Source: an uncultured Pirellula sp. (GTDB taxonomy: Bacteria > Planctomycetota > Planctomycetia > Pirellulales > Pirellulaceae). From it: a DNA stretch of 47,261 nucleotides. Below the pieces are notes generated by a model that had not been told where the DNA came from, did not search any database, and saw only the letters and a list, made by a program, of their open reading frames with translations. A program made the position numbers and the translations under genes. The stretch lies in NCBI GenBank assembly GCA_903930765.1, contig CAIYZV010000056.1, positions 1 through 47,261 of the forward strand, given 5' to 3'. Positions 1-47,261 of this stretch are shown here, one piece after another; within the stretch, counting starts at the first letter, position 1, and each line of letters starts with the position of its first letter.

Positions 1-54
1 CCGGTCACCGAATCTCTGCCGGTCACCGAATCTCTGCCAGTCACCGAATCTCTG
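1..54. repeat. 18-bp tandem repeat, 3 copies, in the kinase gene
   Basis: Unit CCGGTCACCGAATCTCTG at 1-18 and 19-36, with one mismatch at 37-54. It is in frame in the minus-strand kinase and encodes Gly-Arg-Asp-Ser-Val-Thr. It touches the window edge and may continue beyond it. Confidence 0.95.
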
Positions 55-2015
55 GCCGTGGTACTCGCTCCTCCAACGGCATTGGAGGACAGATCGAATG
101 TCCCTTTGGATCCAATATTCCGCACGACCGACGGAAGAGGCAGGCTACCTTGATGCTGCACGGTGATCGTGCATTCGTTCCAATCGAGGTGCGATCCTGA
201 GCCCGAACCGAACATCGACTGAGGCCGCGAATCGAGCATGGATGCATTCCAAATGAAATCCATACGATGGAACGAAACCTTGCCTCCATGGAGGGCGAAC
301 CATTCCGATTCACCTTCGTTGGATGATTTGATCGAGGATTCATCGAACACGATCCTGGCTCGGGTCCCGGGGGCGGCCTCAATTCGCACTTCTCTACCTT
401 TGCGCAAACCCGCCAAATCGATGGGCTTTCCAACCGACAGGACAGGTTCGGCAACGAGCAATCGACCGATCGAATCGTCATTGATGATTCGGCTGAACGC
501 CTCATCGATCGAGGTTGCAAAAAGATACGACTCGTCGGTATCGATTCCGGAGATAGTTCCGGGATTGCCAATGACAACCGTCTTATCGCGTGTTGCTTCG
601 CCAACGGGTTTGCTATCTTCCGTAGGATCACTCGCCGACCGCCCACTAGCTTCAATACCCTCGCTACCGGTGCGATTTCGAGGTTCTGTATTGCCTCGTA
701 GCTTTGCATCGGCAGAATTGGGATTGTCAATAACCAAGCTCGATGGATTGGACGCCGAAGCAACCACGAGATTAGACTCCGGGGATGCGTCCGCGAACTC
801 TACTTGAGGAATCGAGAAGATCGCGTTGAGTTGATTCGCGTTGTAGAGCCACATAGTGCTTAGTGCGATCACCAACAAACTGACCAGTGAAGGCATCGCC
901 GATTCCCACCATGGACGCTTGGACTGGCTCGACGCGAGAACTTCGTCATTAAAATCCTGACTCCATGACAACGAGTCGACCACCGCGAGCGTGCGCAGAT
1001 CATTGACCAAATCGTTGGGCGTTTGGTAGCGATCCTTGGGCTTTTTCGCCATCATCTTTCGAAGGATCTCAATCAGGGAATCACTGAGGTCGTTGCGAAA
1101 GAATCGAGGATCCTCGGGCATCTTGGTGCCATGCATGAGGAGCTTTTGCAATGCGGTTCCATCGGGAAACGGTGGTTGTCCAGTCAGGAGAAAGTACAGC
1201 GTGCATCCGAGTGAATAAATATCGCTTCGAACGTCGGCATCGCGAGGATCGTGGGCTTGCTCGGGCGAGATATAATCAAATGTTCCAAGAGTTACACCGC
1301 TGGCCGTCAAATCGCCCGTAGAGCGATCCAGTTCCGTTGTTCTGGCCAAGCCCATATCCACGAGCTTGGCTTTGCCATCGGTTCCGATCAAGATGTTCGA
1401 TGGTTTGATATCTCGGTGCACAACGCCGCGGTCGTGCGCGTGCTGCAACGCTTCGGCGACTTGGCAGATAAAACGGGTCGCATCATCGACGGTTAACAAG
1501 CCATGCTCGAGCACAAGCTGCCTGAGGTTTGTACCCTCGATAAACTCGAAGACGATATAACTCCATCGCTCGGTTTCCCCGACGTAGTAGACGCGAGCGA
1601 TGTTTGGATGGTCTAATTTGGCAGCGCTTTGGGCTTCCATGCGAAATCGCCGCATGGCATCTGCGCGCCGGTTAGAAATCGGAACGACTTTGATGGCGAC
1701 GATGCGGTCGAGTCGCTGGTCCCTGCCGCGAAAGACGGCTCCCATGCCGCCGACCCCAACCAAGGACTCGATGCGATAGTGGTCTAGGTTTTGACCAACC
1801 AGCGAATCCACCGAGTCGGGTGATGGAGTACTGCTCTGGGATGCTGGGAGGGCAAACGAAGCATCGACATTCTCAGGCTCGCCAGGAGTGATGCTCGATA
1901 CCGAGAGAAGCCCATCATGGCGAATCTCTGTCTTTTCCGGATCTTTGGAATGCAACACATGGAGATTGGAGTCATCTACCGTGTCGCGACCCAACGAAGG
2001 ATTGGAGTTCGCCAT
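1..2015 (-). CDS. Membrane-anchored Ser/Thr protein kinase, incomplete at window edge
   Basis: The frame is open from ATG at 2015 to the window edge, giving at least 671 codons with the C-terminus missing. Residues 1-75 are a polar leader. The kinase domain covers about 80-345: Gly-rich loop near 87-92 (GVGGMG), ATP-binding Lys109, catalytic loop HRD at 200-202 followed by IKPSN, DMG at 220-222 where most kinases have DFG, and SPE in place of APE. One transmembrane helix lies near 374-392, so the remaining 280 or more residues should be outside the cytoplasm. This layout is typical of planctomycete PknB-like receptor kinases. The visible C-terminal end is a run of a six-residue repeat, Gly-Arg-Asp-Ser-Val-Thr. 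The gene follows the 521-residue secreted protein by 26 bp, so the two are probably co-transcribed. The ligand and substrates cannot be told from sequence. Confidence 0.9.
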   Translation of the reverse strand, partial: MANSNPSLGRDTVDDSNLHVLHSKDPEKTEIRHDGLLSVSSITPGEPENVDASFALPASQSSTPSPDSVDSLVGQNLDHYRIESLVGVGGMGAVFRGRDQRLDRIVAIKVVPISNRRADAMRRFRMEAQSAAKLDHPNIARVYYVGETERWSYIVFEFIEGTNLRQLVLEHGLLTVDDATRFICQVAEALQHAHDRGVVHRDIKPSNILIGTDGKAKLVDMGLARTTELDRSTGDLTASGVTLGTFDYISPEQAHDPRDADVRSDIYSLGCTLYFLLTGQPPFPDGTALQKLLMHGTKMPEDPRFFRNDLSDSLIEILRKMMAKKPKDRYQTPNDLVNDLRTLAVVDSLSWSQDFNDEVLASSQSKRPWWESAMPSLVSLLVIALSTMWLYNANQLNAIFSIPQVEFADASPESNLVVASASNPSSLVIDNPNSADAKLRGNTEPRNRTGSEGIEASGRSASDPTEDSKPVGEATRDKTVVIGNPGTISGIDTDESYLFATSIDEAFSRIINDDSIGRLLVAEPVLSVGKPIDLAGLRKGREVRIEAAPGTRARIVFDESSIKSSNEGESEWFALHGGKVSFHRMDFIWNASMLDSRPQSMFGSGSGSHLDWNECTITVQHQGSLPLPSVVRNIGSKGTFDLSSNAVGGASTTARDSVTGRDSVTGRDSVT

Positions 2016-2041
2016 CAAAGTTCCGGTTAGCGGTCCCTATG

Positions 2042-3607
2042 CTACGGACTGCCGAAACCGTCTCCTTCTGTGGATTCCCCTTCCGTAGTTTCCGGTGGGG
2101 GAGGCTCCAGCAGTCCACTCGAGTCATCTTTAACAATGACTGAGAGGGCTTGTTGGAGATCGTAGATCGGTCGGCGAGTGTTCGTGACCAATTCGCTCAA
2201 ACCAGTGTTCTTATCGTTGTTCAATGATTGCTGGAGAGCCTCGATTTTGTTCAAGACCTCTTGGATCTTTCCCTTCTCCGTTTCAGGGAGGAGATTCATC
2301 AAACCACGGGTGGAGGTTTCGCTGGATTTCTTGCCAAAGCCATTGAGACCTACGTGGATTCGCTCCAAGCGTTGCTGCAAAATTCGACGGGCGTTTCGAA
2401 CTTCTTTGGGTTGATCTTCAAACGGATTTTTCGGCTTGGCTCCAGCACCGGCGGCACCCGGAGGTCCTCCGCCGTCATCACCACCGATCAGACCACCTCC
2501 TCCTGGCCCACCGAGTCCCGGAGGACCACCCCCGCGACCGCCGGGGCCACCCGATTTACCGCCCATCCCCATGTAACCACCAGCGGTGCTCGACGAGGTT
2601 TGACTGCAGCGTTTGTTCCATGACTCAAGGCTGGCTTGAACAAACTGCACGGCTCCTTTTTCCGCAGGCGCGATACCTTCGGGAGGCTGATCCTTCAAAT
2701 TCAACTGCCCCAGACTCCACATCGATTTTTCGACAAGCCATTCGGACTCGGTCTTCCCATCTTTGATCGCTGGCAGTACCAACGATAGCAAGACGGGTAA
2801 AGCTTGCTTGGCGGATTCACCTTTGCTGTTAGCGATGATCGTAAGATTCTCAATCATGAGTTCTTTGAGGTAAGAATCTTCTTCCGGGCCACGTGCTGTA
2901 GGTTTCTGAGCTGCGAGGAAAGCTTGGACGTTCGCGACGAATTTGACCCTCGCGCTCTCCAAAGTCGCTTCGTCCATCCCGGGCCATTGCCAATGCCGAG
3001 GCAAGTGACTCAGAGATGTCGCAACCATTCCGTCGTTTTCGGTAGGGGACAGCAAAGCGACGAGGATCTTCGTTCCTTCAGGATCCGCCAATCCGCCCGA
3101 CTGAGGGGTGGCCGCTTGTTTGTTCAAGCGAGCGGCCGCAATGGCGGCAATGATTCGCGCCGACGGATGGTAGGACTTCCCATCTTGGTCTTTCGCGATG
3201 AGTTCTTTGAGATTACGAACCACAACTCGATTGAACTCAGAGATCGATTCCTGCGAACCCTTCAGCTTTTTCTCAACGGTCTCGATGTCAAACATCAATT
3301 CGCTTCGAGCTCGATTCATCGATTCGGCATCGAGTTGGGTCATGCGAACGAAGAGGCACTCGCGGTAGTAGCTATCGAGCGCGCCGGCATCAAATTTTTC
3401 AGGAGTCAGCAAATCCTTTTTCTCGTTGGTCCGCTTGTCATTGCACCGCTCCGGATCAATCGGCTTGACCTTGTATTGGGGGGCAGCCGCAGCCGGCGCC
3501 GCCTCTTGGCCCAAAGCGGACGGCGCGAACACGGTTCCGAGCAAAATCGCAAAGGTCAACCGGGACCGAAAATTGGCGATCGGGTGAAGCGGGTGCTTGG
3601 ATGACAT
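2042..3607 (-). CDS. Secreted protein of unknown function with Gly-rich segment
   Basis: 521 residues. I do not recognise a family. Residues 1-33 look like a Sec signal peptide: a basic stretch, a hydrophobic core near 17-30, and Ala-Leu-Gly before a likely cut. Residues 45-335 are mostly helical, with several Leu/Ala-rich helices. Residues 343-390 are very rich in Gly and Pro and should be flexible. A second helical part (about 395-500) is followed by a Pro/Glu-rich acidic tail. It lies 26 bp upstream of the Ser/Thr kinase gene in the same direction, so a shared transcript and perhaps an envelope role linked to the kinase are possible; this is inference only. Confidence 0.8.
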   Translation of the reverse strand: MSSKHPLHPIANFRSRLTFAILLGTVFAPSALGQEAAPAAAAPQYKVKPIDPERCNDKRTNEKKDLLTPEKFDAGALDSYYRECLFVRMTQLDAESMNRARSELMFDIETVEKKLKGSQESISEFNRVVVRNLKELIAKDQDGKSYHPSARIIAAIAAARLNKQAATPQSGGLADPEGTKILVALLSPTENDGMVATSLSHLPRHWQWPGMDEATLESARVKFVANVQAFLAAQKPTARGPEEDSYLKELMIENLTIIANSKGESAKQALPVLLSLVLPAIKDGKTESEWLVEKSMWSLGQLNLKDQPPEGIAPAEKGAVQFVQASLESWNKRCSQTSSSTAGGYMGMGGKSGGPGGRGGGPPGLGGPGGGGLIGGDDGGGPPGAAGAGAKPKNPFEDQPKEVRNARRILQQRLERIHVGLNGFGKKSSETSTRGLMNLLPETEKGKIQEVLNKIEALQQSLNNDKNTGLSELVTNTRRPIYDLQQALSVIVKDDSSGLLEPPPPETTEGESTEGDGFGSP

Positions 3608-3737
3608 ACCCAGAGAGCTCCGTGGCGAACGAGGAAAAGCGGACGTTGGAAACGGCTTCTCTCCAGATTACGACAGATGAAAGGGGGGTGTCAACTTTCC
3701 ACCGCTGGAAACGCCCGAAACACGAGGAAAATCGACC

Positions 3738-5621
3738 TTATTTTCTCATGGCGGCAAACAGCTTGGCGATTTCCTCAGGGGAAACCAAGTGATCCCCGTC
3801 TAGGGAATCCACCGACGGCTCCCTGGTCTTCGAGCTCACGGCTTCTTCGTCGACGTCAGGTTGAGTACCAAGTCCGGGTCCTCTTTTCATGCCCGATTCA
3901 AGCGCATCCGACTCTTGGGCGAGCCTACCTCTCGATACTTGTTCACCGTCGGATTCCTGCCCGTCAGTCACATCGAGTGCCCCGGGATTCGGATCGGTTG
4001 GAAGTTCTTCTTCAGGCTCCTGCAGCCCGCGTTCAAACGCGTCAATCGCATCGGATGTTTTGACGTCGCAATGCTCGTCCACATTATCTTTTGAGATCGC
4101 TTTGACCCCAGGGTCTTTTGCAAATTCGCCGTGCGTGGCGGCACGCACAGTAGCGAACAGTGTCCGGATGTCTTCCCTGGTGGTCGCCTCTTCGATGTCG
4201 TCGGTGTAGCTCGATGCCATCGGGATGGCGCCGGCCATACCGGTTTTTTGCGCCAAGGCGCGGGATTGACGAATCATTTCCTCAGGGGATGCTTCGGTGT
4301 CAGCGTCCTCTTCGCTCCCGGAAAACTCGAAGCCGAGAGCCTTCGAACTGCTGCCTCTCGGAGTTTGCAGCGAGTCGAACAAGGTCGAAAAATCTTCCTC
4401 GGTGACCTCGCTCAACGGTTCTTCATCGCTGCCTTCGTCCGCGTTATTTGCAGAGGGCTTTCTCGAAGCCCCAGAGCTTGGATCGGTCTCGGATGCGTCG
4501 CTCTTGCTTCGAGGCCGCTCAGGCTTTTCAGAGGAATCATCGACCACGGCCTTAACACCGGAGGTGACGAGTTCCTCTAAGCCGTTGACCTCTGCGAATA
4601 CGTTGTTGCCGCGTCCATTTGCTAAATCATCCTCGCTCGGAACGACTGCTGAACGTGCCGATGTGTCGGTATCATCATCCGATGTCGACGTGGATGCACG
4701 CGACGATGCATCGCTCAACTCGACTTGGGCTGCCCCTAATGGACTCGACGGAGTCATCTCGGATCCGGTGCTGCTGGAAGTATGCGCCAAGGCAGCAGGG
4801 GCCTCTTCGATCGCAGTTCCTAATGCCGCCGGAGCATTCGTCGGTTCACTCGGCAGAGCCGGAGTCACCATTTCCGCACCAATATTTTGTGTAACGCCGG
4901 AAATAGAGCTGATGGTTTCATCCAAATGAAGGACCAAGGACTCGGGTGCAGCCGATCCCTCGTTCAATGGCATAGTTCGCGACATGCACATCAAGGGTAC
5001 CGACTCGTCTTTGATCATGAAGAAATCGGGTGAGTTCACTTTTTGAATGGCATCATTGAGCTCACACAAAATCGATTCCGTGTCAGAGCCAAACTGCAAA
5101 ATCAGAAAACGATTCGGCTGGTATCGACTCAGTATTGCCCGGCCCGAAAGCTGCTCCAAAAGGAAGGAACCCAGATGACGGATGGCTTGCTCTGTAACCA
5201 TCGCACCACGCCGGAACATCAATTGTTCGTACGACTGTATCGCAAACATCGTGATGGTACTCGGTGTCGACTCCGCATCCACCCGGTCGCCCCACAACTG
5301 CAACAAGCGATCCATTCCTTGGGCGTTGATCAACCCTGTGAGCCGGTCTTTCCAAGGATCAGGCACGTCTTGATAAAGCTCTTTCAGGGTGGATTCCATC
5401 CCCGATTGCTTGGAGCAACAAATTCCCCGCCCTATCCCAAGGACCGCCTTTTCGAAAACCCGTTGGAACGGTTCCCAGTCCCAATGCGAATCCGTGGACG
5501 CCGGAGCTCCCAGCACCGTTGCGCTGCGAGGAGTCCACGCAATCGCCGCAATCAGCAATACCGCGGCAACCTCTGCAGCTAAGCAGAGTGTTTCCACATC
5601 AAATTGCAAAAATGCTTGCAT
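3738..5621 (-). CDS. Membrane protein with degenerate GGDEF domain and disordered acidic tail
   Basis: 627 residues. A single N-terminal membrane helix lies near 11-30. Residues 88-215 align by eye with the diguanylate cyclase fold: DRLTGLINAQGMDRLL matches the usual start of the domain, and a strand-turn-strand at 166-175 sits where the GGDEF signature belongs. That signature reads Gln-Pro-Asn-Arg-Phe after a conserved Arg-Tyr, so the active-site residues are lost and c-di-GMP synthesis is unlikely. Residues 220-627 are Ser/Asp/Glu-rich and probably disordered. They hold three copies of a short motif, E[ED][IF]xxLF, near 409, 483 and 616, the last at the very C-terminus. A GGAG ribosome binding site lies 5 nt before the ATG. 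The protein may be a scaffold or nucleotide sensor, not an enzyme. Confidence 0.8.
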   Translation of the reverse strand: MQAFLQFDVETLCLAAEVAAVLLIAAIAWTPRSATVLGAPASTDSHWDWEPFQRVFEKAVLGIGRGICCSKQSGMESTLKELYQDVPDPWKDRLTGLINAQGMDRLLQLWGDRVDAESTPSTITMFAIQSYEQLMFRRGAMVTEQAIRHLGSFLLEQLSGRAILSRYQPNRFLILQFGSDTESILCELNDAIQKVNSPDFFMIKDESVPLMCMSRTMPLNEGSAAPESLVLHLDETISSISGVTQNIGAEMVTPALPSEPTNAPAALGTAIEEAPAALAHTSSSTGSEMTPSSPLGAAQVELSDASSRASTSTSDDDTDTSARSAVVPSEDDLANGRGNNVFAEVNGLEELVTSGVKAVVDDSSEKPERPRSKSDASETDPSSGASRKPSANNADEGSDEEPLSEVTEEDFSTLFDSLQTPRGSSSKALGFEFSGSEEDADTEASPEEMIRQSRALAQKTGMAGAIPMASSYTDDIEEATTREDIRTLFATVRAATHGEFAKDPGVKAISKDNVDEHCDVKTSDAIDAFERGLQEPEEELPTDPNPGALDVTDGQESDGEQVSRGRLAQESDALESGMKRGPGLGTQPDVDEEAVSSKTREPSVDSLDGDHLVSPEEIAKLFAAMRK

Positions 5622-6010
5622 ACTTACTCCGGTCGCAGTTCACAGGCCGCGACGGTACCCTGCTCTCGCTCGCCCACGGGCTCAGGTCGAGCCGGACCGA
5701 ACATCGATCCGTTTAATCTAGGACTCAAAAACCTCCGTGGGATTGATGGCATTGAAGTTGCCAAGAATAGGGCATGAAGGATCGAGGTCACTTTGCCGAT
5801 TGCATCGGTTGTAGCGATTTCGACTCCCACTGATTCATTGCCGGAGGGTTCCTTGACAACGAGCCCAGCGAACCATAAATTTTGCGAATATGGAACCAAG
5901 TTTGGCGGTAATTCATAAACCGCCTAACACTCGACGCGGCGTGCTGCAACCGAACTGGGAAATGACGCAACAAGTCGCCGACAATGAGTTAAGTGACAAG
6001 GAGTTTAGTC
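5622..6010. other. Divergent intergenic region
   Basis: This gap separates the minus-strand GGDEF-like gene from the plus-strand BON gene. Apart from the doubtful small ORF at 5624-5899 I see no gene, repeat or clear hairpin. Promoters for both directions should lie here, but I cannot point to convincing -35/-10 pairs. Confidence 0.5.
5624..5899 (-). CDS. Possible small ORF upstream of the GGDEF-like gene
   Basis: 91 codons starting at TTG, unrecognised. Its TAA stop lies 2 nt before the start of the GGDEF-like gene, and its last codons form that gene's GGAG ribosome binding site, an arrangement often seen with translational coupling. Codon use is compatible with coding. However, there is no clear ribosome binding site at the TTG and no recognisable domain. 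It could equally be an untranslated leader. Confidence 0.25.
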   Translation of the reverse strand: MVPYSQNLWFAGLVVKEPSGNESVGVEIATTDAIGKVTSILHALFLATSMPSIPRRFLSPRLNGSMFGPARPEPVGEREQGTVAACELRPE

Positions 6011-6247
6011 ATGATCGATTCTGGTTTTCAGGACATCGTTTCCCAAGCTAGGAAACTGTTGACCGACAGTCCCTTTATCGAACTTCACAAAATTGATGTG
6101 ATGCAGTCAGGCGAGCGGGTGACGCTTCGCGGGGAAGTGGCGAGTTTCTTTATGAAGCAGTTAGCCCAGGAGACTGTTAGGTCTGCAACCAGGGGCTTGG
6201 AAGTCTCCAATGAAGTCGCCGTCGATTTCTCAAGACGGTTGCACTAG
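6011..6247 (+). CDS. BON domain protein
   Basis: 78 residues and essentially a single BON (OsmY/nodulation) domain. It shows the usual pattern of a short helix, then VTLRGEVASFFMKQLAQETV, then a strand reading VSNEVAVDF. BON domains are small alpha-beta modules that bind membranes or other proteins. The ATG at 6011 is preferred over an in-frame GTG at 5993 because AAGGAG at 5998-6003 is well placed for it. No signal peptide is visible, so the protein is probably cytoplasmic. It stands alone, followed by a repeat-containing gap. Confidence 0.8.
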   Translation: MIDSGFQDIVSQARKLLTDSPFIELHKIDVMQSGERVTLRGEVASFFMKQLAQETVRSATRGLEVSNEVAVDFSRRLH

Positions 6248-6640
6248 CAGAGCCATTGTCGCGGTGTGAGTCTATTTGGTGATCTCGGTATCTCACCGCT
6301 CTCGGTATCTCACCGCTCTCGGTATCTCACCCAAGGTCTCGGGTGTTTCGATCCGCATGTGGCACGCGGACCTCATCATCGCATCGAGTTATCGCTGGCG
6401 AAATCCAACCATCTAACCGACGGACGATCTGCTTTCAGACCTCTTTCTAACTAGTTTGCTAGCGTTCTTTTCCACGACACCATTTCCATGATGCGATGGT
6501 CCTGAAGACGCTTCGTTCCTGTCTGGAGCTCCTTTCAGGATCCTTGCATGAAATTTTTTGGTCTATCAACGCCCAGGGATAATTTGATATCACCCGAACT
6601 TGGTGTCACTTTATTGGTCCAAGGCGAGGGTAATTAGGAA
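6248..6640. other. Intergenic region upstream of the DUF11 protein gene
   Basis: It holds a 17-bp tandem repeat (6284-6330). No convincing gene is present; a 62-codon ORF here has no recognisable content. The promoter of the following gene is presumably in the last 150 bp. Confidence 0.5.
6284..6330. repeat. 17-bp tandem repeat, 2.8 copies
   Basis: Unit CTCGGTATCTCACCGCT at 6284-6300 and 6301-6317, with a partial copy to 6330. The copies are identical. It is intergenic and the unit length is not a multiple of three. Confidence 0.95.
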
Positions 6641-9220
6641 ATGTCGCGATACGCATTCGTCGCCGCAGCCACTCTCTTCGCAGGCTTGCTGTTCGTTTTA
6701 GCAATGGCGGTCGCGCAGCGTGATGCCAGGGTCAATCACTCTGTTTCTCACGCAGAAGAGCCCGACTACGCCAAGCAATCGGTTGCCCCCATTTCGGTCG
6801 CTATGACGGCGATGAGGACAGCAGAGCTTGGAAACGCGTCGCAAGAAAATCTCTCAGAGCCCAGCCCGCTGCATCTGAAAATCCCTCAATACTCTGGAAG
6901 TACTAACTCGTACGAAGACGAGGCTAACTCCCCCGAGGCTAACACCACGGTTCTCGCGTCGTACAACGGACCCGCGGTACCGTTGACATTGGACGGTCCA
7001 GCGAACACCTCCGAACCTCCGCGGTTCGATGCCTCGCGGATCATCAGTCGACGTTCGACCGAGATGGAGTCCACTCCGAGCCCGCAAGGGCGAAGTGGCG
7101 ATCTCGATTCGCCAACCAACAACTCCAACCCAAAGCCCATGGTGAAAGCTGGAGTCAAACCCGGTGTAAAGCCGAGCATAAAACCGATAAGCACGGCTGA
7201 CACACGCGTCGCTCCTCCACCGCTTCCCACGAACAATTCAAATCTCGACAACTCGAATCTCGTGGGCCTTGCGGCACCATCGGTACTGGTACCCAACCAG
7301 TCTACTTCTATGGGCTCTGCAAGCCCAACACTGGGTGCAACCTCGACTACGAATGCTCCGAGCGATCGTGCATTGGAGAGCCATGAAAGCTCTCGAGATC
7401 GTCCGACCGCGACCCTAGGCTCGCCCTTACCCTTGCCCATCGGTACGTTGCCCCTCCCTGCCAGCGGACCAAATTCTGCGACGCTTCCAACAGCCACCTT
7501 CCCATCGCTTGATTCAGGATCACTCCCAGATTTGACGTCACTGGCAGCCCCAGTGACCACGGACGCAAACACGCCGTCCACGGATCGAGGCGTGTCCATG
7601 AACTCGACCAACAGTCCACCACCCAGAACGCTTCCGACCAGTGCACCACCAACCGCCAATTTCCCGCCGGCCAATTTCCCACAGGCCAGTTTCCCACAGG
7701 CCAGTTTCCCACCGGCCAATTTCCCACCGGCCAGTTTCCCACCGGCCAACGCGAGCTCCGCTTCCAGCGGGATCCCAAACACCAATGATGCCCGACGCAA
7801 CGGAGGCTGGTCGTTGAGTAGCGGCGCTCCAGGCGCTCGGCAGTTCGATGGTTCGCAGAATCCAAGCCTTGAAATTCACAAAAAGGCGCCCGCCGAAGTC
7901 CAAGTTGGTGTGCCGGCTACGTTTCATGCCATCGTTCGCAATGTCGGCAATTCAACCGCGTTTGATGTTCAAGTCATCGATGCGATTCCAAAAGGTGCCA
8001 AACTGGTTCGAACGTCTCCGGAAGCAGAACGGACCGGTACCGATGGACTCCAGTGGAATCTGGGTGAATTGGCAGCAGGCCAGGAAGCCAGCATCAGTAT
8101 GGAGCTGGTACCCGAGACCGAAGGGGAACTCGGTTCGGTTGCGAGTGTCAAATTCGCAGCACAAGCATCGGTGAGAACCATGAGTACTCAACCCCGTTTG
8201 TCGGTGAAGCAAACAGCACCATCGGAATTGCTCGGTGGGGGATCCGTTACGGTTCTCATCGATGTCGCCAATGTCGGAACAGGAACCGCGAAAGGGGTTA
8301 AACTGGAAGAGGATGTCCCCAGTTTGTTTCGACACGCAACAGGAGCAACCAAACTCGGTATGCCCGTCGGCGACCTAGCACCGGGGGAATCGCTTCGATT
8401 TGAAATTGAGCTGACCGCATTGGAAGCCGGAAAAGCATCAAACATGATCCGCGCTACGTCCGAAAATGCGGCGGCCAGTGAATCTTCGTTCCCGATTGAG
8501 GTCAAAGCGCCGAAACTGCAATTGCAATTGGTCGGTCCACGCATCCGCTATCTCGAGCGCCCTGCGCCGTACGAGGCGGTGATCGAGAATGTTGGTACCG
8601 CGGTATGCCGAGATCTCTACATTGTGACGCGTCTGCCTCGCGGCATGAATTTTATCAGCGCCAACAATGAAGGAACCTACATACCCGACCAACATGCGGT
8701 CGCATGGAACCTCGCTGAGCTCGCCGCGGGTACCAAAGTAAAAACCGAGCTCACCCTACTCCCGGTTGAGGAAGGACGGTTCTCGCTCCTGCTTACAACC
8801 GAGGGTGAAGGCGTGCGAGCCTCGCCGGCCGAACGTGAGGTCCACGTCGAAGGACAGAGCGAACTGACCTTCAACATCGACGACGACAACGACCCCATCG
8901 AAACACAAGGCATCACGACTTACACCGTTCAAGTGACCAACATCGGGACGCGCCCGGATACCGACGTGCAGTTAATGGTTGATCTTCCCGAAGGGACTTC
9001 GCTTGAACAGATCAGTTCTCCGTTGAAGTATCAAACCAACGGACGAAGTATCGCATTCGCCTCGCTCGCATCGCTTCCGTCGAAAGATCAGCTCAATGTC
9101 AAGATAAGTGTCCGGCACGCGAGAGAGGGGACCCAAGTCCTTCGGGCCTCGATCCGAAGCAAACTGCGAGCTGTCCCGGTCATCAAAGAAGAAAGCACCC
9201 AAGTCTACGTCGACCGCTAA
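6641..9220 (+). CDS. Large secreted DUF11-repeat surface protein
   Basis: 859 residues. Residues 1-26 form a signal peptide or membrane anchor. Residues 30-405 are low-complexity, rich in Ser, Pro, Asn and Thr, and include six five-residue repeats of the type Phe-Pro-Pro-Ala-Asn/Ser at about 340-370. Residues 408-859 hold about four tandem immunoglobulin-like DUF11/CARDB domains of roughly 110 residues, each with the typical pattern 'N.G...A..V.v.d.lP.g..' followed by 'w.lg.La.G'. Such proteins are common on planctomycete cell surfaces and are thought to be structural or adhesive. The likely layout is an anchor, a long flexible stalk and a row of Ig-like domains. No sorting signal is seen at the C-terminus. 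The gene appears monocistronic. Confidence 0.88.
7656..7750. repeat. 15-bp tandem repeat, 6 copies, in the DUF11 gene
   Basis: Unit CCAATTTCCCACCGG with one- or two-base variants, in six contiguous copies from 7656 to 7745 plus a partial copy. It is in frame and encodes Phe-Pro-Pro/Gln-Ala-Asn/Ser repeats in the Pro-rich stalk. Confidence 0.95.
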
Positions 9221-9561
9221 AACGGTTCGATGCGATTCAGGCTTTGGGAGTTTAAGGGTGTGGTTGTTTTGTCCGTCGATCCCGATTCGGCCCCCGCGAT
9301 TTCAGAGGGAGAATCGACGGATTGTTAAGAAATGAAAACCGAACATTTTTCAAATAAACGCCCATTGCTAACAACGCCAGGGTTGCTTAACCCAATCTTA
9401 ACAAAGTCTTAACGATCGCTTCATTGGCTAGCTAAGCAACCTCCCTACACTTCTTCGATCCAGCGAGGAAAAATTTCGGGGCGCATCGCGTGGTCGTCAT
9501 CGAGCATCCAGCCAAGATGGTTGGAAACTCGCTAGCAACATCTTTACAGGACTCGTTTCCA
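9221..9561. other. Intergenic region upstream of the DUF1559 gene
   Basis: It contains a small hairpin (GGGTT/AACCC around 9381-9394), a phased triple CTTAAC repeat (separate entry) and a TACACT that could serve as a -10 element near 9446. No gene was found, apart from a possible 24-codon upstream extension of the DUF1559 ORF from GTG 9490. Confidence 0.5.
9386..9413 (+). promoter_or_regulatory. Phased CTTAAC triple repeat, possible Pho-box-like operator
   Basis: CTTAAC occurs at 9386, 9397 and 9408, exactly 11 bp (one helical turn) apart. Three direct repeats with 11-bp phasing resemble binding sites of PhoB/PhoP/SphR-type regulators; the cyanobacterial SphR box is built of CTTAACCT-like units. 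It lies about 150 bp upstream of the DUF1559 start. The secreted phytase/esterase-like gene is further downstream, but beyond a strong terminator. The regulator assignment is inference. Confidence 0.35.
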
Positions 9562-10569
9562 ATGAAGCGCGCAGGTTCTCATAACGTTCGCAGCGGATTT
9601 ACGCTGGTTGAATTGTTGGTTGTTATTGCCATCATCGGCATCTTGGTCGGGCTCCTATTGCCAGCGGTCCAAGCGGCTCGGGAAGCGGCTCGACGCATGA
9701 GCTGCAGCAGCAACGCCCGCCAACTCGGACTCGCGCTTCACAATTACGAAAGCGCTTACAAGCGGCTTCCACCAAGTCGGATCACATTGACCAACCCGAT
9801 TTTCCAACAATCGTGGCCAGCGATGATCCTGCCGATGATCGAGCAAGGCCCGAGTTTTACACGCTACAACTTTAGCCGCCCTTGGTTTGACATCTCCAAC
9901 GATGTTGTGACTACGACTCAAATTCCGATCATGATCTGCCCTTCGGCAGTGTCCCCCCGACTTCTACCGACTTCGAACCTGTACGCGGCAGTCACCAACA
10001 ACGCGCGGACCGATACTCCGATTTGGGGTTATTCCGACTATGGGTCGGTCAATGCTGTCCGGAACGCTGCCTTCGTAGCCTCTGGCTTGCCCAGCATTGG
10101 TGCACGTGAAGTGATGGGTGGTATGGGCCGTGGTCCCGAGGGAGTGAAACTCTCTGCGATTGTGGACGGACTGTCGAATACCATCGTAATCGGCGAGGGC
10201 GCAGGTCGCCCTTCGATGTTCGTAAGTGGGAAAAATGTTAATAATCCTCGGGTTGGTAACATCGCGTTCGGAACCCGCTTGACTGCAGACGGTTGGGGGT
10301 GGGCCGACATCAATGGTGGATTTAGTGTGGACGGTGCCAACGCGTTAGGCCTCCAGAATAACACCAGCAGCTCCGGAGCAACCACCATTGTGGGTAGCTG
10401 TTTCCTGAACTGCACCAACGATTCAGAGTTTTACTCCTTCCATGGCAGTGGAGCGCACTTCGTCATGGGCGATGGTTCCGTGCAATTCGTCGCGCAAAGC
10501 GTTTCCGGTCCAGCGTTTGTCGCATTGTGCACTCGCGATTACGGCGATATCTCTTCTCTTCCCGACTAA
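9562..10569 (+). CDS. DUF1559 prepilin-like protein (type IV pilin N-terminus)
   Basis: 335 residues from ATG 9562. An in-frame GTG at 9490 would add 24 residues, but only the ATG places the basic leader right before the cleavage site. The N-terminus has the prepilin signal Gly-Phe-Thr-Leu-Val-Glu-Leu-Leu followed by a hydrophobic helix (about 12-35) and AAREAARR, the planctomycete DUF1559 signature. The C-terminal end contains the H-x9-DG motif. These proteins occur in tens to hundreds of copies in planctomycete genomes. They are expected to be cleaved by a prepilin peptidase and assembled as pseudopilins or displayed on the surface; their exact function is not known. A strong terminator follows. 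Confidence 0.93.
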
Positions 10570-10620
10570 GCATCGATTTGAAAACAAACGGGCATGCTAA
10601 ATAGCCTGCAAGGTTCACGG

Positions 10621-10656
10621 AAGGGAGACAGTCCAAAAACACTGTCTCCCTTTTTT
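10621..10656 (+). terminator. Rho-independent terminator after the DUF1559 gene
   Basis: The arms AAGGGAGACAGT (10621-10632) and ACTGTCTCCCTT (10641-10652) are a perfect 12-bp stem with an 8-nt loop, followed by T's to 10656. It closes the DUF1559 transcript, so the next gene needs its own promoter. Confidence 0.95.
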
Positions 10657-10784
10657 AATGGCCATCCACAAGACTCCAAGGCGTTCAACCTCAAACCGAC
10701 CGCGTTGGGCAGTTGTCGCGCCGGTAAATGCAGTACAAGATTTGATTCCAACGATGTTTCCAAGTCATTAAGGATAATGGGGTA

Positions 10785-11996
10785 ATGAGTAAGAACACGA
10801 TCCATCGTTGGGCCAATACTGCGTTGCGAGTTTTATCGCTATTGGCAACTTTGTCGTTAGACAGCACTATTTATCTATCCGTGGGATCGGTTGCAAAGGC
10901 TCAGGTCGCTCTTGTCGGCAAAGTCGAAATCCCGGGCACTGCTGAAGATAGAAGTGGGTTGAGTGGTAACCTCGAGACAAACACACCCGCAAATGCATTC
11001 GGTGGACTCTCAGCGATTGATTCGAGAGGTTCCAAGAACCATTACGTGGTCCTTTCGGATCGCGGAGCTGGTGACGGCGCCGCGTCGTTTCCATGCCGGT
11101 ATCATGAAATCGAATTGGATGTAAATCCCGAATCGGGCTCCATTCGTTTCGAATTGCTGGATACCCATCTCTTATCCGATCTCAACGGTGTGCAGATGAC
11201 AGGTAGCTTGGAAAAATTGAAGAACTGGACATCGCCCTCGCGATGCCCAAGCTACGACCCTGAGGGGATCCGATGCCTGGGGAGCGAGCACGTTGCCATC
11301 AGCGATGAATACGGCCCAAACATTGACATTTTCGAGCGCTCAGGACGTATGCTCCAAAGTGTCGCGTTGCCAACGCGGTACGCATTGAGTGAACGCCGCT
11401 CACCACCCATGACAGTCGGAACCTATTCCAACCGTGGAATCGAAGGGATTGCAATCACTCCGGATCAAACCCGATTAATTGCCGCCATGCAAGGTCCCTT
11501 GGTGCAAGACGGGCGGATTGAAAACAAAAAATGCTTGGGGTTGAATACCCGCTGGTTTGCTTACAACCTCGACAAAATGGAATCGGCGGAATGGGTGTAC
11601 CCGTTAGATGACGAATCCACTGGCGTCAGCGAAGTCCTCGCGATCGACCACCATCGCTATTTGGTCATCGAACGGGATAGTAAATTTGGCGTAGACGCGA
11701 AGATCAAAAAGATCTTCTTGGCCGACACCGCTGATGCGTCGGACGTCTCGCAAATCGACAGCCTCAAGGCCGGACTTGGCGATTCTATTCGACCCATCCA
11801 AAAGCAACTCCTAATCGATCTCCTCAATCCGGAGTTCGGCATGTCGGGTGAGAAAGCGCCGGAGAAACCCGAAGGATTGGCGTGGGGACCAACCTTGCCA
11901 AACGGACAACGCTTGTTGATTGTCTGCTTTGACAACGACTTCGATCCAACCCAAAACACGATCTTTGCAGCTTTTGCTGTTTCCATTCCGAAGTAA
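10785..11996 (+). CDS. Secreted esterase-like activity of phytase family protein
   Basis: 403 residues. Residues 1-39 form a signal peptide ending Ala-Lys-Ala before Gln. The mature part matches the phytase/esterase-like beta-propeller family (PF13449 type): GGLSAID and YVVLSDRG near the start, YDPEGIRC and VAISDEYGPNI in the middle, NRGIEGIAITPD, and a final KPEGLAWGP segment. The conserved Glu residues in the 'PEGI', 'IEGIA' and 'PEGLA' repeats are typical of the family. The predicted location is periplasmic or extracellular. The family name suggests phosphate-ester or phytate-related chemistry, but few members have been tested. The start ATG overlaps the sequence GGGGTAATG. Confidence 0.85.
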   Translation: MSKNTIHRWANTALRVLSLLATLSLDSTIYLSVGSVAKAQVALVGKVEIPGTAEDRSGLSGNLETNTPANAFGGLSAIDSRGSKNHYVVLSDRGAGDGAASFPCRYHEIELDVNPESGSIRFELLDTHLLSDLNGVQMTGSLEKLKNWTSPSRCPSYDPEGIRCLGSEHVAISDEYGPNIDIFERSGRMLQSVALPTRYALSERRSPPMTVGTYSNRGIEGIAITPDQTRLIAAMQGPLVQDGRIENKKCLGLNTRWFAYNLDKMESAEWVYPLDDESTGVSEVLAIDHHRYLVIERDSKFGVDAKIKKIFLADTADASDVSQIDSLKAGLGDSIRPIQKQLLIDLLNPEFGMSGEKAPEKPEGLAWGPTLPNGQRLLIVCFDNDFDPTQNTIFAAFAVSIPK

Positions 11997-12043
11997 CTCG
12001 AGAGACGCTACAGTCGAAGCGGACGGGATCCTCAGATCGGCCG

Positions 12044-12120
12044 ATTAGTATGGGCAGAATATAGTACGGGCGGAATAGTATGGGCAGAATATAGTACGGG
12101 CGGAATAGTATGGGCAGAAT
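12044..12120. repeat. 30-bp tandem repeat, about 2.5 copies
   Basis: Two identical 30-bp units at 12051-12080 and 12081-12110 and a partial third to 12120, all beginning TGGGCAGAAT. It is located between two convergent genes. Confidence 0.95.
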
Positions 12121-12150
12121 CGAATCACTGGAAGGGTGATTCGATTTTCG
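12118..12150. terminator. Possible bidirectional terminator between convergent genes
   Basis: The 11-bp perfect stem AATCGAATCAC / GTGATTCGATT with a 7-nt loop (12118-12146) is followed on the plus strand by a short T run. It lies between the phytase-like gene and the glycosyltransferase gene. The T tract is short, so termination strength is uncertain. Confidence 0.5.
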
Positions 12151-12162
12151 GATCGCAGTCGC

Positions 12163-13044
12163 TTAGGATCCGAAGCGGTACCGAACGATGCACCACAGCG
12201 TGCTGAATAGATCCTTGACCCCAATCTTCTTTCCCTCATCCCAGCCACGGCTCTGATAGCTGATCGGAACTTCGACAATAGAGATACCCCGCTTGGCGAG
12301 CTTGGCCGTGATCTCCGGTTCGAATCCAAAACGTTGCTGTTCGATCCGGATCGACTGAAGAATCTCGCGCCGGATCGCCTTGTAACACGTTTCCATATCT
12401 GTCAGACGACTGCGGGTCATTTGATTGCTTAGCGTCGTCAGAACCCAATTACCCACCCGATGCATCCACGAAGGGTCTTGGATGTGGCCTTGCATGTATC
12501 GCGAGCCGTAGACGACATTGGTTTTGCCATCAACAATGGGCTGAATCACTCTCAGGATATCACGGGGGTCGTATTCGAGATCGGCGTCCTGGACGATCAC
12601 GATGTCGCCTTTGGCCAGTCGAAACCCGTTTTGCAACGCCGCTCCTTTGCCTTGATTCTGAGCATGGATGAGGACCTCCACGCCGATTCGGTTGCGATAA
12701 CGTTGGAGTACTTGTTGCGTACCATCAGAACTTCCGTCATCAACAATCACCACTTGCTTTTCGACTGGAAGCGCTAGTACCGAATCGATGACTCTCGCTA
12801 CCGTGTGCACTTCGTTGTAAACCGGTATCACCACCGTGAGTAAGGGTGCTGGAGTTGGCTCTACTAACGAGGCGTTTAGGCCTTCTTGAACCAATTCCTC
12901 GGTCGAATCGATCCGTTGGAGAAATGAAGGGTGCCCGATCGAGTCGGTAATCGACGACGCAACTAATGGATCATGCTGCGGTTCGGGAAGTTTGACGGAA
13001 ACCTTTGCCTCGGTCGTTATTGGCTCGTGTAGACTGGTTTCCAT
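12163..13044 (-). CDS. Family 2 glycosyltransferase, dolichol-phosphate mannose synthase-like
   Basis: 293 residues. After a 65-residue N-terminal extension the GT-A domain begins (LTVVIPVYNE). Nucleotide- and metal-binding motifs are visible: DDGSSDGT, the QDADLEYDP metal-binding stretch, GSRY, and DMETCYKA followed by GWDEGKKIGVKD near the end. It has no membrane helices, so it is a soluble DPM1-type enzyme that should transfer a sugar from a nucleotide donor to a polyprenyl phosphate on the inner face of the membrane. A paralogue lies at 33823-34590 in this window. It is the last gene after the Tad genes on the minus strand, 178 bp from TadZ, which hints at but does not prove a role in pilus or surface glycosylation. 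Confidence 0.9.
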   Translation of the reverse strand: METSLHEPITTEAKVSVKLPEPQHDPLVASSITDSIGHPSFLQRIDSTEELVQEGLNASLVEPTPAPLLTVVIPVYNEVHTVARVIDSVLALPVEKQVVIVDDGSSDGTQQVLQRYRNRIGVEVLIHAQNQGKGAALQNGFRLAKGDIVIVQDADLEYDPRDILRVIQPIVDGKTNVVYGSRYMQGHIQDPSWMHRVGNWVLTTLSNQMTRSRLTDMETCYKAIRREILQSIRIEQQRFGFEPEITAKLAKRGISIVEVPISYQSRGWDEGKKIGVKDLFSTLWCIVRYRFGS

Positions 13045-13222
13045 TCTTGCCCTAAGTCGCTATCCAAAAGTCCACGGAACTGACTTGCTTGAGACTGTGT
13101 AAAGATATACACCCTGACTCGACGTCGGTACGTGAATCGCGATCTGCATTCGAACAAGAAAAAAAAGGGGCTATCGCGGACTTGAGAGGTTTAACGATTA
13201 TGCCGTTTCCGCATGACGTGTC

Positions 13223-14461
13223 CTACTTTGCTTTGACCTTAGCATTTTTTCCTGGCCAGAAATTCAGCCAAGTGCTCGTGGCGGACTTGTCGACTACCGT
13301 CTTGCCTTCTTCAGATTCAGGGGCTTCCGCTGCCCCAACCAACAAATCTGTCAGCTGCGAAACAGCTTGGGTAATAAGTGCCTTCGGGGCTTGTTCGATC
13401 AATGGCTGACCATTATTCCTCATTTCCACCATCGTGCGGTAGTCATTTGGAATTTGGAAAAACACCTCGCGTCCGATCGTTTCTTTCGCCTTCTTAAGAC
13501 TGATCTGTCCGCTCTCCAAGCCTACGCGATTAACAACCACTTTTATCTTGTCGCGGATATTGTCCATTTGCTGCAAACTCATCAGGAGTCGCACCATATT
13601 TCGCAAGCATGGCAGGTCGAGTTGCACCATGAGGACAAACTCGTTGCAGAGCTCTAATGCCGTCAAGTCGACTTGGCTGAACGATTTCGACAAGTCGATC
13701 ACGACGTGTGAAAACGAAGCTTTTAGCAAACCGAATACCTTTCGAAGGCTTTCGGGGGTGATTAGATCCAGGTCTTGCAACTGCACTGGTCTGGGCAGTA
13801 AATACAACCCCGAAGAGTGCTTAGTCAATGACTTTCGAAGCAATTGGAAATCCAGTCGCGATACGTTTTCCGTGACATCCACCAAGCTATAGTCAGGAAT
13901 CGAATCCAGGAATACGTCGGCGTCCCCAAGGGCCAGATCTAGATCCACGAGCGCTACCGCATTCTCTTCACGCTTCGCAATATTGCAACCAATATTAACG
14001 GCGATGGAGGTGCAGCCAACACCTCCAGTTGCACCTGCGATCGCGATCATTTTGCATCCGCGGGTACGGCCGTCAGACCCAGTGTATTTGGTTTGCAGCA
14101 ACCGCTCGAGGGCGGCGTATAGTTCCTCGACTTGGACGGGATGAGTCAGAAACTCCTTCGCTCCGGACCGAATCGCTTTCAAAATCAATTGGCCGTCGGT
14201 GCTTTTGGAGATCGCCAGCAAATGGCAATCGGGGGACGTTGCTCGCAACCGTTCCATCAAACCGATCGCTCGCTCCGGGCTTCCATCGAGCGAAATAATC
14301 GCTGCATCGGGTTTCGATTGGTCAATGACGTCCGAAAAGAACTCGTAACGCGAGCATTCTGCATCTAGCCAAACGACATCCATTCCGAGCAAGGTCGTTT
14401 TGAGACTCTCTCGAGTTTGATCATTTGGATCAACGATAGCCACACGGAGAACATTGCTCAT
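13223..14461 (-). CDS. cpaE: Tad pilus assembly ATPase-like protein CpaE/TadZ
   Basis: 412 residues from ATG 14461; a TTG four codons upstream is less likely. Residues 6-123 are a receiver-like domain (VAIVDPN, DAAIISLD, SGAKEFLTHPV). Residues 137-395 are a ParA/MinD-type ATPase fold. The Walker A region reads GATGGVGCTS at 143-152, so both lysines of the deviant Walker A motif are replaced (T145 and C150), while LVDLDLALGD keeps the A'/B-type Asp residues. TadZ/CpaE localises the Tad pilus machine at the cell pole, and atypical Walker A motifs are known in this family. It lies 89 bp downstream of the secretin gene. The missing lysines suggest ATP binding without normal hydrolysis. Confidence 0.88.
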   Translation of the reverse strand: MSNVLRVAIVDPNDQTRESLKTTLLGMDVVWLDAECSRYEFFSDVIDQSKPDAAIISLDGSPERAIGLMERLRATSPDCHLLAISKSTDGQLILKAIRSGAKEFLTHPVQVEELYAALERLLQTKYTGSDGRTRGCKMIAIAGATGGVGCTSIAVNIGCNIAKREENAVALVDLDLALGDADVFLDSIPDYSLVDVTENVSRLDFQLLRKSLTKHSSGLYLLPRPVQLQDLDLITPESLRKVFGLLKASFSHVVIDLSKSFSQVDLTALELCNEFVLMVQLDLPCLRNMVRLLMSLQQMDNIRDKIKVVVNRVGLESGQISLKKAKETIGREVFFQIPNDYRTMVEMRNNGQPLIEQAPKALITQAVSQLTDLLVGAAEAPESEEGKTVVDKSATSTWLNFWPGKNAKVKAK

Positions 14462-14550
14462 GGAACCATCCAACCAATTGAAATAAAATGGATTGCGAAC
14501 TTTTGGAACATCGATGAAAGACCGGCCTTCGTCACCGTATGCTTACTAAA

Positions 14551-16203
14551 CTATCTTCGAATCGCGCTCGGACTCGTGCGAGGTACGGTAGAACTCCTGA
14601 CAGGTGCAAGCGGCGGTTCCACTCCACGTTTAGGGAACAACTGAGGCGTTGTCGCCGTTACAGGGGATCTCACTCCAGAACTATTCGTCATAGGAAGTCC
14701 TCCGTTCGGGACTGCATTCTGGGGCGGAATACCATAAGGGACAGGATTCTCCATTTGAACGCCTTGTGGAATCATCATCCCTGATGCATCCGGTGGGCAG
14801 TATTCGTTCCCTTGTACTGCAGGGACTTCGATGTACCCATTGAGGTACAACTCTTTGTCGAGAGGCGAGCCACTGTTGAACCCAGGTCCGCCCGCTGGTA
14901 CTTCATGCGGTTGCATCGCACCCGCGAAATTGGGGGTCACCAGAATCAGCAATTCGACTTCGTTCTGGACTTCGCGATTGCTTCGGAAGAATGCACCGAG
15001 GTAAGGGATATCCGAGAGCCAAGGCAGTCCGACTGTTTCCGACTCGGAACGCATCTGCAGCAAACCCGCCAGTGCGAGCGTTTCACCAGCGTTGAGTTCA
15101 ACAGCCGTTTCTACGAATCGGCTTCGGAGTCCAGGAACGCTGGTTCCTTGCAGAACCACGCTTCGGCCTGGGTCCACTTCGCTGATCGTAGGACGAACTT
15201 CCAACCAGATTCTTCCATCGCCACGGACTTTGGCAACGAAGTCCAACCGCGTTCCAAACTCGCGGAACTCGACTGCGACCTGCCCCAAACCTGCCGGCAC
15301 GAGAATCGGAAACTCACCACCCGAATTGAAGCTTGCCGGACGACCATCGATCGCGACCACGGTTGGATCCGCAAGAACTTTTGCCAAATTGTTTTGCTTG
15401 AGAGCACGTATCAATCCAAAGAAACTGTCGTCCCCGCCGACAATCCCGAATTTGACGGTCTCGTTGCTCGCGTTGACGAGTGCACCGGTTGTGGATCCTC
15501 GGCCAATCAAGCCGCTGGTCGATTGAACCAGAAAGTCATTCCCAAAGTTCGCTTGCCAGTCGATGCCTAGGTTGCGAAGCTTCGTACGCGAGACCTCCAT
15601 CACCTGCGTTTGCAACATGATGGTATGCACACCGATCACCTCAACGCGGTTGATCACCGTTGGATAGTACTGTTCAGCGATTTGAACGACGTGCTCAACA
15701 TGCTCGTCCGCAGTTACTTGACCGGAGATAATCACTGCCTGCTGGATCGGAAGAACGTTGAGCGTCGCCATCGGGAACTGCTGCGCGAGAATGGTTTGTA
15801 ACTCGCGAGCATCCCCAGTAACCACAATCTCAATCGAATAGGTTTCGTTATCGGGGGTTTTTAGGTCGACCTGCGTGACCCCAGTTGCCAATGCGGATAG
15901 CAGGACCTCATTTTGGCTTAACGGTTGTACCTGAATAATCGCGTCATTCGAAATGACAGCGACATCGATGGTCTTCTCCAACGTCACATTCTGCGACGTG
16001 CTGACAATCATCTGAAGCTTTTCATTCTTCTGCGAAATGAGCTTCTTACCCACAGATACCGGAGCAATATTGGTTTGCCCGTAGCTGCTCTGCCACAGCA
16101 TCATCGTGACGAGCATGGCCGCAGCGATCGCCCTACTGGTGTGCCATATCCAACGGATAATCCATGACACCCTGAAAATTCTCAGACGTATGCTGGATGC
16201 CAT
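14551..16203 (-). CDS. cpaC: Flp/Tad pilus secretin CpaC/RcpA
   Basis: 550 residues with an N-terminal signal peptide (hydrophobic segment about 22-42). Residues 45-135 match the pilus-formation N-terminal domain (QNVTLEKTIDVAVISNDAIIQVQ). Residues 145-200 form a BON-like domain (AVIISGQVTADEHVEHVVQIAE). The secretin core follows at 205-440, with VLADPTVVAIDGRPASFNSGGE and the conserved VPWLSDIPYLGAFF-type end seen here as LPWLSDIPYLGAFFR, then ELLILVTP. The last 100 residues are Pro/Asn/Gly-rich. The secretin forms the outer-membrane ring through which the Flp pilus leaves. It belongs to the cpaB-cpaC-cpaE gene order typical of Tad loci. Confidence 0.95.
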   Translation of the reverse strand: MASSIRLRIFRVSWIIRWIWHTSRAIAAAMLVTMMLWQSSYGQTNIAPVSVGKKLISQKNEKLQMIVSTSQNVTLEKTIDVAVISNDAIIQVQPLSQNEVLLSALATGVTQVDLKTPDNETYSIEIVVTGDARELQTILAQQFPMATLNVLPIQQAVIISGQVTADEHVEHVVQIAEQYYPTVINRVEVIGVHTIMLQTQVMEVSRTKLRNLGIDWQANFGNDFLVQSTSGLIGRGSTTGALVNASNETVKFGIVGGDDSFFGLIRALKQNNLAKVLADPTVVAIDGRPASFNSGGEFPILVPAGLGQVAVEFREFGTRLDFVAKVRGDGRIWLEVRPTISEVDPGRSVVLQGTSVPGLRSRFVETAVELNAGETLALAGLLQMRSESETVGLPWLSDIPYLGAFFRSNREVQNEVELLILVTPNFAGAMQPHEVPAGGPGFNSGSPLDKELYLNGYIEVPAVQGNEYCPPDASGMMIPQGVQMENPVPYGIPPQNAVPNGGLPMTNSSGVRSPVTATTPQLFPKRGVEPPLAPVRSSTVPRTSPSAIRR

Positions 16204-16210
16204 TACTGTT

Positions 16211-16393
16211 TCACTTCCCTGTGATCCACTGGATTTGAACCGAATTTGACACTGGTTTGTTCCTCACCGATCGCTGCGGCTCCGCCGCTTCATCGGTTCG
16301 AGAAAAATCCAGGCCGAAAATCACCACATCGTCCCTGATGCTGGCAATTCCCGAGGTGCCGTTAAGAGAAAACTCAATGGACGCACACCCCAC
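16211..16393 (-). CDS. Possible small ORF between secretin and CpaB genes
   Basis: 60 codons from a GTG, unrecognised. It fills the gap between cpaB and the secretin gene and ends 7 nt before the secretin start. Codon use resembles neighbouring genes, but there is no signal peptide, prepilin motif or clear ribosome binding site, so it may be untranslated spacer. Confidence 0.2.
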   Translation of the reverse strand: MGCASIEFSLNGTSGIASIRDDVVIFGLDFSRTDEAAEPQRSVRNKPVSNSVQIQWITGK

Positions 16394-16425
16394 AAAGCTC
16401 GATCGACCGTTTCAATAGGTAACCT

Positions 16426-17535
16426 TTACTTGCCTACAGGGTAGACGGGCTTAAATCCCCCAGATTGCCAAGTCCCCGTAGAGGGGTCCCAAATCAAGGA
16501 CGGCTGTTGCATGGCTGCGGGGTCTACGGGCGACTGGGGATTGGAAATCACTGGATTTCCAGCGAATGGAGACGGCTGTTGCCCAGCATTCGATGATCCG
16601 TTGGACCATCCGTTATTCATCGGGGAACCCGAAAAAACGTGAGGACTTTCTTCATCCATCCCGGAGGCCTCAATCTTGACCGGTAGCCGCCGACCTTCCA
16701 ACCATCGATAAACCGCTACGTCCTTGGGTGACACGACCACCATCTCATTTCGTGCCTTCGCGACGGGAAGCGCTTCGACCGGTTGCACGGCGTCCACAAC
16801 CGACGGAGCCGGCGCCTGCTTTTCCTTTTCCTCATTGTCTTTCAGCCATGACAAGAACGTATCGCCATTGTCGGCAACTGGAACAAGATTCGGGTCTGCA
16901 TCAGGAGCCCGCAACGATAGCTTGAGCTTTCCAAGGTTCGATGCCGTATCGAGGGCCTCGTACTGTCGCTCTTGAACGAGCAACTGCACGGTATTCGCCT
17001 TCTTGGGTGCGGCTTCTGGGTCTCGGAACGCAACGCCGTCGACCATGGCGATTTCAACGTTTTGCATGACCCGAACACTCTTCGAAATCGGAAAACGAGT
17101 TCCCTTTTCAAAGAAGCCGATGACATCCACCCGATCGCCTGGCCCGAGGTAACCACTTCCCCCATTGCTGTCGTGTACGGGCAAATCAAAAATTCGATAA
17201 TGTTCAGGAACTACGAGGTCCTTACCCCGTAACGAAAGTTTTGCCTCTAGTATGGGCTCGCCTCGATAAAGTCGCTGCTTGGCGTACTTGCCCTCAATCT
17301 GTTTGGGATCGGTAATGGCGCCTAGCGGAGCCCGGTCGACCGGCCATTGCTCGATGCTAAACATATCCGCAGCTAGCTTGGTCATCGGTGAGACATCTTT
17401 CGACGTCACCATCACTCCAACGGTAGGGAGCGCCTCGCCGGGTTTTTGCTCCAACATGACCTGACTGACGGCCACCGAAGCGACAACACCGCACCCCAAG
17501 GCAACGACTAACAAAACGAGAGACTTGGTACGCAT
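16426..17535 (-). CDS. cpaB: Flp pilus assembly protein CpaB/RcpC
   Basis: 369 residues from ATG 17535, which directly gives a basic leader and a membrane helix (about 4-22); a start 16 codons upstream would bury this signal. Residues 35-110 contain the SAF domain (VMVTSKDVSPMTKL, then YRGEPILEAKL). Residues 115-215 match the RcpC/CpaB C-terminal domain, with GPGDRVDVIGFF and TVQLLVQERQYEALDTA. The C-terminal 80 residues are Pro/Ser/Gly-rich. CpaB is a periplasmic partner of the secretin in Tad pilus systems and may bind cell wall through SAF. It lies upstream of the secretin in the same direction, in the usual Tad order. Confidence 0.92.
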   Translation of the reverse strand: MRTKSLVLLVVALGCGVVASVAVSQVMLEQKPGEALPTVGVMVTSKDVSPMTKLAADMFSIEQWPVDRAPLGAITDPKQIEGKYAKQRLYRGEPILEAKLSLRGKDLVVPEHYRIFDLPVHDSNGGSGYLGPGDRVDVIGFFEKGTRFPISKSVRVMQNVEIAMVDGVAFRDPEAAPKKANTVQLLVQERQYEALDTASNLGKLKLSLRAPDADPNLVPVADNGDTFLSWLKDNEEKEKQAPAPSVVDAVQPVEALPVAKARNEMVVVSPKDVAVYRWLEGRRLPVKIEASGMDEESPHVFSGSPMNNGWSNGSSNAGQQPSPFAGNPVISNPQSPVDPAAMQQPSLIWDPSTGTWQSGGFKPVYPVGK

Positions 17536-17789
17536 TATCGGATGCTCGAAAATATGGAGTTGACGAGTGCAGCCATCGATCAAGGCGACTCGCGGTACAG
17601 AGCATCCATGCCGTCAAAAGACCCCAATTCCAATCCCTCAATGGATAAGATAGGCCACGAAACTACCCGTAGCCGCTAGAGTCATCGGTTTCTATCGAGT
17701 TCCAGATGCAAAGATCTCAACCCATTCGCGTTGAGCCCCTACATCCCGAATATCCCGTACACGGCAGAAGGATGTTGCAAACCGAAGTA

Positions 17790-18518
17790 TTAGTGCTTGG
17801 CTGCCGGTTTTCCGTGTCCAGATGACTTGCCGGTGTCATGCCCTTTGGAAGCAGGCTTCTTGGCTTCGCTCTTGGTTGGGGCTGCGTGGGATTTCGCAGC
17901 ACTTGCCCCGTGTGAGTCGGATGATGAATGATCGCCACCCTTATCATGATCCCCGTCCGCAGCATGGGCATCGTCCCCTTCATGGGAATCCGCATCCGCG
18001 TGCTCTCCGTCAGCGTTTTCTTGCTGCGACCTTAACGTCGCAACCAATTTCCTAGGTTCCGGACGAGAAGTGTCCGTGAGGAACTCAAGATTGGCGCTAT
18101 TGAATGACTGGTGCAGCTTCGTGACGATCACATCCTCGATCGAGGATGAACCCAGGGTTTGTGTCAAAACTTCAAGCAATTGAGAACGCAAATCGGTCAA
18201 ATAGGGATCGATGAGCAAGCGGCCATCGATCTGCCGCAAATGTTCTTCGAGAGATTGTCTCACCTGTGCCTGATTCAGTTCGATCAGTTGTCGGCTCTTC
18301 ATTCGGTGATTCACGGGGACGATCGCGTGCAAATCCATCTCGATCGGACGCTCTCCTTTGGCCCGATACGCCAAGAAACTTCCCAAAGAAACCTCACAGG
18401 AAACGTCGGTTTTGGCCATCGAAGCCTGGTATCGGATGATCCCAACGATACTGGCGTGCAAGGTGACAAGCACCAGCACAAGCAAGCCAATCCAATATCG
18501 ACGAATTGTTTCCAACAT
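17790..18518 (-). CDS. FliL-like single-pass membrane protein with His/Asp-rich tail
   Basis: 242 residues. Residues 8-28 are one membrane helix. Residues 40-160 resemble the FliL/prohibitin-like fold: a strand-rich start, a long helix (LIELNQAQVRQSLEEHL), a second helix (DLRSQLLEVLTQTLG) and a closing strand (IEDVIVTKLHQSF). The assignment is by pattern only. From about residue 168 the protein turns into a low-complexity tail rich in His, Asp, Lys, Ser and Ala, with about a dozen histidines, many next to Asp, ending in His. Such a tail could bind divalent metal ions. It is upstream of cpaB in the same direction, with a gap of about 250 bp, so it may be part of the Tad locus. Confidence 0.6.
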   Translation of the reverse strand: MLETIRRYWIGLLVLVLVTLHASIVGIIRYQASMAKTDVSCEVSLGSFLAYRAKGERPIEMDLHAIVPVNHRMKSRQLIELNQAQVRQSLEEHLRQIDGRLLIDPYLTDLRSQLLEVLTQTLGSSSIEDVIVTKLHQSFNSANLEFLTDTSRPEPRKLVATLRSQQENADGEHADADSHEGDDAHAADGDHDKGGDHSSSDSHGASAAKSHAAPTKSEAKKPASKGHDTGKSSGHGKPAAKH

Positions 18519-18656
18519 GGCAGTTCAATAAAATGGACGTTTGTCCGATCGGAATGAATCGGGTTTCCAGGCTCCCCTTTGGAACCTTCCGAAAACCCTA
18601 GGTTGCGATTTAAGACCCGACTCGGTCGGAAGAAAAATACGGAGCAAAAAAACATC

Positions 18657-19229
18657 ATGTACGAGTTTCTCTTTGAGTCCCCGTTGTATCTAGGTGCGTT
18701 GGGACTGGTTGTAACGATTCTGACGACGTACGGATGGTTGCAGACCGGAAACCCCATCGCCCTGCGCAGTGCGGTCGGTCTGCTCCTGGCAACGGTCGTA
18801 CTGGTCGCCCTGAATGTATTTGTCGTCACCGACCGCGAAGCAATCCGTCAGTATCTCCTGGATACCGCCGCAGAACTCCAACGCAATGACGTCGCAAAGG
18901 TGACTTCTCGGATTCATCCCGACGCCTCACAGATGGTTTTCGACCTCAAAGCAGAACTGCCCACGATTCATTTCAAAACAGTCCGTATCAAAACTTTCCA
19001 TGCCGTCGATTTCACCCCCACTCGGAATCCATCCTCCGTCACTGTTCGAATGAACGCGGTGGTAGAAGGAGAACGGTTGGGCCTCCAAGGCACCGTCCCT
19101 CGGTGGGTTCGAGTCACCCTCGAAAAGTATCAAGGGCAATGGAAGATCGTCGACTACGATCATCGAGAACCCCATTACGAAATGCTCAATGACGAAGGTC
19201 GGAGCCGTCTCGACAGTTATCGCCGATGA
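18657..19229 (+). CDS. Small two-helix membrane protein, unknown function
   Basis: 190 residues from ATG 18657; a start 26 codons upstream would add a basic segment without known role. Two membrane helices lie near 8-25 and 36-55. The cytoplasmic or periplasmic part at 60-190 looks like an NTF2/SnoaL-type fold: a first helix (REAIRQYLLDTAAELQRND), then several strands ending in VRVTLEKYQGQWKIVDYDHREPHY, a common ending of such domains. No catalytic residues are recognised. It is transcribed away from the FliL-like gene and converges with htrA. The family is probably planctomycete-specific, judged only from not recognising it. Confidence 0.75.
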   Translation: MYEFLFESPLYLGALGLVVTILTTYGWLQTGNPIALRSAVGLLLATVVLVALNVFVVTDREAIRQYLLDTAAELQRNDVAKVTSRIHPDASQMVFDLKAELPTIHFKTVRIKTFHAVDFTPTRNPSSVTVRMNAVVEGERLGLQGTVPRWVRVTLEKYQGQWKIVDYDHREPHYEMLNDEGRSRLDSYRR

Positions 19230-19340
19230 GATCATCGCAATGGTGGGGAGTTGCGGTAATCCAACCGTAGGTCAACCAAAGCCTCTCGAGCAATGGTCAA
19301 GCCAACCACGGATTGGAATGTCCGCACTATGGAAGCAAAA

Positions 19341-19378
19341 AGAGGGGCTGAGATTTCTCTCGCCCCTCTCTGTTCTTT
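19341..19378 (-). terminator. Terminator between convergent genes, better for htrA
   Basis: The arms AGAGGGGC (19341-19348) and GCCCCTCT (19362-19369) are a perfect 8-bp stem with a 13-nt loop. On the minus strand it is followed by a T5 run, fitting the end of htrA; on the plus strand the T content is weaker. Confidence 0.75.
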
Positions 19379-19425
19379 CGCTCAACGATGGTGGCAGCGT
19401 TCTTTCGCTCAACGATGGTGGCAGC
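19372..19425. repeat. 27-bp direct tandem repeat, 2 copies
   Basis: Two identical 27-bp copies at 19372-19398 and 19399-19425, each starting GTTCTTTCGCTC. The repeat overlaps the tail of the terminator between convergent genes. Confidence 0.95.
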
Positions 19426-19471
19426 ACTTGCCATGTGCACAGGTTGTCCATCGCAAGAATTGAAAGTCGCC

Positions 19472-21001
19472 TTAGCGAATCGTGATCATTTGATCACTTT
19501 CCTCGTTCTTCACGACCAGTTTCAGCGGTTGCCCTTCACGGACAGCGCTCACCGCATCGACAAAATCTTCGGCAGTGCTGACGCTCTTCCCATTCACAGA
19601 AACGATCACATCGCCAATCTTTAGGCCGGCAAATCGGCCGCGTCGCGCAACACCCAAAACAACCACACCTTCGCCATCGTCCAACCCAAGTTTGCGAGCG
19701 AATTCCCGAGGGACCGAGTCGACAGCTACCCCCAGCTTTTGCATGCTCTGCTTGGCCTGTTGCTCACTCGCCGCCAGTGCATTCTCGTCCAGTGCCTCTA
19801 CGGTCACCGGCAAGACTATGTTTTTTCCACCCCGTAGCAAACCCATTTTCACGGTGGTACCTGGTTTGGTTTCTCCGATCGCCCGGCGCATTCCTGAGTC
19901 CGACGTGATGGGTGTACCATCGATATCGATGATCACATCCCCCACGCGTACTCCGGCTTTATCCGCAGGCATACCGCGTGTGACTTGCTCTACCAATGCT
20001 CCCTTTTGGTTGGATGGCAACGACAACTGTTCTGCAATAGCCGAGCTTACGGTGGCTGGTCGAATCCCAACAAAACCGCGAGACACACGGCCACTGGAAA
20101 TCAAATCGGAAAGGACTCGCGAAGCGGTGTTGCTAGGGACCGCAAAGCAAACGCCGTTGTACCCACCACCGCGCGAAGCGATCGCAGTGTTGATTCCGAT
20201 GATTTCTCCACGTAAGTTCAACAGCGGGCCACCACTATTGCCTGGGTTGATCGCAGCATCGGTTTGAATGAAATTGTCGTAGGCCGTGATGCCTTGATCG
20301 GTTCGGTTCGTTGCACTCACAATCCCAGCCGTCACCGTTTGTGCGAGCCCAAACGGACTACCGATCGCAATCACCCAATCCCCAACCTCCGCCTTGGAGG
20401 AATCTCCAATCGGTGTGGAAACCAACCCGGTCGCGTCGATCTTGAGCACCGCGAGATCGGTGCGAGGGTCTGTACCAACCACCTTTGCTACATACTTGGT
20501 GTCATCGCTGAGGTACACCTCAAGCTCCGACGCTCCCTCGACAACGTGATTGTTCGTAAGGATATAACCGTCCGGTCGGACGATCACCCCTGACCCCAAC
20601 CCCGCCTGGACCTTGCCACCAGGCATCGGCTCGCCAAGTTCTTCCTGAGGCGCCCCAATGCCGTCACCAAAAAATTGCTCAAATCCAGGTGGCAACTCAA
20701 TCCCAGGAGGCAATCCCCGAGCACCACCCCGCGGACTCGACGGACGATCCACTAACGACTTGATGCTCACCACCGATGGCTTCACCGACTTCGCAACCTC
20801 CCGAAATACTTTCGATAGTTGCTCCGCATGCGCAACCAACGTCGGATCGAGCTGCGCTCGGGCTTGATTCGATTCCGCCAACTGGACCGCATACGCCTGC
20901 GACGGGGAAATCCCCGAACGTGAAAACATCCAATATCCGATAGGACCAGCAATCGCTGCGGCAAGGATGAATAATTTCCAACTTGATAATGGTTTGTGCA
21001 T
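19472..21001 (-). CDS. htrA: HtrA/DegP-type periplasmic serine protease with two PDZ domains
   Basis: 509 residues. An N-terminal membrane anchor lies near 8-26. The trypsin-like domain covers about 65-300 and has the complete triad: His152 (TNNHVVEG), Asp182 (DPRTDLAVLKID) and Ser256 in NPGNSGGPL. The first PDZ domain (about 305-395) contains VRVGDVIIDIDGTPI, and the second (about 420-500) contains LKIGDVIVSVNGKSV. Length and layout are as usual for DegP/DegQ. The enzyme degrades or refolds misfolded envelope proteins. The start is supported by GGAG about 9 nt upstream of the ATG. It is monocistronic; thioredoxin follows upstream after a 600-bp gap. Confidence 0.96.
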   Translation of the reverse strand: MHKPLSSWKLFILAAAIAGPIGYWMFSRSGISPSQAYAVQLAESNQARAQLDPTLVAHAEQLSKVFREVAKSVKPSVVSIKSLVDRPSSPRGGARGLPPGIELPPGFEQFFGDGIGAPQEELGEPMPGGKVQAGLGSGVIVRPDGYILTNNHVVEGASELEVYLSDDTKYVAKVVGTDPRTDLAVLKIDATGLVSTPIGDSSKAEVGDWVIAIGSPFGLAQTVTAGIVSATNRTDQGITAYDNFIQTDAAINPGNSGGPLLNLRGEIIGINTAIASRGGGYNGVCFAVPSNTASRVLSDLISSGRVSRGFVGIRPATVSSAIAEQLSLPSNQKGALVEQVTRGMPADKAGVRVGDVIIDIDGTPITSDSGMRRAIGETKPGTTVKMGLLRGGKNIVLPVTVEALDENALAASEQQAKQSMQKLGVAVDSVPREFARKLGLDDGEGVVVLGVARRGRFAGLKIGDVIVSVNGKSVSTAEDFVDAVSAVREGQPLKLVVKNEESDQMITIR

Positions 21002-21433
21002 AGTTCTTCACTCCAATACTTTCCTGAAGTTCGGTACCCACGGAGTTGGTTTAAACCTCCGATCGCTTTCCACCCAAGCCATCACTTCTGAGCAATAGTC
21101 GCTAAGGATACGAAAATCGCCCAGGAGAACGTCTCATTGGCAACCACTCGGCCCTGTAAACTCATCGAGGTAAACTCATCGAGTGCCAGTTTGACGTACG
21201 CTTGGAAAGCGGTTTTGGATCAATCTACAAATTTCGTGCCAATCCGAATTTTTCATGCGACTAGGTTTCGATGAAAGGCTCGTAACCGCAGTTTCTGGCA
21301 CTTGGCAACACTCACAGCTTCCTAGCCAAGGAACGCCCAACATCCGAGCGAGCGCACTGTTGGATTGTCGCTCGCCGGCCGAAGTCCCCTTCACGACTCA
21401 ATCAATTGCATCGCTAAACAACCGCGGAGAACA

Positions 21434-21517
21434 GGGAAGGGAGACGGGGGACGGGAGACGGGGGAATGGGGAATGGGGAATGGGGAATTGAAAATGGAAA
21501 ATGGAAAATGGAAAAGG
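21434..21517. repeat. G-rich block with two adjacent heptamer repeats
   Basis: Eight G-tracts of three to five lie between 21434 and 21485, enough for a G-quadruplex on the plus strand. The block includes GGGGAAT x4 (21461-21488) followed at once by GAAAATG x3 plus a variant (21490-21517). Confidence 0.9.
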
Positions 21518-21545
21518 AAAGGCACGCGAAAATGGAGCGTGCCAA

Positions 21546-21576
21546 TGAAAAAGAGCTTGCCGTAGGACAAGCTCTC
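21546..21576 (-). terminator. Rho-independent terminator of trxA
   Basis: Perfect 8-bp stem AGAGCTTG / CAAGCTCT (21552-21575) with an 8-nt loop. On the minus strand it is followed by T5. It sits about 50 bp after the trxA stop. Confidence 0.92.
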
Positions 21577-21627
21577 GAAAATCGCAATCTCTCGCGGGTG
21601 CCGCTTCTCAAATCGAGACGCACTCGT

Positions 21628-21954
21628 TTAGGCGGCCGCATCGTTCAAAGCGGCTTCAAGCTTGGTGCGAGGCGGAACGCCTTGGAATCGCTCGACAATC
21701 TCGCCATTCTTGAAGAGCAAAAGCGTCGGAATCGCATTGATCCCGTACTTCGTTGAAAGCTCTGGATTCTCGTCAACGTTGACCTTGCCAATCTTTACGG
21801 AACCTTGGTATTGAACCGCGAGTTCATCGATCAAAGGAGCGATTTGACGGCATGGACCACACCATGTAGCCCAAAAGTCCACCAGAACCGGTGAGCTCGA
21901 GTTCAACACATCCGACTCAAATCCAGCGTCAGTAAATTCAGCAGCGTGCCCCAT
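21628..21954 (-). CDS. trxA: Thioredoxin
   Basis: 108 residues, the full length of a classical thioredoxin. The active site WCGPC has cysteines at 32 and 35 in DFWATWCGPCRQIAP. Also present are the buried Asp26, the cis-Pro loop (NAIPTLLLF) and the C-terminal Gly-Val-Pro segment. It is a cytoplasmic protein-disulfide reductase, normally reduced by thioredoxin reductase. There is no signal peptide. Its own terminator and flanking gaps indicate a single-gene transcript. Confidence 0.97.
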   Translation of the reverse strand: MGHAAEFTDAGFESDVLNSSSPVLVDFWATWCGPCRQIAPLIDELAVQYQGSVKIGKVNVDENPELSTKYGINAIPTLLLFKNGEIVERFQGVPPRTKLEAALNDAAA

Positions 21955-22200
21955 TCTTCAATGCTCCTCGTCGTCAGTTCTTCGACGTATTTTGTCTCTA
22001 AGTACTACCCAATGAATTTTCGGAAATGCGGGGGACATGTTCGGCATTTCCCTCACGAGAAACCCACAGCATGTGAATGTGCCAAATCTGCACCCCTCAC
22101 CTCAGAGCCATCAATTTACAGCACTTGGCATGCCAAGCCAAGGATGGAGGACGTTGCACAAGCCGTTGATGCACCCAAAATGGTCGGCTTCCGGCCGCCA

Positions 22201-22959
22201 TTATTCTTGAGTTTCAAGGTATTTGGTTTTGATTTCGTCGGTAATGCACCACGGATACTCTTCCGGTGGGGGCGCGTGGACAGTCATTTTTTCTCCCGTC
22301 TTGGGATGAAAAAACTGAAGTCGAGCGGCATGGAGAGCGATCGGTGGTTCGCGAGTCTCACGGCCTGGAACTCCCCACGAATGCGAACTGCCATATTGCC
22401 TGTCCCCCAAAATGGGATATCCCCGACTCGAAAACTGTAACCGAATCTGATGCATCCGTCCCGTCTCTAGCCGGATGAATACCAAGCTGATCGGCCCTAA
22501 TGCCTCTCGTCCATCCGCTGTCGGTGTGTTGGATGGTTCCTCCGTCGTCATCGCTAGTTTGCGATACGACAATCGGGCCTCGCGTGCTCCTTCGACGTCC
22601 GGTGAAACAAGTTCCGCGTGCGCGACATCCGGAATTTTTCGCATCCAATCGACCCACTCCCCATCCGTTTCGATGTCTCCTTGGACCCACGCCAAATAAT
22701 CCTTGGTGACCTTGCGACTGGCGAACTGCGCACACAAAAGGCTCAGCGACCGTTGATTCCTTGCTACAACAACCACACCGCTCGTCATTCGATCGAGTCG
22801 ATGCGGGATCCCAATAAAAGGAGTGGTTGGCATCGTCGGCGCCAATTGCTCGATCAATCGCGACTGCACATTGGGTATGCCTGCGATAGCCTGAGTCAAC
22901 AGATCGACTGGCTTGTTGATTACGAGGAAACAAGGGTCATCGACAAGGATTTCTATCAT
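22201..22959 (-). CDS. RluA-family RNA pseudouridine synthase
   Basis: 252 residues from ATG 22959; a TTG two codons upstream also exists, but GAGG fits the ATG better. The catalytic motif HRLDRMTSGV contains the essential Asp at residue 56. Other family motifs are INKPVDLLTQ near the N-terminus, KDYLAWVQG, LETGRMHQIRLQFSSRGYPILGD near 180-205, and LHAARLQFFHP. There is no N-terminal S4 domain, so it resembles the short RluA/TruC group, not RluC or RluD. It should convert uridine to pseudouridine in rRNA or tRNA; the target cannot be deduced. It stands alone, divergent from the DHPS-like gene. Confidence 0.93.
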   Translation of the reverse strand: MIEILVDDPCFLVINKPVDLLTQAIAGIPNVQSRLIEQLAPTMPTTPFIGIPHRLDRMTSGVVVVARNQRSLSLLCAQFASRKVTKDYLAWVQGDIETDGEWVDWMRKIPDVAHAELVSPDVEGAREARLSYRKLAMTTEEPSNTPTADGREALGPISLVFIRLETGRMHQIRLQFSSRGYPILGDRQYGSSHSWGVPGRETREPPIALHAARLQFFHPKTGEKMTVHAPPPEEYPWCITDEIKTKYLETQE

Positions 22960-23200
22960 ACCCAACCTCGCGATCGAACCACCGCCGCATTTCTGTGATC
23001 GCGATTCTTAGGATGCTTCCAACCAGTGCAAAAAAAAAGCGAGAAACACCGGCCACGAAATCGACACATCCAAGCGTCCATCTCATAGTGCTTCTCGCCG
23101 TGATCATGTTCCAGTAAAGTGCAGTGCCGGTCAAGAGGGAAGCGAAACTCCAAACGGATCTTCTTGATCAAATTATTTTTCTGGTTCACGGTGCCATGAT

Positions 23201-24685
23201 ATGACCCAACCTCCTCGCGAATCGATCCACTTCGTCACCGGCAAACTCGCTGAACCCGCAGTGCGTGAAATCGTATCGCAACTTTCGGCCAGTCGCGGTT
23301 TCGAATACACCATCGATGTTCTTCCCATCACCGTCGCTGCGTTGATGACTCCCACATGGCTCATGCGCCACCTGAAGATCCCCCCTTCGGCTACCAAGGT
23401 ATTGCTACCGGGTTACTTAACCCCTCACCTCGAACAGTTACGTGCCGTAATCCCTATTCCCGTGGAATGCGGCCCGAAAGATGTCCGCGATCTGCCGGTT
23501 CTCTTTGGCAAGAAACGATTTCGTGGCGAGGATTATGGGAAATATTCCATCGAGATCATCGCCGAAATCAACTACGCTCCACGTCTCTCCCGCGATGAAC
23601 TTCTCGCCGAATCGTTGCAACTCATTCGCGAAGGTGCCAACCGTATCGATCTCGGTTGCGAGCCGGGAATGCGATGGAATGATGTCGCCGACGCGGTATC
23701 GACCCTCGTCGATAACGGCGTCCCTGTCTCGATCGATACGTTCGACCCTTGGGAAGCTGCAACCGCGTGTCGCGCCGGCGCGACGCTCGTCCTATCGGTC
23801 AACAGCAAGAACCGCGAAGCCGCCGTGGATTGGGGCGCCGAAGTTGTCGTTGTTCCTGACGATCCAAGCGATTTTCCAACAAGCTTAGTCGCTACGGCCG
23901 AGTTCTTACTCGCTCGTAAAGTTCCGTTCCGACTCGATCCCATTCTTGAACCCATCGGGTTTGGATTCGCGAACTCGCTGGGCCGTTACCTCCATACCCG
24001 CGAACTTTTTCCAGAAGCCCCTATCATGATGGGGATAGGTAATATTACGGAACTTACCGATAGCGACTCGGCTGCGATCAACACACTTCTCCTCGGGTTC
24101 TGCGAGGAACAGCAAATCCATAGTGTGTTAACCACCCAAGTCATCTCATGGGCTCAATCCTCGGTGAAAGAGTGCGATCTCGCACGACGATTGGTCTCCT
24201 ACGCAGTTCGACATCGCATCCCACCAAAACATCTCGAGGAACGACTGATCATCCTGCGCGATACGTCGGCTATCCACCCATCCCCTGCCACCCTCGCAGC
24301 AACCGCCGCTGCCGTGAAAGATAACAACTACCGTATCGCCATCGACGGCGATCAAATTCATCTGTTCAGTGCCGGAGTCCACATCCGCGGCACAGATCCA
24401 TTCCTCATGATGGACGAACTCCTCGCGATGCCGCAATCTCGAAACGTGGACTCATCCCATGCGTTCTACCTTGGGTTTGAATTGGCCAAAGCCATGACGG
24501 CTCTGACCCTCGGGAAACGCTACGAACAAGACGAACCGCTCCAATGGGGGATGCACACTCGCCCCGAAAAACACCACCGATTGAAACGCACGAATACGAA
24601 CCTGAAGAAATCGAATCCCGTCTCAAAGTCGGAACGATTGCCCGACGAGGGTGATTCTCCACAATCCGGCACAGAAGCCTTGTGA
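23201..24685 (+). CDS. Dihydropteroate synthase-like protein of tetrahydromethanopterin C1 metabolism (DUF6513 type)
   Basis: 494 residues. Residues 8-125 are a distinct N-terminal domain (HFVTGKLAEPAVREIV). Residues 140-345 form a TIM-barrel related to dihydropteroate synthase: IDLGCEPG, VSIDTFDPWEA, LVLSVNS, LDPILEPIGFGF and MMGIGNITELTDSDSA. A C-terminal domain of about 110 residues follows (NNYRIAIDGDQIHLF). This protein type is known from methylotrophs and planctomycetes with tetrahydromethanopterin (H4MPT)-linked C1 pathways, and is thought to act in making the pterin cofactor. That fits with fhcA and fhcB elsewhere in the window. The stop codon lies at the start of a 15-bp tandem repeat. 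Confidence 0.85.
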   Translation: MTQPPRESIHFVTGKLAEPAVREIVSQLSASRGFEYTIDVLPITVAALMTPTWLMRHLKIPPSATKVLLPGYLTPHLEQLRAVIPIPVECGPKDVRDLPVLFGKKRFRGEDYGKYSIEIIAEINYAPRLSRDELLAESLQLIREGANRIDLGCEPGMRWNDVADAVSTLVDNGVPVSIDTFDPWEAATACRAGATLVLSVNSKNREAAVDWGAEVVVVPDDPSDFPTSLVATAEFLLARKVPFRLDPILEPIGFGFANSLGRYLHTRELFPEAPIMMGIGNITELTDSDSAAINTLLLGFCEEQQIHSVLTTQVISWAQSSVKECDLARRLVSYAVRHRIPPKHLEERLIILRDTSAIHPSPATLAATAAAVKDNNYRIAIDGDQIHLFSAGVHIRGTDPFLMMDELLAMPQSRNVDSSHAFYLGFELAKAMTALTLGKRYEQDEPLQWGMHTRPEKHHRLKRTNTNLKKSNPVSKSERLPDEGDSPQSGTEAL

Positions 24686-24727
24686 CCCTTGGTTAAGTGA
24701 CCCGTGGTTAAGTGATCCGTGGTTAAG
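24683..24727. repeat. 15-bp tandem repeat, 3 copies, spanning two stop codons
   Basis: Unit TGACCCGTGGTTAAG with single variants at 24683-24697, 24698-24712 and 24713-24727. The first copy begins with the TGA stop of the plus-strand gene; the last copy contains the TAA stop of the minus-strand thioesterase gene. Confidence 0.95.
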
Positions 24728-25127
24728 TAACACTCGTGCAGCTACATGTCGAAAATGCGATCGAACGACCTCTTGAATCGGTGATCTCGCATTCGACGAA
24801 ACCGACGCGCAGTCCTCGCTGCCGCACATGCGCTTTAGCGGTCAAGCGATGCGTTCGCACCGGACGCATGTATTGGATCTGCAAATCGATCGTTGAGAAG
24901 TCTTGACCGTCATCCAACATCCGGCCAAAGGCTATTCCCATCGCCGCATCCGCCAACGCCGCCAATACCCCACCATGAACTCGCCCCATGGGATTGTGCA
25001 GTCTCTCATCGACATCGAGATGCACAACCGCCAAACCGAGTTGCCGATCCTCGTCGGTCGCCGGTTCCACTTGGAATCCGATCAATCGAGAGATGGGAGC
25101 TTCTGCAAAACGATCAGGACGACTCAT
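24723..25127 (-). CDS. PaaI-type hot-dog thioesterase
   Basis: 134 residues, one hot-dog domain. The PaaI/YdiI-like signature HNPMGRVHGGVLAALADAAMG is seen around residues 43-63, with the His-Gly-Gly and the Asp on the central helix that activates water. DLQIQYMRPVR follows as the next conserved strand. It probably hydrolyses an acyl-CoA or aryl-CoA thioester in the cytoplasm; the substrate is unknown. It converges with the DHPS-like gene, with no gap beyond the shared repeat. Confidence 0.9.
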   Translation of the reverse strand: MSRPDRFAEAPISRLIGFQVEPATDEDRQLGLAVVHLDVDERLHNPMGRVHGGVLAALADAAMGIAFGRMLDDGQDFSTIDLQIQYMRPVRTHRLTAKAHVRQRGLRVGFVECEITDSRGRSIAFSTCSCTSVT

Positions 25128-25507
25128 AGAACCCTATAAAATATGCGATGTGCGGAATGAATGTGAACGTCCGATCATGGAACTCGCCCCACGATACAAC
25201 TCGTGGAATACACCCAACTCGTGGGATACACCAAACTCGTGGAATAACTACCGGACCGACTTGCAACTTTTGATGCTTTCAAAAGTTTCGACCGTCAACG
25301 GGCGGCGCATTGTAACCGTTCGCCAAGCCGTCGGGGCCGAATTGGTCCGATGGATCCTTCGTCCTATGGAGACGTCGCTAAATTCGCAACTCGCGGCGGA
25401 TCTTCACTGCGAGCAATTCCGGTTTCGGCTACAATCAAGCTCTCAGCCGATAACGATGGTGACCTCCATCCTGCCCCATTTACCCCTGCCCCAATCATCG
25501 ATTTCCG
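25128..25507. other. Intergenic region upstream of the DUF1549 gene
   Basis: About 380 bp between divergent genes. It holds an 18-bp tandem repeat (25197-25247). A plus-strand ORF crosses it, but I recognise no protein feature and regard it as non-coding. Confidence 0.5.
25197..25247. repeat. 18-bp tandem repeat, 2.8 copies
   Basis: The core AACTCGTGGAATACACC recurs with 18-bp period from 25198, 25216 and 25234, with one- or two-base differences. Confidence 0.9.
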
Positions 25508-28198
25508 ATGGCAACACCTCCTGCACGCCGATCGTTTTCATGCGATCACACACAGATCTGTGCTGCCCGCTTGGGGTTGATCTTCATGAGTTTGATTTGG
25601 TGGTTAGGTGGGAATGCGCACGCCGACCCAAACGATTCCTCGTTACCCGCCCCGCACCTGCGGATCCTGCCGAGCGAACTCGTTGCTACTCCCCAATATC
25701 CGGCTCTGTTTTCAATCCAATACTGCAACGCCGATGGAACCATTGTCGATATCACCCGTTCCGAGGAAGTGACGATCGAGGTTCATGACACGACCATCGC
25801 CCGTCCAGCCCCCCCAAAAATTAGTGCCATCCAACCGGGCACCACGAACCTTACGATTCGATATCGCAATCTTGAGACCAAAGCTACATTCCTCTCCCAA
25901 CCCGACGCTCCCTCCACGTTTTCTCGAGAAGTGATGTCGGTGTTGACCCGCTCCGGTTGCAATCAAGGCACCTGCCATGGAAACCTGCACGGCAAAGGTG
26001 GATTTCGCTTGAGCTTGCGCGGCGATGATCCGGATTTCGATCATTACCGGCTCACACGAGAATACGGACAGCGTCGCATCGATCCGTGGGAGCCCGAGCA
26101 AAGTCTCTTGCTCCGGAAAGCCACCTCCCAATTAGCCCATCAAGGTGGTGCTCGATTTCACGAATCATCCCCCGAATTTGAGATCCTGCGAACATGGATC
26201 GCGGTTGGAGCACCCGCCTCGAAATCCCCCGAACTGATTTCGATCGAAGTTGTTCCCAAACAAATCCTGGTGTCTGGAAGCCAGCGCAATGCACAGATTG
26301 CCGTGTTGGCCCGATTCCACGATGGCTCCGTGCGAGATGTCACACGCTGGTCTCGAATTGAGCCCAGCACCCCTACCGGGATCTCGGTGGATGAACTCGG
26401 TTATGTCACTGCCACCAACAGCCTGGATGTGAGTTTAGGGGTTACTTACCTATCGGGTAGAACCGCTGCACGCATCGTCTTTCTCGAGGATTCGAAAACG
26501 ACCGCGCAGCAAGGCGACGGATCGCGTGCTTCCGCCGTGGATGCACATCCCATCGCGATGAATCCAATCGATGTGATTGTTCATCGTCAATGTGAGCAAC
26601 TGAAAATCACTCCTCAACCCAGAGCCGATGACTGGACGCTGATTCGAAGGCTGTTCCTGGTAACAGTAGGTCGCCTCCCGACAGCCGACGAATCCAACGC
26701 ATTCGCGCACGAAACCGACCAGGAAAAAGTCAATCACTGGGTAGATCGGCTTCTCGCAGATCCCGATTTCGATTTCATGTGGGCCATGCGCTGGAGCGAT
26801 CTGATCCGAAACGAAGAGAAAGTAATGAGCCCCAAAGGCACAGCACTGCTGCACGACTGGCTTCGAGCACAATCTGCGAGCGATCGACCAATCCGCGATT
26901 GGGTCGCTGAACTCCTGTCCAGTATCGGCAGTACCTACGACAACCCGCCCGCTTCCTTCCATCGAACGCATCGCGACCCGTTTGTCGCTGCCGAGTCCTC
27001 CACCCAAGTCTTCCTCGGCGTTCGCATGCAATGCGCGAAATGCCACAACCATCCCTTCGATGTCTGGAAACAAGACGACTACTACGGAGTCGCCGCGTAC
27101 TTCACGACCATCGATCGAAAACAAATCGATAACAAACCCAAGGATGAGTTGGACAAACACATCATCACCGGTGATGAAATCATCTCGTTGCTCGATCGAT
27201 CTCCCGAGATTCAACATCCAGGTCGATCTCGCAAAGTATCGCCGCAACCTTTGGCTGCCACACGCAACAAAAACATCCTCGCGACCACATCGGATACTCC
27301 CCTAACTGAGCCAGCCCTCACGGAGCCAGCCCTCACGTCGACCGTCCTGAACGACTTCGCGCAATGGATGACGCATGAGAACCATCAGTTCGATAAAAAC
27401 ATCGCGAATCGAATCTGGTCTCAGTATTTTAGCCGCGGCATCGTTGACCCCCCCGACGATTTTCGCGATTCCAACCCGCCGAGCAATCCGGAACTGCTAG
27501 CCTTCCTCGCCGAACAACTCAAGCAATCGAACCACTCGTTGAAAACTCTTTCCCGCTGGATCCTGACCAGTGAAACATTTGCCCGAAGTTCCGATGGGAA
27601 CAGCGCTCAAGTGACGTCTCTCGACCCATCGATCTATTTCGCGTCCTACCCCATCCATCGATTGTCCGCCGAAGTCCTGCTCGATGCGATCGCCGATGCC
27701 ACCGGGGTCCACTCCGAGTGGCCGAACGATTCTCCTGAAGCCGTTCGTAACACGCGAGCAATACGTTTGCCGGGTGTGCCCAAGAAGCGGGGGTTCCTAA
27801 CCACCTTCGGAAAACCAGACCGATTGTTGGTGTGTGAATGCGAACGCTCTAGCCAAGTCTCACTCGGTCAGTCGTTGGCCTTGGTCAATGGCAAAGAAGT
27901 ACGCGATAAGTTGACCGATGCCAAAAACCGAATCGATGCCTTGATCCGTTCTGAACGGAGCAACCCAGCCCTCGTCGAAGAATTGTTTTTGGCAACCCTT
28001 TGCCGCCCACCCTCTCCGAAGGAAATGGAACGGGCTATCCAATTGCTTGATTCCGCGTCGGATAAACCGCAGTCCATCGAAGACGCAGCCCTCGCGATCA
28101 CCCAAAACTTGACCGCTCCGCTCTACCAAAAGCGTCGCGCGCTAGAGGATCTGCTGTGGGCTTTGCTCAACAGCAAAGAGTTTGTCATGCTCCGCTGA
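25508..28198 (+). CDS. Planctomycete secreted DUF1549/DUF1553 protein with c-type heme-like motifs
   Basis: 896 residues. The N-terminus to about 39 looks like a long signal peptide ending Ala-His-Ala. A Big2-like Ig domain (50-125) is followed by a short cytochrome-like segment with C151-x4-C156-H157 and GGFRLSLRGDDPDFDHYRLTREYGQRRIDP. A second Ig-like part covers 240-320. DUF1549 (about 350-560) contains the canonical heme-type motif Cys-Ala-Lys-Cys-His at 509-513 followed by NHPFDVW. DUF1553 (about 620-890) contains NRIWSQYFSRGIVDPPDDFR. This family is abundant in planctomycetes and usually precedes a DUF1501 gene, as here with 33 bp spacing. The function is unknown; an extracytoplasmic redox role is inferred. 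Confidence 0.9.
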   Translation: MATPPARRSFSCDHTQICAARLGLIFMSLIWWLGGNAHADPNDSSLPAPHLRILPSELVATPQYPALFSIQYCNADGTIVDITRSEEVTIEVHDTTIARPAPPKISAIQPGTTNLTIRYRNLETKATFLSQPDAPSTFSREVMSVLTRSGCNQGTCHGNLHGKGGFRLSLRGDDPDFDHYRLTREYGQRRIDPWEPEQSLLLRKATSQLAHQGGARFHESSPEFEILRTWIAVGAPASKSPELISIEVVPKQILVSGSQRNAQIAVLARFHDGSVRDVTRWSRIEPSTPTGISVDELGYVTATNSLDVSLGVTYLSGRTAARIVFLEDSKTTAQQGDGSRASAVDAHPIAMNPIDVIVHRQCEQLKITPQPRADDWTLIRRLFLVTVGRLPTADESNAFAHETDQEKVNHWVDRLLADPDFDFMWAMRWSDLIRNEEKVMSPKGTALLHDWLRAQSASDRPIRDWVAELLSSIGSTYDNPPASFHRTHRDPFVAAESSTQVFLGVRMQCAKCHNHPFDVWKQDDYYGVAAYFTTIDRKQIDNKPKDELDKHIITGDEIISLLDRSPEIQHPGRSRKVSPQPLAATRNKNILATTSDTPLTEPALTEPALTSTVLNDFAQWMTHENHQFDKNIANRIWSQYFSRGIVDPPDDFRDSNPPSNPELLAFLAEQLKQSNHSLKTLSRWILTSETFARSSDGNSAQVTSLDPSIYFASYPIHRLSAEVLLDAIADATGVHSEWPNDSPEAVRNTRAIRLPGVPKKRGFLTTFGKPDRLLVCECERSSQVSLGQSLALVNGKEVRDKLTDAKNRIDALIRSERSNPALVEELFLATLCRPPSPKEMERAIQLLDSASDKPQSIEDAALAITQNLTAPLYQKRRALEDLLWALLNSKEFVMLR
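27308..27337. repeat. 15-bp in-frame tandem duplication
   Basis: GAGCCAGCCCTCACG at 27308-27322 and 27323-27337, identical. It encodes Glu-Pro-Ala-Leu-Thr twice in a linker between DUF1549 and DUF1553. Confidence 0.92.
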
Positions 28199-28231
28199 TC
28201 CCTTTTGCAAACACTCGACGAAGGTTAACCG

Positions 28232-29656
28232 ATGAACCACGGATGCAATGAGTTCGGACATATGATGATGTCCCGTCGCACGGCCCTCCGCGTCAGCGCG
28301 TTTGGCTTGGCAGGTATCCTCCAAAACCCATGGGGAGGGGCTCTTGCGAACTCGCCCGACACGGGCAGCACCGACACGGGCAACGGCTCGACGAACGAGG
28401 ATCGCCGAGGCAAACCGCGAGCCAAAAGCGTTATCTTCCTCCATCAGTATGGAGGACCAAGCCATATCGATACGTTCGATATGAAACCGAATGCTCCCGA
28501 TGGCATTCGAGGTGAGTTTCAATGCATCTCCTCGGCGGTCCCGGGCTCACCTGTCTGTGAGTACCTGCCTCGGTGGGGAGCACAACTGGATCGCTGGGCG
28601 CAGATTCGCTCGGTCCATCATGACATGAAGAACCATAATCCGGCGTGCTACTACTCGCTGACAGGGAAACGCCCACCCACCGACGATATCCGCCTTCGGG
28701 ATACACTGGAACTCTATCCCGCGTATGGTTCTTCGATTGCCAAATTCCTGAAGGGCTTCAACGGCGTTCCTTCCTTCATCGCCTACCCACACATCCTGCG
28801 CGATGGCGCCGTCTCGCCAGGACAACATGCGAGCTTTCTCGGGAAACAGTGCGATCCGTACTTCTTCCAAGCCGACCCGAACTCGTCCGATTTCGCCCTC
28901 CCCGAATTGCAACTACCCTCGAACGTCGATCTTTCTCGTCTGGAACGACGACGCGACTTGGTGCAGTGGATCGACCGCGAAGCCAAGTTGATTGAAAAGT
29001 CTGCGGACGCCCGAGGACTGGATGCGCTCCAAGAACAAGCGTTGCAGATACTTTCCTCGACCAGCCTGCGCGATGCGATTGATCTGAGCCGCGAAGAGAC
29101 CTCGCTGCGCGATGCTTACGGCCGAAACACCTATGGGCAGTCCTGCTTGCTGGCCCGCAGACTCGTCGAGGCAGGGGCTCGTTGCGTTACGGTCTATTTC
29201 TCGCAAAGCATCGGGGGCAAGGGTAGCGACGGCTGGGATACACATCAAGAAAACTTTAAGGACCTGCGCGAACGATTGTTGCCCGCAACCGATCAAACCG
29301 TACCTACGTTGATCTCGGACCTAGAATCGCGTGGATTGCTCGACGATACCCTCGTCCTATGGATGGGGGAGTTTGGACGCAGCCCCAATATCGGCGATCG
29401 CGATGGCAAAGGACGTGGTCACTGGCCCGATTGCTACACCGTCATGATGGCCGGCGGCGGAGTTCGTGGCGGGGCCATTCACGGTCTCAGCGATCCCAAA
29501 GGTGCGTTCCCCGCACGCGATCCTGTCGGCCCGGAAGATATCGCAGCAACCCTCTACTGGGCACTGGGGATCGACCCCCATGCCGAAGTGGCCGACACTC
29601 AAGGCCGCCCGCTGCCGATCTCGACGGGGGAACCGATCCGGTCGATTTTTAGCTGA
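28232..29656 (+). CDS. DUF1501 protein with Tat signal
   Basis: 474 residues. Residues 10-40 contain a twin-arginine signal (SRRTALRVSAFG), so the folded protein is probably exported by Tat; a second ATG (28262) or third (28265) may be used. The mature part has DUF1501 features related to alkaline-phosphatase/sulfatase folds: KSVIFLHQYGGPSHIDTFDMKP near the start, DGWDTHQENF, LVLWMGEFGRSPN, GRGHWPDCYTVMMAGGG, and a closing ATLYWALGID. It forms the standard planctomycete pair with the preceding DUF1549/DUF1553 gene. The aspartates and histidines fit a metal site. The substrate is not known. Confidence 0.92.
   Translation: MNHGCNEFGHMMMSRRTALRVSAFGLAGILQNPWGGALANSPDTGSTDTGNGSTNEDRRGKPRAKSVIFLHQYGGPSHIDTFDMKPNAPDGIRGEFQCISSAVPGSPVCEYLPRWGAQLDRWAQIRSVHHDMKNHNPACYYSLTGKRPPTDDIRLRDTLELYPAYGSSIAKFLKGFNGVPSFIAYPHILRDGAVSPGQHASFLGKQCDPYFFQADPNSSDFALPELQLPSNVDLSRLERRRDLVQWIDREAKLIEKSADARGLDALQEQALQILSSTSLRDAIDLSREETSLRDAYGRNTYGQSCLLARRLVEAGARCVTVYFSQSIGGKGSDGWDTHQENFKDLRERLLPATDQTVPTLISDLESRGLLDDTLVLWMGEFGRSPNIGDRDGKGRGHWPDCYTVMMAGGGVRGGAIHGLSDPKGAFPARDPVGPEDIAATLYWALGIDPHAEVADTQGRPLPISTGEPIRSIFS
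28356..28385. repeat. 15-bp imperfect in-frame duplication
   Basis: CCGACACGGGCAGCA followed by CCGACACGGGCAACG. It encodes Asp-Thr-Gly repeats in the spacer right after the Tat signal. Confidence 0.75.
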
Positions 29657-29662
29657 TACCAA

Positions 29663-30766
29663 TCAACCGAGGCAAGCGTCGATCGCATCTTCGATCAATT
29701 CCAAAGGAGCATCAACCACCGTTTCGACGTGACCGATTCGAGATGGCAGGATCAAATGCAGTCGCCCATGCGACGTTTTCTTGTCGAGCAACATCGCGTC
29801 CATCATCGCCGCATGCGACAACCTGGACGCGATCGCGGGAGCAATCCGGGTAGGCAAACCGAACCTCGCAAAAAGCTCGGTCTGACGCTCCAAGTCGCTT
29901 GCAGTCCACCGACCGAGCGCCAACGCCAACCTGCCAGCCATGGTCATCCCAATCGAAATAGCCTCCCCGTGAAGGTACGTTCCATACTCGGCCAAAGTTT
30001 CAATCGCGTGCCCAAACGTGTGCCCGTAATTAAGGATGGCCCGCAGGCCCGTCGTTTCACGCTCGTCAGCCGCCACCACCTGCGCTTTCAACTCACACGA
30101 TCGTTTGACGATTTCGGTTACTGCGCAATCGTCACGGCCCAAAATGTCGCTAGCCCGATCCTCAAGGCTTCGAAAAAAGGCCTCGTCGAGAATAACGCCG
30201 TATTTCACAACCTCCGCCAACCCGCTTCGGTACTCGCGATCGGGGAGTGAATCCAAACTCGCAGTATCGATCCAAACCAAACTCGGTTGCCAAAATGCCC
30301 CGATCACGTTTTTTGCTTCGGGCAAATTGATACCGGTTTTTCCTCCCACACTGCTATCGACCATCGCTAACAATGTCGTCGGTACCTGAACAAAACGCAC
30401 CCCACGATTCCACGTCGATGCCACAAACCCAACAAGATCTCCAATCACTCCGCCACCGATTGCCACCAGAACCGATTGACGATCCGCCTTGAGCGAGAGC
30501 ATGGTTTTCCATAATCGATCCAACTGCTCAACACTCTTGCTGGTTTCTCCACTAGCAACCGACACCAAGTGAATGCTTCGTGAGTCCGGCGCAATCACCA
30601 TGGCGTTTCGGGCGGCAAAACTCGCCACCGATTCGTCATGCACGACAATGATCTTCGAGCACTTCGGAACCGCATCTCGAAGCATGTGGCCAAATTCGCT
30701 TGCTACAGGACGCCCTATGTGGATGGGGTAACTGCGAGCATCGAGGGAAACCTGGAGTGTTTGCAT
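29663..30766 (-). CDS. aroB: 3-dehydroquinate synthase
   Basis: 367 residues, the normal AroB length. The NAD-binding segment (IGGGVIGDLVGFVASTWNRG, then PTTLLAMVDSSVGGKTGIN) and the Zn-binding NYGHTFGHAIE are intact, as is the EVVKYG motif. The enzyme converts DAHP to 3-dehydroquinate, step two of the shikimate pathway. It starts 55 bp after the RDD-kinase gene and is probably co-transcribed with it. Its stop lies 6 bp from that of the DUF1501 gene, so the two convergent genes are tightly packed. Confidence 0.97.
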   Translation of the reverse strand: MQTLQVSLDARSYPIHIGRPVASEFGHMLRDAVPKCSKIIVVHDESVASFAARNAMVIAPDSRSIHLVSVASGETSKSVEQLDRLWKTMLSLKADRQSVLVAIGGGVIGDLVGFVASTWNRGVRFVQVPTTLLAMVDSSVGGKTGINLPEAKNVIGAFWQPSLVWIDTASLDSLPDREYRSGLAEVVKYGVILDEAFFRSLEDRASDILGRDDCAVTEIVKRSCELKAQVVAADERETTGLRAILNYGHTFGHAIETLAEYGTYLHGEAISIGMTMAGRLALALGRWTASDLERQTELFARFGLPTRIAPAIASRLSHAAMMDAMLLDKKTSHGRLHLILPSRIGHVETVVDAPLELIEDAIDACLG

Positions 30767-30821
30767 GTGCGAGGATCAAAAGGGGAATCTAATATCAAAT
30801 AACGGTGCTGGGAAGTAAGAA

Positions 30822-32384
30822 TCAGTCCCGATTGACTGCAAGTACGACTTGGGAATGGCACAAAATATCGTGCAACGCTCGCCTGCCCTTGAGGACGAAC
30901 AACGTCATGGTGTTGATCACCAAAAACAAGGTTAGGAAGAACTCAATTCCTTGTGCCAAAGTCTCGGACCTAAGTGAAACGTAAAGTGCCAATGGAAAAC
31001 ACCACGCGAAGGCATTCCGAAGGACTTCACGTGGCACCAACTGTTCGCTGCGAGGGGGTAGCCCATGCTCCTCCACGATCCGCAATTGAAATAGATATCG
31101 CCCCAACGATCTCCAGCCTCGATATATGGCCATCAAGTACAACGCGGGGACGATCAGCGACGCAAAAGCGATGATCGGGATAAACAACTGCCAATTGAGC
31201 GAGTTTGCACTGGCGTAACTATTGATCGAAAAGATCGCGACAGCAAACGGCGCAATCGCAATCAGCAAACCGATTTGGTCTACGACAAAAGCCATCGCAC
31301 GCGGAGCATACCCGGCAGGCGTCGTACTAACCGGTGTGATTTCTCGTAGGTCGGTTAATAGAGCATCGTAGTCGGGGTAGCGGTCTTTTGGGGATTTTTC
31401 CAACAGTCGTTCGATCAGTGCTCGGAACTCATGAGGCACACTCGCAGGCCATGAAATGGGGAAATCGATGGCGGCTGTCAAATGGGTCTCCAGTCGCTGT
31501 CGGACCGTTTCACCCTTTAGCTCAAACGGCATCCGACCGAATACCAACTCAAATAGAGTTACTCCGAGCGCATACATGTCCGATTGAGGACTAAATCCTT
31601 CCCCTCGAAAAAGCTCGGGGGCAACGTACGCCGGCGTGCCAGCGATCGGAGTATCCGTCTCTGTCCCACTTTGGATCCGAGACAATCCGAAATCGGAGAG
31701 TTTGATTCGACCATCTCCGGCCATGATCAAATTCGCAGGCTTGATGTCGGCATGGATGATGTCGAACAACGCCGCATGCTTGAGTGCAGATGCAACTTGA
31801 ATGGCATACAAGATCGCCTCTTCGTAAGGGATGGCGCCTTCGCTCTTGAGCCTTTCGGACAACGTGGGCCCTGGCAATAATTCCATGGCCAGGAATGGCT
31901 CCTCGTCCTGGCGACCTACGTAGTAGATGGTTACCACGTTCGGATGATTCAGCCTCGCCTGCGCAACGGCCTCTCTCAAGGTCGCATCCAATCGAGAATC
32001 GCTGCACACATTGCGATTCTGCATGACCTTGACAGCAACATACCGCTGCAGTGACATATCGAGCGCTCGATACACCGCGCCCATGCCGCCCCCACCGAGC
32101 CTTCGGTCGAGTCGAAAGTGCCCGAATACTTTGTTGGCTAAGTCGTCTTCGGGGTCGACTTCAAAGTGATGAAACTCGTCTGTCCTATCCAGATCCGTGA
32201 TGCTCACTGTCGCGTTGATCGCGTTTTGGATGGCAGCGCCCGAGATCCGACGCAGGCACGAAGGGCACTGACCACCCTCCCGCGGATCTACCGGATATTC
32301 GTGACCGCAGACACAGTGGTACAGAGGTCCGGTATTTTGGACCGATTCGGTATCTTTTTGTGCTGTGGTGGGACTGGTTTGCAT
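30822..32384 (-). CDS. Ser/Thr protein kinase with zinc ribbon and C-terminal RDD membrane domain
   Basis: 520 residues from ATG 32384; a TTG 14 codons upstream also exists. Residues 24-43 form a probable zinc ribbon (Cys24, Cys26, Cys40, Cys43). The kinase domain spans about 92-350: Gly-rich loop LGGGGMGAVYRA, the Lys in VAVKVM, catalytic loop IIHADIKPAN, SDFGLSR and VAPELF. The catalytic loop reads His-Ala-Asp, so it is a non-RD kinase, which often differs in activation. Residues 360-520 are an RDD domain with about four membrane helices, ending in GRRALHDILCHSQVV. RDD domains may transport ions or solutes, so the fusion could let phosphorylation control a membrane activity. It lies upstream of aroB. 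Confidence 0.92.
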   Translation of the reverse strand: MQTSPTTAQKDTESVQNTGPLYHCVCGHEYPVDPREGGQCPSCLRRISGAAIQNAINATVSITDLDRTDEFHHFEVDPEDDLANKVFGHFRLDRRLGGGGMGAVYRALDMSLQRYVAVKVMQNRNVCSDSRLDATLREAVAQARLNHPNVVTIYYVGRQDEEPFLAMELLPGPTLSERLKSEGAIPYEEAILYAIQVASALKHAALFDIIHADIKPANLIMAGDGRIKLSDFGLSRIQSGTETDTPIAGTPAYVAPELFRGEGFSPQSDMYALGVTLFELVFGRMPFELKGETVRQRLETHLTAAIDFPISWPASVPHEFRALIERLLEKSPKDRYPDYDALLTDLREITPVSTTPAGYAPRAMAFVVDQIGLLIAIAPFAVAIFSINSYASANSLNWQLFIPIIAFASLIVPALYLMAIYRGWRSLGRYLFQLRIVEEHGLPPRSEQLVPREVLRNAFAWCFPLALYVSLRSETLAQGIEFFLTLFLVINTMTLFVLKGRRALHDILCHSQVVLAVNRD

Positions 32385-32452
32385 GCTGGGAATTGTACAC
32401 ACTGTACTCACGTTCGGCGTGAGCAATTCAGACTCACCCCAACCAACGATTC

Positions 32453-32480
32453 AGTCCTGTCACCTTAGTCCTGTCACCTT
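32453..32480. repeat. 14-bp tandem duplication
   Basis: AGTCCTGTCACCTT at 32453-32466 and 32467-32480, identical. It is in the divergent gap upstream of the RDD-kinase gene. Confidence 0.92.
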
Positions 32481-32490
32481 AGTACACCAC

Positions 32491-32529
32491 CCGGATTCCC
32501 CCCGAAAGCTCCGGATTCCCACGAAAGCT
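32491..32529. repeat. 20/19-bp tandem duplication
   Basis: CCGGATTCCCCCCGAAAGCT followed by CCGGATTCCCACGAAAGCT. It ends 5 bp before the start of the D-threonine-aldolase-like gene, so the repeat is in its 5' leader. Confidence 0.9.
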
Positions 32530-32534
32530 ACCGT

Positions 32535-33635
32535 ATGGAATGGCTACCCCCTCCCGACGACCACCCAACCCCCTCCCTGATCGTGCACGGAGGTATCGTC
32601 GATCGGAACTTGAGCCGCATGCAATCGTACTGCAATGACCACTCTCTCAACCTTCGTCCCCACACGAAAACCCATAAGTCGTTGGAAATGGCCAAACGAC
32701 AACTTGCCGTTGGGGCAGTCGGTTTGACGGTGGCCAAGGTCGGTGAAGCCGAAATCATGAGCCGCGTCTGTTCGGACGTCTTTATCGCCTATCCGGCCGT
32801 CGGTAGCCACCGTTTGGCCCGCATCGCCACGCTTGGCAAATCCCATCGCATTTCGATCGGCATCGACTCCCTAGCTGCCGCAAAATCACTGCAGGATGCC
32901 GCAGCGTCGCAATCTTGCAAACTCGGCGTTCTGGTCGATTTAGAAGTCGGCTTCTTCCGCACCGGTGTCGAGGATCCCAAGAACGCAATCGCGTTGTGCG
33001 AGTTTGTTGCTTCTCAGAAAAACCTCGACTTTCGGGGGGTGATGTGCTTCCCAGGCCACATCCTGCCATCCGCCGATGATTCGGTCTGGTACGCCTACAC
33101 GGATTCGCTCGCCAAGGTCATCGACCAACTCCAAAGCCGGTCTATCCCGGTTCCGATCGTATCCGGTGGATCGACTCCCTCCGCCATGCAATCCCATCGC
33201 AATCCCCTTCTGAACGAAATACGACCAGGTACGTATATCTACAACGACATGAACGAAGTCCGACTCGGAGTCGCGACCTTGGACGATTGTGCGGCCAGAG
33301 TTCTGGCCACCGTGGTCAGCACCCCGAACCGCAATAAATTTATCGTTGACGCAGGGAGCAAAACCCTCTCGAGCGATCGAAACTGCGTCGATGCCGACTC
33401 GGGCTTCGGATACGTCGTCGAATTTCCGGATGCAAAAATTTCACGCCTCAGCGAAGAGCATGGCGAAGTTGTACTGCCCGAAGCGAGCCCATCAAAACCA
33501 CCAAGGGTCGGCGATCGTATATGGATCATCCCCAACCATATATGCGTCAGTGTCAACCTTCAGAACTCGTTCTACTTGCTGCAACAGGAAACGCTCGATC
33601 AACTTCCCGTCGATGCGCGTGGAATGCTGGTTTGA
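32535..33635 (+). CDS. PLP enzyme of the D-threonine aldolase / D-serine dehydratase family
   Basis: 366 residues. The alanine-racemase-like barrel begins with TPSLIVHGGIVDRNLSRM, and the PLP lysine lies in RPHTKTHKS (about residue 45). GLTVAKVGEAE, the GVLVDLEVGFFRTG strand and the VSGGSTPSA phosphate-binding loop match the family. The C-terminal domain ends with WIIPNHICVSVNL, which supplies His and Cys ligands for the metal used by this group. Likely reactions are cleavage of D-threonine to glycine and acetaldehyde or dehydration of D-serine; the exact substrate cannot be fixed. There is no signal peptide. It is the first gene of a plus-strand series, but 187 bp separate it from the next. 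Confidence 0.9.
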   Translation: MEWLPPPDDHPTPSLIVHGGIVDRNLSRMQSYCNDHSLNLRPHTKTHKSLEMAKRQLAVGAVGLTVAKVGEAEIMSRVCSDVFIAYPAVGSHRLARIATLGKSHRISIGIDSLAAAKSLQDAAASQSCKLGVLVDLEVGFFRTGVEDPKNAIALCEFVASQKNLDFRGVMCFPGHILPSADDSVWYAYTDSLAKVIDQLQSRSIPVPIVSGGSTPSAMQSHRNPLLNEIRPGTYIYNDMNEVRLGVATLDDCAARVLATVVSTPNRNKFIVDAGSKTLSSDRNCVDADSGFGYVVEFPDAKISRLSEEHGEVVLPEASPSKPPRVGDRIWIIPNHICVSVNLQNSFYLLQQETLDQLPVDARGMLV

Positions 33636-33696
33636 GCTTGGTCGATGCATACTCGCACCGTTAAACGCCCTGCCAATCCAGCAGCAATATCAACAG

Positions 33697-33736
33697 CCAG
33701 CCCCACCGCTATGAAACCAGCCCCACCGCTATGAAA
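33697..33736. repeat. 20-bp tandem duplication
   Basis: CCAGCCCCACCGCTATGAAA at 33697-33716 and 33717-33736, identical. It is intergenic. Confidence 0.95.
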
Positions 33737-33822
33737 TACGTTGAACAAATGATGAATTGCTCCGCATGGAGTGGACCAAGGCGGATCGAACTGCAGCGGA
33801 CTAAACAGAACGGGACCTTATC

Positions 33823-34590
33823 GTGGTAAAAGTGACTGTCCTCGTCCCTGCATTCAACGAAGAAGGAACCATCGACAAGGTGCTGTCCAAGCTCCTGGCC
33901 CTTCCCTTGGAAAGCAAAGAGATCCTGGTAGTCGACGATGGGTCCACCGATAAAACCGCGGAGGTGGTCGCATCGCTGGCTGCACAGCATCCCTCAGTCC
34001 GCTTGTTCCAGCAACCGCGTAACATGGGCAAGACTGCCGCTATTGCTCGAGCCATCGCCGAGTCGACCGGTGAGATTCTGATCATCCAAGACGCCGACTT
34101 GGAATACGATCCCGAAGAGATCGCCGACGTGATCGCACCGATCATGAACGATGTTGCCGACGTTGTTTATGGAAGCCGCTTCTTAGTCAAGAAAGCTTCG
34201 CGCGTCCTGTATTTCTACCATTATGTCGCCAACAAATTTTTAACGTTGCTCAGCAATTTGTTGACCAACCGAAACATGTCGGATATCGAGACATGCTACA
34301 AGGCTTTCCGACGCGAAGTGATCGTGCCTCTGGATTTTACCAGCCGAGGTTTTGGACTCGAGGTGGAGATCACGGCCATGATCTGCAAAACCAACGCCAG
34401 AACCTATGAGGTCCCGATTTCGTACTACGGCCGAACCTACGAAGAAGGAAAGAAAATCGGGGTGCGCGATGGGATCGCTGCAGTCTGGTACATCCTCTAC
34501 TACAACCTGATCGCTCCGCTGACACCGTCCGGCCAGTCCTACATCCACACGGTCAACAACGCTTTGGCCAAACGACCTAAATCGGAGTAA
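33823..34590 (+). CDS. Family 2 glycosyltransferase, dolichol-phosphate mannose synthase-like
   Basis: 255 residues from GTG 33823. It shows the GT-A motifs VTVLVPAFNEEGTI, DDGSTDKT, QDADLEYDPEEI, GSRF and MSDIETCYKAFRRE, and the closing region YEEGKKIGVRDGIAAVWYI. It has no membrane helix. It is a paralogue of the enzyme at 12163-13044 but lacks that protein's 65-residue N-terminal extension. The expected role is synthesis of a polyprenyl-phosphate sugar donor for glycan or glycoprotein assembly. The stop codon lies at the junction of two 10-bp repeat units (34578-34607). Confidence 0.9.
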   Translation: MVKVTVLVPAFNEEGTIDKVLSKLLALPLESKEILVVDDGSTDKTAEVVASLAAQHPSVRLFQQPRNMGKTAAIARAIAESTGEILIIQDADLEYDPEEIADVIAPIMNDVADVVYGSRFLVKKASRVLYFYHYVANKFLTLLSNLLTNRNMSDIETCYKAFRREVIVPLDFTSRGFGLEVEITAMICKTNARTYEVPISYYGRTYEEGKKIGVRDGIAAVWYILYYNLIAPLTPSGQSYIHTVNNALAKRPKSE

Positions 34591-34607
34591 ATCGAGGTAA
34601 ATCCGAT
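34578..34607. repeat. 10-bp imperfect tandem repeat, 3 copies, over a stop codon
   Basis: TAAATCGGAG, TAAATCGAGG and TAAATCCGAT are consecutive. The TAA beginning the second unit is the stop codon of the glycosyltransferase gene. Confidence 0.75.
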
Positions 34608-34694
34608 CGCCCCCCAGCGACCACAGTTGGGTTTCTTGACGTGGACTTCGTTCTCGTATCGAATGAGTGAAAATCATCCTACGACTAGAAACCA

Positions 34695-36152
34695 ATGGCC
34701 ACGATGAAGATTGAATCGTTTTCTGCAGACTGGATCGAAACCCCTTGCGATGCCTTGGTTGTAGCCGCCGATGAGGACTGGCGAGCACGCCAGGAAATCC
34801 AACAACTTTCTACCGCCACCCAAGGCTGGTTGAGCCGGTTGTTGGAAAGTGGCGAAATCTCCACGAAACCTAACAAAGTCACCGTACTGCTCGGCCCCCC
34901 GCAGATCGCTAGTCCACTTTTGGCGATCGTAGGTACCGGATCGCGGACCTCAGGACTGAACAATATCCATTTCCGCGCAGCGAGCGCAGCGATGAAAACC
35001 ATCTGTACCCGCAAACGAGGTACCGTGCGATTGGTTGGCCTGGGAGCGTCTCCGCTCGAACTCCGCGCTGCTGTTGCCGGTTCAATGGTGGGATGCGTCG
35101 GACAAGACCTCTTTCGCGCTGAGAAATCGCTCATCGAACCCGATCTTATTGAATGGGTCGGTGTTAGCGATCCACAACTGCGGGCCGGGCAAACGATCGG
35201 AGAATCGATCAATATCACTAGGCGGCTCGTGAACCTGCCTCCGAATTACCTCTACCCGGAAACCTTTGAGAATGAGGCGCGCGCCGTCGCCGTCGACTGC
35301 GGTCTTTCTATCGAGGTTTGGGATAAAGCAAAACTCGAACAGGAACGATGCGGTGCACTCCTCGGTGTGGCCCGAGGATCGGTCCGCGATCCACGGATCA
35401 TCATTCTACGCTACCAAGGTTCCTCGCCCGATGCGGAACCGCTCGCTCTCGTCGGCAAAGGGGTTACCTTTGACAGCGGCGGTTATTCGATCAAACCGAC
35501 CGATGGTATGCTCACCATGAAATGCGATATGGCAGGTGCCGCCACCGTCCTAGGGATCCTCAACGCTGCGGCAAAGCTTCGAGCCAAACGCAATATCGTC
35601 GGTGTGCTCGGCTTGGTGGAGAACCTGATCTCCGGCGATGCGTTTAAGCTCGGGGATGTGCTTACCGCTCGCAGCGGCAAAACGATCGAGATCCACAATA
35701 CCGATGCCGAAGGCCGCTTGGTGCTGGCCGATTGTCTCAATGTCGCCCTAGATCAAAAGCCTTCCCAAATCGTGGACTTCGCGACGCTGACCGGCGCGTG
35801 CGTGGTCGCACTTGGAACCGAAGTCGCAGGCTTGATGACCAACAACAGCAAGCTGCAATCGGAAATCCAGTCCTTCTCAGAGCGGTGCGGCGAACATACC
35901 TGGCCACTCCCTATGCACTCTTTCTACACCGAACAGATCGCTGGAAAAGTCGCCGACATCAAGAACGTTGGCGAAGGGCGATGGGGTGGCGCTATCACCG
36001 CTGCAAAGTTCCTCGAGGAGTTCGTCGCCGAAACACCCTGGGCGCACCTCGATATCGCCGGCCCGGCATTCTACGATAGCCCGAAACCATGGGCCGATGC
36101 AGGAGGCTCCGGCGTGCTGGTCCGATCCTTTGCTGAGTGGCTACTCGCATGA
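34695..36152 (+). CDS. pepA: Leucyl aminopeptidase (M17 family)
   Basis: 485 residues. A macro-like N-terminal domain (about 1-165) is followed by the catalytic domain. The di-metal site is seen in GKGVTFDSGGYSIKP, in MKCDMAGAATVLG and in the family signature NTDAEGRLVLADCL. The enzyme removes N-terminal residues from peptides in the cytoplasm as a hexamer and in some bacteria also binds DNA. Its stop codon overlaps the start of the histidine kinase gene (ATGA), so the two are translationally coupled. Confidence 0.96.
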   Translation: MATMKIESFSADWIETPCDALVVAADEDWRARQEIQQLSTATQGWLSRLLESGEISTKPNKVTVLLGPPQIASPLLAIVGTGSRTSGLNNIHFRAASAAMKTICTRKRGTVRLVGLGASPLELRAAVAGSMVGCVGQDLFRAEKSLIEPDLIEWVGVSDPQLRAGQTIGESINITRRLVNLPPNYLYPETFENEARAVAVDCGLSIEVWDKAKLEQERCGALLGVARGSVRDPRIIILRYQGSSPDAEPLALVGKGVTFDSGGYSIKPTDGMLTMKCDMAGAATVLGILNAAAKLRAKRNIVGVLGLVENLISGDAFKLGDVLTARSGKTIEIHNTDAEGRLVLADCLNVALDQKPSQIVDFATLTGACVVALGTEVAGLMTNNSKLQSEIQSFSERCGEHTWPLPMHSFYTEQIAGKVADIKNVGEGRWGGAITAAKFLEEFVAETPWAHLDIAGPAFYDSPKPWADAGGSGVLVRSFAEWLLA

Positions 36153-36889
36153 ACACTACCTCGGATGATCTAAAAGAACAACAGACGATCGACGAGGTTC
36201 GACGCCAGTACCATGAGCTCGCCGAACTCGCAGGTTCCCTCGCTCACGAAATCAAAAATCCGCTCTCGGTGATCCACATGAATACGGATCTCCTGTGCGA
36301 GGAGCTCGAGGAAAGCGAATGGCCCGGAAAACGCCGCGCGATCTCGAAAGTGGACATGATCCGACAACAATGCCACCGCATGGAAAACCTCCTTCGTGAT
36401 TTTCTACGCTTCGCTCGCATGCAAGACATGGAATTGTCAGTCGGTTCGCTCAACGACCAAATTATTGTTGTGCTGAATCTGTTCCAGCCCCAAGCCGATA
36501 AACAGAACATCCATCTGGACAAACTGCTCGATCCCAATCTCCCCAATATTCGACTCAATAGCAGCGCACTCCAAGCCGCATTGATCAACCTGGTCAAGAA
36601 CGCAATCGAAGCCATGCCCGATGGCGGTGAACTCTACGTCCAAACCTACATCACCCCCAAGGGTGTCGCCATGGACATGATCGATACAGGATGCGGAATG
36701 GATGAAACCACCGCCATGCGCATGTTCGAACCCTTTTACTCGACCAAACCCGAAGGCTCCGGACTCGGACTTCCTACCACGCGGAAAATCATCGAAGCCC
36801 ACGGCGGACGGATCAGTGTTCAAAGCGAAGTCGGTCGCGGCACCAAATTCGTGATCGAATTCCCAACCCCAATCCGACTGGCCCCCTAA
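36149..36889 (+). CDS. Soluble sensor histidine kinase without visible input domain
   Basis: 246 residues from the ATG that overlaps the pepA stop in ATGA. Residues 1-27 form a short helix, followed directly by the dimerisation/phosphoacceptor domain with His33 (LAHEIKNPLSV). The ATPase domain has the N box (NLVKNAIEAMPDGG, Asn150), G1 (DTGCGMD), F box (FEPFYSTK) and G2 (GSGLGLPTTRKIIEAHGG), all intact. This is the NtrB/AtoS-like subgroup. There is no PAS, GAF or membrane segment, and no response regulator in the window. Sensing must come through a partner; the tight coupling to PepA is a hint but not proof. Confidence 0.93.
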   Translation: MNTTSDDLKEQQTIDEVRRQYHELAELAGSLAHEIKNPLSVIHMNTDLLCEELEESEWPGKRRAISKVDMIRQQCHRMENLLRDFLRFARMQDMELSVGSLNDQIIVVLNLFQPQADKQNIHLDKLLDPNLPNIRLNSSALQAALINLVKNAIEAMPDGGELYVQTYITPKGVAMDMIDTGCGMDETTAMRMFEPFYSTKPEGSGLGLPTTRKIIEAHGGRISVQSEVGRGTKFVIEFPTPIRLAP

Positions 36890-36920
36890 TAGGCTGGTCT
36901 TTGAAGCACAAAGAATTTGA

Positions 36921-36950
36921 CGGAGTACTTGGAACGAGGTACTTGGAAGG
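36921..36950. repeat. 15-bp imperfect direct repeat, 2 copies
   Basis: GTACTTGGAA recurs at 36924 and 36939 within two 15-bp units. It lies in the short gap between the histidine kinase and thioesterase genes. Confidence 0.8.
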
Positions 36951-36967
36951 AGCACTAGGCGGTCCCC

Positions 36968-37507
36968 ATGATTTCTGAGCACGAAACAACGATTCGAGTC
37001 CACTACCATGAAGTCGATGGTCAAGGGCGAGTTCATAACAGCAATTACCTCAGCTACTTTGAACGAGGCCGCGTGGAAATGCTCCGCGCATCGGGGATCT
37101 CGTACAAAGAACTCGAGAGTACCGGATTGATGCTCGTCGTCCGGATGATGCACGTCGATTTTCATGCTCCCGCCGTGTTCGATGATTTGCTTGTCCTAAA
37201 GACGAGGCTCGGGTATTGCCACGGCGCCCGAATCGAACACCATTATCGACTGGTCAGGCCTCGCGCTGCGTCACGCGATGAAGCGGCACTCGAGGCAACG
37301 AAAACTCCGTTAACAGGGGCCAGCCAACAGGAATCCAACGGGGGAGATCTAAACGGGGGAGATCTAAACGGGGGAGATCTAAACGGTGGAGATCTCATCG
37401 TGTCTGGTCGCAGTGAGATCGGTTGTGTGGATGCGACCGGACGCGTCCGACGTTTGCCTGCATTCCTGCAATTGAATCTCCGAGGGGATCGCGACGGGGA
37501 TTCCTAG
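36968..37507 (+). CDS. YbgC/FcbC-type acyl-CoA thioesterase with repeat insertion
   Basis: 179 residues. The hot-dog domain starts with VHYHEVDGQGRVHNSNYLSYFERGRVEML; the Asp in EVDGQG matches the catalytic Asp of YbgC and 4-hydroxybenzoyl-CoA thioesterase. MMHVDFHAPAVFDDLLVLKTRL gives the next strands. Between two later strands, at about residues 97-140, lies a long non-conserved insertion ending in four copies of Asn-Gly-Gly-Asp-Leu. The domain then resumes (SEIGCVDATGRVRRLPAFL). The insertion is in a loop and should not break the fold. It probably hydrolyses short or aromatic acyl-CoAs in the cytoplasm. It follows the histidine kinase by 78 bp. Confidence 0.9.
   Translation: MISEHETTIRVHYHEVDGQGRVHNSNYLSYFERGRVEMLRASGISYKELESTGLMLVVRMMHVDFHAPAVFDDLLVLKTRLGYCHGARIEHHYRLVRPRAASRDEAALEATKTPLTGASQQESNGGDLNGGDLNGGDLNGGDLIVSGRSEIGCVDATGRVRRLPAFLQLNLRGDRDGDS
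37337..37396. repeat. 15-bp tandem repeat, 4 copies, in the thioesterase gene
   Basis: Unit AACGGGGGAGATCTA in three identical copies and a fourth with two changes. It is in frame and encodes Asn-Gly-Gly-Asp-Leu four times. Confidence 0.97.
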
Positions 37508-37802
37508 CCCGCGAAATAGCTGCTCGTTCGCTATCTCGCTGCGAGTGCTCGAATAGGTTGCTACTGCAACTATCACCACACTTTTCCACCGCTGTTCGCA
37601 CTGCCGCTGTTCTCAAGAGTGTCTGCTATTGCCATTGACGCGAGCCGTGAGCATTGACTATCTCCCAACGATCAGGAAACCCTAGTCGGGGGATCTTGGC
37701 AAAATTTAACGATTATTCTGTTGGCAACGACTTTTCGTGCCGATACGAACGATAACGCACTTTCAAATCGCACACCCGGCAGCTACCAAAGGATTGATAG
37801 CC

Positions 37803-38807
37803 ATGCGCAGTCGCTTACCGAATTGGATTCGTTTAGGAATGGTTTTGGCGGTCATCGCTGGCACCCAAACAGGTTGCAAGAGCGGTTGGAAAATGCCAGG
37901 GTCTGACATGTTCTCCTGGACTCGCAAACCATCTGAGAGCACTCTTGCCGGTACCGGTCCTTCGATTGCAATGCCATCGAATGGGGCGCCGACCAGCCCT
38001 TCGACAAAGAGCACTCCGTCCCCGATCAATAGCACCGCGCTGAACAATACCAAACCTTCGTCGCCGTATGGCCAAGGGGTCACGAGCCCTTACGGTCAGC
38101 CAGCGGCACCTAATGCGGCCGGTGGCTTGGCGAATGCACCAGGTGCAGGTACTGCTGCTACGCAGAACGGATACAGCACTGGCAATTATGCGACCACGCC
38201 TCAGCGACCGATGGCAGGCGCTGCACCACCCTATGGAACTCCTGTTCCTCTCGTCGCACAAAATCCCAATGGACCATCCGGCTATGGTGCTCCACCGACC
38301 AGTACATTTACCGCGGGGCCAGTTGGCGGTGGACCATCTCTTGGTGGACCAAATGCTGGCGGACCTACTGCCTACGGCGCTCCTCAAGGCTACCCAGTAC
38401 CAATGCAAAGCGTTGCTGGTCCTAACTCGTTGCCACCAGCTGGCAGCGTAGCCTATGGCGCGACCCTTCCTCCAGCTGCCCCCGGTGTCGTACCTAACGG
38501 TATCCCTAATACCAATCCATACGTTCCCAACGCGGGTACCAATAGCGTGCCAATGAACACAGTCAGCTACGGTGCCGGCTCGTTGCCTCCGTCGCTGCCA
38601 CCAGCCTCGAGCATGCCAAACGCCTATGGTGGCGGAGCAGTTCCGAGCGTTCCAACCTACACCGGTCCCGCATCCTACCGGCCCGGTAGCACCGCTCGAC
38701 CAACCGGTTATGATTTCTCCAACCAAGCACCCGCAGGTGGTACGGCTCCTGGCGCAGCAGCATATCCTCGCAGCGCTACGGAACTGCCCAGCAACGTGAA
38801 TCGCTAA
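37803..38807 (+). CDS. Pro/Gly/Ala-rich lipoprotein of unknown function
   Basis: 334 residues from ATG 37803, chosen because AAAGGA at 37788-37793 is well spaced and because it directly gives a lipoprotein signal: basic start, hydrophobic core, and Gly-Thr-Gln-Thr-Gly before Cys. After the lipid-anchored Cys the whole protein is low-complexity, made of Pro, Gly, Ala, Ser, Asn and Thr with regular Tyr-Gly pairs, and probably unfolded. No domain is recognised. It may form a flexible surface or periplasmic layer. A strong terminator follows. Confidence 0.82.
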   Translation: MRSRLPNWIRLGMVLAVIAGTQTGCKSGWKMPGSDMFSWTRKPSESTLAGTGPSIAMPSNGAPTSPSTKSTPSPINSTALNNTKPSSPYGQGVTSPYGQPAAPNAAGGLANAPGAGTAATQNGYSTGNYATTPQRPMAGAAPPYGTPVPLVAQNPNGPSGYGAPPTSTFTAGPVGGGPSLGGPNAGGPTAYGAPQGYPVPMQSVAGPNSLPPAGSVAYGATLPPAAPGVVPNGIPNTNPYVPNAGTNSVPMNTVSYGAGSLPPSLPPASSMPNAYGGGAVPSVPTYTGPASYRPGSTARPTGYDFSNQAPAGGTAPGAAAYPRSATELPSNVNR

Positions 38808-38858
38808 GCTCGACTCTAAGGCCTCTCGGGCTGCACGGGTCGATCCTAAAAAACATGT

Positions 38859-38895
38859 AAAAGGGGAACCCTGGTAACAGAGTTCCCCTTTTTCT
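38859..38895 (+). terminator. Rho-independent terminator after the lipoprotein gene
   Basis: The arms AAAAGGGGAAC and GTTCCCCTTTT (38859-38869 and 38882-38892) form an 11-bp stem with a 12-nt loop and continue into a T run. Confidence 0.93.
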
Positions 38896-38897
38896 TT

Positions 38898-38925
38898 GTA
38901 TACGGCTGATAGTATACGGCTGATG
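38898..38925. repeat. 14-bp tandem duplication
   Basis: GTATACGGCTGATA followed by GTATACGGCTGATG, just after the terminator and before the end of fhcA on the other strand. Confidence 0.92.
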
Positions 38926-38990
38926 CCCCTCGATGAGTTCGTGCTCGTCTCTCAAGCTTTTTCCGGGAATGCGACGGTGGGCTTGACCAC

Positions 38991-40739
38991 TTAAACCAGC
39001 CTGTGCACTCGATTGGCTTCGATGAGGCGGCCTTCATCCGTCAACTCCTCGCCTCGAACCATCACCATATCCGGCGAATATCCATAACGCTGATGCCACA
39101 TCGCTCGATTCGCTGCGGAACGATACCAATCCGCACCTCGACCGCTATCGGCCATCCCCGCGACGATCGTCGATTTGACGGAATCCGCCAGGAACTCTCC
39201 ATTCCTGTAAACCAGTATCCCGCGCCGGAACACCATCTCCGGATCGCAAAACATCGACTCCGCATTGGACTCGTCACGGTAAACCACGACGTCCGCGATC
39301 GCTCCATCGCTCAGCACACCTCGGTTTTCCAAACCCAATGCACGAGCCGGTCCCATCCGCGTCATCGCTGCGATCTCGGCCAATGTGTATTCTCGTCGTA
39401 GACTCGGCAACGGACTCGTGCTCTTCACATCGGGATGCAAACGATCGAAGATCGACATTCGGAAGTCATAGTCCATCAATAGTCGAATCAAATGAGGATA
39501 GCCGGTGAACGGGCCTCCATTGGGATGATCTGTGGTCAAAAAGACGCGCATGGGATCGGTGATTCGCAAAAACAACTCCAACCCGATCGACCACTGGAGC
39601 GAATGAACATACTGACTTTCGCGGTATCGGAACGGTACGATTCCACAGCCCGCTTGGCACTCGAGATCTTGAAAGATCACCTTCCGCGGCAATGCCAACG
39701 ACCGATGCTCAAACTGATGCATCGTGTCCGCCGATAACGTCACCGTCTGTCCGAAGAGCACTTGGCCGACGTCGATGGTCAGTGAAGGTGTACGATTGAC
39801 TCGATCCGCTAACGCGGACGCAGCGGAACTGTAGCCATGCGGCCCTTCTTTACCATAGCAATGATACTGCGCATGCGTTACATGAAGCCGCCGTCCCTCG
39901 ACCGCATCGATCGTGGCCAATGTAGACTCAATGTTCCCCGCCACCCCGAGATTGCTGCAATGCACATGCAAGGGATGTGCCAACTGAAGTTCCTCGATCG
40001 CAATCGCGAGCGCTCGCAGGATCTGTCGAGGCGTCACGCCGAAATGGAGGTGCTTCTCGTCGACATCGAGCTTTCTCTGATTGAATTTGAACGCATCGAT
40101 CCCACCCGCATTGACCACTTTCACCGCACACGCAGCATGCGCGGTCAGCATCCAAGCGACATAGTCGGTGATCATCGATTGTGGTACACCCGCTTGAAGC
40201 CATTCGAGCAGCATCCGGTCGTTCCCCAAGACGACATAGCCTCCGGTATCCAACCACGGAGTGTCTCGCATCTCAGCATGCGATTGCCGGGCATTGGCCG
40301 GAAGCATCGCCGGCTCAAAACAGGCGGTGTAACCCATCTGCAAATACCTTCGACCAGTTTCCCAAGTGTTGGGTACCGGACAACTCAGTGGCCCCAACCA
40401 CGGCTTGTCGGCTCGCATCGGCTCTGTCGCTCTCGGTCTCTCTGGCATCAGCAGCCTCGCGAGATTGACCTTGCCGCCACCGATGTGGGTGTGCAAATCA
40501 ATCGCGCCTGCCATCACCGTACGACCTGGCAACGCATATTCGGCATCGATCTTCTTGCCATCGGGTAACACCCGCGAGAGAACACCATCGATCATGTAAA
40601 GGTCTGCATTCTCAACGCTCTTTACAACACCATCAGCCATTTTAAAACCGCCGGACGTTTTCAAACCGCCGGCCGCACTAAAACCGCCGGCCGCACTAAA
40701 ACCATCGACGATACGGACGCCACGTAATTTGGTAATCAT
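38991..40739 (-). CDS. fhcA: Formyltransferase/hydrolase complex subunit A (formylmethanofuran dehydrogenase A-like)
   Basis: 582 residues from ATG 40739, overlapping the fhcB stop in ATGA. It is an amidohydrolase fold with His83 and His85 (DLHTHIGGGK), a likely carboxylated Lys207 (VKVVNAGG), His258/His260 (HVHCSN), THAQYHCYG and Asp404 (TTDHPNGGPF). This matches FwdA/FhcA. In bacteria the Fhc complex hydrolyses formyl groups passed from H4MPT via methanofuran, giving formate. Unusually, residues 13-36 carry repeats of six residues (Gly-Phe-Ser-Ala-Ala-Gly type) inserted in the N-terminal beta domain. FhcC and FhcD are not in this window. Confidence 0.93.
   Translation of the reverse strand: MITKLRGVRIVDGFSAAGGFSAAGGLKTSGGFKMADGVVKSVENADLYMIDGVLSRVLPDGKKIDAEYALPGRTVMAGAIDLHTHIGGGKVNLARLLMPERPRATEPMRADKPWLGPLSCPVPNTWETGRRYLQMGYTACFEPAMLPANARQSHAEMRDTPWLDTGGYVVLGNDRMLLEWLQAGVPQSMITDYVAWMLTAHAACAVKVVNAGGIDAFKFNQRKLDVDEKHLHFGVTPRQILRALAIAIEELQLAHPLHVHCSNLGVAGNIESTLATIDAVEGRRLHVTHAQYHCYGKEGPHGYSSAASALADRVNRTPSLTIDVGQVLFGQTVTLSADTMHQFEHRSLALPRKVIFQDLECQAGCGIVPFRYRESQYVHSLQWSIGLELFLRITDPMRVFLTTDHPNGGPFTGYPHLIRLLMDYDFRMSIFDRLHPDVKSTSPLPSLRREYTLAEIAAMTRMGPARALGLENRGVLSDGAIADVVVYRDESNAESMFCDPEMVFRRGILVYRNGEFLADSVKSTIVAGMADSGRGADWYRSAANRAMWHQRYGYSPDMVMVRGEELTDEGRLIEANRVHRLV
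40645..40707. repeat. 18-bp tandem repeat, 3-4 copies, in fhcA
   Basis: Unit AAACCGCCGGCCGCACTA at 40663-40680 and 40681-40698, identical, with a diverged copy at 40645-40662 and a partial one after. It is in frame in fhcA. Confidence 0.93.
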
Positions 40740-42016
40740 CGAGCGACGAGCCTCCGCAACCAATCACCCGCTACCATCGTTGGCGTATTGCCAACCTCGG
40801 GTTCGTTGGCCGCTAACGTTGCCCCTTGGATTCCGTGCACCATCAATGTCTGATCCCCGCGGAAAAACTCGGCGGGCACTTCAATTCCCGGCAGCCTGGT
40901 CGGCAGCCAAATAATCTCTTCCCCTATCGTCTTTGGATCGGTACCCGACAATCCCGCAGGGGAAACCACAATCATGGGTACCCCGGAACTCAGTACAGGT
41001 GGCGGAATACTACCCGCAGTGTCGTCTACCCACACAAGCACTGGATTGCGAATCCGTCTATGGCCCACTATCGGCCTGTCAGTGGCCTCCTTCTGTAGCC
41101 ATGCTTTCGCTCGGCAACCTGTCGGATCGTACTCCAGCACACCTTTTCGATAGCGGATGCGACCAGGAAACCCTGTAAGCCACGTGCAAGCTTGCTGAAA
41201 ACCAACATCCAGTCCCCGCCACGCCAACGCGGCACATCGCCGATCGCTGTTCCTCTTTGCGATCCACTCCATCATCGATTCGATCCACAAATCACCATGG
41301 GCCACTTGAAGATTTCGATTGGACCATAAGACCGTCGTGAAACTCGCCTGCTGCAACCAATCACCAACCTGACTCTCCCATGGCCAACTCGTCGCCGAAC
41401 GCGAGGCCTGCAGTAACGATCGCGGGACTCCTTGCACATCGCAATCAACTACCAACGCATCAAATCCCGCCTGACGCCATGCGTGGATGGATTCATCACC
41501 CCACGATCCTAACAGCAACGCAGGTATGCTTCTTCCGGCCGAGAGGGCCGCCGGAAGCCGCGGGTACTCTTCTAACAAAGAATCATCGCCGACGATAATG
41601 AGCAACGTCGTGCTCTCGCGAGCTTCCGCTAACGAGACACCGTAGAATCCCGATCGCTGAATCGCTTGTACGGTGTCAAATGCTGCTTCGCTGTCCCATA
41701 GATCGAGGCTTCCTTGAGCCCGCTCTACAAACTTGACCGTCGCTCGCGCCGTCTCGACGCTTTGGATCCGTCCAGTGACAAAGATGTCACGCCCGTTTTC
41801 GAGAATCGAATTTGCCCTCGCCAATGAACGCTCTTGCTCTAGCGAATCGGGCAATCTTCCTCGCGATCGAAGCATCCCTTGCAGTACATCGTGCTCTCGA
41901 TTCCGACGTGAGCAGAACGATTCCGAAGCCATCTCCGAACCGCTCCGTTCCGCATCCCCTTCACAAACCATGGAGCAGAACGTACAGAATCGTGCGATGG
42001 CGGATTTGTCGTTCAT
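40736..42016 (-). CDS. fhcB: Formyltransferase/hydrolase complex subunit B (formylmethanofuran dehydrogenase B-like)
   Basis: 426 residues. The N-terminus carries clustered cysteines (FCTFCSMVCEGD, about 11-20), as in FwdB. The remainder has the molybdopterin-oxidoreductase-like fold pattern (GRIQSVETARATVKFVERAQG, LLIIVGDDSLLEEYPRLP, and a final TLMVHGIQGATLAANEPEVGNTPTM). Bacterial FhcB proteins are known to lack the residues needed for metal-cofactor catalysis and act as structural subunits. I cannot locate an active-site Cys here either. Immediate coupling with fhcA supports the assignment. A 19-bp repeat lies in its upstream region. Confidence 0.87.
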   Translation of the reverse strand: MNDKSAIARFCTFCSMVCEGDAERSGSEMASESFCSRRNREHDVLQGMLRSRGRLPDSLEQERSLARANSILENGRDIFVTGRIQSVETARATVKFVERAQGSLDLWDSEAAFDTVQAIQRSGFYGVSLAEARESTTLLIIVGDDSLLEEYPRLPAALSAGRSIPALLLGSWGDESIHAWRQAGFDALVVDCDVQGVPRSLLQASRSATSWPWESQVGDWLQQASFTTVLWSNRNLQVAHGDLWIESMMEWIAKRNSDRRCAALAWRGLDVGFQQACTWLTGFPGRIRYRKGVLEYDPTGCRAKAWLQKEATDRPIVGHRRIRNPVLVWVDDTAGSIPPPVLSSGVPMIVVSPAGLSGTDPKTIGEEIIWLPTRLPGIEVPAEFFRGDQTLMVHGIQGATLAANEPEVGNTPTMVAGDWLRRLVAR

Positions 42017-42040
42017 GAGGGGATCTTGCGAGTTTCTACA

Positions 42041-42091
42041 GGCTGACCGATCACTGTACGGCTGACCGATCGCTGTACGGCTGACCGATCA
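42041..42091. repeat. 19-bp tandem repeat, 2.7 copies
   Basis: GGCTGACCGATCACTGTAC at 42041-42059, with one change at 42060-42078 and a partial copy to 42091. It lies 25 bp upstream of the fhcB start. Confidence 0.95.
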
Positions 42092-42158
42092 TGGGACCAA
42101 CGGACTTCGGTTTCGAGTCGCACGCCTGTTGGATTGTTTTTAGGCCCAACCTATCTTA

Positions 42159-43244
42159 TCACGCAGATCCGTGCAGCGCGTCCAAAACTCGGTCGGTCAT
42201 CGCATCGGTGCCGATGGATGGTGTCCCACGAGGTACCAAATCGGCCGTCCGGTGGCCTTGTGCCAAAACTTTTCGAACAGCTCGTTCAATGCATTCGGCT
42301 TCGGCGTTGAGATGAAGCGAATGCCGTAACAGCATCGCAGCTGCCAGAATCGTTGCCAACGGATTGGCGATTCCCTTGCCCGCGATATCGGGAGCCGAAC
42401 CGTGGATCGGTTCGTAAAGCCCCGGTCCGTCGCTGCCGATCGACGCGCTGGGCAACATCCCGAGCGACCCTGGCAACATCGACGCTTCGTCGGTCAGAAT
42501 ATCTCCGAACATATTGCTGGTGACGACAACATCGAAACTCGTAGGTCTGCTGAGCAAGTGCATCGCCATCGAATCGACCAAAACGACTTCGTACTCGAGA
42601 TCCGGAAACTCTTCTTGCATGATCTTGGCACTGACCCGTCGCCACAACCGAGACGCCTCCAACACGTTGGCCTTATCGACCATGGTCAGTTTCTTGCGTC
42701 GACCTCGCGCTGCATTGGCTGCCATGCGAACAATGCGGTCCACTTCGGAGGTCGTATAAACAGCCGTGCTGTAGGCTCGCTGCTGACCATCCGGAAGCGT
42801 TTCGCATCCCGAGGGCCCAAAGTACAACCCGCCCGTCAACTCTCGAAAGAACAGGATGTCGGTCCCTTCGATGATGCTTCGTTTGAGCGGTGACGAATCG
42901 AGCAGCTCCGGAAACGTCACAATAGGACGCAAGTTCGCGAATAGCCCCAGCTCCTTGCGAATCCGCAGCAATCCCGCCTCGGGACGTGTCTTCGCATTCG
43001 GATCGTCCCATTTAGGCCCACCGACAGCGCCGAGCAAAACCGCATCAGACGCCTTGCACGCAGCCACGGTCGCTTCCGGAAGAGGATCTCCAAACAGATC
43101 GATCGCAATCCCGCCGATCATCTGCTCATTGAATTGAAACGCATGACCGAACTTCTCTCCGATCGCCACCAAGACTCGATGCGCTGCTCGGGTGACTTCA
43201 GGTCCGATCCCGTCGCCGGGCAGCAATACAATATTCGCGTTCAA
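42159..43244 (-). CDS. leuB: 3-isopropylmalate dehydrogenase
   Basis: 361 residues from TTG 43244, supported by GGAG six nt upstream and by family length; another TTG at 43295 would add 17 unusual residues. Motifs: [12 protein letters not shown] at the start, [19 protein letters not shown], the substrate/metal segment [13 protein letters not shown], and [33 protein letters not shown] near the end. It catalyses the NAD-dependent oxidation and decarboxylation of 3-isopropylmalate in leucine synthesis. It is preceded by the oxidoreductase gene by 80 bp and followed by fhcBA, all on the minus strand. Confidence 0.96.
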
Positions 43245-43324
43245 TTCAATCTCCGAAAAAAGCCGAAACGTGTGCGTTGTAGGTTTAAGAACCAATCACT
43301 GCTTGGACAGAAACAGCCGAGGTT

Positions 43325-44518
43325 CTATTTCCGAACGCGTGGGTGGTTGAGAGGCAGCCAAGCACCATTTTGGGCGCTGCTGGCCACACATTGCTGGATG
43401 AAGTACATCCCCTCGACCCCATCGTGGACATTGGGATAAACGGTGTTCACCCGTTCAACGGTTTCATTCTGCGAGGCAGCAATCATCGCGTCGTACGCAG
43501 AGCAGTAGATGTTGGCAAACGCCTCGAAGAATCCTTCTGGATGACCGCTTGGCAAGCGGCAAGCTCCTCGACCACTGGTGTTCATGAAGGGGGAGTTGGG
43601 GTCACGCGTATAAAGGCGATGAGGCTGACCGTTTTGGCGGACGACCAACACGTTGGGTTCTTCCTGACGCCATGACAGCGAACCCTTGGTACCGTCGATC
43701 TCGATGAAGGCATCGTTTTCTCGACCGTGACTGATCTGGCTGGCGGTGACTGTTCCCAATCCACCATTTTGATAACGAATCACGGCTGTTCCATAATCGT
43801 CCAGCTTGCGTCCTGGCTCGAACGTTTTCAAGTGGCAGCTAATTTCTGAGGGGAGCAAACCGGTCATGTAACGACCGAGGTTGTACGCGTGGGTTGCGAT
43901 GTCCCCAAAGCATCCTGCAGCGCCACTCTTTGCCGGGTCGGTCCGCCACGCCGCTTGCTTCTGATCTTGGTCTTCCAACCGGGTACGCAACCAGCCTTGG
44001 ATGTAGTTCGCTCGGACCGCCTGGATCTCGCCGAGCTCTCCGTTCAAGATCATCTCGCGAGCTTGGCGAACGAGTGGATACCCGGTGTAGTTGTGCGTGA
44101 GCGCGAAAACCGATTTCGATTTGTCGACAATGCTTGCCAACTCCTCGGCCTGCGCCAAATCGAACGTCATCGGCTTGTCGCAAACAACGTGAAACCCCGC
44201 TTCGAGAGCCGCTTTAGCGACTTCAAAGTGCGTCGAATTCGGTGTTGTCACCGAAACGAAGTCGATCCGTTCACCCACCGGCTTCTTCGCTTCGGCTTCG
44301 AACATCGCCGCGTAGGAGGGATACGCCCGATCGAGCGAAACATCGTAGTCCGGTGCTGCGGCTTTGGAGCGTTCCGCATTGCTGCTGAAAGCGCCCGCAA
44401 CCAAAGTGGCTCGATTGTCCAAACACGCAGCGATCGAGTGAACACGGCCGATAAAGGACCCTGGACCGCCCCCTACCAAGCCCATTTTCAGTTTGCGATT
44501 GAGTGGTCCGTTGGTCAT
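43325..44518 (-). CDS. Gfo/Idh/MocA family oxidoreductase
   Basis: 397 residues from ATG 44518, which has GGAG six nt upstream; a TTG five codons earlier overlaps that site. The Rossmann domain starts with MGLVGGGPGSFIGRVH, and the conserved CDKPMT gives the active-site Lys-Pro. DIATHAYNLGRYMTG and HLYTRDPNSPFMNT-like regions belong to the C-terminal domain. Such enzymes oxidise or reduce sugars or inositols with NAD(P). No Tat signal is present, unlike many planctomycete members, so it is cytoplasmic. It lies 80 bp upstream of leuB. Confidence 0.92.
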   Translation of the reverse strand: MTNGPLNRKLKMGLVGGGPGSFIGRVHSIAACLDNRATLVAGAFSSNAERSKAAAPDYDVSLDRAYPSYAAMFEAEAKKPVGERIDFVSVTTPNSTHFEVAKAALEAGFHVVCDKPMTFDLAQAEELASIVDKSKSVFALTHNYTGYPLVRQAREMILNGELGEIQAVRANYIQGWLRTRLEDQDQKQAAWRTDPAKSGAAGCFGDIATHAYNLGRYMTGLLPSEISCHLKTFEPGRKLDDYGTAVIRYQNGGLGTVTASQISHGRENDAFIEIDGTKGSLSWRQEEPNVLVVRQNGQPHRLYTRDPNSPFMNTSGRGACRLPSGHPEGFFEAFANIYCSAYDAMIAASQNETVERVNTVYPNVHDGVEGMYFIQQCVASSAQNGAWLPLNHPRVRK

Positions 44519-44857
44519 GTGAATCTCCGGCAAATGTGTTCGAGAGGGAGGAGGATGGGGAAAGGATCACAGCCCGATCCTGACGACTCATGTTCTACCA
44601 ATTCGCACCACGTTTTCCAGGTCCCGGACACGCAGTCGACGAAACTCCATTACAGATTTGCCGCGTAATCAGCCACAGAATCAATCGCCCCGAACGGTTC
44701 CTCGAATCTTTTTTTCTAATGCTTTCCAATCCGATACGAGTGCGATTCATCGCTAGGACAGGGCCATCGCTAGGCCCAGGGCCATCGCTAGGACAGCGCC
44801 GAACCGGGAATGGCGAAGCGAAGGGGCGGACGGAAATGGACGAGCCGTTGGAACTGT
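44519..44857. other. Intergenic region between Gfo/Idh/MocA and PEP-CTERM genes
   Basis: 340 bp. It holds the ribosome binding site of the oxidoreductase gene and a 17-18-bp tandem repeat (44751-44796). No gene is recognised. Confidence 0.5.
44751..44796. repeat. 17/18-bp tandem repeat, 2.7 copies
   Basis: CGCTAGGACAGGGCCAT at 44751-44767, a one-base-longer variant at 44768-44785 and a partial copy to 44796. Confidence 0.92.
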
Positions 44858-45580
44858 TCAGGCACCTCGGGTTCGTTGAGCGCGAACCCTAAGTGCCATC
44901 GCACAGGATGCTACCGTGGAAAGGAGCAGCATCGCGCCCGGTTCGGGTACGGAATTGAGAACCGTGATGGAGCCTGGCAAGTAGTTCACGACGAGCGCGT
45001 TTCCGAATTGATCGGTCATGAAAGGCAACGCTCCTAATTCGGATGGCATCGTGATGAGAACTTGGTTCGCCACGGTAGGCTTGAGATTCAAAGCAAGGTT
45101 GAAAAGGATCTTGCCACCGGTCAATGCATTTGGATTGCCAAAGATGCTGTAATCGGTTGCGAGCTCTGGAGAATTGCCATTGATCAAGATATCGGAGGAG
45201 GTCAAGCCGCCGTTGGCTGCGTTGACCGTCATCATGAACCAATTCCGCGCGTTCGATTCCCCACCGGTAGCAATGAGCCGTTGGTCATCCGGCAGCGTTG
45301 CAGGGAGTGCGATCCCAGTACCAAGGGGTGCTTGCCCATCCCCTCCAATATCGAAATTTAGGTTAAACCCTGATAGCTTCAAATTCGGGTCATCGCTGAT
45401 GGCAAGGATCGGAACGAGCACACGATCGGGGAGTGCCGTGCGTTGGACTTGCACATCCCCGACCTTGAGAACAATTTCCGCACGCAATGCGTTCGATGAC
45501 ATTACGGCCAACACAGCGAGCCCAAAAAGACAAATCAGTCTCAACCGGGGAACGGGGTGATCGAGTGTCGCAATCGGCAT
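44858..45580 (-). CDS. PEP-CTERM sorted exported protein
   Basis: 240 residues from ATG 45580, with GGAG about nine nt upstream. The signal peptide spans about 15-35. The middle part is a cohesin-like or general beta-sandwich region (VGDVQVQRT, NLNFDIGGDG) without catalytic features. The C-terminal end has the sorting signal Val-Pro-Glu-Pro-Gly, a hydrophobic helix, and a basic tail (RVRAQRTRG). Such proteins are processed by an exosortase and exported to the surface or matrix. No exosortase is in the window. The gene is monocistronic. Confidence 0.88.
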   Translation of the reverse strand: MPIATLDHPVPRLRLICLFGLAVLAVMSSNALRAEIVLKVGDVQVQRTALPDRVLVPILAISDDPNLKLSGFNLNFDIGGDGQAPLGTGIALPATLPDDQRLIATGGESNARNWFMMTVNAANGGLTSSDILINGNSPELATDYSIFGNPNALTGGKILFNLALNLKPTVANQVLITMPSELGALPFMTDQFGNALVVNYLPGSITVLNSVPEPGAMLLLSTVASCAMALRVRAQRTRGA

Positions 45581-45596
45581 ACTTAGCGACTCCAAA

Positions 45597-45639
45597 GTAC
45601 GGTGACTTAATGTACGGCGACTTAATGTACGGTGACTTC
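45597..45639. repeat. 15-bp tandem repeat, 2.9 copies
   Basis: GTACGGTGACTTAAT at 45597-45611, one change at 45612-45626, and 45627-45639. It starts a few bases upstream of the ribosome binding site of the PEP-CTERM gene. Confidence 0.95.
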
Positions 45640-46030
45640 AAAATGCTCGGAGAACCAGCAGCCTCCCTACCGACGAATGAACGCTTGGGACCTACCAAGC
45701 GAAGCGGGGCAGCAGAGTGGACGCGTTCGCGCCCCCCCAAAGTGCTTCCATCGCCAAATCTGACGATATTTGGAGGCACCGAAAAATCAAGAATTGAAGG
45801 AATGAAAACTGCGAGCCATGGTTTCGTCCCTCTAGTCCTAGTCGACCTGGTCCAGGATCAAGCGCGTCGACCTAGTCTGGGATTAGGAAGCCCCGAGGGG
45901 CGTGATAGCGGTTTTGGGAGGGCCCTGAATACGGAATCCCCTGTATACTTTTTGGCTTGTTGCTGCTGGAGGCGATGGGCAAAGGTTCGAGGGTCCGTTG
46001 GACCGTGAACGGCGTATTGCGTTGATACAG

Positions 46031-46066
46031 CAAATTCGTGGGTATCGGGCAATTCGTGGGTGCGGG
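46031..46066. repeat. 18/17-bp imperfect duplication
   Basis: CAAATTCGTGGGTATCGGG followed by CAATTCGTGGGTGCGGG, directly before the 17-bp triple repeat. Confidence 0.8.
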
Positions 46067-46077
46067 ATTGCACGGAT

Positions 46078-46128
46078 ATTCCAGACAGACATCTATTCCG
46101 GACAGACATCTATTCCGGACAGGCATCG
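46078..46128. repeat. 17-bp tandem repeat, 3 copies, upstream of crcB
   Basis: ATTCCGGACAGACATCT at 46095-46111, with close variants at 46078-46094 and 46112-46128. Confidence 0.95.
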
Positions 46129-46190
46129 GGGCGACCAAAATGCATTTCTGCGGTTGGATACAGTCAGTGGCTTCTTACGCCGGCACGTTG

Positions 46191-46586
46191 ATGCCATTTC
46201 TGACGCACCCCTATTTTTTGGTGGGGGTTGGCGGGGCGTTTGGGAGCATTCTCCGTTATGGAGTTGGCAGGCTTGTCGCGTTGAACTTACCGGGTGCCAA
46301 TTCCCTGTTGGGGACGGCCAGCGTGAATGTGCTGGGTTCCTTCGTGTTAGGGAGTTTGATGGCGGTTTTTGGGGGTACGAATCGGGCTCATCCGGGAATC
46401 CTTTTGCTGGGAGTGGGGGTTTGTGGTGGGTTCACGACATTTTCGACCCTTGCCATGGAATTAGTCGACTTAATGCATGGGAAGCAATATTGGGGTGCGG
46501 TGGGGTATGGATTGGGAAGTCTTGTGAGTGGAATGGTAGGGTTTTTCGCGGGTGCATGGGTTGTGCAGCGTTGGATTATGGGGTGA
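46191..46586 (+). CDS. crcB: Fluoride ion channel CrcB/FluC
   Basis: 131 residues from ATG 46191, which matches family length; an in-frame ATG at 46140 would add 17 residues. Four membrane helices are seen. The motifs are typical: VGVGGAFGSILRYG in helix 1, the pore Asn in TASVNVLGSFVLG in helix 2, and GVCGGFTTFSTLAME in the broken helix 3, which holds the central Na+ site and the Phe-box. Fluc channels export fluoride as dual-topology dimers. No fluoride riboswitch is recognisable upstream. There is no strong ribosome binding site at either start. Confidence 0.93.
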   Translation: MPFLTHPYFLVGVGGAFGSILRYGVGRLVALNLPGANSLLGTASVNVLGSFVLGSLMAVFGGTNRAHPGILLLGVGVCGGFTTFSTLAMELVDLMHGKQYWGAVGYGLGSLVSGMVGFFAGAWVVQRWIMG

Positions 46587-46799
46587 GTTGCAGGGCAAGG
46601 CGAATGAGGCTTGCCACGACCGGGATAACCATGTACAGTTTTTGTCTACCTCAGGGTGGCACTCTGAAGCGGGATTGGGTGAACTAACCTAGCTAATCAG
46701 GCCTCTTGAGGTTACGAGGTTTCGTGACATCGAGCGAAGTCGTAGTCCCTTGATTTGCGGGGGGCGCGTGCGACGTTGGTTGTCGGATTCTCAAAAAAT

Positions 46800-46872
46800 T
46801 CCCCTGTAGCTCAGTCGGCAGAGCAGCGGACTGTTAATCCGCGTGTCGGAGGTTCGAGCCCTCCCGGGGGAG
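46800..46872 (+). tRNA. tRNA-Asn (anticodon GTT)
   Basis: 73 nt. The acceptor arm TCCCCTG pairs with CGGGGGA; D arm, a 5-bp anticodon stem (GCGGA/TCCGC) with GTT at 46833-46835, and a TTCGAGC-containing T arm are all present. No CCA is encoded. A terminator follows 45 bp downstream. Confidence 0.97.
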
Positions 46873-46917
46873 CTAAGATTTTTGGCTCGGAAAGAGCCTG
46901 TTAACCAGTTAACACAG

Positions 46918-46947
46918 AAAGCCGAGAGTGAACCCTCTCGGCTTTTT
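46918..46947 (+). terminator. Rho-independent terminator after tRNA-Asn
   Basis: Stem AAGCCGAGAG / CTCTCGGCTT with a 6-nt loop, followed by a T run (T5). Confidence 0.93.
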
Positions 46948-47261
46948 GCATTAAAGCCCTGGATTTCCAAGGGTTTGCGACGATTCGGGCGTCGCGGCGC
47001 GAGTTTTAGTTCCGAACCGGTTGCTCTCGGGGTCCGGAAGCAACCATGGAGGTTGGCCTCGCACCCCGGAAGCAACCCTTTCGAACTCTCTGACTCTCTG
47101 GTTAACAAGCGTTATTACTTAACAACCCGGTTGCTCTCGACCCCCGAAAAAAAGTTGCGAAAAGCCGACCGGCGAGTGAACGGTAAATCGGTGGATCCAC
47201 TCAAGCCTGAGCGGAGGAAATCAGACAGTAATCCATTTCATGCTAAACCAAACCAAGGCCA
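46948..47261. other. Region downstream of tRNA-Asn with 27-bp modules
   Basis: No gene is visible. Two related 27-bp modules at 47019-47045 and 47051-47077 both end in GGAAGCAACC and begin with GGTTG; a third related copy starts at 47129 (GGTTGCTCTCGA). The first has inverted ends GGTTGC/GCAACC. Confidence 0.6.

What the first reader, a model, noticed from the sequence alone, without database searches (positions are those of the whole stretch)
1..46128. More than twenty unrelated micro-tandem repeats scattered over 46 kb
Short tandem arrays occur about every 2 kb: units of mostly 14-30 bp, 2-6 copies, near-identical within an array but with no shared sequence between arrays (for example at 6284, 7656, 12044, 19372, 24683, 25197, 32453, 33697, 37337, 40645, 42041, 44751, 45597 and 46078). 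Inside genes the units are 15 or 18 bp. Between genes they are 14, 17, 19, 20, 27 or 30 bp. The lack of a common unit argues against a mobile element. It points to a general local duplication process, perhaps replication slippage or a repair pathway, with selection removing frame-breaking events. I do not recall a description of this in planctomycetes.
Basis: partly seen in the sequence, partly recalled or inferred. Interest (0 to 1): 0.75.

Follow-up and report, generated by a model that had tools for sequence, protein, structure and literature searches.

The report
Short homology-free tandem duplications in planctomycetes
This planctomycete and its close relatives keep making fresh 13-17 base tandem copies of random bits of their DNA, and the edges of the new copies carry a mark that looks like the cutting preference of a DNA-unwinding enzyme, topoisomerase I.

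Summary
All 14 quoted arrays exist; the window holds 12 exact tandem duplications with units of at least 10 bp, eight shuffles none. Units share no family. The trait is lineage-bound: 11.7 per 100 kb in the sampled rest of the host genome, 10.0 in a sister at 94% identity, 1.2-1.5 in 77 loci mostly of other planctomycetes, 0 in 150 kb of E. coli. Against the sister, 39 of 77 array rows differ by whole copies; several duplications are single-copy there. Unit length peaks at 13-17 bp; genes mostly hold units divisible by 3.

The founding step looks unlike ordinary slippage: 33 of 72 isolated two-copy duplications have no junction homology. There C sits 4 nt 5' of the breakpoint at 37 of 66 ends (family-wise p 0.0002); 31 of 33 have it at one end or more, 25 at exactly one. 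It recurs in 69 further duplications (59 of 138 ends, p 0.00024). C at -4 is the published cleavage rule of bacterial topoisomerase I. I propose one topoisomerase I cut, 3'-end extension by about 15 nt, rejoining; later copies by slippage. The lineage-specific rate is unexplained.

The parts
1..54 (.). 18-bp unit x3.0, inside a kinase-like gene (3-2018 -)
   Evidence: gene
5980..6009 (.). 15-bp unit x2.0, imperfect, between genes
6283..6331 (.). 17-bp unit x2.9, between genes; the sister genome differs here in a complex way
7233..7262 (.). 15-bp unit x2.0, imperfect, in frame in gene 6641-9220
7655..7749 (.). 15-bp unit x6.3, in frame in the DUF11-repeat protein gene 6641-9220; 15 bp more than in the sister
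   Evidence: classes the exact core as complex
12039..12120 (.). 30-bp unit x2.7, between convergent genes; 60 bp (two copies) more than in the sister
19372..19425 (.). 27-bp exact duplication, no junction homology, single copy in the sister; C at -4 on the left end
21156..21183 (.). 14-bp exact duplication, no junction homology, same length in the sister; C at -4 on the left end
24682..24728 (.). 15-bp unit x3.1, mostly between genes
25197..25246 (.). 18-bp unit x2.8, between genes; the sister differs here in a complex way (net 11 bp)
27300..27337 (.). 15-bp unit x2.5 in frame in the PSCyt2/PSD1 gene; the sister has 60 bp (four copies) more
32453..32483 (.). 14-bp unit x2.2, between divergent genes; 10 bp longer than in the sister, not a whole unit
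32491..32529 (.). 19-bp unit x2.0, imperfect, between genes
33697..33736 (.). 20-bp exact duplication, no junction homology, single copy in the sister; G at +4 on the right end (C at -4 of the other strand)
36925..36952 (.). 14-bp unit x2.0, near-exact, between genes; also in the sister
37122..37157 (.). 18-bp unit x1.9, imperfect, in gene 36968-37507
37337..37395 (.). 15-bp unit x3.9 in frame in a thioesterase-like gene (36968-37507); 45 bp (three copies) more than in the sister
38898..38924 (.). 14-bp unit x1.9, between genes
40643..40703 (.). 18-bp unit x3.4 in frame in an amidohydrolase-like gene; one copy more than in the sister
42041..42091 (.). 19-bp unit x2.7, between genes; one copy more than in the sister
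44748..44800 (.). 17-bp unit x3.1, between genes; the sister has 51 bp (three copies) more
45597..45638 (.). 15-bp unit x2.8, between genes
46077..46127 (.). 17-bp unit x3.0, between genes; one copy more than in the sister

Best explanation
These are scars of a recurrent mutational process in a clade of one Pirellulaceae-like genus, in two steps. Step 1 (founding): a random stretch of about 13-17 bp (mostly within 11-30) is copied once in tandem without homology at its ends. I propose that bacterial topoisomerase I (TopA, type IA) cuts one strand as 5'-CNNN^ in locally melted DNA, holding the 5' end on its tyrosine and leaving a free 3'-OH; a polymerase extends that 3' end along the exposed complementary strand for about one and a half turns; TopA then rejoins its 5' end to the new 3' end, leaving a loop that the next replication fixes as a duplication. 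This needs no double-strand break and no Ku. Step 2: once two copies exist, ordinary slippage or recombination adds and removes whole copies; in genes selection keeps mainly units divisible by 3. Shown here: the duplications, the lineage-specific density, the size peak, the lack of homology in 33 of 72 isolated cases, the C(-4) preference, its one-sidedness in the discovery set, whole-copy changes against the sister, the frame effect. Inferred: TopA as the cutter, 3'-end extension, rejoining by the same enzyme. Not explained: why this clade does it more often than others that also have TopA.
For: Size ruler: exact arrays outside genes in G000 (window included) have units 13:4, 14:7, 15:7, 16:8, 17:7 of 44. 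Isolated gaps against the sister: outside genes 61 of 1 bp, 11 of 2-10 bp, 18 of 11-20 bp; inside genes 15-bp gaps (14, of which 13 tandem) outnumber 3-bp gaps (6). No homology: 33 of 72 isolated two-copy duplications have zero extension; a wholly homology-free process predicts 40.5. Motif: C at -4, folded over both ends, 37 of 66 against 27% background, binomial p 7e-7, family-wise p 0.0002 over 80 cells, none of 5,000 shifted control sets reaching it. By group: G000 with window 18 of 34, G018 7 of 14, nine other genus members pooled 12 of 18. Further duplications, one per place and none at a discovery place: 59 of 138 ends, p 0.00024, again the most deviant of 80 cells (z 3.85, next 1.91). 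One end: 0/1/2 marked ends = 2/25/6; a one-cut model has log-likelihood -23.2, two independent cuts -27.9, no motif -40.2. All 6 sister-checked zero-homology duplications have the mark at one end or more (five of the six are in the discovery set). Published rule: C at -4 (CXXX^) for E. coli and M. tuberculosis topoisomerase I (PMC2702276, passages); a properly placed C strictly required for cleavage by E. coli TopoI (PMC9352719, passages). G000 has one TopA with Toprim and Topoisom_bac domains and four Toprim_C repeats. No Ku match in any of the 37 genomes of the family searched.
Against: TopA does not follow the trait: one PF01131 match in 50 of 60 relatives, two in 8 (several are pieces of one gene), none in 2, and E. 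coli, whose TopoI obeys the same rule, shows 0 exact duplications in 150 kb: TopA alone does not explain the rate. The discovery set is 33 only, and the motif was found by scanning positions. In the further set the one-cut and two-cut models fit equally (-69.98, -69.94), and 22 of 69 duplications lack the mark at both ends. The 6 zero-homology duplications that fail the isolation filter show no mark (3 of 12). Isolated duplications with 1-6 bp homology show no significant mark (0/1/2 = 2/17/9, expected 3.4/17.6/7.0). C on the other strand inside the unit is also mildly raised (27 of 66), which the simple model does not predict. Isolated duplications with 3 bp or more of homology (23 of 72) exceed the homology-free expectation of about 4, so part of the founding events may be slippage. 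Polarity against G007 could not be settled (flanks too diverged).
Confidence: 0.48

Rival explanations
1. Replication slippage between short direct repeats makes both the founding duplication and the later copies.
For: 23 of 72 isolated two-copy duplications have 3 bp or more of junction homology; some sister-checked cases have a clear short repeat at both ends in the single-copy state, such as the 12-bp case in L122 and the 13-bp case in L143. Copy changes of existing arrays are in whole units in 39 of 77 rows.
Against: 33 of 72 have none, incl. the 27-bp and 20-bp cases in the window. Slippage does not predict a peak at 13-17 bp with few 2-10 bp gaps, nor a base preference outside the unit.
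Confidence: 0.22
2. Two nicks on opposite strands about 15 bp apart (damage repair or a sequence-preferring nickase) give 5' overhangs that are filled in and joined by end joining.
For: Fill-in and joining of a staggered break is the model given for homology-free duplications at yeast Top2 cuts (review PMC11477040, passages). The mark reads 5'-CNNN^ on the strand that would be cut at each end. In the further set two cuts fit as well as one.
Against: No Ku match in the 37 family genomes searched. In the discovery set the mark is mostly on one end only (25 of 33), and two independent marked cuts fit worse.
Confidence: 0.14
3. A sequence-preferring cutter other than topoisomerase I (for example type IA topoisomerase III, a relaxase-like or HUH enzyme) makes the single cut.
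For: Only C(-4) is strong; A at -5 and G at -3 are mild extras.
Against: The CNNN^ spacing is the published rule of type IA topoisomerase I, while E. coli topoisomerase III prefers CTT^ (both in PMC2702276, passages). One PF01131 gene only in G000. Relaxases and HUH enzymes were not searched for.
Confidence: 0.1
4. Footprints of a transposon that left behind its target-site duplication.
For: Homology-free duplication of a fixed-size target would look similar.
Against: Lengths vary (isolated set 11-36); marks in the discovery set are one-sided rather than symmetric; no shared unit between the window's arrays. Transposases were not searched for.
Confidence: 0.03
5. Assembly artefact of metagenome-assembled genomes.
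For: G018 is an uncultured Pirellula MAG and G000, in 527 contigs, looks like one. The one complete genome of the genus sampled, G005, has a low density (3 in 123 kb).
Against: Separate assemblies of the clade agree in density; copies within many arrays carry substitutions; sister arrays differ by whole units with intact flanks; MAG loci of other planctomycetes do not show it; a shared junction base is not expected of assembly errors.
Confidence: 0.03

Closest known systems
Bacterial minisatellites / VNTR loci and prokaryote satellites (Subirana & Messeguer 2019, PMC6749651)
   Same: Tandem units of more than 10 bp scattered over the genome, many in genes with units divisible by 3; R. baltica is listed with 29 satellites, 4.06 per Mb (abstract and passages read).
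   Different: Most arrays here have 2-3 copies, below that paper's cut of four; narrow size peak; fresh homology-free founding events with a junction base. Arrays of >=3.8 copies reach about 27 per Mb here by TRF (a different method).
Topoisomerase II-induced de novo duplications in yeast and human cells (review PMC11477040, passages read)
   Same: Homology-free duplication next to a topoisomerase cut, length set by the geometry of the cut.
   Different: There mostly 2-4 nt, type II enzyme, needs non-homologous end joining; here about 15 bp, type IA-like mark, no Ku found in the family.
Phage T4 topoisomerase-linked frameshifts (Masurekar, Kreuzer & Ripley 1991; title seen in a reference list; content recalled)
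   Same: As I recall it, 3' ends at a topoisomerase cut are extended or trimmed and rejoined.
   Different: Type II enzyme, one to a few bases, acridine-induced (title and recall).
Short duplications in flap-nuclease mutants (yeast rad27, E. coli polA; recalled)
   Same: Tandem duplications of tens of bases.
   Different: As recalled, these end in short direct repeats; here G000 keeps the PolA 5' nuclease domain in a 998-residue frame.

Membership tests
Bacterial minisatellite / VNTR loci | Head-to-tail units of about 10 bp or more | tested here: met
Bacterial minisatellite / VNTR loci | Copy number differs between related genomes | tested here: met
   39 of 77 array rows differ by whole units between G000 and G018; 13 same, 10 complex, 15 with poor flanks (arrays present in both genomes give two rows)
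Bacterial minisatellite / VNTR loci | Copy number differs within one population | not testable with these tools
   no reads, no second strain of the species
Slippage between direct repeats (as the founding mechanism) | Short homology at both ends of the unit in the single-copy state | tested here: not met
   33 of 72 isolated duplications have none; 23 of 72 have 3 bp or more
Repetitive mobile or REP-like family | Shared unit sequence at many loci | tested here: not met
   23 units of the window, 253 pairs
Topoisomerase-linked duplication | Duplication boundary at the enzyme's preferred cut site | tested here: met
   C(-4): 37 of 66 ends, family-wise p 0.0002; further set 59 of 138; the preference itself from PMC2702276 and PMC9352719, not measured for this enzyme
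Topoisomerase-linked duplication | Physical cutting by the enzyme at those sites | not testable with these tools
   needs the enzyme or in-vivo mapping
Type II topoisomerase / NHEJ de novo duplications | Length 2-4 nt | tested here: not met
   peak 13-17 bp
Type II topoisomerase / NHEJ de novo duplications | Non-homologous end joining (Ku) present | tested here: not met
   Ku in 0 of 37 family genomes; 9 of 60 searched have it, all outside the family

The most novel reading that the evidence does not exclude
Type IA topoisomerase I is a mutator: a single TopA cut followed by limited 3'-end extension and rejoining inserts a tandem copy of about 15 bp, with no double-strand break and no end joining, and in one planctomycete clade this is the main source of indels longer than a few bases and the seed of its minisatellites.
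Probability: 0.38. Interest if true: 0.86.

Novelty: new variant of a known kind. Interest (0 to 1): 0.7.

Why it matters
How minisatellites are born, as opposed to how they grow, is rarely visible. Here sister genomes at 94% identity show births with exact edges, a size ruler and a base preference that points to a named, near-universal enzyme. If right, it links DNA supercoiling to a specific insertion signature in bacteria, gives a sequence test that can be run on any set of close genomes, and makes a misbehaving topoisomerase I readable from mutation spectra.

Tried and rejected
PolA flap nuclease loss: PF02739 found in all 27 genus genomes incl. G000; the printed alignment was cut, and its visible part shows the conserved VGDSVDNVPG stretch for G018, not for G000. 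Catalytic residues were not checked one by one. Mismatch repair loss: MutS1 over the cut-off in G000, G018 and G007; MutL was not searched. Ku-dependent joining: no match in the family. Extra TopA copy: one PF01131 match in G000. SbcD loss: over the cut-off in G000, G018, G007 and G006 only, 4 of 27, while dense genomes such as G013 and G019 have weak matches, so no simple link with density. RNase HI loss: PF00075 matches in 27 of 27, five of them (G016, G026, G011, G003, G015) with a weak one only. RecA, RecJ and other nucleases were not searched. Outgroup polarity with G007: flanks too diverged. GC of the unit (0.513) against flanks (0.537): no clear difference.

Rows dropped: duplications at locus ends, units that are themselves short runs, duplications with the same unit met twice, and for the motif test those whose flanks keep the period (148 in all, 121 two-copy, 72 isolated, 33 with zero homology). 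The 6 zero-homology ones that failed the isolation filter are reported under evidence against. One contig of the host read N throughout and counted as zero bases.

Corrected on the way: the low-complexity filter also removed all units under 10 bp; mended. The three replicate sets (66 of 156, p 0.00016) were not fully independent: they held second copies of the same places, two of them sister versions of discovery duplications. One search keeps one per place: 78 became 69 and the result 59 of 138, p 0.00024. Densities held some overlapping stretches; one search gives merged values, almost the same.


Full report
What is there. The window is G000:C56:1-47261 of a 5.74 Mb, 527-contig genome. Its proteins are planctomycete-like: PSCyt2/PSD1, DUF1501, DUF1559, and the nearest named record is an uncultured Pirellula MAG. 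Exact duplications with units of 10 bp or more number 12; eight order-3 Markov shuffles gave none, and one order-4 shuffle of the 1.07 Mb G000 plus G018 set gave one, of 11 bp. The arrays share no unit.

Lineage. With one counter (unit 10-60 bp, run at least 12 and at least one unit; overlaps merged) there are 12 in 47 kb of the window, 54 in 462 kb of the rest of G000, 55 in 551 kb of its sister G018 and 6 in 104 kb of G007 (window). A set of 77 loci found by protein similarity, most labelled as planctomycetes of other groups, has 15 in 1.27 Mb, or 19 with a slightly looser counter that finds 0 in 150 kb of E. coli K-12. On an rpoB tree of 20 genus members the clade with G000 (9 genomes) has 140 in about 1,230 kb; without G000 and G018 it still has 18 in about 157 kb. 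The other 11 have 12 in about 404 kb (sums). Members off the tree: G007 6 in 104 kb, G006 1 in 26, G004 2 in 7, G026 0 in 23, G011 0 in 20, G015 0 in 9 kb. Twenty kilobases per genome is thin, and G023, G020 and G014 in the second group are not empty. The trait is strongest in one clade and weaker around it.

Freshness. G018 is colinear with the window at 94% identity; about 350 kb of such pairs were aligned. Of 77 array rows, 39 differ by whole units (within 2 bases), 13 are equal, 10 are complex and 15 have poor flanks. Several are clean one-to-two events: 27 bp at 19372 and 20 bp at 33697 in the window, 16 bp in L145 and L157. Isolated gaps show an unusual spectrum: outside genes 61 of 1 bp, 11 of 2-10 bp, 18 of 11-20 bp; inside genes 15-bp gaps (14) are commoner than 3-bp gaps (6), and 13 of the 14 are tandem. 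Exact arrays in G000 genes have units divisible by 3 in 19 of 22, outside genes in 12 of 44; density is 5 per 100 kb in genes and 56 outside (own gene prediction with 84% coding).

Two classes of event. Of 72 isolated two-copy duplications, 33 have no base of homology at the junction, 6 have one, 10 have two, 23 have three or more; chance alone would give 40.5, 20.2, 7.6 and about 4. So a homology-free class is joined by a smaller class with homology, which may include slippage and the remains of longer arrays. Unit sizes in the first class are 12-27 with 25 of 33 at 13-17.

The junction mark. In the 33 homology-free cases the base four places 5' of the junction, read towards the unit and folded over both ends, is C at 37 of 66 ends (chi-square 30; the next cell has 11). 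Against 5,000 sets of shifted positions with the same unit lengths, no set reached this value anywhere in 20 positions and 4 bases (p 0.0002). By group it is 18 of 34 in G000 with the window, 7 of 14 in G018 and 12 of 18 in nine other genus members pooled. Further duplications (near-exact ones in the same sequences, exact and near-exact ones in other loci), reduced to one per place and none at a discovery place, give 59 of 138 ends, p 0.00024, and the same cell is again the most deviant (z 3.85, next 1.91). By set: 33 of 82 (p 0.006), 4 of 6, and 22 of 50 (p 0.017), the last one largely from loci outside the clade. In the discovery set 25 of 33 carry the mark at one end only, 6 at both, 2 at none, which fits one marked cut with a random other end (log-likelihood -23.2) better than two marked cuts (-27.9). 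The further set (22 none, 35 one, 12 both) does not separate the two models.

Interpretation. C at -4 of the cut is the rule reported for E. coli and M. tuberculosis topoisomerase I, and as a preference for reverse gyrases (PMC2702276, passages), and a properly placed C is called strictly required for cleavage by E. coli TopoI (PMC9352719, passages). A type IA enzyme cuts one strand, keeps the 5' end and leaves a 3'-OH (established knowledge, recalled). Extension of that end over the exposed partner strand and rejoining would give a tandem copy of the stretch 3' of the cut, homology-free, marked at one end, with a length set by the melted stretch. This works without Ku, of which no match was found in 37 family genomes. 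The extension and rejoining steps are inference. For type II enzymes, duplications at cut sites are described in yeast and human cells (review PMC11477040, passages).

What does not fit. TopA is ordinary in domain make-up here and present in genomes without the trait; a second factor must set the rate. I tested by presence or absence the PolA nuclease domain, Ku, MutS1, SbcD and RNase HI and found no match with density. A mild excess of C on the opposite strand inside the unit (27 of 66) is unexplained, as is the lack of a mark in the 6 non-isolated cases. Duplications with 1-6 bp of homology carry no significant mark. Gain was not separated from loss with an outgroup.

Literature. Ten searches were made. 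The one hit for tandem repeat, planctomycetes and minisatellite together was PMC6749651 (abstract and passages read), which lists R. baltica at 4.06 satellites per Mb. In the listings seen (10 of 20 papers, 10 of 96, 12 of 95) and in the passages of the three topoisomerase papers opened I saw no report of type IA topoisomerase-linked duplications in bacteria. The library lacks most subscription papers, so this is weak evidence of absence.

Noticed in passing
window 13223-17583: Tad/Flp-type pilus genes on the minus strand: TadZ-like ATPase, secretin, RcpC/CpaB.
   Followed up: no
window 25508-29656: Neighbouring PSCyt2/PSD1 and DUF1501 genes; a 15-bp in-frame array in each varies in length between the sisters.
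   Followed up: partly
window 21434-21520: G-rich array of 7-bp type units (GGGGAAT, AATGGAA) between genes; differs from the sister by a net 65 bp in a complex way.
   Followed up: no
genus-wide search: SbcD scores over the cut-off in only 4 of 27 genus genomes (G000, G018, G007, G006); the rest have weak or no matches.
   Followed up: no
order-wide search: No MutS1 match in G038 and G048, both listed as 99% complete.
   Followed up: no
relatives search: In G031 the PolA 5' nuclease domain is found as two separate pieces in short open frames.
   Followed up: no
relatives search: Ku is found in 9 of 60 relatives, all outside the window's family.
   Followed up: partly
loci L036-L110: Near-exact duplications in planctomycete loci outside the genus also tend to carry C at -4 (the set of 25, which mixes such loci with other genus and family members, has 22 of 50 ends), hinting that the process is wider than the clade.
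   Followed up: partly
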